In this document: piece by piece, positions 1 to 64,000 of the stretch | Layout: every line of letters begins with the position of its first letter | Numbering within the stretch: position 1 is the stretch's first letter | Assembly (NCBI RefSeq): GCF_032854445.1 | Contig: NC_088301.1 | Span: 9,916,281 to 9,980,280 of the forward strand | DNA length: 64,000 bases | From: Liolophura sinensis | Taxonomy: Eukaryota > Mollusca > Polyplacophora > Chitonida > Chitonidae | Direction of reading: 5' to 3' | The notes under the pieces: generated by a model | Told to the model about the DNA's origin: nothing | Databases searched by the model: none | What the model saw: only the letters and a program-made list of their open reading frames with translations | Position numbers and translations under genes: made by a program

Positions 1-92
1 AGCGATCGCTGTGAGTTCTAACACAGCTCATGCTGGATTCCTCGCCTTCGCATAAGCGAAATATTTTATTTATTTTATTATAATTTTAAACT
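1..92 (+). mobile_element. SINE fragment, internally deleted
   Basis: The first bases resemble the tRNA-like head of the local SINE family (a box-B-like 'gtgagttctaa' followed by 'agctcatgctgg'). They then jump to the 3' tail ('cataagcgaaatatttta'). The middle of the element is missing. It abuts an antisense copy. Confidence 0.4.
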
Positions 93-236
93 ATTTATTT
101 GATTCATGTTTTACGCTGCGTTCAAGAATGTTTCACTTATATGACGGCGGCCAGCATTATTGTAGGAGAAAACTGGAGCCAGGGGAGAAAACCACGATCA
201 TCAGCATGTTGCCGGAAGACCACCCCACGTGCGACA
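93..236 (-). mobile_element. tRNA-derived SINE, 3' part, antisense
   Basis: Read on +, it begins with the AT-rich tail and 'atttgattcatgttttacgc', continues through 'gacggcggccagcattat', and ends near 'cccacgtgcgac'. It matches the tail and body of the better preserved copies at 19868 and 45644 but is diverged. The head is missing. Confidence 0.65.
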
Positions 237-2745
237 AATAAAACAAGAGAAGACGTGGGGTCCAAAGGAGATCGGACCCACTATGACGCCAAATTCGTCG
301 CAGTGGGATTGATACCCACTGCCAGAACTCGGAATGTACGAATGCGTGGTGCATTCCATTTTCGAATACAGCATTGTGAAAGAGGATCGCTCCACCGTCC
401 TCTGTCTCTTCACAAAATATGTGCGATCGCCTCAAGGGTCCTAATCCCTTGTGCAAATACTATTACCACTCGGTGTCCACAGCCTATCACCTTACCAAGC
501 GAGAGCGTTCCGCCACAGTCTAACCCGCTATGGTGGTGTCGTCCCTGTCCGCCTATATTACTTATCCTGCCGTCAGTTGTTGGTGTAAAATTGGGATAGA
601 AGCCGTCTCTGAACAATGTTCCTTAGGATGTCCTTCCGTCATGATCCGTCGCCGCCTATGTACGACCTGTGTGAGAGGTCGAGCTCGCAAAAGAATGAAA
701 AGAAAAAGATCCCACTACAGCACTGCTTCCATCCTTCATCAGCTGTACCACCAGCCCTATAACCTCGGCCAATATAGCGAGATGGTTAACTCCCTATCAC
801 ATCAGCACAGATTCCCCGGGACACGTAGTCATAATTTTCAGAACTGCAGCATGCCGTCAGGCTTTTCCAAATATATGTTCCCAAGTTAAGTCCTGGTTAC
901 CCGAAAAGGAGAGTAACCGCGTCATCATGGGAAGGATCGACAATTAGTGGCAAGCACGCTTGCGAAAAGACACGATGGAAATCGTGAATTGGTGACGTGC
1001 ACATACATTCTCTTGACAATCGCCTGCGTGGTTTCTATCCGCACCAAGACTGGCGCCAATCTCATTGATGCATTACAGACCATCTTCAAAATAATGTAAA
1101 CAACAACAAAATATAGTTTCCCATAGAGATTACGGCCGATACAATACCAGTCAAAACACATGGAGTCTTAACGGCAAGATTCAGTTTCTCGTGAATTCCC
1201 ATGTGAAAGATAACACTAGCATCCAATCGGTCGTACCCAAGACACACCGACGACTGTTTGTAGCCGACCTCGCCACAAGTCACACAGTTTCTTTGGTATG
1301 TGGCTGGTAGTAAAGTCAAATCCTTGCCGGGTGGTACGAATCCAGTTCTCGGGCCTTGACACAGTGACTTTCAGAGCAACGCTACCACCAGTGGAATTGG
1401 GATGAAAGTACGTCATGGCACAAAGAAACGATGAGCAATATAAGAGCGGAATAGAAGTCTCAAATGCAAAAACAGTGGCCGATGGAAAAAACTCTCACTC
1501 GCTATGTATTCGTGTCGCAAAACGGAGCTGTAAAAGCATCAACAGCGTCAACTTTCATGAAGTCCTAATATCTCTCGGTAGCAAAATCTCTAGTCTTGCA
1601 AAATCGACTTTTCCGAAATGGCGAAACAGACAATTATAGACAGCTAATTAAACCCTGTCAGCTGGAATATATATATATATACTCTCGAACAACATACCAG
1701 AATGTTCTAGTTTCGATGGACCGAAATAATTAACACATTTACAACAAATCGCAGTTGATTCTGGGAAGAACGACCTATTTACTCTGCAGAAAAAAAAACA
1801 TATACATTGACAATGAGTATCCGAAAAGATCACTCGGGCTAAATATATAATGACCAGCTTTCACCTTGCAAACAGCCAAGATCTAGGTCAAAACCTGGTT
1901 AGCATCAAGCCGGCCGAGTCCACTCATAATGCATAACAATGAAATGGACACAGTGAATTACAGACGGGGTCACAAGAGGTGTGTCTGAATTCAATGGGAC
2001 TGAATACCGGATTTACCTTTGGGGAAAAAAGGTAGAATAGTACCAAGGTATATTTATACAGTACACTGAGACTGTCAGCACTGTAACCATGTCAGAATGA
2101 GAAATATGTCTGCTGAGAATTATCGATAGCGACGTCGAGTCAAGAGCAAGCAAGCAAACAATCAGTGAATCAATATGCATGTGGTTATAATTTTAGACGA
2201 ACATACTTGATTGATCTGAAGAATTCACATGTCCTTGATCACACACAGTCCCACCTACCATGAGTAAACAGTGCAATATGGACACGGGTAACAAACTTCC
2301 CGTTTGTTTGTTAATGACCAGGTGAATCAACCAAAAACTACGTTAGGGCTGCAAACCCATAAAAAAGAACAGTTTAATTGTTTATCGGAAATCTGATAAT
2401 TTAAGCGGCGTCCTTTTGACAATGGTGTTCAGTTAAACGATTCTTGTCGTCACGATAGGTTTGTTCTCATAATGCGCTCACCAGGTTGCCGTTCTGTCAC
2501 ACTACTTTTAGATAGTTCAGCTACGGAGATGTAAAAGTGGAATGATGCGAAAAAAAAAACATTTTTGGAGGAAATAAAAAAAGTTTGTGCTCCAAGTTAA
2601 AAAGTCTCGGACCCGGGTTTAAAACTCTGGGCTCACACTATAAAAGTCGGGGCACATTTCTTATTATCAACGACAAAGCCTAATAAGAAGCAGATTTTAA
2701 TGAGATTTGCGCTGTCAATGAAACAGAAAAAACACTCTGCATGTA
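237..2745. other. No supported gene
   Basis: About 2.5 kb in which I recognise no gene. Several 60-120 codon open frames exist on both strands (for example 530-889 on + and 925-1416 on -), but they show no family motif and no splice context. There is a short AT microsatellite near 1667-1681. Confidence 0.5.
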
Positions 2746-2985
2746 CTTATTTATTTATTTATTTGATTGGTGTATTATACCGTACTCAAGAATATTTCAC
2801 TTATAGGAAAGCGGCCGGCATTATGGTGGGAGGAAACCGGTCTGAACCCTTGGGAAAACCACGACTATCCGCAAACCTTTGCACTTATGGCCGGAGAGAA
2901 AATCAGCATGGATTCACAGTGACGGCATTGGTGAGAGACTTCTGCGTCATTGCGCCGTGCTGGCGTCCTAACCCCCTTGGCCACA
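2746..2985 (-). mobile_element. tRNA-derived SINE, near full length, antisense
   Basis: On + it starts with (TTTA)n and 'gattggtgtattataccgtactcaag'-type tail sequence, passes through the GC-rich body, and ends in a tRNA-like head ('gattcacagtgacggcattggtgag...ctggcgtcctaaccccct'). Reversed, this gives A-box- and B-box-like blocks. It is diverged from the young copy at 45644. Confidence 0.75.
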
Positions 2986-3335
2986 GAAGCTCCAATATAG
3001 CATAAAGATCCCCTAAATAAAAGACTTCTTTCTCAACCTCAACGGTCCTGCCAACCCAGGTGTGTACCATAAAACCTTCAGAAAGGATAAAGAACAAGAA
3101 CTGAAGCTAAATATGTGAGACATTTGAATATACTTAATCCAGTCCGGGTGAACTCAGGCGAGCTACTGGCCTTTAGAGCACCAAGTCCATTTTGAGTAAC
3201 GTTGTGACTTTACGTGACCAATGTAGACGTCTACGATAATCTGAAAGGCTGTGTGGTTTGTTTGTATATCCATTGATGTATTATTTGGTTGAATTATGTT
3301 TACACCATTAACGATAGAATTGTTGGCTGACGGCA

Positions 3336-3560
3336 TAGGTCGTGGTTAGCGTTCCAGCGCAGCGCAATGACTCAGCAGTCTCCCATTAATATAGTCGATA
3401 TGAGTCTAAGTCCAGTCCATGCTGCCTTCCTCTCCCGCCGTACGTGGGAAGGCCTGCCAACAATCTGCGCATGGTCGTGCGTTTTCCCCGGGCTCTGTCC
3501 GGTTTCCACCCACTATAATGCTGGTCGCCGATGTATACATGAAATATTCTTGATTATGGC
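3336..3560 (+). mobile_element. tRNA-derived SINE, sense, with head
   Basis: The head has a box-A-like 'tggttagcgttccagcgcag' and a box-B-like 'gagtctaagtcc'. The body follows with 'ccgtacgtgggaaggcctgcc' and 'gtttccacccactataatgctgg', then the tail start 'gaaatattcttgattatggc'. The terminal A-rich tail is cut by the next copy. Confidence 0.75.
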
Positions 3561-3645
3561 CATCCCGCAGGTTGCTGGCAGACCTTATCAGGTACACCTG
3601 AGAGGAAGCCAGCATGAGCTGGACTTGAACTCACAGTGACCTCAT
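3561..3645 (-). mobile_element. SINE fragment, antisense, abutting the previous copy
   Basis: 'gcaggttgctggcagacctt', then 'gaggaagccagcatgagctgg' and 'acttgaactcacagtgacc' are the body and tRNA-like head read in reverse. The copy is joined directly to the 3' side of the sense copy, making an inverted SINE pair. Confidence 0.7.
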
Positions 3646-3779
3646 TTATTGGAGAGACGCAATAAAAGTTCTAGGCTAATGAGTTTTATAAGTATGCAAT
3701 CTGTGTAATATGCTATAGTTTATAGGTTGTCAATAATCAAAACATGTATCTCCGTACAGTTCATTCATGTAGAGATTAC

Positions 3780-4290
3780 CGTCATAAGTATTATAATATC
3801 ATCTGCAATCTTTATACTCTAGTCTGATGAATATAATCTTCATTCCTTACCCTCTAATGACTAATTTGATTCAGTCTGCAGTCATTTCTTTCTACGCTTT
3901 AAAGGTCATGCTTTCCATTGTTCTTAGGCCAGCTGAAACCCTGTACTACTGAGCGAGTTAACTTCTTGACTAACCGGATATCATCTGTAATCCCCATGTC
4001 CTACTTTTCTATCTTCTACTATGTAATTCACAATCCCAACTCTGTATATCTTGTACACCTTATCTTTTGCAACTAATAATCTGCAACCTTCAATCTCAAA
4101 TTCTGAAAATGGTTTCTTGCGGGCTAATTTAACGTAGTCTACAAACCTTACCCTATGCACTCTAGAAAAAGCAACGTTTTTGCTTAATCTGATGAAATTT
4201 GCAATCCTTACTTCTTACTCATGTTAATGCTATCTCCATCATTAATATGGCATAATCTGCAACCGTTACATTCTACTCAGATAACGGCTA
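3780..4290. repeat. Degenerate tandem repeat, about 40-60 bp unit
   Basis: A motif like 'ataatctgcaatccttac' followed by 'tctactc' recurs, with variation, near 3790, 3828, 3868, 3978, 4023, 4078, 4138, 4193 and 4249. The units are strongly decayed and spacing varies, so this is an eroded minisatellite rather than an active one. Confidence 0.45.
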
Positions 4291-4611
4291 ATATCAAAGC
4301 GAAAACGAACGAACTAGTCCTGTATTCTTCCAATCAAAGGCAGTGTTATGATTGTGAGTGCACTCACGGAGCAGCAGTTACAGCAGGCGACTGTGCTAAC
4401 ACAAAACCAGCGCGTGCTATAGGTAAAGTTGTCGGAAAACTGTGTAAACTGTTAAGACTCATTTACCACCAACATTTAACTGACAGCCTTGTTTAATCAG
4501 ATGCTTGTTCTCACCACGATTTGGCGGTCCTCTCCAAAACGCACATCTCTTAGTAACTACATTATACATGAGTGGGGATTCAGCATGGGATTCATCCTGA
4601 TGATGTTCGTC

Positions 4612-7010
4612 GTGGTGACGCCTCTTGTAGGCGGTAAGGTAAGCGCCATGGTGACGCCTCTTGTAGGCGGTAAGGTAAGCGCCATGGTGATGCCTCTTGT
4701 AGGCGGTAAGGTAAGCGCCATGGTGACGCCTCTTGTAGGCGGTAAGGTAAGCGCCATGGTGACGCCTCTTGTACGTGGTAAGATAAGCGCCATGGTGACG
4801 CCTCTTGTACGTGGTAAGATAAGCGCCATGGTGACGCCTCTTGTAGGCGGTAAGGTAAGCGCCATGGTGACGCCTCTTGTAGGCGGTAAGGTAAGCGCCA
4901 TGGTGACGCCTCTTGTAGGCGGTAAGGTAAGCGCCATGGTGACGCCTCTTGTAGGCGGTAAGGTAAGCGCCATGGTGACGCCTCTTGTAGGCGGTAAGGT
5001 AAGCGCCATGGTGACGCCTCTTGTAGGCGGTAAGGTAAGCGCCATGGTGACGCCTCTTGTACGTGGTAAGATAAGCGCCATGGTGACGCCTCTTGTAGGT
5101 TGTAAGGTAAGCGCCATAGTGACGCCTCTTGTAGGCGGTAAGGTAAGCGCCATGGTGACGCCTCTTGTAGGCGGTAAGGTAAGCGCCATGGTGACGCCTC
5201 TTGTACGGGGTAAGATAAGCGCCATGGTGACGCCTCTTGTACGTGGTAAGATAAGCGCCATGGTGACGCCTCTTGTAGGCGGTAAGGTAAGCGCCATGGT
5301 GACGCCTCTTGTAGGCGGTAAGGTAAGCGCCATGGTGACGCCTCTTGTAGGCGGTAAGATAAGCGCCATGGTGACGCCTCTTGTACGTGGTAAGCTTCAT
5401 GGTCACCTCTCTTGTACGTCGTAAGGTAACCGTCATGGTGACCCCTCTTGTAGGTGGTAAGGTAAGGGTCGTGGTGACATCTCTTATACGTGGTAAGGTA
5501 AGCTTCGTGGTGACCTCTCTTGTAGGTGGTAAGGTAAGCGTCGTGGTGACCCCTCTTATCGGTGGTAAGGTAACCGCCGTGGTGACCCCTCTTGTAGGTG
5601 GTAAGGCAACTGTCGTAGTGACCCTTCTTGTACGTGGTAAAGTAAGCGTCGTGGCGACCTCTCTTGTGGGTGGTAAGGTAAGTGTCGTTGTGACCTCTCT
5701 TGTACGTGGTAAGAAAAGCGTCATGGAAACCCTTCTAGTAAGTGGTGAGGTAAGCGTCGTGGTTACCCCTCTTGTAGGTAGTAAGGTAAGTGTCGTGGTG
5801 ACCTCTCTTATATGTGGTGAGGTAAGCGTCGTGGCGACCTCTCTTGTGGGTGGTAAGGTAAGTGTCGTTGTGACCTCTCTTGTACGTGGTAAGGTAAGCG
5901 CCATGGCGACCCCTCTTGTAGGTGGTAAGGTAAGTGTCGTGGTGACCCCTCTTGTAGGTGGTAAGGTAAGTGTCGTGGTGACCCCTCTTGTAGGTGGTAA
6001 GGTAAGGGTCATGGTGATCTCCCTTGTACGTGGTGATCTAAGCATCGTGATGATCCCTCTTGTACGTGGTAAGGTAAGCGTCATGGTGACCCCTCTTGTA
6101 CGTGGTAAGATAAGTGTCGTGGTGCTTATCTTGTAGGTGGTAAGGTAAGGGTCGTGGTGACCTTTCTTGTACATGGTAAGGTAAGTTTCGCGGTGACCCC
6201 TCTTGTACGTGGTAAGATAACCATCGTGGAGGCCTCTCTTGTATGTGGTAAGGTAAGCTTGGTGGTGACCCCTCTTGTACGTGGTAAGATAAGTGTCGTG
6301 GTGCTTATCTTCTAGGTGGTAAGGTAAGCGTCATGGTGACCCCTCTTGTACGCGGCAAGATAAGTGTCATGGTGACCTCTCTTGTATGTGGTGAGGTAAG
6401 CGTCGTGATGACCCCTGTTGTACGTGGTAAGGTAAGCGTCGTGGTGACCCCTCTTGTACTCGGTAATTTAAGCGTCGTGGTGACCCCTCTTTAGGTGGTA
6501 AGGTAAGTGTCGTGGTGATCCCTCTTGTATGTGGTAAGGTAAGTGTCATGGTGACCCCTCTTGTAGATGGTAAGGTAAGCGTCGTGGTTACCTCTCTTGT
6601 ACGTGGTAAGGTAACTGTCGTGCTGACGTTTCTTGTAGGTGGTATGGTAAGCGTCATGGTGACCCCTCTTGTACTCGGTAAGATAAGCGTCGTGGTGACC
6701 CCTCTTTAGGTGGTAAGGTAAGCGTTGTGGTGACCTCTCTTGTACGTGGTGATGTAAGCGTCGTGATGATCCCTTTTGTACGTGGTAAGGGGAGGCATCG
6801 TGGTGACCTCTCTTGTATGTGGTAAGGTAAGCGTCGTGGTGACCCCTCTTGTAGATGGTAAGGTAAGCGTCGTGGTTACCTCTCTTGTACGTGGTAAGGT
6901 AACTGTCGTGCTGGCGTTTCTTGTAGGTGGTAAGGTTAGCGTCGTGGTGACCCCTCTTATACATGGTAAGGTAGATGTCGTGGTGAACCCTCTTGTAGGT
7001 GGTAAGGGGG
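4612..7010. repeat. 36-bp minisatellite, about 66 units
   Basis: The unit is 36 bp ('gtgacgcctcttgtaggcgg' then 'taaggtaagcgccatg'). The 5' third (about 4612-5397, 22 units) is nearly homogeneous, with two interspersed variants ('taggcggtaaggtaagc' and 'tacgtggtaagataagc'). The 3' two thirds is diverged. Because 36 is a multiple of 3 and the unit lacks stops in several frames, long 12-residue-periodic open frames appear on both strands: 311 aa on + at 4489-5424 and 571 aa on - at 4459-6174. I treat these as by-products of the repeat, not genes. Confidence 0.95.
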
Positions 7011-8118
7011 GGGAGCGTTTGTTATGGATCAAACAAATACATCAGCTTAAAGCATGCTGGCAATCATTTGGCGAAACTGGCTATAATTGCCTATCGTGAC
7101 ATAGACGGTTCATTATTTCCCGCAATTCTCATCATCGCCCTGTGTGTTTTAGTCACACGTGAAACTGAAATTATATCATCTTGTTACCTTTGTAACTATG
7201 TGCAAAATAACACAGCAGAAATTTATACATGTAGTGCATCATCGACCTAAAATGTCTGTGTTGCAAGATTATTTTGCTAATTTTCAAACAACTGCGATTT
7301 GCAGTTTTCTAGAAAAACGACAAAAAGCACTGTTCTGAAAGAATAATTTTGATATCTTCCGAGCAAGAACAGTCTAGGCATAATACCAGCTTTCGGTTTG
7401 GAAACCTAATAAAACTTAACGCTGTTGATTTACGAATGCTGTGATGATGCTTATGATGTATTCAGAAAAATTAGATAACAGCGCCTGCACTAAAACTAGA
7501 TGTTTGTTACATAGAAACAATTCAACCCAACATCCTGATCAGCAAACATAGTCTATTACACAAACAAAAACATTCACATTCGTTTTAACTAGTGTATGCA
7601 CATGAACAAAGATAAGGATATACAATCGTAGTTTCACGATTAAGGTGTGTGTTTCATCTATCTTTTTCAGCCCTTTGAGTTGGGCCATTCGGAAAGGATA
7701 CTAAAGCGAGAAGGTATGTACCTGTAGCACATACATGTAAACGTGTATTTAGAGTGATCAGTATTCAACGGCGCGCGCGTAACACGTGACCACACCTCCT
7801 CCTATCCACGACAAGAAGTGGTTGGCAGACAATGGCGCATGCATGAGGTTTGAATTTAAATTTGAGCTGTTTTCCTGTGCGTATAAAAGTAAAATATATA
7901 ACTTTAATATTGTTAAATCCAACATTTTGGCATTTTTGGAAGGGCATCGTAGCGGGGCGTTTAAGTTGCTGCTTTCTGAGGATTTACATGTATAGTTGAA
8001 ACCCAGTGTGATGTAAATGATGATGAGACTTAAATTTCATATGACATAAAAATCAACTTAATAATGATGACCTGCTAGAGCATGCGCCCTAAGGCAAGAT
8101 CATACCAAAGGACACGTT
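7011..8118. other. No supported gene
   Basis: Unique-looking AT-rich DNA between the minisatellite and the CUB gene. The short open frames at 6999-7250 and 7765-7995 have no recognisable content. Exons of the CUB gene could lie here, but I find none with a domain signature. Confidence 0.4.
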
Positions 8119-8213
8119 CGGTTGCCTCCCACCACAATGCTGGCCGTCGTCGTACAAGTGACATATTCTTGAGTATGTCATAAAAGAGCGATCAAATAAA
8201 TAAATAAAGAAAG
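8119..8213 (+). mobile_element. SINE 3' fragment, sense
   Basis: 'gcctcccaccacaatgctgg', then 'acatattcttgagtatgtca' and a terminal 'atcaaataaataaataaag' match the body-to-tail part of the SINE family. The head is missing. Confidence 0.65.
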
Positions 8214-8321
8214 AAATACTAAAAGACACTTTTGTATGGGTAAACAAGGGGTGATACATTTCAAAACTACATTGTTTTCAATAAGTAATTACACCAGGAA
8301 GTGCCCTGTCCTGTTTTGTAG

Positions 8322-8573
8322 TCAAATCATGTGGAACGACGGATCTTCGCAGACACTCCGGGTACATATCTACTCCAAATTACCCGGACAACTACCCAGA
8401 TAACACCACCTGTATCTACTCTATCCGGCCAGAAAACGTCACCTCTTTCATCGTCCACTTTTACACCTGTGCCTGTCACCTGGAAGACTCTTCGGTTTGT
8501 TCTTTCGACTTCATCGAGTTCGGCAATGACGGACGGAAGCTTTGTGGTAATAAACCCTCAGAGAGATTCTCAG
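8322..8573 (+). CDS. CUB-domain protein, penultimate exon (partial gene)
   Basis: Translated in the frame that starts with a split codon (2 nt after the acceptor 'ttttgtag'), this 252-nt exon encodes most of a CUB domain. It shows KSCG at the start, then SGYISTPNYPDNYPDNTTC, a central FIVHFY strand, CSFDFIEFGNDG and KLCGN. The four canonical CUB cysteines are present, plus an extra C-A-C pair in the middle. The donor 'cag|gtaaag' leaves one base, which the exon at 10199 completes. CUB domains are extracellular ligand-binding beta-sandwiches. Which CUB protein this is cannot be told, because upstream exons are not visible. A long open frame in another register (8331-8606) overlaps and is spurious. 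Confidence 0.8.
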
Positions 8574-8612
8574 GTAAAGCAGACTGATCTCCATCGTAAA
8601 TTGTAGGTGTTT

Positions 8613-9780
8613 GTATTCTGAAGCCATACAGGGATCCTGGTGACAACGTGATTCTATTCAAAGCTCCTCGCGATGACACGATTCTATACAGGGGCCCTGG
8701 CGATGACGCGATTCTATATAGGGACCCTGGCGATGACGCGATTATATGCAAGGCCCTTCAATATGCCTTAGATGCCTATACATTCTGTACAGGGCCATTC
8801 GCCATGACGTGATTATATACACCGAGGGACCCTGGGAACGAAGTGATTCTATACAGGGTTCTTCGCGATAAGGTGACTCTATACGGGACCCTGGAAACGA
8901 CGTTATTCTATACAGGGAGCTTCGAGATGCAGAGGTTCTGTACAGGGATCCTCCCGATGAGTGATTCTATACAGGGAACTTCGAGATGCAGTGATTCTGT
9001 ACAGGGATCCTCCCGATGAGTGATTCTATACAGGGAACTTCGAGATGCAGTGATTCTGTACAGGGATCCTCCCGATGAGTGATTCTATACAGGGAACTTC
9101 GAGATGCAGTGATTCTGTACAGGGATCCTCCCGGTGACGTGATTCTATACAGGGGCCCTGGAAAGGAAGTGATTTTATACAGGGTCCCTGGCGGTAAGGT
9201 GATTGTATACAAGGACCCTGACAATGATGTGAATCTATACAAGGCCATTCAAGAAGTCGTCATTCTTTACAGGGCCTCCGTGATGACGTGATTCTATACA
9301 GGGGCCCTGGCAACGACGTGATTCTATATAGGGCCCTTCGAAATGGCGTGCTTCGATACTGGGCCCCTTGCTATGATGTATTTGTATACATGACCTCTCG
9401 CGATGACGATGATCACGATGATGTGATTCTACACAGTGAATCTCGCGATGAAGGGCCCCTGGTGATGATGTGATTTTATACACGGCTCCTCGTGATGATG
9501 TGATACTATATAGGGTCTCCACCTATGATGTGGTGTTGTACATAGCCTGTCGCGATGATGTGATACTATACCTGGCCTGTTGCGATGATCTGATTCTATA
9601 CAGGGTCTGTCGCCATGATGTGATGTTGTACATGCCCTGTCGCGATGACGCGATTCTATACATGGCCTCTCGCGATGACGTGTACAGAGGCCTTCGTAAA
9701 GATATAATTGTACACAGGGCACCTCGCGAATAAGCGATTCTATAGAGGTCCACTGGAGAATGTGCTTCTATGTAGGGAAC
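8613..9780. repeat. About 30-bp minisatellite inside the CUB-gene intron
   Basis: The unit resembles 'gatgacgcgattctatacag' plus 'gggccctggc'. Around 8955-9130 a 59-bp dimer ('gagtgattctatacagggaa' ... 'gtacagggatcctccc') is repeated about three times almost perfectly. The 3' part drifts to 'gtcgcgatgatgtgatacta' variants. It fills most of the intron between the two CUB exons. Confidence 0.9.
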
Positions 9781-10198
9781 GCGTCGCTCCTACTGGATGA
9801 TAATAACATCTAACACTGGCTGTAACCTCTCCACACAGAGCCGTGAATGATTACCACCATCCTGGATCTATAAAAGTTATGTGCGGCCTATCACAAAACC
9901 CAGATATACAAACAAATATCTCCTGATTTAAGTAAATATGAAAATATGCTGAAGGTTGTAAATATAAATCAGTTTCATACTGCCCACTTCACTGTTTTCA
10001 TAAAGCTAAAATAAATGAGCCGGCAGATGCCACTGAACGTACATGAAAGTATACAGAAACGTAATCCCTTAATAGGACCAGTGTTCTGACAACATCTTTA
10101 TCATCTCACAGAATATCTCTTAATGACCATCAGTACCAGTAAGTGACTACATATGTAATATCAAACTCTACACAGCATGATTTTATTTTCTCTCACAG

Positions 10199-10323
10199 TT
10201 TGGTCGTCAGGCGGTGTGGTGGATGTAACATTCTCCTCAGATGCCAGCATCAACAACACTGGATGTAACATTGTCTACGCCATTCAAAGCAAAGAAAGTT
10301 TGCATGCCAATGGAAACGTATAG
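10199..10323 (+). CDS. CUB-domain protein, last exon
   Basis: After the acceptor 'tctctcacag', two bases complete the split valine codon. The exon reads WSSGGVVDVTFSSDASINNT, then GCNIVYAIQ, the C-terminal strand of a CUB domain. A short tail follows and ends at TAG (10321-10323). Joined to 8322-8573, it makes one continuous CUB domain at the C terminus of the protein, separated by a 1.6-kb intron. The protein ends about 10 residues after the domain, so no transmembrane segment follows. Earlier exons are unidentified. Confidence 0.78.
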
Positions 10324-10406
10324 AACTTTGACGTATTCTGTGGATACACAGACAATGAAATATAAGTTAGGAGAAAGGCGTATGCTTGTTTAAAATACAG
10401 GAAGTC

Positions 10407-10412
10407 AATAAA
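10407..10412 (+). terminator. Poly(A) signal of the CUB gene
   Basis: AATAAA lies 84 nt after the CUB stop codon on the same strand. It is a plausible cleavage signal by position only. Confidence 0.4.
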
Positions 10413-10533
10413 AAGTTCAGACTTTACACAGATGTTAATACTTGGTCTTTCACACATTCATAAATACATATAAATAAAGACGTCAACCAAATGAAATCCA
10501 CGAAAACTTATCTTCTCTCCTTACCATATAAGT

Positions 10534-10895
10534 TAAAGGAAAATAAAACATAATGCAATAATGCAAATTTCAGATGAAAGTGTTTCTTTCACGGTAATAT
10601 TCTAAGCACGTCTGATAAAGTTACATGCATGTAAATCTGTATGTCCAAACACATACAGTTAATCTGAATGGTGATAATAATTATGAGTTTGATCAAACTT
10701 CACGGAGAACACATTTGTTGGCTGAAAATATCAACTTCTGGCACAGAGATATTTATTAAACATACGTAACGACCTCATGTAGAGTATTATTATGCAAAAA
10801 CAATATTTAAATTTACCAGGAGGTGGTCCTAAATACCCACCATGCAAAAATTAGTCAAAACATCTGCTGTAATTTTTATGTTTTCTCCACCTTTA
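10534..10895. mobile_element. MITE copy 1 (TIR type 'taaaggtggagaaaacataa')
   Basis: The left end 'ttaaaggaaaataaaacata', followed by 'tttcagatgaaagtg', pairs in inverted orientation with the right end 'tttttatgttttctccacct'. The same ends and an internal 'aaatacccaccat' block occur at 19087-19648. No coding capacity. Confidence 0.55.
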
Positions 10896-11298
10896 GGTAT
10901 AACCCACTGCTGATGCAGATTCTGATACAGGAGAAATGGAGTAGAAGAGCTTACCCTGTTTGTCTTTAGCATGGGGCCGGAGACTCTAATCCGTCTATAA
11001 ACCTAGACCATGTGCGACGATCATTCAAATAATCGACATATTTGTTTAGATATAGAAGTGTTCACACGATCTAGTTGTGGTGTCGATTCGTCGAAATTGA
11101 CAAGTGGGATGAAAATGAACCAGTCGGATTATGAAATGGACTTCATAAGTCGCGTTCAGAAGATGCGATTTGTCGAAAGATGCAAACGCTTGAAATTGCA
11201 CCTATATTCGAGTTCGACGGGTCGACTCGGCAATCGCACCGGTGTGAATCGTCGTTAATGCATGTCACGCTGTGAGCGGTATAGTACGAATTCTACAG
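10896..11298. other. No supported gene
   Basis: An 82-codon open frame at 11010-11258 (+) has no recognisable domain. Nothing else can be supported. Confidence 0.4.
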
Positions 11299-11378
11299 TT
11301 TATTTATTTATTTACTTGATTGGTGTTTTACGCCGTTGAAAACAACTTTCACTTATGCGACGGCGGTCAGCATTATGA
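11299..11378 (-). mobile_element. SINE 3' fragment, antisense
   Basis: (TTTA)n, then 'gattggtgttttacgccg', 'tttcacttatgcgacggcgg' and 'tcagcattat'. Only the tail and the start of the body are present. Confidence 0.65.
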
Positions 11379-12535
11379 ATCAAAACATATCGTATACAAT
11401 CTCAGTCACGACATATTCATGTCGCCACCTTCACATCGCATATGACGCAATTTGTTCAATAGTCTCGTCGATACACCTTAGTCGAACGGATACTGCCAAT
11501 CGATTTCAGTCGAAATGGCCACATCCTGAGAAATATAGTTTGTTCTATTTTTTTTTTGGACTTTGGTGGACACGACAAATCGCATTATGTAAACGATGCC
11601 TAAGATACACAGAACTTCTGTTTTATGATGATCAAAGAATACGACAAATCGAGTCGTGAAGGGTATGTCTCATGTGGTGTGGATTCTGTTCTTATTCTTT
11701 TTGTTTGTTTGCTTAGGTTTAACTTTGTTTCAAACACTACTTCCATCCTATTAACTCCGAGTCTCCATCTCCTTGCACTATGATCTACCTCGCCCTTTGC
11801 AATACAATGCCACATCGATTCACCATCAACCATGCAATTACGTGGTGTATTCTTGTATACGGATAGTGCACAACACCAAGAATATCAATACTGAAACCTT
11901 AGCTCGGACCCGACTGGTGACTAAACACGGTTCCTTCGTTCACACGGAAGAGGCTTTAAACACGACGTGAAAAGCTTATTTTTTGTTTCTTAATATAGAA
12001 AATATAGTGTGGCCAAACATTTACAAAATAGCTTCCCACTTCTCTTCTTGGTTGCTAAAATGGCTTTAAAAAATGGTTTTCCCCAAGGCCCAGGCAATCA
12101 GAGCGGAAATTAAGATGCCTGCTCTGGTGACGTCATCGGTGATAGCGGTCAACACAACTTCGTTGGGAGAGTGTGGGTGGTGGGGTGGAACCCGAATTGA
12201 GGGCGCTAAGCTGGTCTCATGTTCTCATTATGTTCACTGATGACACCATTTCCGAATATTTAGCATAGAAGAGCTGTTTTTCAAAACTGTAAAATAGGCT
12301 TTAAAAAATGTTTTTTTTTGCGGCAAAGCTATCACTTTTATGTCCATAGATACAGCCCATACATACATATGGTGACAACAAAACTGCGTTAACCATTCAG
12401 TAAATATTAATAGATCCTACATGAAAGCCTGACTTAAGACAGTCACTGAGTGTTGTTACTACGAGCTACAGCAGATGGAAAAAGAAAGCAATAATACAAA
12501 CCAACACACTCCTGACTTACTTGACTTGATACACA
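11379..12535. other. No supported gene
   Basis: Short open frames only. Around 12056-12320 'atggctttaaaaaatg' and 'aggctttaaaaaatg' recur in direct orientation about 260 bp apart, flanking a GC-richer stretch with 'gtgacgtcatcgg'. This could be an old repeat, but I cannot define its ends. Confidence 0.35.
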
Positions 12536-12762
12536 TCTGTGGTGTTTCACACCGTACTCAAGAATATTTCACTTATACGACTGCAGCCAGCATTATGGTG
12601 GGAGGGGGTCGGTCAGAACAATGGGTAAACGCACGTCCATCCACAGGTTGCTGACAGACCGTCCCACGTACGGAATCTAGTAAGAGCTGAACTTGAACCA
12701 ACCGCACTGGTCAGAGGCTACTGTACCAGTACATCGCGCTGACACGCTAATCACCTCGGGCA
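12536..12762 (-). mobile_element. tRNA-derived SINE, antisense, decayed
   Basis: 'gtgtttcacaccgtactcaa', 'atttcacttatacgactgca', 'ggttgctgacagaccgtccc' and a head-like 'cagtacatcgcgctgacacg' mark a nearly full-length but diverged copy. Confidence 0.65.
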
Positions 12763-15521
12763 TGGTGGGCCTCAGTTTTGACCGATTGTGCACGTACAAA
12801 CTGGGATGTACTGTTTAGTACTGCGTTTTGGTGTTTCAACAGGGCAAGTACATGTATTACCGGTTTTAACATTTCACAACTCATCGTGCTCTGCAGCTCA
12901 TAATTCACAAGCCGTAAGTTTAAAAGCACTTTTGAACCTTTTCTGAAACTAATCCACAAGAAGGTTCACAATGTTGAAATCACCTCCCCCTCATTGCTCA
13001 TCGCCAGTCTAATAAGTCCAAAACTAATCAGCTTTGATGACGTTCACAGTTTACATATGGTATGTAGATTGTTCTGTTGTCTGCCATACTATTATTTCCC
13101 ATCAATGTCAGCCGTAGCTCCCAGAATATCTTCCAAAGTTGTTCACTTCCCTATATAGCTTCCCATGTAATCCTTCACCTCGTCATCTGCTTGCCACCGC
13201 CTGGTGTGAGTAAAGAGTAAAGCTCCCGGATGTGTGCGGCTTCGAAATTCGAAACGACGCAAAGAAGGCATACAGAGACCAGCAGTGTCACACGTCAAAT
13301 GTCTGTCTATAGCGGAGCCACAACGTGTAACGTCAGTGCTGAGAATAACATACCTCTACAATGTCCCAAGCTGTCTGCAAAGTGCAACTAACACAATGTG
13401 GACTGCATTTATGGTTTGCCACATACAGCCTGTACCGGATTACATCCACCTATAAATCGGTCATCCATCATGTAAGTCCAAAAGTCTTCTGCACGGCGAA
13501 AAACATGCATCAAACGAATAAACACTTTAAAGAAAAGACAACAAAGCACCAAATGTATAACATGCATCGATAAAGTAGCCTACAAAAAGTTTAAAATGCA
13601 TACAATATCTTTGCATTTTTGTGATATTGCACAACCGAGATATCACCACCCAAAGTAAGCAAAATCGTACACATTGAGAAAATCGAAAGCGCCGCTATGT
13701 TATCAGTTTTAACCAATCGGGAGCGAATTATTACTTTAACCTGACGGTGCAGCTGTTTCTGTTTTGCCATTAACCTTATCCTCGCAGGGTACGAGTGAAC
13801 ATTCTTTCTCAAGCTCTAGCATGGCGCACCCCATGGCCTCGTATGAAGTTTTGATTGTAGTCTGATTTATAAGAGTTACCAGCACTTCTTCATAAATTGT
13901 GACGCCCTTCAAAATGGATTAGAACCAACGCTTAGGACACCATTTTGTATACCGTTAACACAAACTTTACGTTGGTGGAATACAAATAACAAAAACCAAT
14001 AAAGAAACACAAAAAACAAATCCGTAATATTCATTTAAATTATCACGTATATTTGAATTCCATATGAGTGAAAAGTGCCAAAAAGTAACATGACAAACAG
14101 CAATGTTACAATATATCACCATTATGAGCAGTTCATTTGTAGGGACACATTGTTGGGGGCTGGGTCGGGGCGGGATGTAACGTGTTATCACAGAGCAAGC
14201 CTTGATAAAAGAACGGCTTCTATACATCGGTACAAAATTCCCAAATTTTAAATTTAATTGCAGATAAATATTATTCCAGAGCTGATATTGATATACATGT
14301 ATTACATTTACTTTTACAATCAAGGAAAAGTTATGTAACAGGGCTACCTACAACTCACAATTAATCAAAGGTGCAGTAAAGTTGTTAGGATGTACCAGGA
14401 TGTGAAAACACTGTACACGTCAGCAAAATGTCCACACAAGGAAGATCATCTAAGGTTATAGGCCTAGCCCGCCTGAACGTATCGCCCAAAAAACGATGAA
14501 CATCAATAGTTCTAATAAACTTGATCAAATCATGAATGTATTTCCCTTTCATATAAAGCCTCTTATCGCCCAAAAGTGTCCGCTAACAGAATTTCCGATT
14601 CAGCTCTTAAAATATTAAAATCGTTTGGACATGAATAGTATGGCAGAAGGCCTAACTCCATTACCAACCAGTATTCTCATAAATAATGCATGAACAAAAC
14701 CAATCTTACTAATAAACACCATGTCCGAGATTCCATTACTACAGAAGGCTTTAAGTAGAATTGTAAATAAAGCTTACTACAGCTGTTTGAGTGAACCTTC
14801 CCGGAGTATTCCTTCGAGGTCAGTTGTTAGAAAGTGTAGAAGCTAATACTGGTATTAAGTCATATTATATATATATAATTTTACACTCAACTCAACAATC
14901 AATACAGTTGTCCACAGTCAAAGCATAACAGCAACAGATTTAGTTCATATTTAATATACTGTTACGCACTTACAAAACTGAAGACTTGTATTAAAGTTAA
15001 ATCCGGTATTAAATCTTACAACAGTTTTGATCAACGAGGCCCAAGTAATCATTTGAGATCATGTTGAAAATAGGAATTTCCTCTTACATGTATCCCCCCA
15101 CAGATCTTCATAAACACTAGTTACACGTGTGAACTCGAGCTGAATGCGGCTCTACAGTTCAAAGCCTGAACATTTCCGGTACACACTTACATCATTTCCA
15201 CACTGCCAATATCCTAATTCCTGCAGTTTCTCTAACATGTGCAAGTTCATGTAACACAAAATATTTACGATGGTCAGACACGAAGCAGAGTGGTCTCTTC
15301 CATAACGTTTTCTGGTTGACTAACATGAGGTCGACCGATTGTCCGAGCTAATTGTGAAACTTGTAAAAGTCTTGATATAACTGAAACTTAAAAGCACCCA
15401 TTTTTTGCTCCAGAAAAACCACGAAACAGAGGTTATTATTGAATAAACATCCAGTAACAGTTTTGCTGCAGTTCGAATCAAAGTAAAACGCTTGTCACAA
15501 CAGGACATTTATCGTAATATT
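12763..15521. other. No supported gene
   Basis: AT-rich unique sequence with open frames under 120 codons and no family motif. There is a short TA run near 14867-14878. No exon with credible splice sites and domain content was found on either strand. Confidence 0.45.
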
Positions 15522-15610
15522 TTATTCATTTGATTGGTGTTTTACGCCGTACTCAAGAATATTTGACTTATACAACGGCGGCCAGCATTCTGGTGAGAGG
15601 AAACCGGGCA
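15522..15610 (-). mobile_element. SINE 3' fragment, antisense
   Basis: 'atttgattggtgttttacgc', 'cgtactcaagaatatttgac', 'aacggcggccagcattctgg' and 'aggaaaccgggc', after which similarity stops. Confidence 0.7.
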
Positions 15611-16025
15611 TTCACAGTAATATGTATGACAGCTATATGAACTGCAGTCTTCCGATTTCATTGCCAAAGAGAAGTTTCACATCTTTAACAACAAAATACT
15701 ATATTACCTCCAAGTATGACAAAGTGCTGGGTTTTCAAGGCTTTTTCTCATAGATGTACATCTAGTCACGCAAATGGCATCACCTACAGTACATGTAACG
15801 AACAAATGTTCAAATCCAGCAAGGAAAATGGAACATGGAATACTGGTCTCTTGGATTCAAGGTCTAACTTATTGAGAAAATCGTTCTTGAACGAGTGTCA
15901 TTCCCTGGCCAGTGTTCATATGGCCTTTCTCTAGATCTGATTCATTGTCATCCTATCATAGTTTCATATCCATTCAGACATAGGAAATTCTTCGGTATCA
16001 TTTGTTACGGGTTCAGTAGTTTGGT
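15611..16025. other. No supported gene; possible 3' flank of UBE3C
   Basis: It lies just beyond the inferred 3' UTR of the minus-strand UBE3C gene. A 72-codon open frame on + at 15716-15934 has no recognisable content. Confidence 0.35.
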
Positions 16026-16031
16026 TTTATT
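16026..16031 (-). terminator. UBE3C: Candidate poly(A) signal of UBE3C
   Basis: AATAAA on the minus strand, about 284 nt after the UBE3C stop codon. Other AT-rich candidates nearby are possible. Confidence 0.3.
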
Positions 16032-16314
16032 CAAGACAATTAAATAAATTCTATGACAAATATTTTCAGAAGAGTATAAATATTTTCACATTAATTTGTA
16101 CAATGGAAGCCTTGAATTTCAATGTCGCGCCTAAGGCATTACAATTATGGCTGTAAATGATGAATTTATGATCAGATGCCATTCAGCAGCTTGAACATGA
16201 ATGTGCTTTAATGCACTGTTACCCAACTCTGCAGCATTCTATACAATTTCCAACTGTTTCCATACAGTCAGTTCATAATGGCTTTTTTCATCTTAAACAC
16301 TGTACAATCTGGTG

Positions 16315-16485
16315 TTAACTTAATTCGAAGCCAGATTCTGATTCTATGGCATAAAGTAACTTGTTTCTCATGGTTTCTTCGTCTTTGAACTCGGGCAGTT
16401 TTAGGAGGTTCATACAGGTACTGGCTGTGGGAAGGCGATCCACTTCAGAACCCGCATAGTGTACACAGAAGGCAGGATACAGGTC
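16315..16485 (-). CDS. UBE3C: UBE3C last exon with catalytic cysteine
   Basis: 57 codons including [23 protein letters not shown], then [13 protein letters not shown], ending SGFELS. The catalytic Cys codon TGT is at 16416-16414. The C-terminal Phe-x-x-Ser ending of UBE3-type HECTs is intact. Confidence 0.96.
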
Positions 16486-19400
16486 CTAAAATAACAAACA
16501 ACAATGCTTCCAGGATCAGCAATAAAAAAACATCTTCATTGCCAAAGCTTTGACTGACCAACCCAGCAAAATTGACCATTTCCAAAACCTTTTATAGGCA
16601 CAGGTTGACACGAAGAGATCTCCTTGTTATAATGTGAAGTAAGTAAAATCACAACTGAACGCATGTTTGCGCCATGTCTGATTTAACATTCACTAATAAT
16701 ATATATATATATCCTCACCCTCCTTTTTCGTTCATTTCCAGTATCTTTACAACAACAGTATATTACCCATTGCAATGTCACATTCATTTTCACTCTTCAT
16801 TCTGGATTATGTTAATTAACCATCTGTTCCGGATTTGTGAGCTCTTTAAGCGGAGACAGTAGACTGCATTTGGATGCACGACGTGAGCACATGTAACTAG
16901 ACCAGTAATACTGCGTTCACTGGGGTTCACTTGTTCACCAGTATTCATACTATTTACGCCTATGAATGCTTTGTGCGAGCAGCCCTAGAGCTGGTCGTCA
17001 TGAAGACATACCAAGATGGTCAGAGATAATGAAGGCTCACCTTGAAGCCTAACAGAGGCGGTCGGGAACAGCTGGTGACAAACTTGAGGAGCTGGCGCTT
17101 CTGTTGATCTGTAAAACTGTTGACCACTTTCCAGAACAGTTTGATGACATGATGGTCAGCTGTGTATCCTCCTGAAACATGGACATGTACATCACTATAA
17201 AGCATAAAGCGTAAAATTCACCATGACTCCATCAATATTGCTTTGTATTTCTTTAAAATGGCACTTTCCGCAACAATTACGACTATTTAATTTACACACA
17301 TATGAGGGTAGTCGAGTTTATCGGCTAAGAAACCCACTCCCTTTCTAGAAAATTCAACCAGATTAAAGCCATTAGAACCTCATGTGAAATCTGCACATGT
17401 AAAATTACCTCGATAAATAAAATGTCCAGAAAATTTAAACTGAATGCCAGGCTTTGTAAAACTACAAAGTTGTAAAAACATTTCCAAACTTCTGTCAAGT
17501 ACATGCATGCCTACATACTGGTCAACCTAGAACATTTAGAATCTACATATTCTAAATATAATGTACATGTGACTGTCTTGTCATAAGAATCCTCGGCAAG
17601 ACAACTGATTTACTTCTATATATACTATGTATGTATACTAGTGTAGAGCAGTTACCATTGCCTCAGGAAGGCTTAACTCATAGGTCAGTGTGATACTATC
17701 AACAATACAAAGGGAGTGAACAATTGTATCCCTAGTAGAGTTCATACACCTCCAAGATTTTGAATTTACAGGTTTCTTCCAGGCCCACCATAATACACAT
17801 TTTCCGTGCTACTTGGAATAAATAAAATGACCTTAGTAGCTGAACTTTCACAGAGACACACAGAAGCACCAATAGATTTCAAAGGTACATGTATTGGAAA
17901 CAGATTCCTTCACAAATTGTCAGTATGTCATATGCAGTAGTTCAAGTTGTTCCTGTAGTGTGCTTAAAGATCAGTTCGCAGTGCATTTGCCAAGCCGTTT
18001 CTCATTTTCATAGCTTTTCGACATCCAAAAACTAAAAATCTTTTTATCCTTGAAAAGCCAGTTTAAGTTTACAGGTTTCTCACAGTTTTCAAGTTCCCTT
18101 ACGAACCCCTGCGCTGTGCAGTGTCATGCAACCTCACCTGAGTAGTTTGTGTGATGTCTGAGGTCGTCAATCTTGACAGGCACAGACGCCCCTGAAATCA
18201 GCACCTGAAGTTCATGGTGATCAAACATCCGCAGCCAGTCCAGGTCAATGACGTCTGACATCCCTTCCCGAAATGCATGACAGTGCTGGCGAATCTAAAG
18301 CAGATAATCAAGAAACAGTGAGTCAGCGGGGCAGAGTTGTAAGAGCTTTAGTTTATCCTGTTTTCTTTAAACCGAGTACCGTATTATGTTTAAGCCTAAA
18401 GGTTTAAAGGTCAAACTCATGAATAGCCAATTCCCATGTATAAACTGCTCTATCAAATAAATTTGCTGCACTTTTCAATACAGAGTAGAGTCAGATATAT
18501 CATGATACTCCTTAGTACCTGTTTACATTGTATGCGGCTTACATCAGAGCCCACAGACTGTTCAACACTCTCTGATAACCAGAGTGAGTAAAAGCCCACA
18601 AAGTGGAATCGCCATCGGAAACCCCCATTGACTGGAACTAATAACTACATGGTTAACAGAGGTATATCACAGCATTTTAGTATGTTGTTTTTTTTATGTC
18701 TGAAATGAAAATAATTCAGCATTTAAACAACATCCAGTTTCTCTGTCACAATTAAAAGGCTTGAGAAATCATAGGTAAGAAATGAGAAGACTCACCTGTC
18801 TGTTTAAGAGATAGTCAGCCATGAGGTGGATGTACTCTATCCTGTTGTTGTTTGTCACTGGGATGTTCCTACCTCCTGGCTTCAAGTCTTCTATCTGCTC
18901 ACAAAATAACAGATGTCTGATCAGAATCAAGATTCTCAGCGATACATACATGTAGTGGGCAGCATTTCAAAAAGCCTCATAATCAATCATACATAATTAC
19001 AAATCACCAAACTCCCAAACCCAGTCGGATGAAAGCTGTCCTATGTCATGCACGAACATACCACTAAATTTTTTTTACATTTATCTTAGAGGAGAAGAAA
19101 ACATAAAAATGATGCCAAAATCAGATGAAAGGGCATCAAAACTTATTTGCAAGTATGATCTTTAATATTTTTATGGATTTTTTTTTCAAGACGAAAGGGT
19201 ATTTAAAAATAATTTGGTATGGTCGGTATTTGGGGCCCAACTTTTGGTATTTATCGTTGTTGCATAATAATGTTCTAAATAAGGATGTGATTCTTGTCTA
19301 ATAAATTTATTATGATTATAATAATAATATTATGATAATATTTATGAACATACTAAAAATATAAATATGATCCAAATTGAGATTTAATACTTTTGTTAGA

Positions 19401-22400
19401 TAAAAAGAACCAATTCTAGTGCAAAAATATTTATTACACCTGTGTTACATCGTCATTTATTACATTATTAAACAAAAACTATAAATACCAAAAAGTGGTT
19501 TCAAATACCCACCATTCCAAAATTATTTTCGATTGTCTTTTTCTCCTTAAGGAGAAATCGGAAAAAATACTGAAGGCCACATTTAGGAATATTTTCTCGC
19601 ACACTTTCATCTGAACTTTATGTCATATTTATGTTTTCTCCACCTTTAAACTGTTTAATTTCAACCTAGCACATAAACAAATTGTAACAACTGCTGACAA
19701 TGATAATGTGATCCAAAGGGTACATGGTAAATATTTGTGGTCTGCTCTGACATTGGCAAAAAGACAACACAGCTTTCAAAGATAAAAAGCCAGTCGGTGT
19801 CTAAAACCAAAGCACATACACTTTATATATGTAAGTTGCCAGAATTATGTATGTAACTATCATAGTGCTGTATTTATTTATTTATTTATTTGATTTGTGT
19901 TTTACGCCGTACTCAAGAATATTTCACTTATACGACAGCGGCAGCATTATAGTGGCTGGAAATCGGGCAGAGCCCGGGGGAAACCCACGCTCATCCCCAG
20001 GTTGTTTGAAGACCTTCCCATGTACGACCAGAGAGGAGGCCAACATGAGTTGGACTTGAACTCACAGCGATTTCATTGGTGAGAGCATAGTGTTGTAAAT
20101 GCAGTCTCTCATGGGAAAATAACTTCCACTTCACCAGACCACCATGTACCCACAATGTTTAAGTAACTTCATAAAGGCCAAACAATTAGCTACTACATGT
20201 ACTTTCACATTTGTTGTCTTGGAGCTCAACCTCATGACGGTGTGTCACTAATGGCATGTCAGTTCCACTGCAAAATTATCTGTAATACTGCCTGTCAGAA
20301 TCATCATGCGAAAATATTATAACCAAACATAAAGCCCTACCAGTCTAATTTATGCTAAGCTCATGGAAGTGCTTAAACTGTTAACTCTTAAGCTTTAAGC
20401 CAGTCCGGACTTCACTTGGAAATGGGCCCAGGATTCTGGCAAATGAGATGGTTGGTTTAGTCTTTATGTCACCACAGTGTGGAATATCTGGATACTTTGC
20501 ACATTGTCTGCTCACCTTGGCTGCCCCAAAGTCATTCTTTAACACCGAAAAATCTAAGCCAAGTTCAGACACAGCTCCATCATAGCTTTTCAGGAAAAGT
20601 AAATTTCTGTAAAAAAAAAAAAAAATTAAATACTGAAACTAATCAAAGATAAAAATTATTTTCACAGATGTTTTTGCCATAATTAACGTTTTAACTTTAC
20701 TTTGATAAGTTTACGTGCACAAAACTCTCAGTCTAAAAGAGAAAATAAGATGTGCCCCCCCCCCCTCCCCCCAAAAAACCAATAACAACAAATATAGGTT
20801 TACTAACACAAAGTTTTATTTCAGCCTGTTCATTTATAAATAGATCCAGTGTGCTACCTTAATTTTATAGCTGATTTCTCGTTGCAGTTGAATACAGCTG
20901 TGACTATACATGTAGCTGAAGACTGTGGACTTACTTGTACATTTCTGGATCCATAGAGGCCAGGTGATGGATGTCCAAGTCTCCACTGTGGCGACTCAGG
21001 ATCTTAGACAGGAAAAAACTGGCAAATGGAAGCTCGGCCAACATGTTCTCATAGATAGCCTGGAAAGGAATGATAAAAATAAACACCTCAAGTACAGTTT
21101 GTGACCTCCCTTCTTAATGCTGACCACAGAATCTAGTTTCACAAAACTTCTGACATTCTGAAAATTTCTTAAGTCTGTATGTTTTTTTTTCCTGCGTTTC
21201 TCAACAAAATTTAAGTCAAACAGTTCATAAGTATAGTGTTATGTTGCTTAAGCATAACAACTTAAGAAATTTTGTGAAATCAGGCCCAGGAGAGATCAGA
21301 TTTCTTTGCGTTTATTTATGATCTTCAATACTGACAACTTCCAAAACATTTGTTTTTGCTGTTCAATTAAACTCACAAAACTGATCAGTTCATCAGGTAT
21401 CTGCGAAATGTCTGTGCTTTTCTCCCAGCACTCCAGTTCCCTCGACTCAAACTGCCATATTAAGTCCAGCGAAAGTGAAAGTGAAAGTTCATGTAACTGA
21501 GTATGGCCTTAGATCACAATCAAGACAGACATTACTGCTATCTTACAACTCAAAATTATATTATTAGATACCAATTAAATAATTGAACCAGACAGATCTG
21601 ACCTACCTTTCCCAGCATCCTGCCAATGAAGAAGTAATGTTTGATGTAATCCTCATTCAGAACCTTAGCCTGAGGATTGGGGTAGATAAGCCGGTCAGTC
21701 GTATACTTGAAGAACCCACGATTTGGGTCAAATGCTGTTTTTAAGAGCTGACTTAGAAACTCTCTAAAGATTCCTCCCCCATCAATACCAGCCTCGTCCA
21801 GCCCTGCTGCATTCACCAACTGGATCCTCATCTTCAACTTTAGGTTTGGCTCTGTTTAGGACAACAGGATACATTCTAAGGAGTTGTGCCGATCAAGGCC
21901 AGCATTCAATGTTACATGTCAAAGCATTAGATTCCCATATAGATCTTGGCTGGTGATGCCAGACATACATGTAGCTGTGAATTGAATGTTAAAACGAACC
22001 AAAAACACTTGCTGACCAACTGTTCAAGTGAACCAAAAGCGCCATAAAAGTACTTGGACCACCAAAGTAATTATCAACATTACAAAGAATTCATTTCATG
22101 CACAGAAAACTGGCACACAAAGGAAGAAAACTGGTATGCAAAGGAAGATTCTACACGTAATGTATTTCATCATTTTGGTCAATGGAACTCAAGAATGTAT
22201 AATATAATAATATATGACCCTGACTGATAATCTCACCATTATCTTTGGAAAGTTTTTCAAAAGCATCCTCATAGATATAGTTGCGCCTGATCATGACATT
22301 GATGGCCGGGCCTGACAGGAACTGGGTCATGTCATTCTGGTGCTCCTCTTTATCTTTGTTGATTAGCCTTTGTAAAACCTTTAAAACACACAAACAAAAA

Positions 22401-25400
22401 CAAACTTTTTTGGAATGTGTATTTATTTTTTTCTTATTTAACATCAACATTTAATTGCATATTGCAACAATTAACACACTTTGACATACTTTTGACAAAG
22501 ACACAAAATCAAACATAAAAAATTTTCCACTGTCTTTCATGTCACTTATTTCAGAAAAGTCAGGTTTATCAGTGAAGGAAATTAGAGTGCCTAAAGCCCA
22601 ACACAACAAAATTAAATTGTTTTCAAAAACAGCATTCTCAAATCGAGAAATCAAATGATTTTTAATATACGTTACGACAGGTAACACTTGTTATGTGTTT
22701 TTGAAAATTCCAAATGGGGAAACACAGTCATGTGATACTTTCAAGGTTACACAGGGTTCGTACAGGTATATGAAAATGAAATTCAAGGAGTTTTCAAGGA
22801 GTTTTTTGTCATTTTCAAGACTAGTTTAAACATACCATGGTGCAAATTATAGACTATAGTTTAAGTCCAAATTATAGATGCTCTAATTTGCATGCATGTA
22901 TATTGAATAGTATGCTTGCTTTTGCAAGAAATATCTGCCCTTCACTTCTGTTATGTGACACATTCTTTGACCCGGCCTTGACTCAGTAAAAAAAATGAAT
23001 GCCATATATCATTATGGAGGACTTCCTCTGGGTCAGTATTATTTTTAGCCAGTCACTTTAGCCACTCATCAGATTTTGTAGTAAATTTTATTATTTCTTT
23101 AGCCATACTTCCTTAGCTGCCATGACTCTTGTAGGTCTCCTTCTGTAATTCGTTTTTATCTGCCTTGGTGTGGCTGCTAGAATCAGTTTAGTCTCTTCCA
23201 GCTATATCTGGAGTTTATCAAACGTTACATTTAGAACAATTGCCCTCAAAATAATGGATCAATGCCTGGCAGCATGTTTTTGTTTTTTTAAAACAAAAAT
23301 CAATCATTTTTTCAATCTATCTGGAGGATCCTAGTAAAATGTATTTTCCTTTATCAGAAAAATTTGTTACGAAATTAATTTGTAAATTCAGTTTATTCAA
23401 ATACTTCATTATGATCAGTACATTTGAGTAACACAGCCTGACAGGAGAAAACCAGACAGCATACACATTTATGTAACGGAACATATTCTGAAACATTTAA
23501 TTTACTTCGGATCCCCCCAAAAAAAAAGTTTATTAAGTGGAAAAGTTTAAATTTTTCATGGGAGGTAACTTCATTTACAGGTGCAACCCTACCCTGAGTT
23601 ATTTCCCTTGAAACAATTTTTTTTTCTTTTTTTTACAATTCACGTTGAAATGCAGCCCCTAAAATGCCGTGATTCTCATTCGTTAGTTCACAAAAATGAT
23701 TTCAAGTGTTATTTAATGTTAGTCAACTTACAACAATGCTGAATCCCCTTTGCAGATTCCTGTCAAGTAATCATGTGTTGTTGTTGTTTCACCGAGATGA
23801 GGCCGTTTCAAGTGACAGTAAGTGGATTATTTTCATTAGTAAAATTGCGAAAATGTGCTAAAAACCCCAGGAAAACTCTCATGGTAGATTTTTTATAACG
23901 TTTGTATTTTTTCTTAATTAAATAAATTTGTCGCCAAAAACATTCACATGTTTTTTTTTTCAAATTTTGTCGCCATTTCAAAAAATTGTTCTAAATTTGC
24001 AATAATGGCGAGTGCCAGCGGAAGCCCTGATTATGGGAGAATTATCAGCGAGCTCCCAATATACCGATTCGGCGGTCAGCAGACAATATTTAAGTTTGGG
24101 ACAAACTAAGATCTTCAAGGAGTTACCAGGAGTATTTATCTTTCTTAAGGACTTTAAAGTACTTGAAAATGAAGTTGTATTTTTTAAGCACTTTCAAGGA
24201 GTTTCAAGGACTGTGCGCACCCTGTTACACCCCTGTTACACCCCTGTTACAGATTCATGGGTGGAGGAAACCGAAGTTTTACATAAAGCCCTAAGGGGTA
24301 GGTCAGGCAAAACCAGGGCCAGTTTTACAAAGATGTAGTATATGTATGATAATCGCACATATTGGACAATGGACAACCTTTTTTTACTTTAACAGGATTG
24401 GATGTATGCAAAATAAGCCTCTTGAGCATGACCTTAACTGTGTTTATTGATTTTGTGTCGTCATGTAACAGTAGGTATAGGATTGTGACATACATGTTTA
24501 ATGCCTAAATTTCACAGTTAAAGAACGCAGACAATACAAATTGATCAAACTGGTTATTTAGTATTATACTACTTGTTCATACAATATCAGCCTCTACACA
24601 TAAATTCGCATCCACTTGCAACATTTGTTGAATGTATACAGAAATATTACATTTCAGAAATAGTAAAAAAAGTTATTCAGATAACTACTTACTTTAACCC
24701 TTTCCTGAAAGGCCACAACAAAAGGCACTTCGGTTAACACCACCAGATTTCTAATCTCTTTGTTTGACAGGGGTGGACCTTCATCCTCAACTGAAACCAG
24801 GACACATATAAACAATGTAACTTTGAGTAATTTGTATTCTTGTGAAGAGTAAAAGGCATCAACAAGTCATCACAGTCCTTTAGATGTTTATATTTGTCAT
24901 AAAGCCTAACAGAAAGCCACTACTTCAAGCTAACAACATCTCAATTGCGAATAGAGACAAGTGGATACATTACTGATCAATATCTAGGATATATATTAAT
25001 TATTTACTGATCTGACTAAAATTCAATGCTGTGCTCAAAAATATTTTACTTCTACAAGGGCTACAAGATACACGGGCAAAACCCAGAGGAAACCATTGCC
25101 CTTTTCCAGCCACCTGAGAAAACTTCTGCCTTAAAACGGTACCAAAGCAAATATTCATACTACAAACCTTTAACATGTTTAATGTAAACTGTTCAAACGT
25201 CTTTATAGCCTATGACCTATTGAAAAAGATTTCTTAACCTTGGCATTTCACTAAATCTATTGATTACCATGAGCTATGGACAAGTATGAAGAGTACCTTT
25301 GGTTTGAGCTAAAGACCTTAAAGCCCCCAATGGCCGCCTGACAAACATTTCTCTTTGAGCACGGTAAAGCTGAGCAGGCTGAAAGAAGATAAATCAATTA

Positions 25401-26862
25401 AAATCAATATCCTTTTGATATCATACTTCATTTCCAGCTCTTTATTTCAAAAAGAGGGTGTTTTAGGACATTAATTTATCCTTACAGTTGATGACTCATC
25501 CCTACTGAGAGAAAACAGCCATAATTTCGATGGTGTGATAAACACAGCTCTCTATTATGGTAAATCACCAAAAATCTTGTCCCAAAAAGTGAATTTTTGA
25601 AGGAAAATAAAATCTATAACATATTACTTTTGGTGCACAATCTAACATGTTTTTCAGTAGGAAACTTTCCAAACAACCCACAAAATATCTTTGTAAGAGG
25701 AACAGATCAGGCAAAATTAGCAGTCATGGACCAAATATTAGGTAACAAAGAATTCTGTTTGTCAAACATTGCTGTTATGGCTGTTGCCCTCAACCAAAGT
25801 GCATGGAAGATGTCAGTTACTCAAGCATGAAAGTTACAGATAAAAAGTGAATCAGTTCAGCTGGATTTTTTAGTTCAAGAGTTAACAAAGGTTACGGTAA
25901 TAGATTAATTCCTTCAGCAGGACAATGACTATGAAGGTACAGAAAGAAGACAGATCAACTGATAGATGTTCAGATATATACCCGTTCAGCTTTGATGGAC
26001 ACATGTGGAGCTAGCCAGTGGTTAGGGGGGCAAAACTGACGACGGGCATCTCTCTTGTACAACTGCCGAACCAAGTGGGCGATTACCTAGCAAAAAAAAT
26101 GCCATGTATATAGACAGATGACTGAATATCTCTACCAAATGAGACCAATGGTAAATTTAATGTATGTACATGTATGTATGCTTGGTTTTTACATCGTATT
26201 TAACTGTTAACAAAGAGTCTTGCGATAGCAACAAGTAACATTTCAAAGTCTTTAGTCTGACCCAACCTCGAACTGTACAAAGAAAGGGACATCAGTCAAT
26301 TGTACATTATTTTAATTATCTCTGTGGATGTATCTCATTTTTTTGGACATTTCATTTCTATATATATCTTTATAAATATGAACCTATACATCTTTTCAAA
26401 ACAAACTGTCACTACTGTGACGTAAAAACGTTCAAACTTTATAGGATGTATGCAGAGTGACTTCTTTGTGAAAAAAAATATTTTGCCATTCTCATGCCAT
26501 TGGGTCACAAACAAAGTAACCAGCTCACTGCTGCCAAAGTAGATTGGTCCTTTCCAATCTGCTTTTAGTCAGGCCTTCTATGTCAAGACTACCTTGTGAC
26601 TCTAACAAACAACTACAAACGGTAGCTTGATCACCGACCTTGAAAAGGTAAGCCCATGTTTCAGTCTGTTTCTCCTCTGCGGGGGAGGTCTCTTGATGGG
26701 TACGGATGCCTGTCTTAAGTAGGGCAGCTCTGTACTCCTCATGTACCACAGGCTTGGAGTCAGGGTGTGCCAGCTCAATAATCCCTAGACAAGCTTCTCG
26801 CAATGCTAAGGCCATTCGTGCCAGCTCTGGAAGGTCAAAGGGCATGGACGAGGAACTGGAGT
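16315..26862 (-). CDS. UBE3C: HECT E3 ubiquitin ligase UBE3C, C-terminal half (12 exons)
   Basis: Twelve exons join in phase into one 555-codon frame plus stop: 26862-26639, 26086-25982, 25378-25297, 24790-24693, 22378-22237, 21851-21607, 21059-20935, 20606-20516, 18894-18796, 18294-18138, 17171-17041, 16485-16315. All inner boundaries are AG/GT. The product runs from a linker with [11 protein letters not shown] through the HECT N-lobe ([40 protein letters not shown]) to the C-lobe ([11 protein letters not shown], catalytic [13 protein letters not shown], terminal GFELS). Wording is closer to UBE3C than UBE3B. UBE3C is a proteasome-associated ligase that extends ubiquitin chains through a Cys thioester. 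The N-terminal half (vertebrate UBE3C is about 1,080 aa) is not found in the window. The upstream side is occupied by the p53 array. Confidence 0.93.
17041..17171 (-). CDS. UBE3C: UBE3C exon, lobe junction
   Basis: 131 nt: [20 protein letters not shown], then [17 protein letters not shown], with donor 'aag|gtgagc'. The [11 protein letters not shown] block is nearly invariant in HECT ligases. Confidence 0.95.
18138..18294 (-). CDS. UBE3C: UBE3C exon, hinge side
   Basis: 157 nt: [20 protein letters not shown], then [20 protein letters not shown] and NYSG. It ends with a split Gly codon completed by the next exon. Confidence 0.93.
18796..18894 (-). CDS. UBE3C: UBE3C exon, N-lobe end
   Basis: 33 codons: [20 protein letters not shown], then [13 protein letters not shown], with donor 'cag|gtgagt'. 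The YIHLxADYxLNxQ motif is typical of UBE3C. Confidence 0.93.
19087..19648. mobile_element. MITE copy 2 in a UBE3C intron
   Basis: The left end 'ttagaggagaagaaaacata', followed by 'tcagatgaaag', is the imperfect reverse complement of the right end 'ctttcatctgaac' plus 'atgttttctccaccttta'. It shares internal 'aaatacccaccatt' with the copy at 10534. It is 560 bp with no open frame. Intron between the exons at 18796 and 20516. Confidence 0.6.
19868..20086 (-). mobile_element. tRNA-derived SINE in a UBE3C intron
   Basis: (TTTA)n, 'gatttgtgttttacgccgta', 'gggcagagcccgggggaaac', 'aggttgtttgaagaccttcc' and a head-side 'ttggacttgaactcacagcg'. Its + strand reading is tail-first, so the element is in the same transcriptional sense as UBE3C. 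It is one of the better preserved copies. Confidence 0.8.
20516..20606 (-). CDS. UBE3C: UBE3C exon, N-lobe
   Basis: One base plus 30 codons: [20 protein letters not shown] through NDFGAAK. The acceptor follows a long T tract on the minus strand. Confidence 0.92.
20935..21059 (-). CDS. UBE3C: UBE3C exon, E2-binding N-lobe
   Basis: [20 protein letters not shown] through [15 protein letters not shown] plus two bases. In HECT enzymes this segment belongs to the part of the N-lobe that contacts the E2. Confidence 0.93.
21607..21851 (-). CDS. UBE3C: UBE3C exon, HECT N-lobe core
   Basis: 81 codons after two split bases. It carries [18 protein letters not shown], the HECT signature near the N-lobe, [19 protein letters not shown] and [10 protein letters not shown]. 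Donor 'aag|gtaggt'. Confidence 0.95.
22237..22378 (-). CDS. UBE3C: UBE3C exon, HECT N-lobe start
   Basis: 47 codons plus one base. It contains VLQRLINKD and the conserved [15 protein letters not shown]. The leftover G joins the next exon to make Glu in KDNEPNL. Confidence 0.9.
22753..24223. mobile_element. hAT-like non-autonomous DNA transposon, 1.47 kb
   Basis: The ends are 'agggttcgtacag' (left) and 'ctgtgcgcaccct' (right), imperfect inverted repeats. They are followed inward by inverted subterminal 'ttcaaggag' repeats. The flanks show a 7-bp duplication, gttacac (22746-22752 and 24224-24230). On the right it is further repeated as 'cctgttacac' units. No transposase frame is present. It sits in the UBE3C intron between the exons at 22237 and 24693. 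Confidence 0.65.
24693..24790 (-). CDS. UBE3C: UBE3C exon, start of HECT region
   Basis: Two bases then 32 codons: [20 protein letters not shown], then [12 protein letters not shown], ending on donor 'aaa|gtaagt'. The 2.3-kb intron downstream holds a hAT-like element. Confidence 0.87.
25297..25378 (-). CDS. UBE3C: UBE3C exon, pre-HECT
   Basis: 27 codons plus one base, reading [20 protein letters not shown]. The split valine codon is completed by the next exon. Confidence 0.82.
25982..26086 (-). CDS. UBE3C: UBE3C exon, pre-HECT linker
   Basis: 35 codons in phase 0 on both sides: [20 protein letters not shown] through [14 protein letters not shown]. The [11 protein letters not shown] wording is typical of UBE3C. 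Donor 'cgg|gtatat'. Confidence 0.85.
26639..26862 (-). CDS. UBE3C: UBE3C exon, most 5' recognised
   Basis: The acceptor 'tgttacag' is followed by a split codon, then five serines and [21 protein letters not shown], ending ETWAYLFK with donor 'aag|gtcggt'. It is 74 full codons. It corresponds to the helical region N-terminal to the HECT domain. The split first codon shows that a further upstream exon must exist. Confidence 0.8.
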
Positions 26863-27423
26863 CTGTAACATACATCAAAGACACATTTAATCACAAGAAA
26901 GGAATGCATCTCTTCAATGAACCCTTCTTGGGCCACTTGAGCACTTTGCAATGTGTGTATGCATACATGTACCTATAACCTGTTCTAATGTCATGTGTAA
27001 ATCTCATTAGATTAATTGTGACATGCCAGAAACAAGATAAGGTATAGCAGACATAGCACACTAGATTATCCAAATTCTTCTAATTTTAGGGACAGATATT
27101 AGTAGCGTTGAGAGCAGAATTTTATGTTTCTTTCCTAGCTTTTTGGAAAGGTAAAGATGTGAGATGTATGTTGTTCATTAGATCGTCTAAAAATGTGAGA
27201 AAATCAAAACTAAATATTCCTTCTACTGCTACTGCTACAGTGGCTAAAAAGAACAGATTAGGTGGCAGTCAGGCATATTAATGTTTGACATTCCACATAA
27301 CAACAGGTAAAAATACCAAAGGTTGCACAATTCATGACACCTCACTATTAGAATCTTCTGAACTCAACATCAAGGCAATAAGATCAAATATTTATTTATT
27401 TCATGGGTTAAATTTTCAAACGT
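26863..27423. other. Boundary between UBE3C and the p53 array
   Basis: About 560 bp of intron-like AT-rich DNA. No further UBE3C exon is recognisable on the minus strand, and no array-unit similarity appears until about 27424. Confidence 0.5.
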
Positions 27424-28056
27424 TTAAATGTTCAATTTTATTTCCCATTAGAGACAAGGCTTCAAAACTTCAAGGCTTCTCTACATGAGAACAGACACAT
27501 CACAACTGGTATTCAACACTGTATTTACTATGTTCAAATAAGGAATCAATAAACGTTAAATTTTATTCCCCATTAGAGACAAAGCTTCAAAACTTCAAGG
27601 GTTCTCTACATGATAACAGACACATCACAACTGGTATTCAACATTTCCAGGTATTCACATGTTTCAGGACTGATAATGCTTAACAGATATTGTATAATCA
27701 GTCTACAGTTACACTTTCCTGACAACACATCACAACAGGTTATTAAACATCAATCAGCCACTACCGAGTTCAATATCCAGTCAGAAAGTCAATCCACCTA
27801 ATATCCCATCTTGTCTTTACCACAACTGGAACCACAGGACCCCACGCTATTAAAGGTCAATCTAAATACAAATTGTTGTACCCAGTAATTGGTGTTCAAC
27901 AACCACAAGTGGTACAGTTCTGTTATATATATACATGTATACAAACACCAAACAGTGTCTGAAACTTTAACTGATCACACATTGAAATGTAGTACCCAGG
28001 TGTGATATGGTGGTGCCAGTTATGTATAGACAGCAGACAATATCTTACAGGGCAAT
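27424..28056 (+). repeat. Left-edge partial unit with a local duplication
   Basis: This is 3'-flank sequence of the array unit ('cccattagagacaaggcttc', 'cacatcacaactggtattca', 'agacagcagacaatatctt'). The first block, about 135 bp, occurs twice (from about 27424 and again from about 27565). At 28057 it is fused to the C-terminal gene fragment. Confidence 0.8.
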
Positions 28057-28330
28057 CTACACCACAGGCAACAAACCAAGGGCTGCTCACAAGAGGAAAC
28101 TTGACACCACAGACACTTTTACCATCACCATTCATGGCCGTGATAACTTTGAAATCTTACGCAAAATCAGAGATTCCTTAGAACTCATGTCTTCTTTATC
28201 CAATGATCAAGTCACTCAATACAAACAATGTAAAGTTTCCAAATCCTGTACTCAACTTTTACAGCATGACTTGTCAACAGAGTTCTTTTCATTGCCACAA
28301 ATTATTCCCCCTCTACAGATGGTTCAATAA
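28057..28330 (+). pseudogene. p53-family fragment, C-terminal 90 residues only
   Basis: Homology to the full-length copies starts at residue 327 (YTTG) and runs through the NLS-like KPRAAHKRK, the tetramerisation domain and the normal stop (28328-28330). Everything from the promoter to the DNA-binding domain is missing. Immediately upstream is spacer sequence that normally lies after the gene. The junction shares only 'ct' with both parents, as expected for a deletion by non-homologous or microhomology joining. It cannot bind DNA. Confidence 0.85.
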
Positions 28331-30847
28331 TTCTAAGGGTAAATACAATTATGTACATATCTTGTTACATTGCCTATTAAGTTTATGTTATTGTTTTCCT
28401 TCCTTATTTTTGCTCTTTTTTACATTGACATAATAAAATTTTCATTCAACCACATACATTTGTTTGCTGTTGTCAATGTCATTTCTACTCTTTGCTCAAC
28501 TCCATTCATGAATATATTTCATAATCTTTCTCCATGTGTTTTACTTAAAAGTTTCAATGACAAACTTTCACAAGATTCCTGTTCTTACAGCATTAGTATT
28601 CACCCATGTCCTGAACATGTCTCATTTCTTGGTGACAAACAGTCCTGATAAAGCTAATGAATTCTTACATTATTTTAAGCATTGTTGCATTCAGGCATCT
28701 AAAGCACATCTGAAATATGCCACAGGCAAAACAAATTCCTATAAATTTCTCCTTTACGTCATCACTACATGTATTTACTGTGTTCAAATAACGAATAAAT
28801 AAATGTTCAATTTTATTTCCCATTAGAGACAAGGCTTCAAAACTTCAAGGCTTCTCTACATGAGAACACACACATCACAACTGGTATTCACATGTTTCAA
28901 GACTAATAATGCTTAACAGATATTGTACCAAATCAGTCTACAGTTACACTTTCCTGGCAACACATCACAACAGCTTATTAAACAACAATCAGCCACTACC
29001 AAGTTCAATATTCAGTCAGAAGGTCAATCTACCTAATATCCCATCTTGTCTTTACCACAACTGGCACCACAGCACCCCAGGCCACTGAAGGTCAATCTTA
29101 ATACACAATGTTTTACCCAGTACATGGTGTTCAACAACCACATGTGGTATAGTTCTGTTATATACGCATGTATACAAACACCAAACAGTGTCAGACACTT
29201 TAACTCATCACACATTGATATGTAGTACCCAGGTGTGATATGGTGGTGCCAGTTATGTATAGACAGCAGACAATATCTTCAACCATTTCTTACAGGGCAA
29301 TCTTCTTAACAGTGATTGGTGTTAAACTTACAGACAAGTGAGATGGCTGGTACTAAGAAGTATATACATCAATGTCTGCTGGCTATAATCATCCTTAACA
29401 CCTGTGGCCAATCATTAACTTTCAACAGTAAGTCTGATATGGGGCCACTTTTCAGGAGACAACTGGCAAGGCATCCTGACCCTTAAACTGTGTCAATGCT
29501 CTTTGATCTTTAACATCCAGCTGTGTCATGGTGCCTTTGACATGTAAACACACCAATTCTTAGGTGCTATCTAACTGAAAATGTATTATTCATGATTAAC
29601 TACAAACATAAGGTCCTGGTCCTCAATTAATCTTGATTTACTTCACTTTTCATTCATAGGGTACTTTAAAAAGTTAGTTCTTGAGTAAATTTAGTTCTAA
29701 AAAAAATGTATTCATCACAAGTACACATCTCATTACTTTACCACCAACAGTTCACATCTTTATTAGAAATAAGTTAAAGAAATAATCAGTGCACATTTGT
29801 GATAAAGAAAATGTATATGTTTTGCAAATACAATGCTCTTTCNNNNNNNNNNNNNNNNNNNNNNNNNNNNNNNNNNNNNNNNNNNNNNNNNNNNNNNNNN
29901 NNNNNNNNNNNNNNNNNNNNNNNNNNNNNNNNNNNNNNNNNNNNNNNNNNNNNNNNNNNNNNNNNNNNNNNNNNNNNNNNNNNNNNNNNNNNNNNNNNNN
30001 NNNNNNNNNNNNNNNNNNNNNNNNNNNNNNNNNNNNNNNNNNCCTTAAAACTTTTCATCAAATGCCAGAGATAAAACTATTACTTCTGACAACCAATCCT
30101 CAACAAATTTTACATTCATCACAAACAGGTAAGCAACACAATCACAAAACCATGCATCTTACAGATTGCGGACTCCAAAAATCCATTTCTATATATATTT
30201 ACACCCTAACAAATAACTGCAGAAATATCAGTATATATATCCAATCATTCTTTCAAGGTTTCAAACATTTACTGGTCAGGAATTCTACACAACTCAAAGC
30301 CCCCTGTTAGAGGTCTCTCCAATAATTCTTTACATTATCATACACTACATGATTCTTTCTTTTGGTTTTATTCAATCTTTCAAAAGTGTTCATTCATTTC
30401 TTGGAGAAGAAAGTTATTACCATCACAAAAATGTGAAGTATGAAAAATGCAAATGCTTTTCAGGAAAACTCGACAAAAGCTCATACTTTGATTAGCATAA
30501 TAAGAATTTTAACCTTCTACTTCAAGTTGATCACTTGTACATTCATTTAAAAGAAAATCATTATTTCATACACAAACAACATCAAAAATCTCATATACAG
30601 ATAAACCACAATAATGAGAGAGAAAAATACAGCTCACGGACTTTGATTGGATTAACCCAAATAAATCCCAGCAGGGAACCCCAGCTGAATATCTACCAGC
30701 TAATTGGGTATTCTTTCCCACTCCACAAAAAATATTAGAATAGACTCCACCCAGTCATTCCCTGGGTCAGAACCATCAAAGAGGTGCCCCACTGAGCTGT
30801 GAGGACAACTCGGCCCCTTTTCTGTCCCTGGTCTGGGAGAAATGTCT
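28331..30847 (+). repeat. Array spacer 0 (with assembly gap)
   Basis: Contains the standard 3' flank, including 'ttgacataataaaattttca', and the standard 5' flank up to the TATA box of copy 1. It is diverged from the other spacers and, like copy 1, has 'tatcttgttacattgcctat', so it belongs to the same older subfamily. Confidence 0.8.
29843..30042. other. Assembly gap, 200 N
   Basis: Exactly 200 unresolved bases within the spacer before copy 1. The round size suggests a placeholder, so real length and copy number here are unknown. Confidence 0.98.
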
Positions 30848-30855
30848 TATATATA
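30848..30855 (+). promoter_or_regulatory. TATA box, p53 copy 1
   Basis: TATATATA beginning 57 nt before the ATG at 30905. The same octamer at the same distance is found in all nine full-length copies. The gene body of this copy is frameshifted. Confidence 0.6.
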
Positions 30856-30904
30856 CTTCAGCACACTGACCACATCTCACTTCTCACTCAGATCGATTTC
30901 CAAC

Positions 30905-32154
30905 ATGGCTTACTCTCACCACCTCTCTCAACATTCCTATCAGGACTTTCTACAACTGTGGACAAGCCTTGAGGAGCTCAGCCCAGATAACTCTTACCCT
31001 ACCCTCACCACAGAGGCTGACACAGAGCATAACCTTCTTGGTTCATCCCTGGAGGATCTCCACTCTGAGTTAACAACTGAGGACATACCTTGTGAGGCGG
31101 TCTCCACAATGAACTCTTCTCCCACATCTCACATCGCTGGTCAAATATCCACAGTGACCAGTCCTTCTGCCCAGTTCTCCTCCCCACATAGCAACAACCC
31201 CATCCTGTCCTGGGTCAAACCTCACCTCAGATTGTCACAAGTCCTTCAGGAGAGCAAGTGTATGCCAAACATTCCACTCCTTCCAACACCAATTATCCTG
31301 GCACATACGGATTCCAAGTCTCCTTTTCTCCACCTCAGAAAGAGACCAAGTCCACAAGCTGGACATACTCTGCCCTCGGCCACAAGCTTTATGACAAGAT
31401 GGCCAGCTCCTGTCCTGTCCAGTTTCACACCAGTCAGCCTCCACCAGAGGGCAGTATTATCCGAGCCATGGCCGTTTTCAGCAAGGCAGAACACGCTCAA
31501 GCTGTGGTCACACGGTGTCCTAACCATGTCAGCAGCAGAGAGCACAACCAGAACCACCCTGCTCCTAGTCACCTTGTTCGCTGTGAGCATCAACTCAGTC
31601 ACTGCCTGGACGATCCTTCCACAGGCAGACACAGTGTGCTCACTCCTTATCAGCAGCCACAGGCTGGCTGCCCTCATCTCACCTATCTCTACCAGTTCAT
31701 GTGTCTGGGATCCTGTGTGGGAGGACCCAACAGAAGACCAATGCAGATTGTCTTCACCCTAGAGAACGACCAGCTAGTTCTGGGAAGAGCCGCTGTAGAC
31801 ATCCGCATCTGTGCCTGTCCTGCCCGTGACAAGAGGCTGGAGGAAAAGTCCTATTTACCTAAACCTCCAGCTTCCTCTCCCAGCTACACCACAGGCGACA
31901 AACCCAGGGCCGCTCACAAGAGGAAACTTGACACCACAGACACTTTTACCATCACCATTCATGGCCGTGATAACTTTGAAATCTTACGCAAAATCAGAGA
32001 TTCCTTAGAACTCATGTCTTCTTTATCCAATGATCAAGTCACTCATACAGACAATGTAAAGTTTCCAAATCCTGTACTCAACTTTTACAGCATGACTTGT
32101 CAACAGAGTTCTTTTCATTGCCACAAATTATTCCCCCTCTACAGATGGTTCAAT
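30905..32154 (+). pseudogene. p53: p53-family copy 1, frameshifted
   Basis: All domains are recognisable, but three single-base changes break the frame: +T near 31166, +G near 31211 (both in the linker before the DNA-binding domain) and -1 near 32045 after the tetramerisation domain. The last leads into an 18-bp deletion that removes the usual stop. The DNA-binding and tetramerisation regions stay open as one frame from 31258 to 32187, with KLYDKM where other copies have KLYVKM. It could be a true pseudogene or hold sequencing errors; the downstream spacer also has extra single-base indels. Confidence 0.8.
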
Positions 32155-34717
32155 ATTATGTACATATCTTGTTACATTGCCTATTAAGTTTATGTTATTG
32201 TTTTCCTTCCTTATTTTTGCTCTTTTTTACATTGAAATAATAAAATTTTCATTCAACCACATACATTTGTTTGCTGTTGTCAATGTGATTTCTGCTCTTT
32301 GCTCAACTCCATTCATGAATATATTTCATAATCTTTCTCCATGTGTTTTACTTAAAAGTTTCAATGACAAACTTTGACAATATTCCTGTTCTTACAGCAC
32401 CAGTATTCACCCATGTCCTGAAAATGTCTCATTTCTTGGTGACAAACAGTCCTGATTAGGTTTATGAATTCTTACATTATTTGAAGCATTGTTGCATTCA
32501 GGCATCTAAAGGACATCTGGAATATGCCACAGCCATAACAGATTCCTATTACATGCAAAGTGTCTAAAACCCATAAGATGGGAAAACAAAATTACCACAT
32601 AATAAAGCAACTCCAGAGATATCTTTTACATCATTATTACACGGATTTACTGTGTTCAAATAAAGAATACATAAACATTAAATTTTATTCCCCATTAGAG
32701 ACCAGGCTTCAAAACTTCAAGGGTCCTCTACATGAGAACACACACATCACAACTGGTATTCAACATTTCCAGGTATTCACATGTTTCAATACTGATAATG
32801 TTTAAAGGATATTATATCAAATCAGTCTACAGCTACACTTTCCTGACAACACATCACAACAGGTTATTAAACATCAATCAGCCTCTACTGAGTTCAATAT
32901 CCAGTCAGAAAGTCAATCCACCTAATATCCATCTTGTCTTTACCACAACTGGCACCACAGCACCCCACGCCAATTAAAGGTCAATCTAAATACACAAAGT
33001 TTACCCAGTAATTGGTGTTCAACAACCACAAGTGGTACAGTTCTGTTATACATGCATGTATGCAAACACCAAACAGTGGTCTGACACTTTAACTCATCAC
33101 ACATTGATATCCAGTACCCAGGTGTGATTATGGTGGTGCCAGTTATGTATAGACAGCAGACAATATCTTCAGCCATTTCTTACAGGGCAATCTTCTTAAC
33201 AGTCACTGGTGTTAAACTTACAGCCAAGTGAGATGGCTGGTACCAAGAAGTATATACATCAATTGTCTGCTGGGCTATACTCATCCTTAATACCTATGGT
33301 CAATCATTAACTTTCAACAGTAAGTCTGATATGGTGCCACTTTTTCAGGAGGACAACTGCAAGGCATCCTGACCTTTAAACTGTGTCAATGCTCTTTGAT
33401 CTTTAACATCCAGCTGTGTCATGGTGCCTTTTACATGTAAACACACCAAGTCATAGGTGCTATCTCTCTGAAAAATGTATTATTCATGATTAACTATAAA
33501 CATAAGGTCCTGGTCCTCAATTAATCTTGATTTACTTCACTTTTCATATATCAGGTACTTTAAAAAGTTAGTTCTTCAATAAATTTAGTTTTTTTATAGA
33601 AACTGATTCATCACAAGTACACATCTCATTACTTTACAACCAACAGTTCACATCTTATCAGAAATTTGTTAAGGAAATAATCAGTGCATAGTTGTGATTA
33701 AGAGAATGTACATGTTTTTGGAAATACAATTTTCCAAATGCTACAAAATAATGAAATTCATATTTGCAAAAAAGGGGGAAAAATGAATTAATACGCTATA
33801 AGTATTTTTTCCAAATACTACTATTTTCCCAATACATACACAAACAAAACATATTCAATTTATTGCCAAACAAAATTAACATCTCACCTTTAGAAAATAA
33901 AACCTTCTTAAAACTTTTTCATCAAATGCCAGAGATAAAACTATTACTTCTGACCACTATTCCTCAACAAATTTTACATTCATCACAAGCAGGTAAGCAA
34001 ACACAATCACAAAACTATGCGTCTTACAGATTGCGGACTCCAAAAATCCATTTGTATACATGTACACCCTAACAAACAACTGCAGAAATATCAGTATATA
34101 TATCCAATCATTCTTTCAAGGTTTCAAACATTTACTGGTCAGGAAGTCTACAGAACTCAAAGCCCCCTGTTAGAGGTCTCTCCAATAATTCTTGACATTA
34201 TCATACACTACATGATTCTTTCTTTTGGTTTTATTAAATCTTTCAAAAGTGTTCATTCATTTCTTGGAGAAGAAAGTTATTACCATCACAAAAATGTAAA
34301 GTATGAAAAAATGCAAATGCTTTTCAGGAAAACTCGACAAAAACTCATACTTTGATCAGCATAATAAGAATTTTAACCTTCTACTTCAAGTTGATCACTT
34401 GAACATTCATTTAAAAGAAAATCATTATTTAATACACAAACAATATCAAAAACCTCATATACAGATAAACCACAATAATGAGAGAAAAAAATACAGCTCA
34501 CGGACTTTGATTGGATTAACCCAAATAAATCCCAGCAGGAAACCCCCAGCTGAATATCTACCAGCTAATTGGGTATTCTTTCCCCCTCCCACAAAAAAAA
34601 TATTAGAATAGACTCCACCCAGTCCATTCCCTGGGTCAGAACCATCAAAGAGGTGCCCCACTGAGCTGTGAGGACAACTCGGCCCCTTTTCTGTCCTGGT
34701 CTGGGAGAAATGTCCCC
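32155..34717 (+). repeat. Array spacer 1
   Basis: Standard spacer, with many extra single-base insertions between about 33000 and 34700 ('tctgctgggctatac', 'tttttcaggaggac', 'ccccctcccac') compared with the later spacers. No gene. Confidence 0.75.
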
Positions 34718-34725
34718 TATATATA
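34718..34725 (+). promoter_or_regulatory. p53: TATA box, p53 copy 2
   Basis: TATATATA at -57 from the ATG. Here the preceding bases differ (CCCC instead of CTT), yet the octamer and spacing are kept. Confidence 0.65.
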
Positions 34726-34774
34726 CTTCAGCACACTGACCACATCTCACTTCTCACTCAGATCGATTTCCAAC

Positions 34775-36025
34775 ATGGCTTACTCTCACCACCTCTCTCA
34801 ACATTCCTATCAGGACTTTCTACAACTGTGGACAAGCCTTGAGGAGCTCAGCCCAGATAACTCTTACCCTACCCTCAACACAGAGGCTGACACAGAGCAT
34901 AACCTTCTTGGTTCATCCCTGGAGGATCTCCACTCTGAGTTAACAACTAAGGACATACCTTGTGAGCCGGTCTCCACAATAAACCCTTCTCCCACATCTC
35001 ACATCGCTGGTCAAATATCCACAGTGACCAGTCCTCTGCACAGTTCTCCTACCCACACAGCAACAACCCCATCCTGTCCTGGTCAAACCTCACCTCAGAT
35101 TGTCACAAGTCCTTCAGGAGAGCAAGTGTATGCCAAACATTCCACTCCTTCCAACACCAATTATCCTGGCACATACGGATTCCAAGTCTCCTTCTCTCCA
35201 CCCCAGAAAGAGACCAAATCCACAAGCTGGACATACTCTGCCCTCGGCCGCAAGCTTTATGTCAAGATGGCCAGCTCCTGTCCTGTCCAGTTTCACACCA
35301 GTCAGCCTCCACCAGAGGGCAGTATTATCCGAGCCATGGCCGTTTTCAGCAAGGCAGAACACACTCAAGCTGTGGTCACACGGTGTCCTAACCATGTCAG
35401 CAGCAGAGAGCACAACCAGAACCACCCTGCTCCTAGTCACCTTGTTCGCTGTGAGCATCAACTCAGTCACTACCTGGACGATCCTTCCACAGGCAGACAC
35501 AGTGTGCTCACTCCTTATCAGCAGCCACAGGCTGGCTGCCCTCATCTCACCTATCTCTACCAGTTCATGTGTCTGGGATCCTGTGTGGGAGGACCCAACA
35601 GAAGACCAATGCAGATTGTCTTCACCCTAGAGAACGACCAGCTAGTTCTGGGAAGAGCCGCTGTAGACATCCGCATCTGTGCCTGTCCTGCCCGTGACAA
35701 GAGACTGGAGGAAAAGTCCTATTTACCTAAACCTCCAGCTTCCTCTCCCAGTTACACCACAGGCGACAAACCCAGGGCCGCTCACAAGAGGAAACTTGAC
35801 ACCACAGACACTTTTACCATCACCATTCATGGCCGTGATAACTTTGAAATCTTACGCAAAATCAGAGATTCCTTAGAACTCATGTCTTCTTTATCCAATG
35901 ATCAAGTCACTCAATACAAACAATGTAAAGTTTCCAAATCCTGTACTCAACTTTTACAGCATGACTTGTCAACAGAGTTCTTTTCATTGCCACAAATTAT
36001 TCCCCCTCTACAGATGGTTCAATAA
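34775..36025 (+). CDS. p53: p53-family protein, copy 2 (416 aa, intronless)
   Basis: Complete frame with the same domain order as copy 6. Differences from copy 6 sit mainly in the N-terminal linker: T35N, E59K, S71P, Q76H, P89H and P93T. There is one change at the end of the first half of the DNA-binding domain (A197T), and Ala rather than Gly at 199. Zinc ligands and DNA-contact arginines are unchanged. The in-frame upstream extension seen in other copies is not available here, which supports the MAYS start. AATAAA follows the stop at 36127-36132. Confidence 0.9.
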
Positions 36026-38592
36026 TTCTAAGGGTAAATACAATTATGTCCATATATTGTTACATTGCTTATTAAGTTTATGTTATTGTTTTCCTTCTTT
36101 ATTTTTGCTCTTTTTTACATTGATATAATAAAATTTTCATTCAACCACATACATTTGTTTGCTGTTGTCAATGTCATTTCTGCTCTTTGCTCAATTCCAT
36201 TCATGAATATATTTCATAATTCTTCTCCATGTGTTTTACTTAAAAGTTTCAATGACAAACTTTGACAAGATTCCTGTTCTTACAGCACCAGTATTCACCC
36301 ATGTCCTGAAAATGTCTCATTTCTTGGTGACAAACAGTCCTGATTAGGTTTATGAATTCTTACATTATTTGAAGCATTGTTGCACTCAGGCATCTAAAGG
36401 ACATCTGGAATATGCCACAGCCATAACAGATTCCTATTACATGCAAAGTGTCTAAAACCCATAAGATGGGAAAACAAAATTACCACATAATAAAGCAACT
36501 CCAGAGATATCTTTTACATCATCACTACATGGATTTACTGTGTTCAAATAAAGAATACATAAACATTAAATCTTATTCCCCATTAGAGACAAGGCTTCAA
36601 AATTTCAAGGGTCCTCTACATGAGAACATACACACATCGCAACTGGTATTCAACATTTCCAGGTATTCACATGTTTCAAGACTGATAATGCTTAACAGAT
36701 ATTGTATCAAATCAGTCTGCAGCTACACTTTCCTGACAACACATCACAACAGGTTATTAAACATCAATCATCCACTGCTGAGTTCAATATCCAGTCAGAA
36801 AGTCAATCCACTTAATATCCCATCTTGTCTTTACCACAACTGGAACCACAGAACCCCACGCTATTAAAGGTCAATCTAAATACAAATTGTTGTACCCAGT
36901 AATTGGTGTTCAACAACCACAAATGGTACAGTTCTGTTATACATGCATGTATGCAAACACCAAACAGTGTCTGACACTTTAACTCATCACACATTGATAT
37001 GTAGTACCCAGGTGTGATATGGTGGTGCCAGTTATGTATAGACAGCAGACAATATCTTCAGCCATTTCTTACAGGGCAATCTTCTTACCAGTGATTGGTG
37101 TTAAACTTACAGCCAAGTGAGATGGCTGGTACTAAGAAGTATATACATCAATGTCTGCTGGCTATACTCATCCTTAACACCTGTGGTCAATCATTAACTT
37201 TCAACAGTAAGTCTGATATGGTTCCACTTTTCAGGAGACAACAGGCAAGGCATCCTGACCTTTAAACTGTGTCAATGCTCTTTGATCTTTAACATCCAGC
37301 TGTGTCATGGTGCCTTTTACATGTAAACACACCAATTCTTAGGTGCTATCACTCTGAAAATGTATTATTCATGATTAACTATAAACATAAGGTCCTGGTC
37401 CTCAATTAATCTTGATTTACTTCACTTTTCATATATCAGGTACTTTAAAAAGTTAGTTCTTCAATAAATTTAGTTCTTTATAGAAACTGATTCATCACAA
37501 GTACACATCTCTTTACTTTACAACCAACAGTTCACATCTTTATCAGAAACATGTTAAGAAAATAATCAGTGCATATTTGTGATTAAGAGAATGTACATGT
37601 TTTGGAAATACAAGTTTCCAATTGCTACAAAATACTGAAATTCATCTTTGCAAAAAAAGGAAAAAAAATGAATTAATCCTCTAGAAGTATTTTTTCAAAG
37701 ACTACTATTTTTCAATACATACACAAACAAAATATATTCAATTCATTGCCAAACAAATTTAACATCTCACCTTTAGAAAATAAAACCTTCTTAAAACTTT
37801 TCATCAAATGCCAGAGATAAAACTATTAATTCTGACCACCATTCCTCAACAAATTTTACATTCATCACAAGCAGATAAGCAACACAATCACAAAACCATG
37901 TGTCTTACAGATTGCGGACTCCAAAAATCCATTTGTATACATGTACACCCTAACAAACAACTGCAGAAATATCAGTATATATATCCAATCATTCTTTCAA
38001 GGTTTCAAACATTTACTGGTCAGGAATTCTACACAACTCAAAGCCCCCTGTTAGAAGTCTCTCCAATAATTCTTTACATTATCATACACTACATGATTCT
38101 TTCTTTTGGTTTTATTAAATCTTTCAAAAGTGTTCATTCATTTCTTGGAGAAGAAGTTATTACCATCACAAAAATGTGAAGTATGAAAAATGCAAATGCT
38201 TTTCGGGAAAACTCGACAAAAACTCATACTTTGATCAGCATAATGAGGAATTTTAAACCTTCTACTTCAATTTGATCACTTGTACATCCATTTAAAAGAA
38301 AATCATTATTTAATACACAAACAATATCAAAAACCTCATATACAGATAAACCACAATAATGAGAGAAAAAAATACTGCTCACAGACTTTGATTGGATTAA
38401 TCCAAATAAATCCTTGCAGGGAACCCCAGCTGAATATCTCCAGCTAATTGGGTACTCTTTCCCCCTCCACAAAAAGGATTAAAATAGACTCCACCCAGTT
38501 ATTCAATGGGTCCAGAACCATCAAAGAGGTGCCCCACTGAGCTGTGAGGACAACTCGGCCCCTTTTCTGTCCCTGGTCTGGGAGAAATGTCT
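36026..38592 (+). repeat. Array spacer 2
   Basis: Nearly identical to spacers 3 and 4 through its first 2 kb. It holds a 123-codon frame (37808-38179), a version of the recurrent spacer frame. Single-base indels appear after about 38150. Confidence 0.75.
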
Positions 38593-38600
38593 TATATATA
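38593..38600 (+). promoter_or_regulatory. TATA box, p53 copy 3
   Basis: TATATATA at -57 from the ATG at 38650. The downstream gene is frameshifted in this assembly. Confidence 0.55.
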
Positions 38601-38649
38601 CTTCAGCACACTGACCACATTTCACTTCTCACTCAGATCGATTTCCAAC

Positions 38650-39906
38650 ATGGCTTACTCTCAGCACGTCTCTCAACATTCCTATCAGGACTTTCTACAA
38701 CTGTGGACAAGCCTTGAGGAGCTCAGCCCAGATAATTCTTACCCTACCCTCACCACAGAGGCTGACACAGAGTATAACCTTCTTGGTTCATCCCTGGAGG
38801 ATCTCCACTCTGAGTTAACAAATAAGGACATACCTTGTGAGTTGGTCTCCACAATTAACTCTTCTCCCACATCTCAGATGGCTGGTCAAATATCCACAGT
38901 GACCAGTCCTCTGCCCAGTTTTCCTCCTCACATAGCAACAACCCCATCCTGTCCTGGTCAAACCTCACCTCAGATTGTCACAAGTCCTTCAGGAGAGCAA
39001 GTGTATGCCAAACATTCCACTCCTTCCAACACCAATTATCCTGGCACATAACGGATTCCAAGTCTCCTTCTCTCCACCCCAGAAAGAGACCAAATCCACA
39101 AGCTGGACATACTCTGCCCTCCGGCCGCAAGCTTTATGTCAAGATGGCCAGCTCCTGTCCTGTTCAGTTTCACACCAGTCAGCCTCCACCAGAGGGCAGT
39201 ATTATCCGAGCCATGGCCCGTTTTCAGCAAGGCAGAACACGCTCAAGGCTGTGGTCACACGGTGTCCTAACCATGTCAGCAGCAGAGAGCACAACCAGAA
39301 CCACCCTGCTCCTAGTCACCTTGTTCGCTGTGAGCATCAACTCAGTCACTACCTGGACGATCCATCCACAGGCAGACACAGTGTGCTCACTCCTTATCAG
39401 CAGCCACAGGCTGGCTGCCCTCATCTCACCTATCTCTACCAGTTCATGTGTCTGGGATCCTGTGTGGGAGGACCCAACAGAAGACCAATGCAGATTGTCT
39501 TCACCCTAGAGAACGACCAGCTAGTTCTGGGAAGAGCCGCTGTAGACATCCGCATCTGTGCCTGTCCTGCCCGTGACAAGAGGACTGGAGGAAAAGTCCT
39601 ATTTACCTAAACCTCCAGCTTCCTCTCCCAGCTACACCACAGGCGACAAACCCAGGGCCGCTCACAAGAGGAAACTTGACACCACAAGACACTTTTAACC
39701 ATCACCATTCATGGCCGTGATAACTTTGAAATCTTACGCAAAATCAGAGATTCCTTAGAACTCATGTCTTCTTTATCCAATGATCAAGTCACTCAATACA
39801 AACAATGTAAAGTTCCAAATCCTGTACTCAACTTTTACAGCATGACTTGTCAACAGAGTTCTTTTCATTGCCACAAATTATTCCCCCTCTACAGATGGTT
39901 CAATAA
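38650..39906 (+). pseudogene. p53: p53-family copy 3, eight single-base frameshifts
   Basis: Compared with copy 4 it has seven 1-bp insertions (near 39051, 39121, 39219, 39247, 39583, 39687, 39698) and one 1-bp deletion (near 39812). These give a length of 1257 instead of 1251 nt. Otherwise the two copies are almost identical, apart from two substitutions just after the ATG (SQHV instead of SHHL). Indels are concentrated between about 38150 and 39820 while the flanks match copy 4's, so uncorrected sequence error is as likely as real decay. Confidence 0.75.
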
Positions 39907-42465
39907 TTCTAAGGGTAAATACAATTATGTCCATATATTGTTACATTGCTTATTAAGTTTATGTTATTGTTTTCCTTCTTTATTTTTGCTCTTTTTTACA
40001 TTGATATAATAAAATTTTCATTCAACCACATACATTTGTTTGCTGTTGTCAATGTCATTTCTGCTCTTTGCTCAATTCCATTCATGAATATATTTCATAA
40101 TTCTTCTCCATGTGTTTTACTTAAAAGTTTCAATGACAAACTTTGACAAGATTCCTGTTCTTACAGCACCAGTATTCACCCATGTCCTGAAAATGTCTCA
40201 TTTCTTGGTGACAAACAGTCCTGATTAGGTTTATGAATTCTTACATTATTTGAAGCATTGTTGCATTCAGGCATCTAAAGGACATCTGGAATATGCCACA
40301 GCCATAACAGATTCCTATTACATGCAAAGTGTCTAAAACCCATAAGATGGGAAAACAAAATTACCACATAATAAAGCAACTCCAGAGATATCTTTTACAT
40401 CATCACTACATGGATTTACTGTGTTCAAATAAAGAATACATAAACATTAAATCTTATTCCCCATTAGAGACAAGGCTTCAAAATTTCAAGGGTCCTCTAC
40501 ATGAGAACATACACACATCGCAACTGGTATTCAACATTTCCAGGTATTCACATGTTTCAAGACTGATAATGCTTAACAGATATTGTATCAAATCAGTCTG
40601 CAGCTACACTTTCCTGACAACACATCACAACAGGTTATTAAACATCAATCATCCACTGCTGAGTTCAATATCCAGTCAGAAAGTCAATCCACTTAATATC
40701 CCATCTTGTCTTTACCACAACTGGAACCACAGAACCCCACGCTATTAAAGGTCAATCTAAATACAAATTGTTGTACCCAGTAACTGGTGTTCAACAACCA
40801 CAAATGGTACAGTTCTGTTATACATGCATGTATGCAAACACCAAACAGTGTCTGACACTTTAACTCATCACACATTGATATGTAGTACCCAGGTGTGATA
40901 TGGTGGTGCCAGTTATGTATAGACAGCAGACAATATCTTCAGCCATTTCTTACAGGGCAATCTTCTTAACAGTGATTGGTGTTAAACTTACAGCCAAGTG
41001 AGATGGCTGGTACTAAGAAGTATATACATCAATGTCTGCTGGCTATACTCATCCTTAACACCTGTGGTCAATCATTAACTTTCAACAGTAAGTCTGATAT
41101 GGTTCCACTTTTCAGGAGACAACAGGCAAGGCATCCTGACCTTTAAACTGTGTCAATGCTCTTTAACATCCAGCTGTGTCATGGTGCCTTTTACATGTAA
41201 ACACACCAATTCTTAGGTGCTATCACTCTGAAAATGTATTATTCATGATTAACTATAAACATAAGGTCCTGGTCCTCAATTAATCTTGATTTACTTCACT
41301 TTTCATATATCAGGTACTTTAAAAAGTTAGTTCTTCAATAAATTTAGTTCTTTATAGAAACTGATTCATCACAAGTACACATCTCTTTACTTTACAACCA
41401 ACAGTTCACATCTTTATCAGAAACATGTTAAGAAAATAATCAGTGCATATTTGTGATTAAGAGAATGTACATGTTTTGGAAATACAAGTTTCCAATTGCT
41501 ACAAAATACTGAAATTCATCTTTGCAAAAAAAGGAAAAAAAATGAATTAATCCTCTAGAAGTATTTTTTCAAAGACTACTATTTTTCAATACATACACAA
41601 ACAAAATATATTCAATTCATTGCCAAACAAATTTAACATCTCACCTTTAGAAAATAAAACCTTCTTAAAACTTTTCATCAAATGCCAGAGATAAAACTAT
41701 TAATTCTGACCACCATTCCTCAACAAATTTTACATTCATCACAAGCAGATAAGCAACACAATCACAAAACCATGTGTCTTACAGATTGCGGACTCCAAAA
41801 ATCCATTTGTATACATGTACACCCTAACAAACAACTGCAGAAATATCAGTATATATATCCAATCATTCTTTCAAGTTTTCAAACATTTACTGGTCAGGAA
41901 TTCTACACAACTCAAAGCCCCCTGTTAGAGGCCTCTCCAATAATTCTTTACATTATCATACACTACATGATTCTTTCTTTTGGTTTTATTAAATCTTTCA
42001 AAAGTGTTCATTCATTTCTTGGAGAAGAAAGTTATTACCATCACAAAAATGTGAAGTATGAAAAATGCAAATGCTTTTCGGGAAAACTCGACAAAAACTC
42101 ATACTTTGATCAGCATAATGAGAATTTTAACCTTCTACTTCAATTTGATCACTTGTACATCCATTTAAAAGAAAATCATTATTTAATACACAAACAATAT
42201 CAAAAACCTCATATACAGATAAACCACAATAATGAGAGAAAAAAATACTGCTCACAGACTTTGATTGGATTAATCCAAATAAATCCCTGCAGGGAACCCC
42301 AGCTGAATATCTACCAGCTAATTGGGTACTCTTTCCCCCTCCACAAAAAGGATTAAAATAGACTCCACCCAGTTATTCAATGGGTCAGAACCATCAAAGA
42401 GGTGCCCCACTGAGCTGTGAGGACAACTCGGCCCCTTTTCTGTCCCTGGTCTGGGAGAAATGTCT
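39907..42465 (+). repeat. Array spacer 3
   Basis: Very close to spacers 2 and 4. It shares with spacer 4 a 7-bp deletion in 'ctctttgatctttaac' (now 'ctctttaac', about 41160). It contains the 224-codon version of the spacer frame (41682-42356). Confidence 0.8.
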
Positions 42466-42473
42466 TATATATA
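42466..42473 (+). promoter_or_regulatory. p53: TATA box, p53 copy 4
   Basis: TATATATA at -57. A pyrimidine-rich 'cttctcactcagatcg' with initiator-like CA dinucleotides lies about 30 nt downstream, so the 5' UTR would be only about 20 nt. Confidence 0.65.
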
Positions 42474-42522
42474 CTTCAGCACACTGACCACATTTCACTT
42501 CTCACTCAGATCGATTTCCAAC

Positions 42523-43773
42523 ATGGCTTACTCTCACCACCTCTCTCAACATTCCTATCAGGACTTTCTACAACTGTGGACAAGCCTTGAGGAGCTCAGC
42601 CCAGATAATTCTTACCCTACCCTCACCACAGAGGCTGACACAGAGTATAACCTTCTTGGTTCATCCCTGGAGGATCTCCACTCTGAGTTAACAAATAAGG
42701 ACATACCTTGTGAGTTGGTCTCCACAATTAACTCTTCTCCCACATCTCAGATGGCTGGTCAAATATCCACAGTGACCAGTCCTCTGCCCAGTTTTCCTCC
42801 TCACATAGCAACAACCCCATCCTGTCCTGGTCAAACCTCACCTCAGATTGTCACAAGTCCTTCAGGAGAGCAAGTGTATGCCAAACATTCCACTCCTTCC
42901 AACACCAATTATCCTGGCACATACGGATTCCAAGTCTCCTTCTCTCCACCCCAGAAAGAGACCAAATCCACAAGCTGGACATACTCTGCCCTCGGCCGCA
43001 AGCTTTATGTCAAGATGGCCAGCTCCTGTCCTGTTCAGTTTCACACCAGTCAGCCTCCACCAGAGGGCAGTATTATCCGAGCCATGGCCGTTTTCAGCAA
43101 GGCAGAACACGCTCAAGCTGTGGTCACACGGTGTCCTAACCATGTCAGCAGCAGAGAGCACAACCAGAACCACCCTGCTCCTAGTCACCTTGTTCGCTGT
43201 GAGCATCAACTCAGTCACTACCTGGACGATCCTTCCACAGGCAGACACAGTGTGCTCACTCCTTATCAGCAGCCACAGGCTGGCTGCCCTCATCTCACCT
43301 ATCTCTACCAGTTCATGTGTCTGGGATCCTGTGTGGGAGGACCCAACAGAAGACCAATGCAGATTGTCTTCACCCTAGAGAACGACCAGCTAGTTCTGGG
43401 AAGAGCCGCTGTAGACATCCGCATCTGTGCCTGTCCTGCCCGTGACAAGAGACTGGAGGAAAAGTCCTATTTACCTAAACCTCCAGCTTCCTCTCCCAGC
43501 TACACCACAGGCGACAAACCCAGGGCTGCTCACAAGAGGAAACTTGACACCACAGACACTTTTACCATCACCATTCATGGCCGTGATAACTTTGAAATCT
43601 TACGCAAAATCAGAGATTCCTTAGAACTCATGTCTTCTTTATCCAATGATCAAGTCACTCAATACAAACAATGTAAAGTTTCCAAATCCTGTACTCAACT
43701 TTTACAGCATGACTTGTCAACAGAGTTCTTTTCATTGCCACAAATTATTCCCCCTCTACAGATGGTTCAATAA
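42523..43773 (+). CDS. p53: p53-family protein, copy 4 (416 aa, intronless)
   Basis: Complete frame. Relative to copy 6: H42Y, T58N, E59K, P65L, I77M, S91F and T95I in the N-terminal half, with Ala at 199. The DNA-binding domain is otherwise unchanged. An in-frame ATG at 42460 would add 21 residues, but it lies upstream of the TATA box and is unlikely to be transcribed. AATAAA is at 43875-43880, 102 nt after the stop. Copy 3 is its closest relative. Confidence 0.92.
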
Positions 43774-45629
43774 TTCTAAGGGTAAATACAATTATGTCCA
43801 TATATTGTTACATTGCTTATTAAGTTTATGTTATTGTTTTCCTTCTTTATTTTTGCTCTTTTTTACATTGATATAATAAAATTTTCATTCAACCACATAC
43901 ATTTGTTTGCTGTTGTCAATGTCATTTCTGCTCTTTGCTCAATTCCATTCATGAATATATTTCATAATTCTTCTCCATGTGTTTTACTTAAAAGTTTCAA
44001 TGACAAACTTTGACAAGATTCCTGTTCTTACAGCACCAGTATTCACCCATGTCCTGAAAATGTCTCATTTCTTGGTGACAAACAGTCCTGATTAGGTTTA
44101 TGAATTCTTACATTATTTGAAGCATTGTTGCATTCAGGCATCTAAAGGACATCTGGAATATGCCACAGCCATAACAGATTCCTATTACATGCAAAGTGTC
44201 TAAAACCCATAAGATGGGAAAACAAAATTACCACATAATAAAGCAACTCCAGAGATATCTTTTACATCATCACTACATGGATTTACTGTGTTCAAATAAA
44301 GAATACATAAACATTAAATCTTATTCCCCATTAGAGACAAGGCTTCAAAATTTCAAGGGTCCTCTACATGAGAACATACACACATCGCAACTGGTATTCA
44401 ACATTTCCAGGTATTCACATGTTTCAAGACTGATAATGCTTAACAGATATTGTATCAAATCAGTCTGCAGCTACACTTTCCTGACAACACATCACAACAG
44501 GTTATTAAACATCAATCATCCACTGCTGAGTTCAATATCCAGGCAGAAAGTCAATCCACTTAATATCCCATCTTGTCTTTACCACAACTGGAACCACAGA
44601 ACCCCACGCTATTAAAGGTCAATCTAAATACAAATTGTTGTACCCAGTAACTGGTGTTCAACAACCACAAATGGTACAGTTCTGTTATACATGCATGTAT
44701 GCAAACACCAAACAGTGTCTGACACTTTAACTCATCACACATTGATATGTAGTACCCAGGTGTGATATGGTGGTGCCAGTTATGTATAGACAGCAGACAA
44801 TATCTTCAGCCATTTCTTACAGGGCAATCTTCTTAACAGTGATTGGTGTTAAACTTACAGCCAAGTGAGATGGCTGGTACTAAGAAGTATATACATCAAT
44901 GTCTGCTGGCTATACTCATCCTTAACACCTGTGGTCAATCATTAACTTTCAACAGTAAGTCTGATATGGTTCCACTTTTCAGGAGACAACAGGCAAGGCA
45001 TCCTGACCTTTAAACTGTGTCAATGCTCTTTAACATCCAGCTGTGTCATGGTGCCTTTTACATGTAAACACACCAATTCTTAGGTGCTATCACTCTGAAA
45101 ATGTATTATTCATGATTAACTATAAACATAAGGTCCTGGTCCTCAATTAATCTTGATTTACTTCACTTTTCATATATCAGGTACTTTAAAAAGTTAGTTC
45201 TTCAATAAATTTAGTTCTTTATAGAAACTGATTCATCACAAGTACACATCTCTTTACTTTACAACCAACAGTTCACATCTTTATCAGAAACATGTTAAGA
45301 AAATAATCAGTGCATATTTGTGATTAAGAGAATGTACATGTTTTGGAAATACAAGTTTCCAATTGCTACAAAATACTGAAATTCATCTTTGCACAAAAAG
45401 GAAAAAAAATGAATTAATCCTTTAGAAGTATTTTTTCAAAGACTACTATTTTTCAATACATACACAAACAAAATATATTCAATTCATTGCCAAACAAATT
45501 TAACATCTCACCTTTAGAAAATAGAACCTTCTTAAAACTTTTCATCAAATGCCAGAGATAAAACTATTAATTCTGACCACCATTCCTCAACAAATTTTAC
45601 ATTCATCACAAGCAGATAAGCAACACAAT

Positions 45630-45643
45630 CACAAAACCATGTG
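45630..45643 (+). repeat. Target site duplication, left
   Basis: cacaaaaccatgtg, repeated exactly at 45809-45822 on the other side of the SINE. In the other units this sequence is present once. Confidence 0.93.
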
Positions 45644-45808
45644 CCGTAAGTGGGAAGGTCTGTCAGCAACCTGCGGATGGTCGTGGGTTTCCCCCGGGCT
45701 GCGCCCGGTTTCCACCCACCATAATGCTGGCCGCCGTCGTATAAGTGAAATATTCTTGAGTACGGCGTAAAACACCAATCAAAAAAAAAAAAAAAAAAAA
45801 AAAAAAAA
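45644..45808 (+). mobile_element. Young 5'-truncated SINE insertion in one array unit
   Basis: Starts inside the body ('ccgtaagtgggaaggtctgt'), runs through 'tttccacccaccataatgct' and 'gtgaaatattcttgagtacg' to 'caccaatc', and ends in a pure A tract of 28-29 bases. It has perfect 14-bp target duplications. No other unit has it. The missing head and long poly(A) fit target-primed reverse transcription by a LINE partner. Confidence 0.95.
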
Positions 45809-45822
45809 CACAAAACCATGTG
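45809..45822 (+). repeat. Target site duplication, right
   Basis: Exact second copy of the 14-bp sequence at 45630-45643. Confidence 0.93.
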
Positions 45823-46512
45823 TCTTACAGATTGCGGACTCCAAAAATCCATTTGTATACATGTACACCCTAACAAACAACTGCAGAAATATCAGTATAT
45901 ATATCCAATCATTCTTTCAAGGTTTCAAACATTTACTGGTCAGGAATTCTACACAACTCAAAGCACCCTGTTAGAGGTCTCTCCAATAATTCTTTACATT
46001 ATCATACACTACATGATTCTTTCTTTTGGTTTTATTCAATCTTTCAAAAGTGTTCATTCATTTCTTGGAGAAGAAAGTTATTACCATCACAAAAATGTGA
46101 AGTATGAAAAATGCAAATGCTTTTCAGGAAAACTCGACAAAAGCTCATACTTTGATCAGCATAATGAGAATTTTAACCTTCTACTTCAATTTGATCACTT
46201 GTACATCCATTTAAAAGAAAATCATTAATTAATACACAAACAATATCAAAAACCTCATATACAGATAAACCACAATAATGAGAGAGAAAAATACAGCTCA
46301 CAGACTTTGATTGGATTAACCCAAATAAATCCCAACAGGGAACCCCAGCTGAATATCTACCAGCTAATTGGGTATTCTTTCCCCCTCCACAAAAAAATAT
46401 TAGAATAGACTCCACCCAGTCATTCCCTGGGTCAGAACCATCAAAGAGGTGCCCCACTGAGCTGTGAGGACAACTCGGCCCCTTTTCTGTCCCTGGTCTG
46501 GGAGAAATGTCT

Positions 46513-46520
46513 TATATATA
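46513..46520 (+). promoter_or_regulatory. p53: TATA box, p53 copy 5
   Basis: TATATATA at -57 from the ATG at 46570. The SINE lies about 0.7 kb further upstream and does not touch it. Confidence 0.65.
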
Positions 46521-46569
46521 CTTCAGCACACTGACCACATCTCACTTCTCACTCAGATCGATTTCCAAC

Positions 46570-47820
46570 ATGGCTTACTCTCACCACCTCTCTCAACATT
46601 CCTATCAGGACTTTCTACAACTGTGGACAAGCCTTGAGGAGCTCAGCCCAGATAACTCTTACCCTACCCTCACCACAGAGGCTGACACAGAGCATAACCT
46701 TCTTGGTTCATCCCTGGAGGATCTCCACTCTGAGTTAACAACCGAGGACATACCTTGTAAGCCGGTCTCCACAATTAACTCTTCTCCCACATCTCAGATC
46801 GCTGGTCAAATATCCACAGTGACCAGTCCTCTGCCCAGTTCTCCTCCCCACACAGCAACAACCCCATCCTGTCCTGGTCAAACCTCACCTCAGATTGTCA
46901 CAAGTCCTTCAGGAGAGCAAGTGTATGCCAAACATTCCACTCCTTCCAACACCAATTATCCTGGCACATACGGATTCCAAGTCTCCTTCTCTCCACCCCA
47001 GAAAGAGACCAAATCCACAAGCTGGACATACTCTGCCCTCGGCCGCAAGCTTTATGTCAAGATGGCCAGCTCCTGTCCTGTTCAGTTTCACACCAGTCAG
47101 CCTTCACCAGAGGGCAGTATTATCCGAGCCATGGCCGTTTTCAGCAAGGCAGAACACGCTCAAGCTGTGGTCACACGGTGTCCTAACCATGTCAGCAGCA
47201 GAGAGCACAACCAGAACCACCCTGCTCCTAGTCACCTTGTTCGCTGTGAGCATCAACTCAGTCACTACCTGGACGATCCTTCCACAGGCAGACACAGTGT
47301 GCTCACTCCTTATCAGCAGCCACAGGCTGGCTGCCCTCATCTCACCTATCTCTACCAGTTCATGTGTCTGGGATCCTGTGTGGGAGGACCCAACAGAAGA
47401 CCAATGCAGATTGTCTTCACCCTAGAGAACGACCAGCTAGTTCTGGGAAGAGCCGCTGTAGACATCCGCATCTGTGCCTGTCCTGCCCGTGACAAGAGAC
47501 TGGAGGAAAAGTCCTATTTACCTAAACCTCCAGCTTCCTCTCCCAGCTACACCACAGGCGACAAACCCAGGGCCGCTCACAAGAGGAAACTTGACACCAC
47601 AGACACTTTTACCATCACCATTCATGGCCGTGATAACTTTGAAATCTTACGCAAAATCAGAGATTCCTTAGAACTCATGTCTTCTTTATCCAATGATCAA
47701 GTCACTCAATACAAACAATGTAAAGTTTCCAAATCCTGTACTCAACTTTTACAGCATGACTTGTCAACAGAGTTCTTTTCATTGCCACAAATTATTCCCC
47801 CTCTACAGATGGTTCAATAA
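46570..47820 (+). CDS. p53: p53-family protein, copy 5 (416 aa, intronless)
   Basis: Complete frame. It differs from copy 6 by E64K in the linker, P178S in the first loop region of the DNA-binding domain (SQPSPEG) and Ala at 199. All catalogued zinc ligands and DNA contacts are intact. It is the only copy whose upstream spacer contains the SINE. An alternative upstream ATG at 46507 precedes the TATA box. Confidence 0.92.
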   Translation: MAYSHHLSQHSYQDFLQLWTSLEELSPDNSYPTLTTEADTEHNLLGSSLEDLHSELTTEDIPCKPVSTINSSPTSQIAGQISTVTSPLPSSPPHTATTPSCPGQTSPQIVTSPSGEQVYAKHSTPSNTNYPGTYGFQVSFSPPQKETKSTSWTYSALGRKLYVKMASSCPVQFHTSQPSPEGSIIRAMAVFSKAEHAQAVVTRCPNHVSSREHNQNHPAPSHLVRCEHQLSHYLDDPSTGRHSVLTPYQQPQAGCPHLTYLYQFMCLGSCVGGPNRRPMQIVFTLENDQLVLGRAAVDIRICACPARDKRLEEKSYLPKPPASSPSYTTGDKPRAAHKRKLDTTDTFTITIHGRDNFEILRKIRDSLELMSSLSNDQVTQYKQCKVSKSCTQLLQHDLSTEFFSLPQIIPPLQMVQ

Positions 47821-50387
47821 TTCTAAGGGTAAATACAATTATGTACATATATTGTTACATTGCTTATTAAGTTTATGTTATTGTTTTCCTTCTTTATTTT
47901 TGCTCTTTTTTACATTGATATAATAAAATTTTCATTCAACCACATACATTTGTTTGCTGTTGTCAATGTGATTTCTGCTCTTTGCTCAACTCCATTCATG
48001 AATATATTTCATAATCCTTCTCCATGTGTTTTACAATGTTTCAATGCCAAACTTTGACAAGATTCCTGTTCTTACAGCACCAGTATTCACCCATGTCCTG
48101 AAAATGTCTCATTTCTTGGTGACAAACAGTCCTGATTAGGTTTATGAATTCTTACATTATTTGAAGCATTGTTGCATTCAGGCATCTAAAGGACATCTGG
48201 AATATGCCACAGCCATAACAGATTCCTATTACATGCAAAGTGTCTAAAACCCATAAGACGGGAAAACAAAATTACCACATAATAAAGCAACTCCAGAGAT
48301 ATCTTTTACATCATCACTACATGGATTTACTGTGTTCGAATAAAGAATACATAAACATTAAATCTTATTCCCCATTAGACACAAGGCTTCAAAATTTCAA
48401 GGGTCCTCTACATGAGAACATACACACATCGCAACTGGTATTCAACATTTCCAGGTATTCACATGTTTCAAGACTGATAATGCTTAACAGATACTGTACC
48501 AAATCAGTCTGCAGCTACACTTTCCTGACAACACATCACAACAGGTTATTAAACATCAATCATCCACTGCTGAGTTCAATATCCAGTCAGAAAGTCAATC
48601 CACTTAATATCCCATCTTGTCTTTACCACAACTGGAACCACAGAACCCCACGCTATTAAAGGTCAATCTAAATACAAATTGTTGTACCCAGTAATTGGTG
48701 TTCAACAACCACAAATGGTACAGTTCTGTTATACATGCATGTATGCAAACACCAAACAGTGTCTGACACTTTAACTCATCACACATTGATATGTAGTACC
48801 CAGGTGTGATATGGTGGTGCCAGTTATGTATAGACAGCAGACAATATCTTCAGCCATTTCTTACAGGGCAATCTTCTTACCAGTCACTGGTGTTAAACTT
48901 ACAGCCAAGTGAGATGGCTGGTACCAAGAAGTATATACATCAATGTCTGCTGGCTATACTCATCCTTAATACCTGTGGTTAATCATTAACTTTCAACAGT
49001 AAGTCTGATATGGTGCCACTTTTCAGGAGACAACTGGCAAGGCATCCTGACCTTAAAACTGTGTCAATGCTCTTTGATCTTTAACATCCAGCTGTGTCAT
49101 GGTGCCTTTTACATGTAAACACACCAATTCTTAGGTGCTATCACTCTGAAAATGTATTATTCATGATTAACTATAAACATAAGATCCTGGTCCTCAATTA
49201 ATCTTGATTTACTTCACTTTTCATACATCAGGTACTTTAAAAAGTTAGTTCTTGAATAAATTTAGTTTTTTATAGAAACTGATTCATCACAAGTACACAT
49301 CTCTTTACTTTACCACCACCAGTTCACATGTTTATTAGAAATTTGTTAAGGAAATAATAAGTGCATATTTGTGATTAAGAGAATGTACATGTTTTGAAAA
49401 TACAATTTTCCAATTGCTACAAAACAATGAAATTCATCTTTGCAAAAAAAAGGGGAAAAATGAATTAATCCTCTAGAAGTATTTTTCCAAAGACTACTAT
49501 TTTCCAATACATACACAAACAAAATATATTCAATTCATTGCCAAACAAATTTAACATCTCACCTTTAGAAAATAAATCCTTCTTAAAACTTTTCATCAAA
49601 TGCCAGAGATAAAACTATTACTTCTGACAACCATTCCTCAACAAATTTTACATTCATCACAAACAGGTAAGCAACACAATCACAAAACCATGCATCTTAA
49701 AGATTGCGGACTCCAAAAATCCATTTCTATATATATTTACACCCTAACAAATAACTGCAGAAATATCAGTATATATATCCAATCATTCTTTCAAGGTTTC
49801 AAACATTTACTGGTCAGGAATTCTACACAACTCAAAGCACCCTGTTAGAGGTCTCTCCAATAATTCTTTACATTATCATACACTACATGATTCTTTCTTT
49901 TGGTTTTATTAAATCTTTCAAAAGTGTTCATTCATTTCTTGGAGAAGAAAGTTATTACCATCACAAAAATGTGAAGTATGAAAAATGCAAATGCTTTTCA
50001 GGAAAACTCGACAAAAGCTCATACTTTGATCAGCATAATAAGAATTTTAACCTTCTACTTCAATTTGATCACTTGTACATCCATTTAAAAGAAAATCATT
50101 AATTAATACACAAACAATATCAAAAACCTCATATACAGATAAACCACAATAATGAGAGAGAAAAATACAGCTCACAGACTTTGATTGGATTAACCCAAAT
50201 AAATCCCAACAGGGAACCCCAGCTGAATATCTACCAGCTAATTGGGTATTCTTTCCCCCTCCACAAAAAAATATTAGAATAGACTCCACCCAGTCATTCC
50301 CTGGGTCAGAACCATCAAAGAGGTGCCCCACTGAGCTGTGAGGACAACTCGGCCCCTTTTTCTGTCCCTGGTCTGGGAGAAATGTCT
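47821..50387 (+). repeat. Array spacer 5
   Basis: Standard spacer. The recurrent spacer frame is shifted here by an extra base ('ctatatatatttacacc'), so only an 82-codon alternative frame (49600-49848) is open. Here 'ttttacaatgtttc' lacks the 'ttaaaag'-type bases of the other units. Confidence 0.78.
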
Positions 50388-50395
50388 TATATATA
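50388..50395 (+). promoter_or_regulatory. p53: TATA box, p53 copy 6
   Basis: TATATATA at -57. A one-base longer T run ('cccctttttctgtcc') lies upstream, but the TATA-ATG spacing is unchanged. Confidence 0.65.
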
Positions 50396-50444
50396 CTTCA
50401 GCACACTGACCACATCTCACTTCTCACTCAGATCGATTTCCAAC

Positions 50445-51695
50445 ATGGCTTACTCTCACCACCTCTCTCAACATTCCTATCAGGACTTTCTACAACTGTG
50501 GACAAGCCTTGAGGAGCTCAGCCCAGATAACTCTTACCCTACCCTCACCACAGAGGCTGACACAGAGCATAACCTTCTTGGTTCATCCCTGGAGGATCTC
50601 CACTCTGAGTTAACAACCGAGGACATACCTTGTGAGCCGGTCTCCACAATTAACTCTTCTCCCACATCTCAGATCGCTGGTCAAATATCCACAGTGACCA
50701 GTCCTCTGCCCAGTTCTCCTCCCCACACAGCAACAACCCCATCCTGTCCTGGTCAAACCTCACCTCAGATTGTCACAAGTCCTTCAGGAGAGCAAGTGTA
50801 TGCCAAACATTCCACTCCTTCCAACACCAATTATCCTGGCACATACGGATTCCAAGTCTCCTTCTCTCCACCCCAGAAAGAGACCAAATCCACAAGCTGG
50901 ACATACTCTGCCCTCGGCCGCAAGCTTTATGTCAAGATGGCCAGCTCCTGTCCTGTTCAGTTTCACACCAGTCAGCCTCCACCAGAGGGCAGTATTATCC
51001 GAGCCATGGCCGTTTTCAGCAAGGCAGAACACGCTCAAGGTGTGGTCACACGGTGTCCTAACCATGTCAGCAGCAGAGAGCACAACCAGAACCACCCTGC
51101 TCCTAGTCACCTTGTTCGCTGTGAGCATCAACTCAGTCACTACCTGGACGATCCTTCCACAGGCAGACACAGTGTGCTCACTCCTTATCAGCAGCCACAG
51201 GCTGGCTGCCCTCATCTCACCTATCTCTACCAGTTCATGTGTCTGGGATCCTGTGTGGGAGGACCCAACAGAAGACCAATGCAGATTGTCTTCACCCTAG
51301 AGAACGACCAGCTAGTTCTGGGAAGAGCCGCTGTAGACATCCGCATCTGTGCCTGTCCTGCCCGTGACAAGAGACTGGAGGAAAAGTCCTATTTACCTAA
51401 ACCTCCAGCTTCCTCTCCCAGCTACACCACAGGCGACAAACCCAGGGCCGCTCACAAGAGGAAACTTGACACCACAGACACTTTTACCATCACCATTCAT
51501 GGCCGTGATAACTTTGAAATCTTACGCAAAATCAGAGATTCCTTAGAACTCATGTCTTCTTTATCCAATGATCAAGTCACTCAATACAAACAATGTAAAG
51601 TTTCCAAATCCTGTACTCAACTTTTACAGCATGACTTGTCAACAGAGTTCTTTTCATTGCCACAAATTATTCCCCCTCTACAGATGGTTCAATAA
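50445..51695 (+). CDS. p53: p53-family protein, copy 6 (416 aa, intronless; reference copy)
   Basis: Sequence-specific transcription factor of the p53/p63/p73 family, by its domains. Residues 12-25 hold [14 protein letters not shown], with F15, W19 and L22 spaced like the MDM2-binding and transactivation motif. Residues 60-125 are a Ser/Thr/Pro-rich linker. Residues about 131-312 are the DNA-binding domain: zinc ligands C204, H207, C266, C270; R203, R276, R300 and R307 match human R175, R248, R273 and R280; K148 matches K120. An NLS-like KPRAAHKRK is at 332-340. A tetramerisation domain ([20 protein letters not shown]) spans 346-375. There is no SAM domain. The last 40 residues are unrecognised. 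A single exon with its own TATA box and poly(A) signal suggests a retrogene. Start chosen at MAYS because the upstream ATG precedes the TATA box and the ATG context is aacATGG. Confidence 0.95.
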
Positions 51696-54262
51696 TTCTA
51701 AGGGTAAATACAATTATGTCCATATATTGTTACATTGCTTATTAAGTTTATGTTATTGTTTTCCTTCTTTATTTTTGCTCTTTTTTACATTGATATAATA
51801 AAATTTTCATTCAACCACATACATTTGTTTGCTGTTGTCAATGTGATTTCTGCTCTTTGCTCAACTCCATTCATGAATATATTTCATAATCCTTCTCCAT
51901 GTGTTTTACTTAAAAGTTTCAATGCCAAACTTTGACAAGATTCCTGTTCTTACAGCACCAGTATTCACCCATGTCCTGAAAATGTCTCATTTCTTGGTGA
52001 CAAACAGTCCTGATTAGGTTTATGAATTCTTACATTATTTGAAGCATTGTTGCATTCAGGCATCTAAAGGACATCTGGAATATGCCACAGCCATAACAGA
52101 TTCCTATTACATGCAAAGTGTCTAAAACCCATAAGATGGGAAAACAAAATTACCACATAATAAAGCAACTCCAGAGATATCTTTTACATCATTATTACAT
52201 GGATTTACTGTGTTCAAATAAAGAATACATAAACATTAAATCTTATTCCCCATTAGAGACAAGGCTTCAAAATTTCAAGGGTCCTCTACATGAGAACATA
52301 CACACATCGCAACTGGTATTCAACATTTCCAGGTATTCACATGTTTCAAGACTGATAATGCTTAACAGATACTGTACCAAATCAGTCTGCAGCTACACTT
52401 TCCTGACAACACATCACAACAGGTTATTAAACATCAATAATCCACTGCTGAGTTCAATATCCAGTCAGAAAGTCAATCCACTTAATATCCCATCTTGTCT
52501 TTACCACAACTGGAACCACAAAACCCCACGCTATTAAAGGTCAATCTAAATACAAATTGTTGTACCCAGTAATTGGTGTTCAACAACCACATGTGGTACA
52601 GTTCTGTTATACATGCATGTATGCAAACACCAAACAGTGTCTGACACTTTAACTCATCACACATTGATATGTAGTACCCAGGTGTGATATGGTGGTGCCA
52701 GTTATGTATAGACAGCAGACAATATCTTCAGCCATTTCTTACAGGGCAATCTTCTTACCAGTGATTGGTGTTAAACTTACAGCCAAGTGAGATGGCTGGT
52801 ACCAAGAAGTATATACATCAATGTCTGCTGGCTATACTCATCCTTAACACCTGTGGTCAATCATTAACTTTCAACAGTAAGTCTGATATGGTTCCACTTT
52901 TCAGGAGACAACTGGCAAGGCATCCTGACCTTTAAACTGTGTCAATGCTCTTTGATCTTTAACATCCAGCTGTGTCATGGTGCCTTTTACATGTAAACAC
53001 ACCAATTCTTAGGTGCTATCACTCTGAAAATGTATTATTCATGATTAACTATAAACATAAGGTCCTGGTCCTCAATTAATCTTGATTTACTTCACTTTTC
53101 ATATATCAGGTACTTTAAAAAGTTAGTTCTTCAATAAATTTAGTTCTTTATAGAAACTGATTCATCACAAGTACACATCTCTTTACTTTACCACCAACAG
53201 TTCACATCTTTATCAGAAACATGTTAAGAAAATAATCAGTGCATATTTGTGATTAAGAGAATGTACATGGTTTGGAAATACAAGTTTCCAATTGCTACAA
53301 AATACTGAAATTCATCTTTGCAAAAAAAGGAAAAAAAATGAATTAATCCTCTAGAAGTATTTTTTCAAAGACTACTATTTTTCAATACATACACAAACAA
53401 AATATATTCAATTCATTGCCAAACAAATTTAACATCTCACCTTTAGAAAATAGAACCTTCTTAAAACTTTTCATCAAATGCCAGAGATAAAACTATTAAT
53501 TCTGACCACCATTCCTCAACAAATTTTACATTCATCACAAGCAGATAAGCAACACAATCACAAAACCATGTGTCTTACAGATTGCGGACTCCAAAAATCC
53601 ATTTGTATATATGTACACCCTAACAAACAACTGCAGAAATATCAGTATATATATCCAATCATTCTTTCAAGGTTTCAAACATTTACTGGTCAGGAATTCT
53701 ACACAACTCAAAGCACCCTGTTAGAGGTCTCTCCAATAATTCTTTACATTATCATACACTACATGATTCTTTCTTTTGGTTTTATTCAATCTTTCAAAAG
53801 TGTTCATTCATTTCTTGGAGAAGAAAGTTATTACCATCACAAAAATGTGAAGTATGAAAAATGCAAATGCTTTTCAGGAAAACTCGACAAAAGCTCATAC
53901 TTTGATCAGCATAATAAGAATTTTAACCTTCTACTTCAATTTGATCACTTGTACATCCATTTAAAAGAAAATCATTAATTAATACACAAACAATATCAAA
54001 AACCTCATATACAGATAAACCACAATAATGAGAGAGAAAAATACAGCTCACAGACTTTGATTGGATTAACCCAAATAAATCCCAACAGGGAACCCCAGCT
54101 GAATATCTACCAGCTAATTGGGTATTCTTTCCCCCTCCACAAAAAAATATTAGAATAGACTCCACCCAGTCATTCCCTGGGTCAGAACCATCAAAGAGGT
54201 GCCCCACTGAGCTGTGAGGACAACTCGGCCCCTTTTCTGTCCCTGGTCTGGGAGAAATGTCT
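51696..54262 (+). repeat. Array spacer 6
   Basis: Standard spacer with a 166-codon version of the recurrent frame (53478-53978), ended by 'catcattaatt'. No other gene. Confidence 0.78.
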
Positions 54263-54270
54263 TATATATA
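54263..54270 (+). promoter_or_regulatory. p53: TATA box, p53 copy 7
   Basis: TATATATA at -57 from the ATG at 54320. Confidence 0.65.
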
Positions 54271-54319
54271 CTTCAGCACACTGACCACATCTCACTTCTC
54301 ACTCAGATCGATTTCCAAC

Positions 54320-55570
54320 ATGGCTTACTCTCACCACCTCTCTCAACATTCCTATCAGGACTTTCTACAACTGTGGACAAGCCTTGAGGAGCTCAGCCCA
54401 GATAACTCTTACCCTACCCTCACCACAGAGGCTGACACAGAGCATAACCTTCTTGGTTCATCCCTGGAGGATCTCCACTCTGAGTTAACAACCGAGGACA
54501 TACCTTGTGAGCCGGTCTCCACAATTAACTCTTCTCCCACATCTCAGATCGCTGGTCAAATATCCACAGTGACCAGTCCTCTGTCCAGTTCTCCTCCCCA
54601 CACAGCAACAACCCCATCCTGTCCTGGTCAAACCTCACCTCAGATTGTCACAAGTCCTTCAGGAGAGCAAGTGTATGCCAAACATTCCACTCCTTCCAAC
54701 ACCAATTATCCTGGCACATACGGATTCCAAGTCTCCTTCTCTCCACCCCAGAAAGAGACCAAATCCACAAGCTGGACATACTCTGCCCTCGGCCGCAAGC
54801 TTTATGTCAAGATGGCCAGCTCCTGTCCTGTTCAGTTTCACACCAGTCAGCCTCCACCAGAGGGCAGTATTACCCGAGCCATGGCCGTTTTCAGCAAGGC
54901 AGAACACGCTCAAGCTGTGGTCACACGGTGTCCTAACCATGTCAGCAGCAGAGAGCACAACCAGAACCACCCTGCTCCTAGTCACCTTGTTCGCTGTGAG
55001 CATCAACTCAGTCACTACCTGGACGATCCTTCCACAGGCAGACACAGTGTGCTCACTCCTTATCAGCAGCCACAGGCTGGCTGCCCTCATCTCACCTATC
55101 TCTACCAGTTCATGTGTCTGGGATCCTGTGTGGGAGGACCCAACAGAAGACCAATGCAGATTGTCTTCACCCTAGAGAACGACCAGCTAGTTCTGGGAAG
55201 AGCCGCTGTAGACATCCGCATCTGTGCCTGTCCTGCCCGTGACAAGAGACTGGAGGAAAAGTCCTATTTACCTAAACCTCCAGCTTCCTCTCCCAGCTAC
55301 ACCACAGGCGACAAACCCAGGGCCGCTCACAAGAGGAAACTTGACACCACAGACACTTTTACCATCACCATTCATGGCCGTGATAACTTTGAAATCTTAC
55401 GCAAAATCAGAGATTCCTTAGAACTCATGTCTTCTTTATCCAATGATCAAGTCACTCAATACAAACAATGTAAAGTTTCCAAATCCTGTACTCAACTTTT
55501 ACAGCATGACTTGTCAACAGAGTTCTTTTCATTGCCACAAATTATTCCCCCTCTACAGATGGTTCAATAA
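54320..55570 (+). CDS. p53: p53-family protein, copy 7 (416 aa, intronless)
   Basis: Complete frame. Changes from copy 6: P89S in the linker, I185T in the DNA-binding domain (GSITRAMA, in the strand matching human TRVRAMA) and Ala at 199. The human protein also has a small residue nearby, so the change is not obviously disabling. The C-terminal NLS, tetramerisation domain and tail are identical to the other copies. Confidence 0.92.
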   Translation: MAYSHHLSQHSYQDFLQLWTSLEELSPDNSYPTLTTEADTEHNLLGSSLEDLHSELTTEDIPCEPVSTINSSPTSQIAGQISTVTSPLSSSPPHTATTPSCPGQTSPQIVTSPSGEQVYAKHSTPSNTNYPGTYGFQVSFSPPQKETKSTSWTYSALGRKLYVKMASSCPVQFHTSQPPPEGSITRAMAVFSKAEHAQAVVTRCPNHVSSREHNQNHPAPSHLVRCEHQLSHYLDDPSTGRHSVLTPYQQPQAGCPHLTYLYQFMCLGSCVGGPNRRPMQIVFTLENDQLVLGRAAVDIRICACPARDKRLEEKSYLPKPPASSPSYTTGDKPRAAHKRKLDTTDTFTITIHGRDNFEILRKIRDSLELMSSLSNDQVTQYKQCKVSKSCTQLLQHDLSTEFFSLPQIIPPLQMVQ

Positions 55571-57656
55571 TTCTAAGGGTAAATACAATTATGTCCATAT
55601 ATTGTTACATTGCTTATTAAGTTTATGTTATTGTTTTCCTTCTTTATTTTTGCTCTTTTTTACATTGATATAATAAAATTTTCATTCAACCACATACATT
55701 TGTTTGCTGTTGTCAATGTCATTTCTGCTCTTTGCTCAATTCCATTCATGAATATATTTCATAATTCTTCTCCATGTGTTTTACTTAAAAGTTTCAATGA
55801 CAAACTTTGACAAGATTCCTGTTCTTACAGCACCAGTATTCACCCATGTCCTGAACATGTCTCATTTCTTGGTGACAAACAGTCCTGATTAGGTTTATGA
55901 ATTCTTACATTATTTGAAGCATTGTTGCACTCAGGCATCTAAAGGACATCTGGAATATGCCACAGCCATAACAGATTCCTATTACATGCAAAGTGTCTAA
56001 AACCCATATGATGGGAAAACAAAATTACCACATAATAAAGCAACTCCAGAGATATCTTTTACATCACCACTACATGGATTTAATGTGTTCAAATAAAGAA
56101 TACATAAACATTAAATCTTATTCCCCATTAGAGACAAGGCTTCAAAACTTCAAGGGTCCTCTACATGAGAACATACACATCACAACTGGTATTCAACATT
56201 TCCATGTTACATCAATGTCTGCTGGCTATACTCATCCTTAATACCTGTGGTCAATCATTAACTTTCAACAGTAAGACTGATATGGTTCCACTTTTCAGGA
56301 GACAACAGGCAAGGCATCCTGACCTTTAAACTGTGTCAATGCTCTTTGATCTTTAACATCCAGCTGTGTCATGGTGCCTTTTACATGTAAACACACCAAT
56401 TCTTAGGTGCTATCACTCTGAAAATGTATTATTCATGATTAACTATAAACATAAGGTCCTGGTCCTCAATTAATCTTGATTTACTTCACTTTTCATATAT
56501 CAGGTACTTTAAAAAGTTAGTTCTTCAATAAATTTAGTTTTTTATAGAAACTGATTCATCACAAGTACACATCTCTTTACTTTACCACCAACAGTTCACA
56601 TGTTTATCAGAAACATGTTAAGAAAATAATCAGTGCATATTTGTGATTAAGAGAATGTACATGTTTTGGAAATACAATTTTCCAATTGCTACAAAATACT
56701 GAAATTCATCTTTCCAAAAAAAGGAAAAAAAATGAATTAATCCTCTAGAAGTATTTTTTCAAAGACTACTATTTTTCAATACATACACAAACAAAATATA
56801 TTCAATTCATTGCCAAACAAATTTAACATCTCACCTTTAGAAAATAAAACCTTCTTAAAACTTTTCATCAAATGCCAGAGATAAAACTATTAATTCTGAC
56901 CACCATTCCTCAACAAATTTTACATTCATCACAAGCAGATAAGCAACACAAACACAAAACCATGTGTCTTACAGATTGCGGACTCCAAAAATCCATTTCT
57001 ATATATGTACACCCTAACAAACAACTGCAGAAATATCAGTACATATATCCAATCATTCTTTCAAGGTTTCAAACATTTACTGGTCAGGAATTCTACACAA
57101 CTCAAAGCCCCCTGTTAGAAGTCTCTCCAATAATTCTTTACATTATCATACACTACATGATTCTTTCTTTTGGTTTTATTAAATCTTTCAAAAGTGTTCA
57201 TTCATTTCTTGGAGAAGAAAGTTATTACCATCACAAAAATGTGAAGTATGAAAAATGCAAATGCTTTTCAGGAAAACTTGACAAAAACTCATACTTTGAT
57301 CAGCATAATAAGAATTTTAACTTTCTACTTCAATTTGATCACTTGTACATTCATTTAAAAGAAAATCATTATTTCATACACAAACAATATCAAAAACCTC
57401 ATATACACATAAACCACAATAATGAGAGAGAAAAATACAGCTCACAGACTTTGATTGGATTAACCCAAATAAATCCCAGCAGGGAACCCCAGCTGAATAT
57501 CTACCAGCTAATTGGGTATTCTTTCCCCCTCCACAAAAAAATATTAGAATTGACTCCACCCAGTCATTCTCTGGGTCAGAACCATCAAAGAGGTGCCCCA
57601 CTGAGCTGTGAGGACAACTCGGCCCCTTTTCTGTCCCTGGTCTGGGAGGAATATCC
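55571..57656 (+). repeat. Array spacer 7 (deletion of about 485 bp)
   Basis: At about 56203 'attcaacatttcca' is joined by a few filler bases to 'tacatcaatgtctgctgg', removing sequence present in every other spacer. Before the break it shares 'acccatatgatggg' and 'ggatttaatgtg' only with spacer 8. It also has the longest spacer frame (268 codons, 56872-57678). Confidence 0.85.
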
Positions 57657-57664
57657 TATATATA
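57657..57664 (+). promoter_or_regulatory. p53: TATA box, p53 copy 8
   Basis: TATATATA at -57. The upstream context is changed ('ggaatatcc' instead of 'gaaatgtct'), removing the spurious upstream ATG while the octamer stays. Confidence 0.65.
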
Positions 57665-57713
57665 CTTCAGCACACTGACCACATCTCACTTCTCACTCAG
57701 ATCGATTTCCAAC

Positions 57714-58964
57714 ATGGCTTACTCTCACCACCTCTCTCAACATTCCTATCAGGACTTTCTACAACTGTGGACAAGCCTTGAGGAGCTCAGCCCAGATAAC
57801 TCTTACCCTACCCTCACCACAGAGGCTGACACAGAGCATAACCTTCTTGGTTCATCCCTGGAGGATCTCCACTCTGAGTTAACAACTGAGGACATACCTT
57901 GTGAGCTGGTCTCCACAATGAACTCTTCTCCCACATCTCAGTATGCTGGTCAAATATCCACAGTGACCAGTCCTCTGCCCAGTTCTCCTCCCCACATAGC
58001 AACAACCCCATCCTGTCCTGGTCAAACCTCACCTCAGATTGTCACAAGTCCTTCAGGAGAGCAAGTGTATGCCAAACATTCCACTCCTTCCAACACCAAT
58101 TATCCTGGCACATACGGATTCCAAGTCTCCTTCTCTCCACCTCAGAAAGAGACCAAATCCACAAGCTGGACATACTCTGCCCTCGGCCACAAGCTTTATG
58201 TCAAGATGGCCAGCTCCTGTCCTGTTCAGTTTCACACCAGTCAGCCTCCACCAGAGGGCAGTATTATCCGAGCCATGGCCGTTTTCAGCAAGGCAGAACA
58301 CGCTCAAGGTGTGGTCACACGGTGTCCTAACCATGTCAGCAGCAGAGAGCACAACCAGAACCACCCTGCTCCTAGTCACCTTGTTCGCTGTGAGCATCAA
58401 CTCAGTCACTACCTGGACGATCCTTCCACAGGCAGACACAGTGTGCTCACTCCTTATCAGCAGCCACAGGCTGGCTGCCCTCATCTCACCTATCTCTACC
58501 AGTTCATGTGTCTGGGATCCTGTGTGGGAGGACCCAACAGAAGACCAATGCAGATTGTCTTCACCCTAGAGAACGACCAGCTAGTTCTGGGAAGAGCCGC
58601 TGTAGACATCCGCATCTGTGCCTGTCCTGCCCGTGACAAGAGGCTGGAGGAAAAGTCCTATTTACCTAAACCTCCAGCTTCCTCTCCCAGCTACACCACA
58701 GGCGACAAACCCAGGGCCGCTCACAAGAGGAAACTTGACACCACAGACACTTTTACCATCACCATTCATGGCCGTGATAACTTTGAAATCTTACGCAAAA
58801 TCAGAGATTCCTTAGAACTCATGTCTTCTTTATCCAATGATCAAGTCACTCAATACAAACAATGTAAAGTTTCCAAATCCTGTACTCAACTTTTACAGCA
58901 TGACTTGTCAACAGAGTTCTTTTCATTGCCACAAATTATTCCCCCTCTACAGATGGTTCAATAA
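57714..58964 (+). CDS. p53: p53-family protein, copy 8 (416 aa, intronless)
   Basis: Complete frame with no in-frame ATG upstream, so 416 aa is the only reading. Changes from copy 6: P65L, I69M, I77Y and T95I in the linker, and R159H in the DNA-binding domain (ALGHKLY). Gly at 199 is shared with copies 6 and 9. Zinc-binding and DNA-contact residues are intact. Confidence 0.93.
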
Positions 58965-61500
58965 TTCTAAGGGTAAATACAATTATGTCCATATATTGTT
59001 ACATTGCTTATTAAGTTTATGTTATTGTTTTCCTTCTTTATTTTTGCTCTTTTTTACATTGATATAATAAAATTTTCATTCAACCACATACATTTGTTTG
59101 CTGTTGTCAATGTCATTTCTGCTCTTTGCTCAATTCCATTCATGAATATATTTCATAATTCTTCTCCATGTGTTTTACTTAAAAGTTTCAATGACAAACT
59201 TTGACAAGATTCCTGTTCTTACAGCACCAGTATTCACCCATGTCCTGAACATGTCTCATTTCTTGGTGACAAACAGTCCTGATTAGGTTTATGAATTCTT
59301 ACATTATTTGAAGCATTGTTGCACTCAGGCATCTAAAGGACATCTGGAATATGCCACAGCCATAACAGATTCCTATTACATGCAAAGTGTCTAAAACCCA
59401 TATGATGGGAAAACAAAATTACCACATAATAAAGCAACTCCAGAGATATCTTTTACATCACCACTACATGGATTTAATGTGTTCAAATAAAGAATACATA
59501 AACATTAAATCTTATTCCCCATTAGAGACAAGGCTTCAAAACTTCAAGGGTCCTCTACATGAGAACATACACATCACAACTGGTATTCAACATTTCCCAG
59601 TATTCACGTATTTCAAGACTGATAATGCTTAAAGGATATTATATCAAATCAGTCTGCAGCTACACTTTCCTGACAACACATCATAACAGCTTATTAAACA
59701 TCAATCAGCCACTACTGAGTTCAATATCCAGTCAGAAAGTCAATCCACTTAATATCCCATCTTGTCTTTACCACAACTGGAACCACAGAACCCCACGCTA
59801 TTAAAGGTCAATCTAAATACAAATTGTTGTACCCAGTAATTGGTGTTCAACAACCACATGTGGTACAGTTCTGTTATACATGCATGTATGCAAACACCAA
59901 ACAGTGTCTGACACTTTAACTCATCACACATTGATATGTAGTACCCAAGTGTGATATGGTGGTGCCAGTTATGTATAGACAGCAGACAATATCTTCAGCC
60001 ATTTCTTACAGGGCAATCTTCTTAACAGTGATTGGTGTTAAACTTACAGCCAAGTGAGATGGCTGGTACCAAGAAGTATATACATCAATGTCTGCTGGCT
60101 ATACTCATCCTTAATACCTGTGGTCAATCATTAACTTTCAACAGTAAGACTGATATGGTTCCACTTTTCAGGAGACAACAGGCAAGGCATCCTGACCTTT
60201 AAACTGTGTCAATGCTCTTTGATCTTTAACATCCAGCTGTGTCATGGTGCCTTTTACATGTAAACACACCAATTCTTAGGTGCTATCACTCTGAAAATGT
60301 ATTATTCATGATTAACTATAAACATAAGGTCCTGGTCCTCAATTAATCTTGATTTACTTCACTTTTCATATATCAGGTACTTTAAAAAGTTAGTTCTTCA
60401 ATAAATTTAGTTCTTTATAGAAACTGATTCATCACAAGTACACATCTCTTTACTTTACCACCAACAGTTCACATGTTTATCAGAAACATGTTAAGAAAAT
60501 AATCAGTGCATATTTGTGATTAAGAGAATGTACATGTTTTGGAAATACAAGTTTCCAATTGCAAAAAACGGAAAAAAAATGAATTAATCCTCTAGAAGTA
60601 TTTTTTCAAAGACCACTATTTTTCAATACATACACAAACAAAATATATTCAATTCATTGCCAAACAAATTTAACATCTCACCTTTAGAAAATAAAACCTT
60701 CTTAAAACTTTTCATCAAATGCCAGAGATAAAACTATTAATTCTGACCACCATTCCTCAACAAATTTTACATTCATCACAAGCAGATAAGCAACACAATC
60801 ACAAACCATGTGTCTTACAGATTGCAGACTCCAAAAATCCATTTGTATACATGTACACCCTAACAAACAACTGCAGAAATATCAGTATATATATCCAATC
60901 ATTCTTTCAAGGTTTCAAACATTTACTGGTCAGGAATTCCACACAACTCAAAGCCCCCTGTTAGAGGTCTCTCCAATAATTCTTTACATTATCATACACT
61001 ACATGATTCTTTCTTTTGGTTTTATTAAATCTTTCAAAAGTGTTCATTCATTTCTTGGAGAAGAAAATTATACTATCACAAAAATGTGAAGTATGAAAAA
61101 TGCAAATGCTTTGTCAGGAAAACTCGACAAAAACTCATACTTTGATTAGCATAATAAGAATTTTAACCTTCTACTTCAAGTTGATCACTTGTACATTCAT
61201 TTAAAAGAAAATCATTATTTAATACACAAACAATATCAAAAACCTCATATACAGATAAACCACAATAATGAGAGAGAAATACAGCTCACAGACTTTGATT
61301 GGATTAACCCAAATAAATCCCAGCAGGGAACCCCAGCTGAATATCTACCAGCTAATTGGGTATTCTTTCCCCCTCCACAAAAAAATATTAGAATAGACTC
61401 CACCCAGTCATTCCCTGGGTCAGAACCATCAAAGAGGTGCCCCACTGAGCTGTGAGGACAACTCGGCCCCTTTTCTGTCCCTGGTCTGGGAGAAATGTCT
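58965..61500 (+). repeat. Array spacer 8
   Basis: Sister of spacer 7 without its large deletion. A 27-bp deletion ('caattgcaaaaaacgg', about 60560) and a few small indels make it shorter than standard. Confidence 0.78.
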
Positions 61501-61508
61501 TATATATA
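61501..61508 (+). promoter_or_regulatory. p53: TATA box, p53 copy 9
   Basis: TATATATA at -57 from the ATG at 61558. Confidence 0.65.
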
Positions 61509-61557
61509 CTTCAGCACACTGACCACATCTCACTTCTCACTCAGATCGATTTCCAAC

Positions 61558-62808
61558 ATGGCTTACTCTCACCACCTCTCTCAACATTCCTATCAGGACT
61601 TTCTACAACTGTGGACAAGCCTTGAGGAGCTCAGCCCAGATAACTCTTACCCTACCCTCACCACAGAGGCTGACATAGAGCATAACCTTCTTGGTTCATC
61701 CCTGGAGGATCTCCACTCTGAGTTAACAACCGAGGACATACCTTGTGAGCTGGTCTCCAAAATGAACTCTTCTCCCACATCTCAGACTGCTGGTCAAATA
61801 TCCACAGTGACCAGTCCTCTGCCCAGTTCTCCTACCCACATAGCAACAACCCCATCCTGTCCTGGTCAAACCTCACCTCAGATTGTCACAAGTCCTTCAG
61901 GAGAGCAAGTGTATGCCAAACATTCCACTCCTTCCAACACCAATTATCCTGGCACATACGGATTCCAAGTCTCCTTTTCTCCACCTCAGAAAGAGACCAA
62001 GTCCACAAGCTGGACATACTCTGTCCTCGGCCACAAGCTTTATGTCAAGATGGCCAGCTCCTGTCCGGTCCAGTTTCACACCAGTCAGCCTCCACCAGAG
62101 GGCAGTATTATCCGAGCCATGGCCGTTTTCAGCAAGGCAGAACACGCTCAAGGTGTGGTCACACGGTGTCCTAACCATGTCAGCAGCAGAGAGCACAACC
62201 AGAACCACCCTGCTCCTAGTCACCTTGTTCGCTGTGAGCATCAACTCAGTCACTACCTGGACGATCCTTCCACAGGCAGACACAGTGTGCTCACTCCTTA
62301 TCAGCAGCCACAGGCTGGCTGCCCTCATCTCACCTATCTCTACCAGTTCATGTGTCTGGGATCCTGTGTGGGAGGACCCAACAGAAGACCAATGCAGATT
62401 GTCTTCACCCTAGAGAACGACCAGCTAGTTCTGGGAAGAGCCGCTGTAGACATCCGCATCTGTGCCTGTCCTGCCCGTGACAAGAGGCTGGAGGAAAAGT
62501 CCTATTTACCTAAACCTCCAGCTTCCTCTCCCAGCTACACCACAGGCGACAAACCCAGGGCCGCTCACAAGAGGAAACTTGACACCACAGACACTTTTAC
62601 CATCACCATTCATGGCCGTGATAACTTTGAAATCTTACGCAAAATCAGAGATTCCTTAGAACTCATGTCTTCTTTATCCAATGATCAAGTCACTCAATAC
62701 AAACAATGTAAAGTTTCCAAATCCTGTACTCAACTTTTACAGCATGACTTGTCAACAGAGTTCTTTTCATTGCCACAAATTATTCCCCCTCTACAGATGG
62801 TTCAATAA
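61558..62808 (+). CDS. p53: p53-family protein, copy 9 (416 aa, intronless)
   Basis: Complete frame and the most diverged of the intact copies. Linker changes: T40I, P65L, T68K, I69M, I77T, P93T and T95I. In the DNA-binding domain it has A156V and R159H, with Gly at 199. Several silent changes are shared with copy 1 rather than with copies 4-8 (for example 'cagaaagagaccaagtcc'). All key zinc and DNA-contact residues are kept. Confidence 0.92.
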
Positions 62809-64000
62809 TTCTAAGGGTAAATACAATTATGTCCATATATTGTTACATTGCTTATTAAGTTTATGTTATTGTCTTCCTTCTTTATTTTTGCTCTTTGTTA
62901 CATTGACATAATAAAATTTTCATTCAACCACATACACTTGTTTGCTGTTGTCAATGTCATTTCTGCTCTTTGCTCAATTCCATTCATGAATATATTTCAT
63001 AATCTTTCTCCATGTGTTTTACTTAAAAGTTTCAATGACAAACTTTGACAAGATTCCTGTTCTTACAGCACCAGTATTCACCCATGTCCTGAAAATGTCT
63101 CATTTCTTAGTGACAAACAGTCCTGATTAGGTTTATGAATTCTTACATTATTTGAAGCATTGTTGCATTCAGGCATCTAAAGGACATCTGGAATATGCCA
63201 CAGCCATAACAGATTCCTATTACATGCAAAGTGTCTAAAACCTATAAGATGGGAAAACAAAATTACCACATAATAAAGCAACTCCAGAGATATCTTTTAC
63301 ATCATCACTACATGGATTTACTGTGTTCAAATAAAGAATACATAAACATTAAATCTTATTCCCCATTAGAGACAAGGCTTCAAAACTTAACGGTCCTCTA
63401 CATGAGAATATACACATCGCAACTGGTATTCAACATTTCCAGGTATTCACATGTTTCAAGACTGATAATGCTTAACAGATATTGTACCAAATCAGTCTGC
63501 AGCCACACTTTCCTGACAACACATCACAACAGGTTATTAAACATCAATCATCCACTGCTGAGTTCAATATCCAGTCAGAAAGTCAATCCACTTAATATCC
63601 CATCTTGTCTTTACCACAACTGGAACCACAGAACCCCACGCTATTAAAGGTCAATCTAAATACAAATTGTTGTACCCAGTAACTGGTGTTCAACAACCAC
63701 AAATGGTACAGTTCTGTTATATATGCATGTATACAAACACCAAACAGTGTCTGACACTTTAACTCATCACACATTGATATGTAGTGCCCAGGTGTGATAT
63801 GGTGGTGCCAGTTATGTATAGACAGCAGACAATATCTTCAGCCATTTCTTACAGGGCAATCTTCTTACCAGTGATTGGTGTTAAACTTACAGCCAAGTGA
63901 GATGGCTGGTACTAAGAAGTATATACATCAATGTCTGCTGGCTATACTCATCCTTAATACCTGTGGTCAATCATTAACTTTCAACAGTAAGTCTGATATG
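62809..64000 (+). repeat. Array spacer 9, cut by the window end
   Basis: Starts like the other spacers ('taagggtaaatacaattatg', 'cattgacataataaaatttt') and is still in register with them at 64000. The array therefore continues to the right. Confidence 0.85.

Follow-up and report, generated by a model that had tools for sequence, protein, structure and literature searches.

Tandem arrays of intronless p53-family genes in the chiton Liolophura sinensis

The copy number of p53 is a main idea for the resistance of some animals to DNA damage and cancer, and is mostly based on elephants. A stretch of 64,000 nucleotides (the window; contig NC_088301.1, positions 9,916,281 to 9,980,280, here scaffold C7) from Liolophura sinensis raises the question of whether an invertebrate has also multiplied a p53-family gene, where such copies came from, and whether they work. 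A sequence-only reading of the window, made before its source was known, had proposed a head-to-tail array of nine promoter-bearing, single-exon p53-family copies in an invertebrate, seven of them intact over 416 codons; the host is indeed a chiton, and the array was found largely as proposed. The plus strand carries nine p53-family copies in head-to-tail order, in units of mostly ~3.87 kb that share 96.6-99.3% pairwise DNA identity, and the frame of 416 codons is open in seven of the nine. Every unit carries private differences, including a ~480-bp deletion and a 179-bp insertion, and the ninth unit is interrupted by the window end and extends to position 65186, counted beyond the window. The copies, each given from its CDS start, and the features around them are as follows:

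16318..26869, minus strand: left exons of a UBE3C-like HECT ubiquitin ligase (tblastn, probe aa 527-1083)
27425..29833, plus strand: scrambled partial units, left array edge (blastn with unit 6)
28057-28742, plus strand: 5'-truncated copy within the scrambled left edge (blastn with unit 6)
29843..30042, no strand: assembly gap of 200 N inside the array edge (sequence)
30905..32187, plus strand: copy 1, broken frame (coordinates run to the end of the last frame that is open); unit of 3870 bp
34775..36025, plus strand: copy 2, intact, 416 aa; unit of 3875 bp
38650..39906, plus strand: copy 3, broken frame; unit of 3873 bp
42523..43773, plus strand: copy 4, intact, 416 aa; unit of 4047 bp
46570..47820, plus strand: copy 5, intact, 416 aa; unit of 3875 bp
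50388..50395, plus strand: TATATATA box of copy 6, ending 50 bases 5' of the ATG
50445..51695, plus strand: copy 6, intact, 416 aa, reference copy (P0001); unit of 3875 bp
51797..51802, plus strand: AATAAA poly(A) signal of copy 6, ~100 bases 3' of the stop
54320..55570, plus strand: copy 7, intact, 416 aa; unit of 3394 bp with the ~480-bp spacer deletion
57714..58964, plus strand: copy 8, intact, 416 aa; unit of 3844 bp
61558..62808, plus strand: copy 9, intact, 416 aa, its stop the last in the array
66353-72964, right of the array, beyond the window end: UBE3C-like exons (tblastn, probe aa 86-521)

The gene in each of the nine units has a single exon, a TATA box and a poly(A) signal; the promoter-like TATATATA box and an AATAAA at the corresponding site occur in all nine. 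The ATG of MAYSHH is likely to be the true start, and an alternative ATG (437-aa frame) lies upstream of the TATATATA box. The array proved slightly larger than first claimed, with scrambled partial units and a gap at its left edge, where the truncated copy has a tetramerisation-domain frame (27986-28330) that is open up to its stop and contains a PF07710 match (C7:9944383-9944487, window 28103-28207). A genome search with the P53 domain gave nine matches in the array and no further match to its right on the same scaffold. An Rfam scan of the window returned no structured RNA at the gathering threshold.

A UBE3C-like gene hosts the whole array, in antisense, within a single intron of ~39.5 kb. 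The UBE3C matches fall on both sides of the array, which is therefore placed inside one intron and on the strand opposite to its host, and the exons border it once and in order. These matches come from a tblastn search at E up to 1 with a human UBE3C probe, and their E-values were 2e-6 to 1e-28 on the left and 0.79 to 1e-9 on the right. Splice sites at both ends of the intron were identified by eye, and the HECT match of one host exon (E 1.1e-4) fell slightly below the Pfam cut-off.

Elsewhere in the genome, scaffold C1 carries a further array, with seven copies that are likewise intronless, and scaffold C6 two near-intronless single copies (C6a and C6b). A search for an intron-bearing gene in the same genome, as suggested earlier, led to one p63-like gene with a SAM domain on scaffold C9 (P0005). 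Complete frames for the DNA-binding domain (DBD) and the tetramerisation domain (TD) are kept in 15 of 18 copies (7/9 on C7, 6/7 on C1, and 2/2 on C6, the latter counted complete after joining two exons). The frame of one C1 copy is broken, and two C1 units are identical across 2846 bp.

Membership of the array genes in the p53/p63/p73 family is supported by domain, residue and fold comparisons. Copy 6 matched Pfam P53 (PF00870, E 6.8e-61, 206 bits against a cut-off of 27) and P53_tetramer (PF07710, E 7.4e-13, 48 bits against 20.7), which agrees with the full domains that had been read from its single exon and provides the DNA-binding domain hit on which that reading hinged; PF00870 was also above cut-off in copies 2 and 9 and in the C6a and C1 proteins. 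The DBD spans about aa 123-316 of copy 6 and the tetramerisation motif aa 342-376, with helices predicted at 354-371 and 375-395. In p53 numbering, mapped via human p73, C176, H179, C238, C242, R248, R273, C277 and R280 are retained in 15/15 intact copies, whereas the array copies have K in place of R282. A comparison with human p73 at 18 positions that bind zinc, contact DNA or neighbour these shows agreement at 16 in the intact C7 and C1 copies and at 17 in the C6 copies. The relative P0002 retains the full frame at 80% identity (178/194 in the DBD). An AlphaFold2 model has a mostly confident DBD, but the pLDDT of the whole protein is just 66.5; its best Foldseek match was 7pc6 (E 1.5e-24, TM 0.84 by target length), and an annelid p53 homologue is the best solved relative.

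Near the N-terminus, FLQLWTSL (from aa 15, within a helix predicted at aa 12-24) fits FxxxWxxL, presumably the MDM2-binding motif. An MDM2-type FxxxWxx(L/I/V) is found in 15/15 intact copies, the relative P0043 is without its F, and the genome contains one MDM2-type exon match. The P53_TAD profile (PF08563) did not match the array protein, nor did Pfam SAM, a feature of the p63/p73 subtype. Within 1.5 kb upstream of C7 copy 6, C1 copy 3, C6a and C6b, no p53 response element with two or fewer mismatches was found, and autoregulation via a promoter site was rejected for these four upstream stretches.

The frames of copies 1 and 3 had been described as disrupted by single-base indels only. This holds for copy 3, with eight such indels (seven insertions and one deletion, all in unit positions 463-1220), but copy 1 has a 19-bp deletion at its stop in addition to three single-base indels. 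These breaks, largely single-base insertions, may be consensus errors, and the genome paper gives a read error of 0.74%. Real decay is doubtful, as the inserted bases mostly repeat a neighbour (20/21 of those private to unit 1 and 7/7 in unit 3; chance 0.43), and unit 3 has eight coding indels against just five private substitutions. Slippage would leave the same neighbour-repeat mark. Unit 1 also lies only ~800 bases after the gap, which adds to the doubt, but it carries 55 private substitutions as well and might have truly diverged.

The copies show several signs of selection. Among the seven C7 units chosen for being intact, 0 coding and 22 spacer indel events were counted (expected 10.5, P 3e-5; P 5e-3 without homopolymer sites), and all nine units together have 11 coding and 42 noncoding events. 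Over aa 123-416 there are 6 replacement and 8 silent changes (p 0.028), with non-significant values when the DBD and the C-terminal part are tested separately (p 0.10 and 0.09). The C1 copies 2-5 and 7 have 4 replacement and 9 silent codons (p 0.004, with the expectation derived from C7). Within the array, aa 1-122 appear unconstrained (20 replacement, 6 silent); positive selection on aa 58-122 was rejected, the 17 replacement and 5 silent changes being no departure from neutral. That the intact units are free of coding indels, and that so few replacements have occurred in DBD and TD, speaks for selection, although gene conversion could account for part of the constraint signal.

The origin of the copies can be followed through their introns. 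The C9 gene has 10 introns within the shared stretch, and all of them are missing from the C7 and C1 copies. Nine are also absent from C6a and C6b, in which the single retained intron is in phase 0 and at most one residue from SPPP; in the C9 gene, a phase-0 intron precedes SPPP by three residues. In a 30-row tree (one C7 and two C1 copies, 12 long-branch or redundant rows having been removed by analyst's choice), representatives of the four loci fell on one side of a branch with support 96/92; the same branch in a 42-row tree (3/9 C7 and 2/7 C1 copies) had 86/97 and was not starred. Topology tests gave a p-AU of 0.117 for C6a and C6b as sisters and 0.557 for C6b with C7. The retained intron and the locus grouping fit one semi-processed retroposition, proposed because introns were lost, after which the last intron disappeared and the copies were amplified locally. 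The frame of the Logan relative P0069 starts where the unspliced genomic frame of C6b starts, and the Logan relatives may be genomic contigs. A transposable element carrying p53 was rejected because the 2557-bp spacer matched only in this array (18 pieces in a genome search, all at C7:9943705-9981624). Large minisatellites occur at C7, C1 and C6a and smaller tandem repeats at the C9 gene; C6b has no tandem repeat above the score used.

Taken together, these are probably working p53-family transcription factor genes that descend from an old retroposition, were amplified, and mainly raise p53-family dosage. A mollusc p63-like gene would have been retroposed long ago from a nearly fully spliced transcript with one intron retained; this founder would have acquired its own TATA promoter and settled at a few places, the last intron being lost in the branch leading to the two arrays. 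Unequal exchange may then have multiplied it head to tail in the UBE3C intron and on C1. We infer that every intact copy is expressed, and that its full protein forms tetramers, binds p53-type sites and is restrained by MDM2; the arrays are therefore proposed mainly to raise dosage, with the germ line or stress as possible settings. A role in the DNA-damage response, ageing or resistance to transmissible cancer, which the earlier reading offered as inference, is likewise conjectural. Five L. sinensis RNA-seq libraries, from digestive gland, foot, gill, gonad and heart, have been published (Table 1 of PMC11068029). Only tentatively would we go further and suggest that p53 dosage amplification evolved independently in an invertebrate, with two selected arrays giving most of the p53-family output: a full-protein counterpart of the elephant expansion whose complete, TATA-driven, intronless copies are kept for their number.

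It is unlikely that an intron prone to repeats multiplied, by chance, an old retrogene that matters or once mattered, with most copies silent, at most one or two acting, and low variation due to recent copying and gene conversion. The units are young or homogenised (1-3% apart, with a largely unresolved tree), minisatellites lie close to the C7, C1 and C6a loci, frames are broken in two C7 copies and one C1 copy, and aa 1-122 appear free of constraint. However, chance multiplication sits poorly with the lack of coding indels in the seven intact units, with replacement changes that are rare in DBD and TD where silent and spacer changes are not, and with a separate C1 array showing a similar silent excess; one genome would also have to hold two arrays of the same gene group.

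A decoy role like the one put forward for elephant TP53RTG proteins, in which dominant-negative or MDM2-absorbing copies boost the p63-like gene with introns, is in our view improbable. The MDM2-type motif is kept in every intact copy, the copies outnumber the single MDM2-type exon match, and their TD could mix with that of the parent; the retained DNA-contact residues and the few DBD and TD replacements speak against this, and the elephant proteins differ in this respect as PMC5061548 describes them in the part cited here. That fewer real units were inflated by mis-assembly or by haplotypes set in tandem is very improbable. The 200-N gap, the modest 14x HiFi coverage with ~8 kb reads and the stated read error, possible consensus errors in copies 1 and 3, and the two identical C1 units would allow it, but two haplotypes cannot yield nine units, every C7 unit has private differences up to the large deletion and insertion, the spacer has no match outside the array, and the UBE3C exons stand on either side once, in order.

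Dosage-raising genes remain the preferred reading, and known systems place them as follows. The array protein shares DBD, TD and FxxxWxxL with molluscan p53/p63/p73 proteins, with 45-47% identity over ~90% of its length to Mya p53, Lottia TAp63gamma and P0005. The array gene departs from the C9 gene, which is split by introns and has a SAM form, in its single exon, its lack of SAM and its far longer tree branch. Lineage-specific extra p53-family genes, some without SAM, are reported in mosquitoes, Nasonia, Tribolium, Branchiostoma and Ciona (PMC5543598), which the chiton copies resemble; the passages of that paper cited here describe duplications, whereas arrays or intronless copies are not mentioned in them. 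A literature search found no printed report of chiton p53-family arrays. Elephant TP53RTG comprises 19 copies, 14 of which potentially encode truncated proteins, and these are reported to be missing residues that serve DNA binding, nuclear localisation and tetramerisation; the copies were spread by segmental duplication (as given in the cited part of PMC5061548). As far as that account goes, both systems have many retrocopies beside an intron-bearing gene, from one retroposition and later DNA-level multiplication, but the chiton has 18 copies in two tight tandem arrays and two singles, 15 of them with complete DBD and TD frames, and an independent origin from an invertebrate p63-like gene. About 15 complete extra copies in a small intertidal mollusc would detach extra p53 copies from large body size and would supply a second, independent case beside the truncated-protein copies of elephants. 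Judged from sequence, the L. sinensis arrays look like an independent invertebrate counterpart of the elephant p53 multiplication, with complete proteins.

The sequence-only reading had described nine p53-family copies lying head to tail, seven of them intact, and this is borne out: the array of scaffold C7 comprises nine head-to-tail units in the window, every one holding a single p53-family gene on the plus strand, and the 416-codon frame is uninterrupted in seven of the nine. The array is a sound finding, and its extent is larger than first stated. The units are mutually 96.6-99.3% identical, and among the eight that are complete in the window, five measure 3870-3875 bp and the others 3844, 4047 and 3394 bp. 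The right edge of the array lies in L018, the DNA rightward past the window end, and is closed by a direct duplication of 158 bp whose two copies match at 97% (L018 1127-1443, or 65127-65443 in window numbering).

In a profile search for the p53 DNA-binding domain (DBD), the reference protein of copy 6 reached 206 bits for Pfam P53, and it scored 48 bits for the tetramerisation domain (TD; P53_tetramer), both well over the curated cut-offs. Its closest solved relative by sequence was chain 7pc6_A, the DBD of the p53 homologue from the annelid Alvinella, and p53-family structures were among the best 50 Foldseek matches listed for the array protein. All nine units carry TATATATA, ending 50 bases upstream of the ATG, and AATAAA about 100 bases past the stop (18 bases nearer in copy 1, six further in copy 3).

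The window's own assembly (609,464,459 bases in 632 contigs) was then searched with both domains. The P53 domain gave 21 matches, namely nine in the C7 array, seven on C1, two on C6 and three exons of one gene on C9; no P53 match was found on further contigs or rightward of copy 9 in this search, which scored only its best candidates. The TD gave 20 matches, which covered these loci and, in addition, a truncated fragment (window position 28103). The intron-bearing family member sought in the same genome is the p63-like C9 gene (P0005), which encodes 585 aa with SAM and P53_TAD and spans 14 blocks over 21 kb (tblastn on C9 DNA). Complete DBD and TD frames are present in 7/9 C7, 6/7 C1 and 2/2 C6 copies, giving 15 of 18.

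Further p53-family loci and large minisatellites
C1:22524354-22542557 (L009-L011): second tandem array, seven intronless p53-family genes, period about 2.85 kb
L013 3835-5606 (C6a) and L014 3740-5214 (C6b): two p53-family genes 0.9 Mb apart, one intron each
Window 4608-7007 and 8840-9682: large minisatellites on the C7 side, 36 bp x 67 and 30/59 bp
L009 1163-5305 and L013 492-1484: large minisatellites at C1 and C6a, 66 bp x 63 and 63 bp x 16

By tblastn on C1 DNA, six C1 copies are open, each of them a single exon encoding 354-366 aa. C1 copy 1 has a disrupted frame; in C1 copy 6 the usual start codon reads ACG, and the frame opens at an inner ATG. C1 units 3 and 4 are identical over 2846 bp, and C1 copies 2-5 have a different end from copies 6 and 7. 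TATA-like boxes were also seen by eye upstream of the C1, C6a and C6b genes. All 15 intact copies retain the zinc residues, the main DNA-contact residues and the FxxxWxx(L/I/V) motif; the position of R282 is K in the array copies, and the motif of the relative P0043 has no F. Of the four retro loci, three have large minisatellites nearby; the C9 gene has smaller ones, and L014 has none above the score threshold applied.

A human UBE3C sequence served as probe for the host gene. It matched on both flanks of the array in collinear order on the minus strand:

L018 66353-72964 (window numbering), minus strand: right part of the UBE3C-like HECT ligase gene that the p53 array interrupts; probe aa 86-521, E 0.79 to 1e-9
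Window 16318-26869, minus strand: left part of the same gene; probe aa 527-1083, E 2e-6 to 1e-28

Because these ordered matches flank the array, GT and AG borders were seen by eye at both intron ends, and one left exon gave a HECT match (E 1.1e-4, slightly below the Pfam cut-off), the array lies antisense in one intron of about 39.5 kb of a UBE3C-like gene. It occupies most of that intron. The probe had no match in the DNA of the C1, C6 or C9 loci. The 2557-bp spacer of the units is not a dispersed repeat, since its 18 matching pieces all fall within the C7 array.

Frame-broken copies were analyzed as assembled, with no base restored. Single-base insertions that repeat the neighbouring base concern two stretches:

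Window 30842-34711: spread through unit 1
Window ~39049-39813: packed within copy 3

Taken together, 27 of the 28 inserted bases in units 1 and 3 duplicate a neighbour (chance 0.43), and inserted bases that repeat their neighbour are a feature of PacBio errors. In copy 3, eight single-base indels crowd into 760 bases, and private substitutions in its unit number only five; unit 1 starts about 800 bases past an assembly gap. The indels of copies 1 and 3 may be consensus errors, with consensus quality possibly low in these stretches, given the 14x coverage and 0.74% read error reported in PMC11068029, the paper on a chiton genome whose species was renamed from L. japonica to L. sinensis by correction (PMC12441733). 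Unit 1 carries 55 private substitutions and thus may be truly divergent.

Selection statistics rest on modest numbers, with p values uncorrected for multiple testing and for shared descent. The seven intact C7 copies gave a mean dN/dS of 0.60 across the full CDS; by region, the means were 1.19 (aa 1-122), 0.30 (DBD) and 0 (aa 317-416). Over aa 123-416, six replacement vs eight silent changes were counted (expected replacement share 0.71; p 0.028; when split, p 0.10 for the DBD and 0.09 for the C-terminal part), and aa 1-122, with 20 replacement and six silent changes, behaved as neutral. Indel events numbered 22 in spacers vs none in coding sequence of the intact units (expected 10.5; P 3e-5), or 11 vs none without homopolymer sites (P 0.005), the 22-vs-0 test being conditional on the choice of intact copies; over all nine units there were 11 coding and 42 noncoding events. 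C1 copies 2-5 and 7 showed four replacement vs nine silent codons (p 0.004), with the replacement expectation of 0.70 borrowed from C7.

Judged by their sequences, the array copies are likely functional. A SWIB/MDM2 domain search of the genome gave one match, whose translation matched solved MDM2 chains (E 1e-8):

L027 1495-1695 (G000:C1:65996387-65996521), minus-strand frame: MDM2-type p53-binding exon, sole genome match

One candidate MDM2-type regulator gene thus stands against 19 p53-family copies in the genome. Each intact copy would be transcribed from its own TATA promoter into a p53-like activator that lacks SAM; since this protein would tetramerise, bind p53-type sites and be limited by MDM2, the arrays may add p53-family dosage. 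A germ-line role is plausible, as retrogenes are frequently encountered in gonads and early members of the p53 family protect germ cells. The frame of P0069, a relative from Logan, starts where the unspliced C6b frame does, so the Logan relatives may be genomic sequences.

With regard to origin, a single phase-0 intron is present in C6a (485 bp) and in C6b (245 bp), placed at SPPP or one residue before it, and in the C9 gene a phase-0 intron precedes that gene's own SPPP by three residues; these are taken as the same intron, judging by position. Over the shared stretch, C6a and C6b lack the other nine C9 introns, and C7 and C1 lack all ten. Representatives of the four loci and five relatives fell on one branch side in trees of 42 rows (86/97, not starred) and 30 rows (96/92, starred), a grouping that is a clade only with the root on the opposite side; in the 30-row tree, C1 and C7 came together (94/83, not starred). 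Direct placement with the C9 gene was weakly rejected for C7 (p-AU 0.037), borderline for C6a (0.051) and not rejected for C1 (0.177). The simplest history would start with a single semi-processed retroposition, followed by loss of the remaining intron ahead of the C1/C7 split and then by separate local amplification.

Multiplication of p53 genes has been described in elephants, for which parts of PMC5061548 give 19 TP53 retrogenes, 14 with the potential to encode truncated proteins, and expansion by segmental duplication; p53-family duplicates in several invertebrate groups are described in sections of PMC5543598. Among the open-licence papers listed by the literature searches, none was found to describe multiplied p53 genes in chitons. 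The chiton loci are a p53 retrogene expansion, a kind already known; unusual among such expansions are the invertebrate host, the full-length proteins, the two tandem arrays and the nesting in a UBE3C-like intron.
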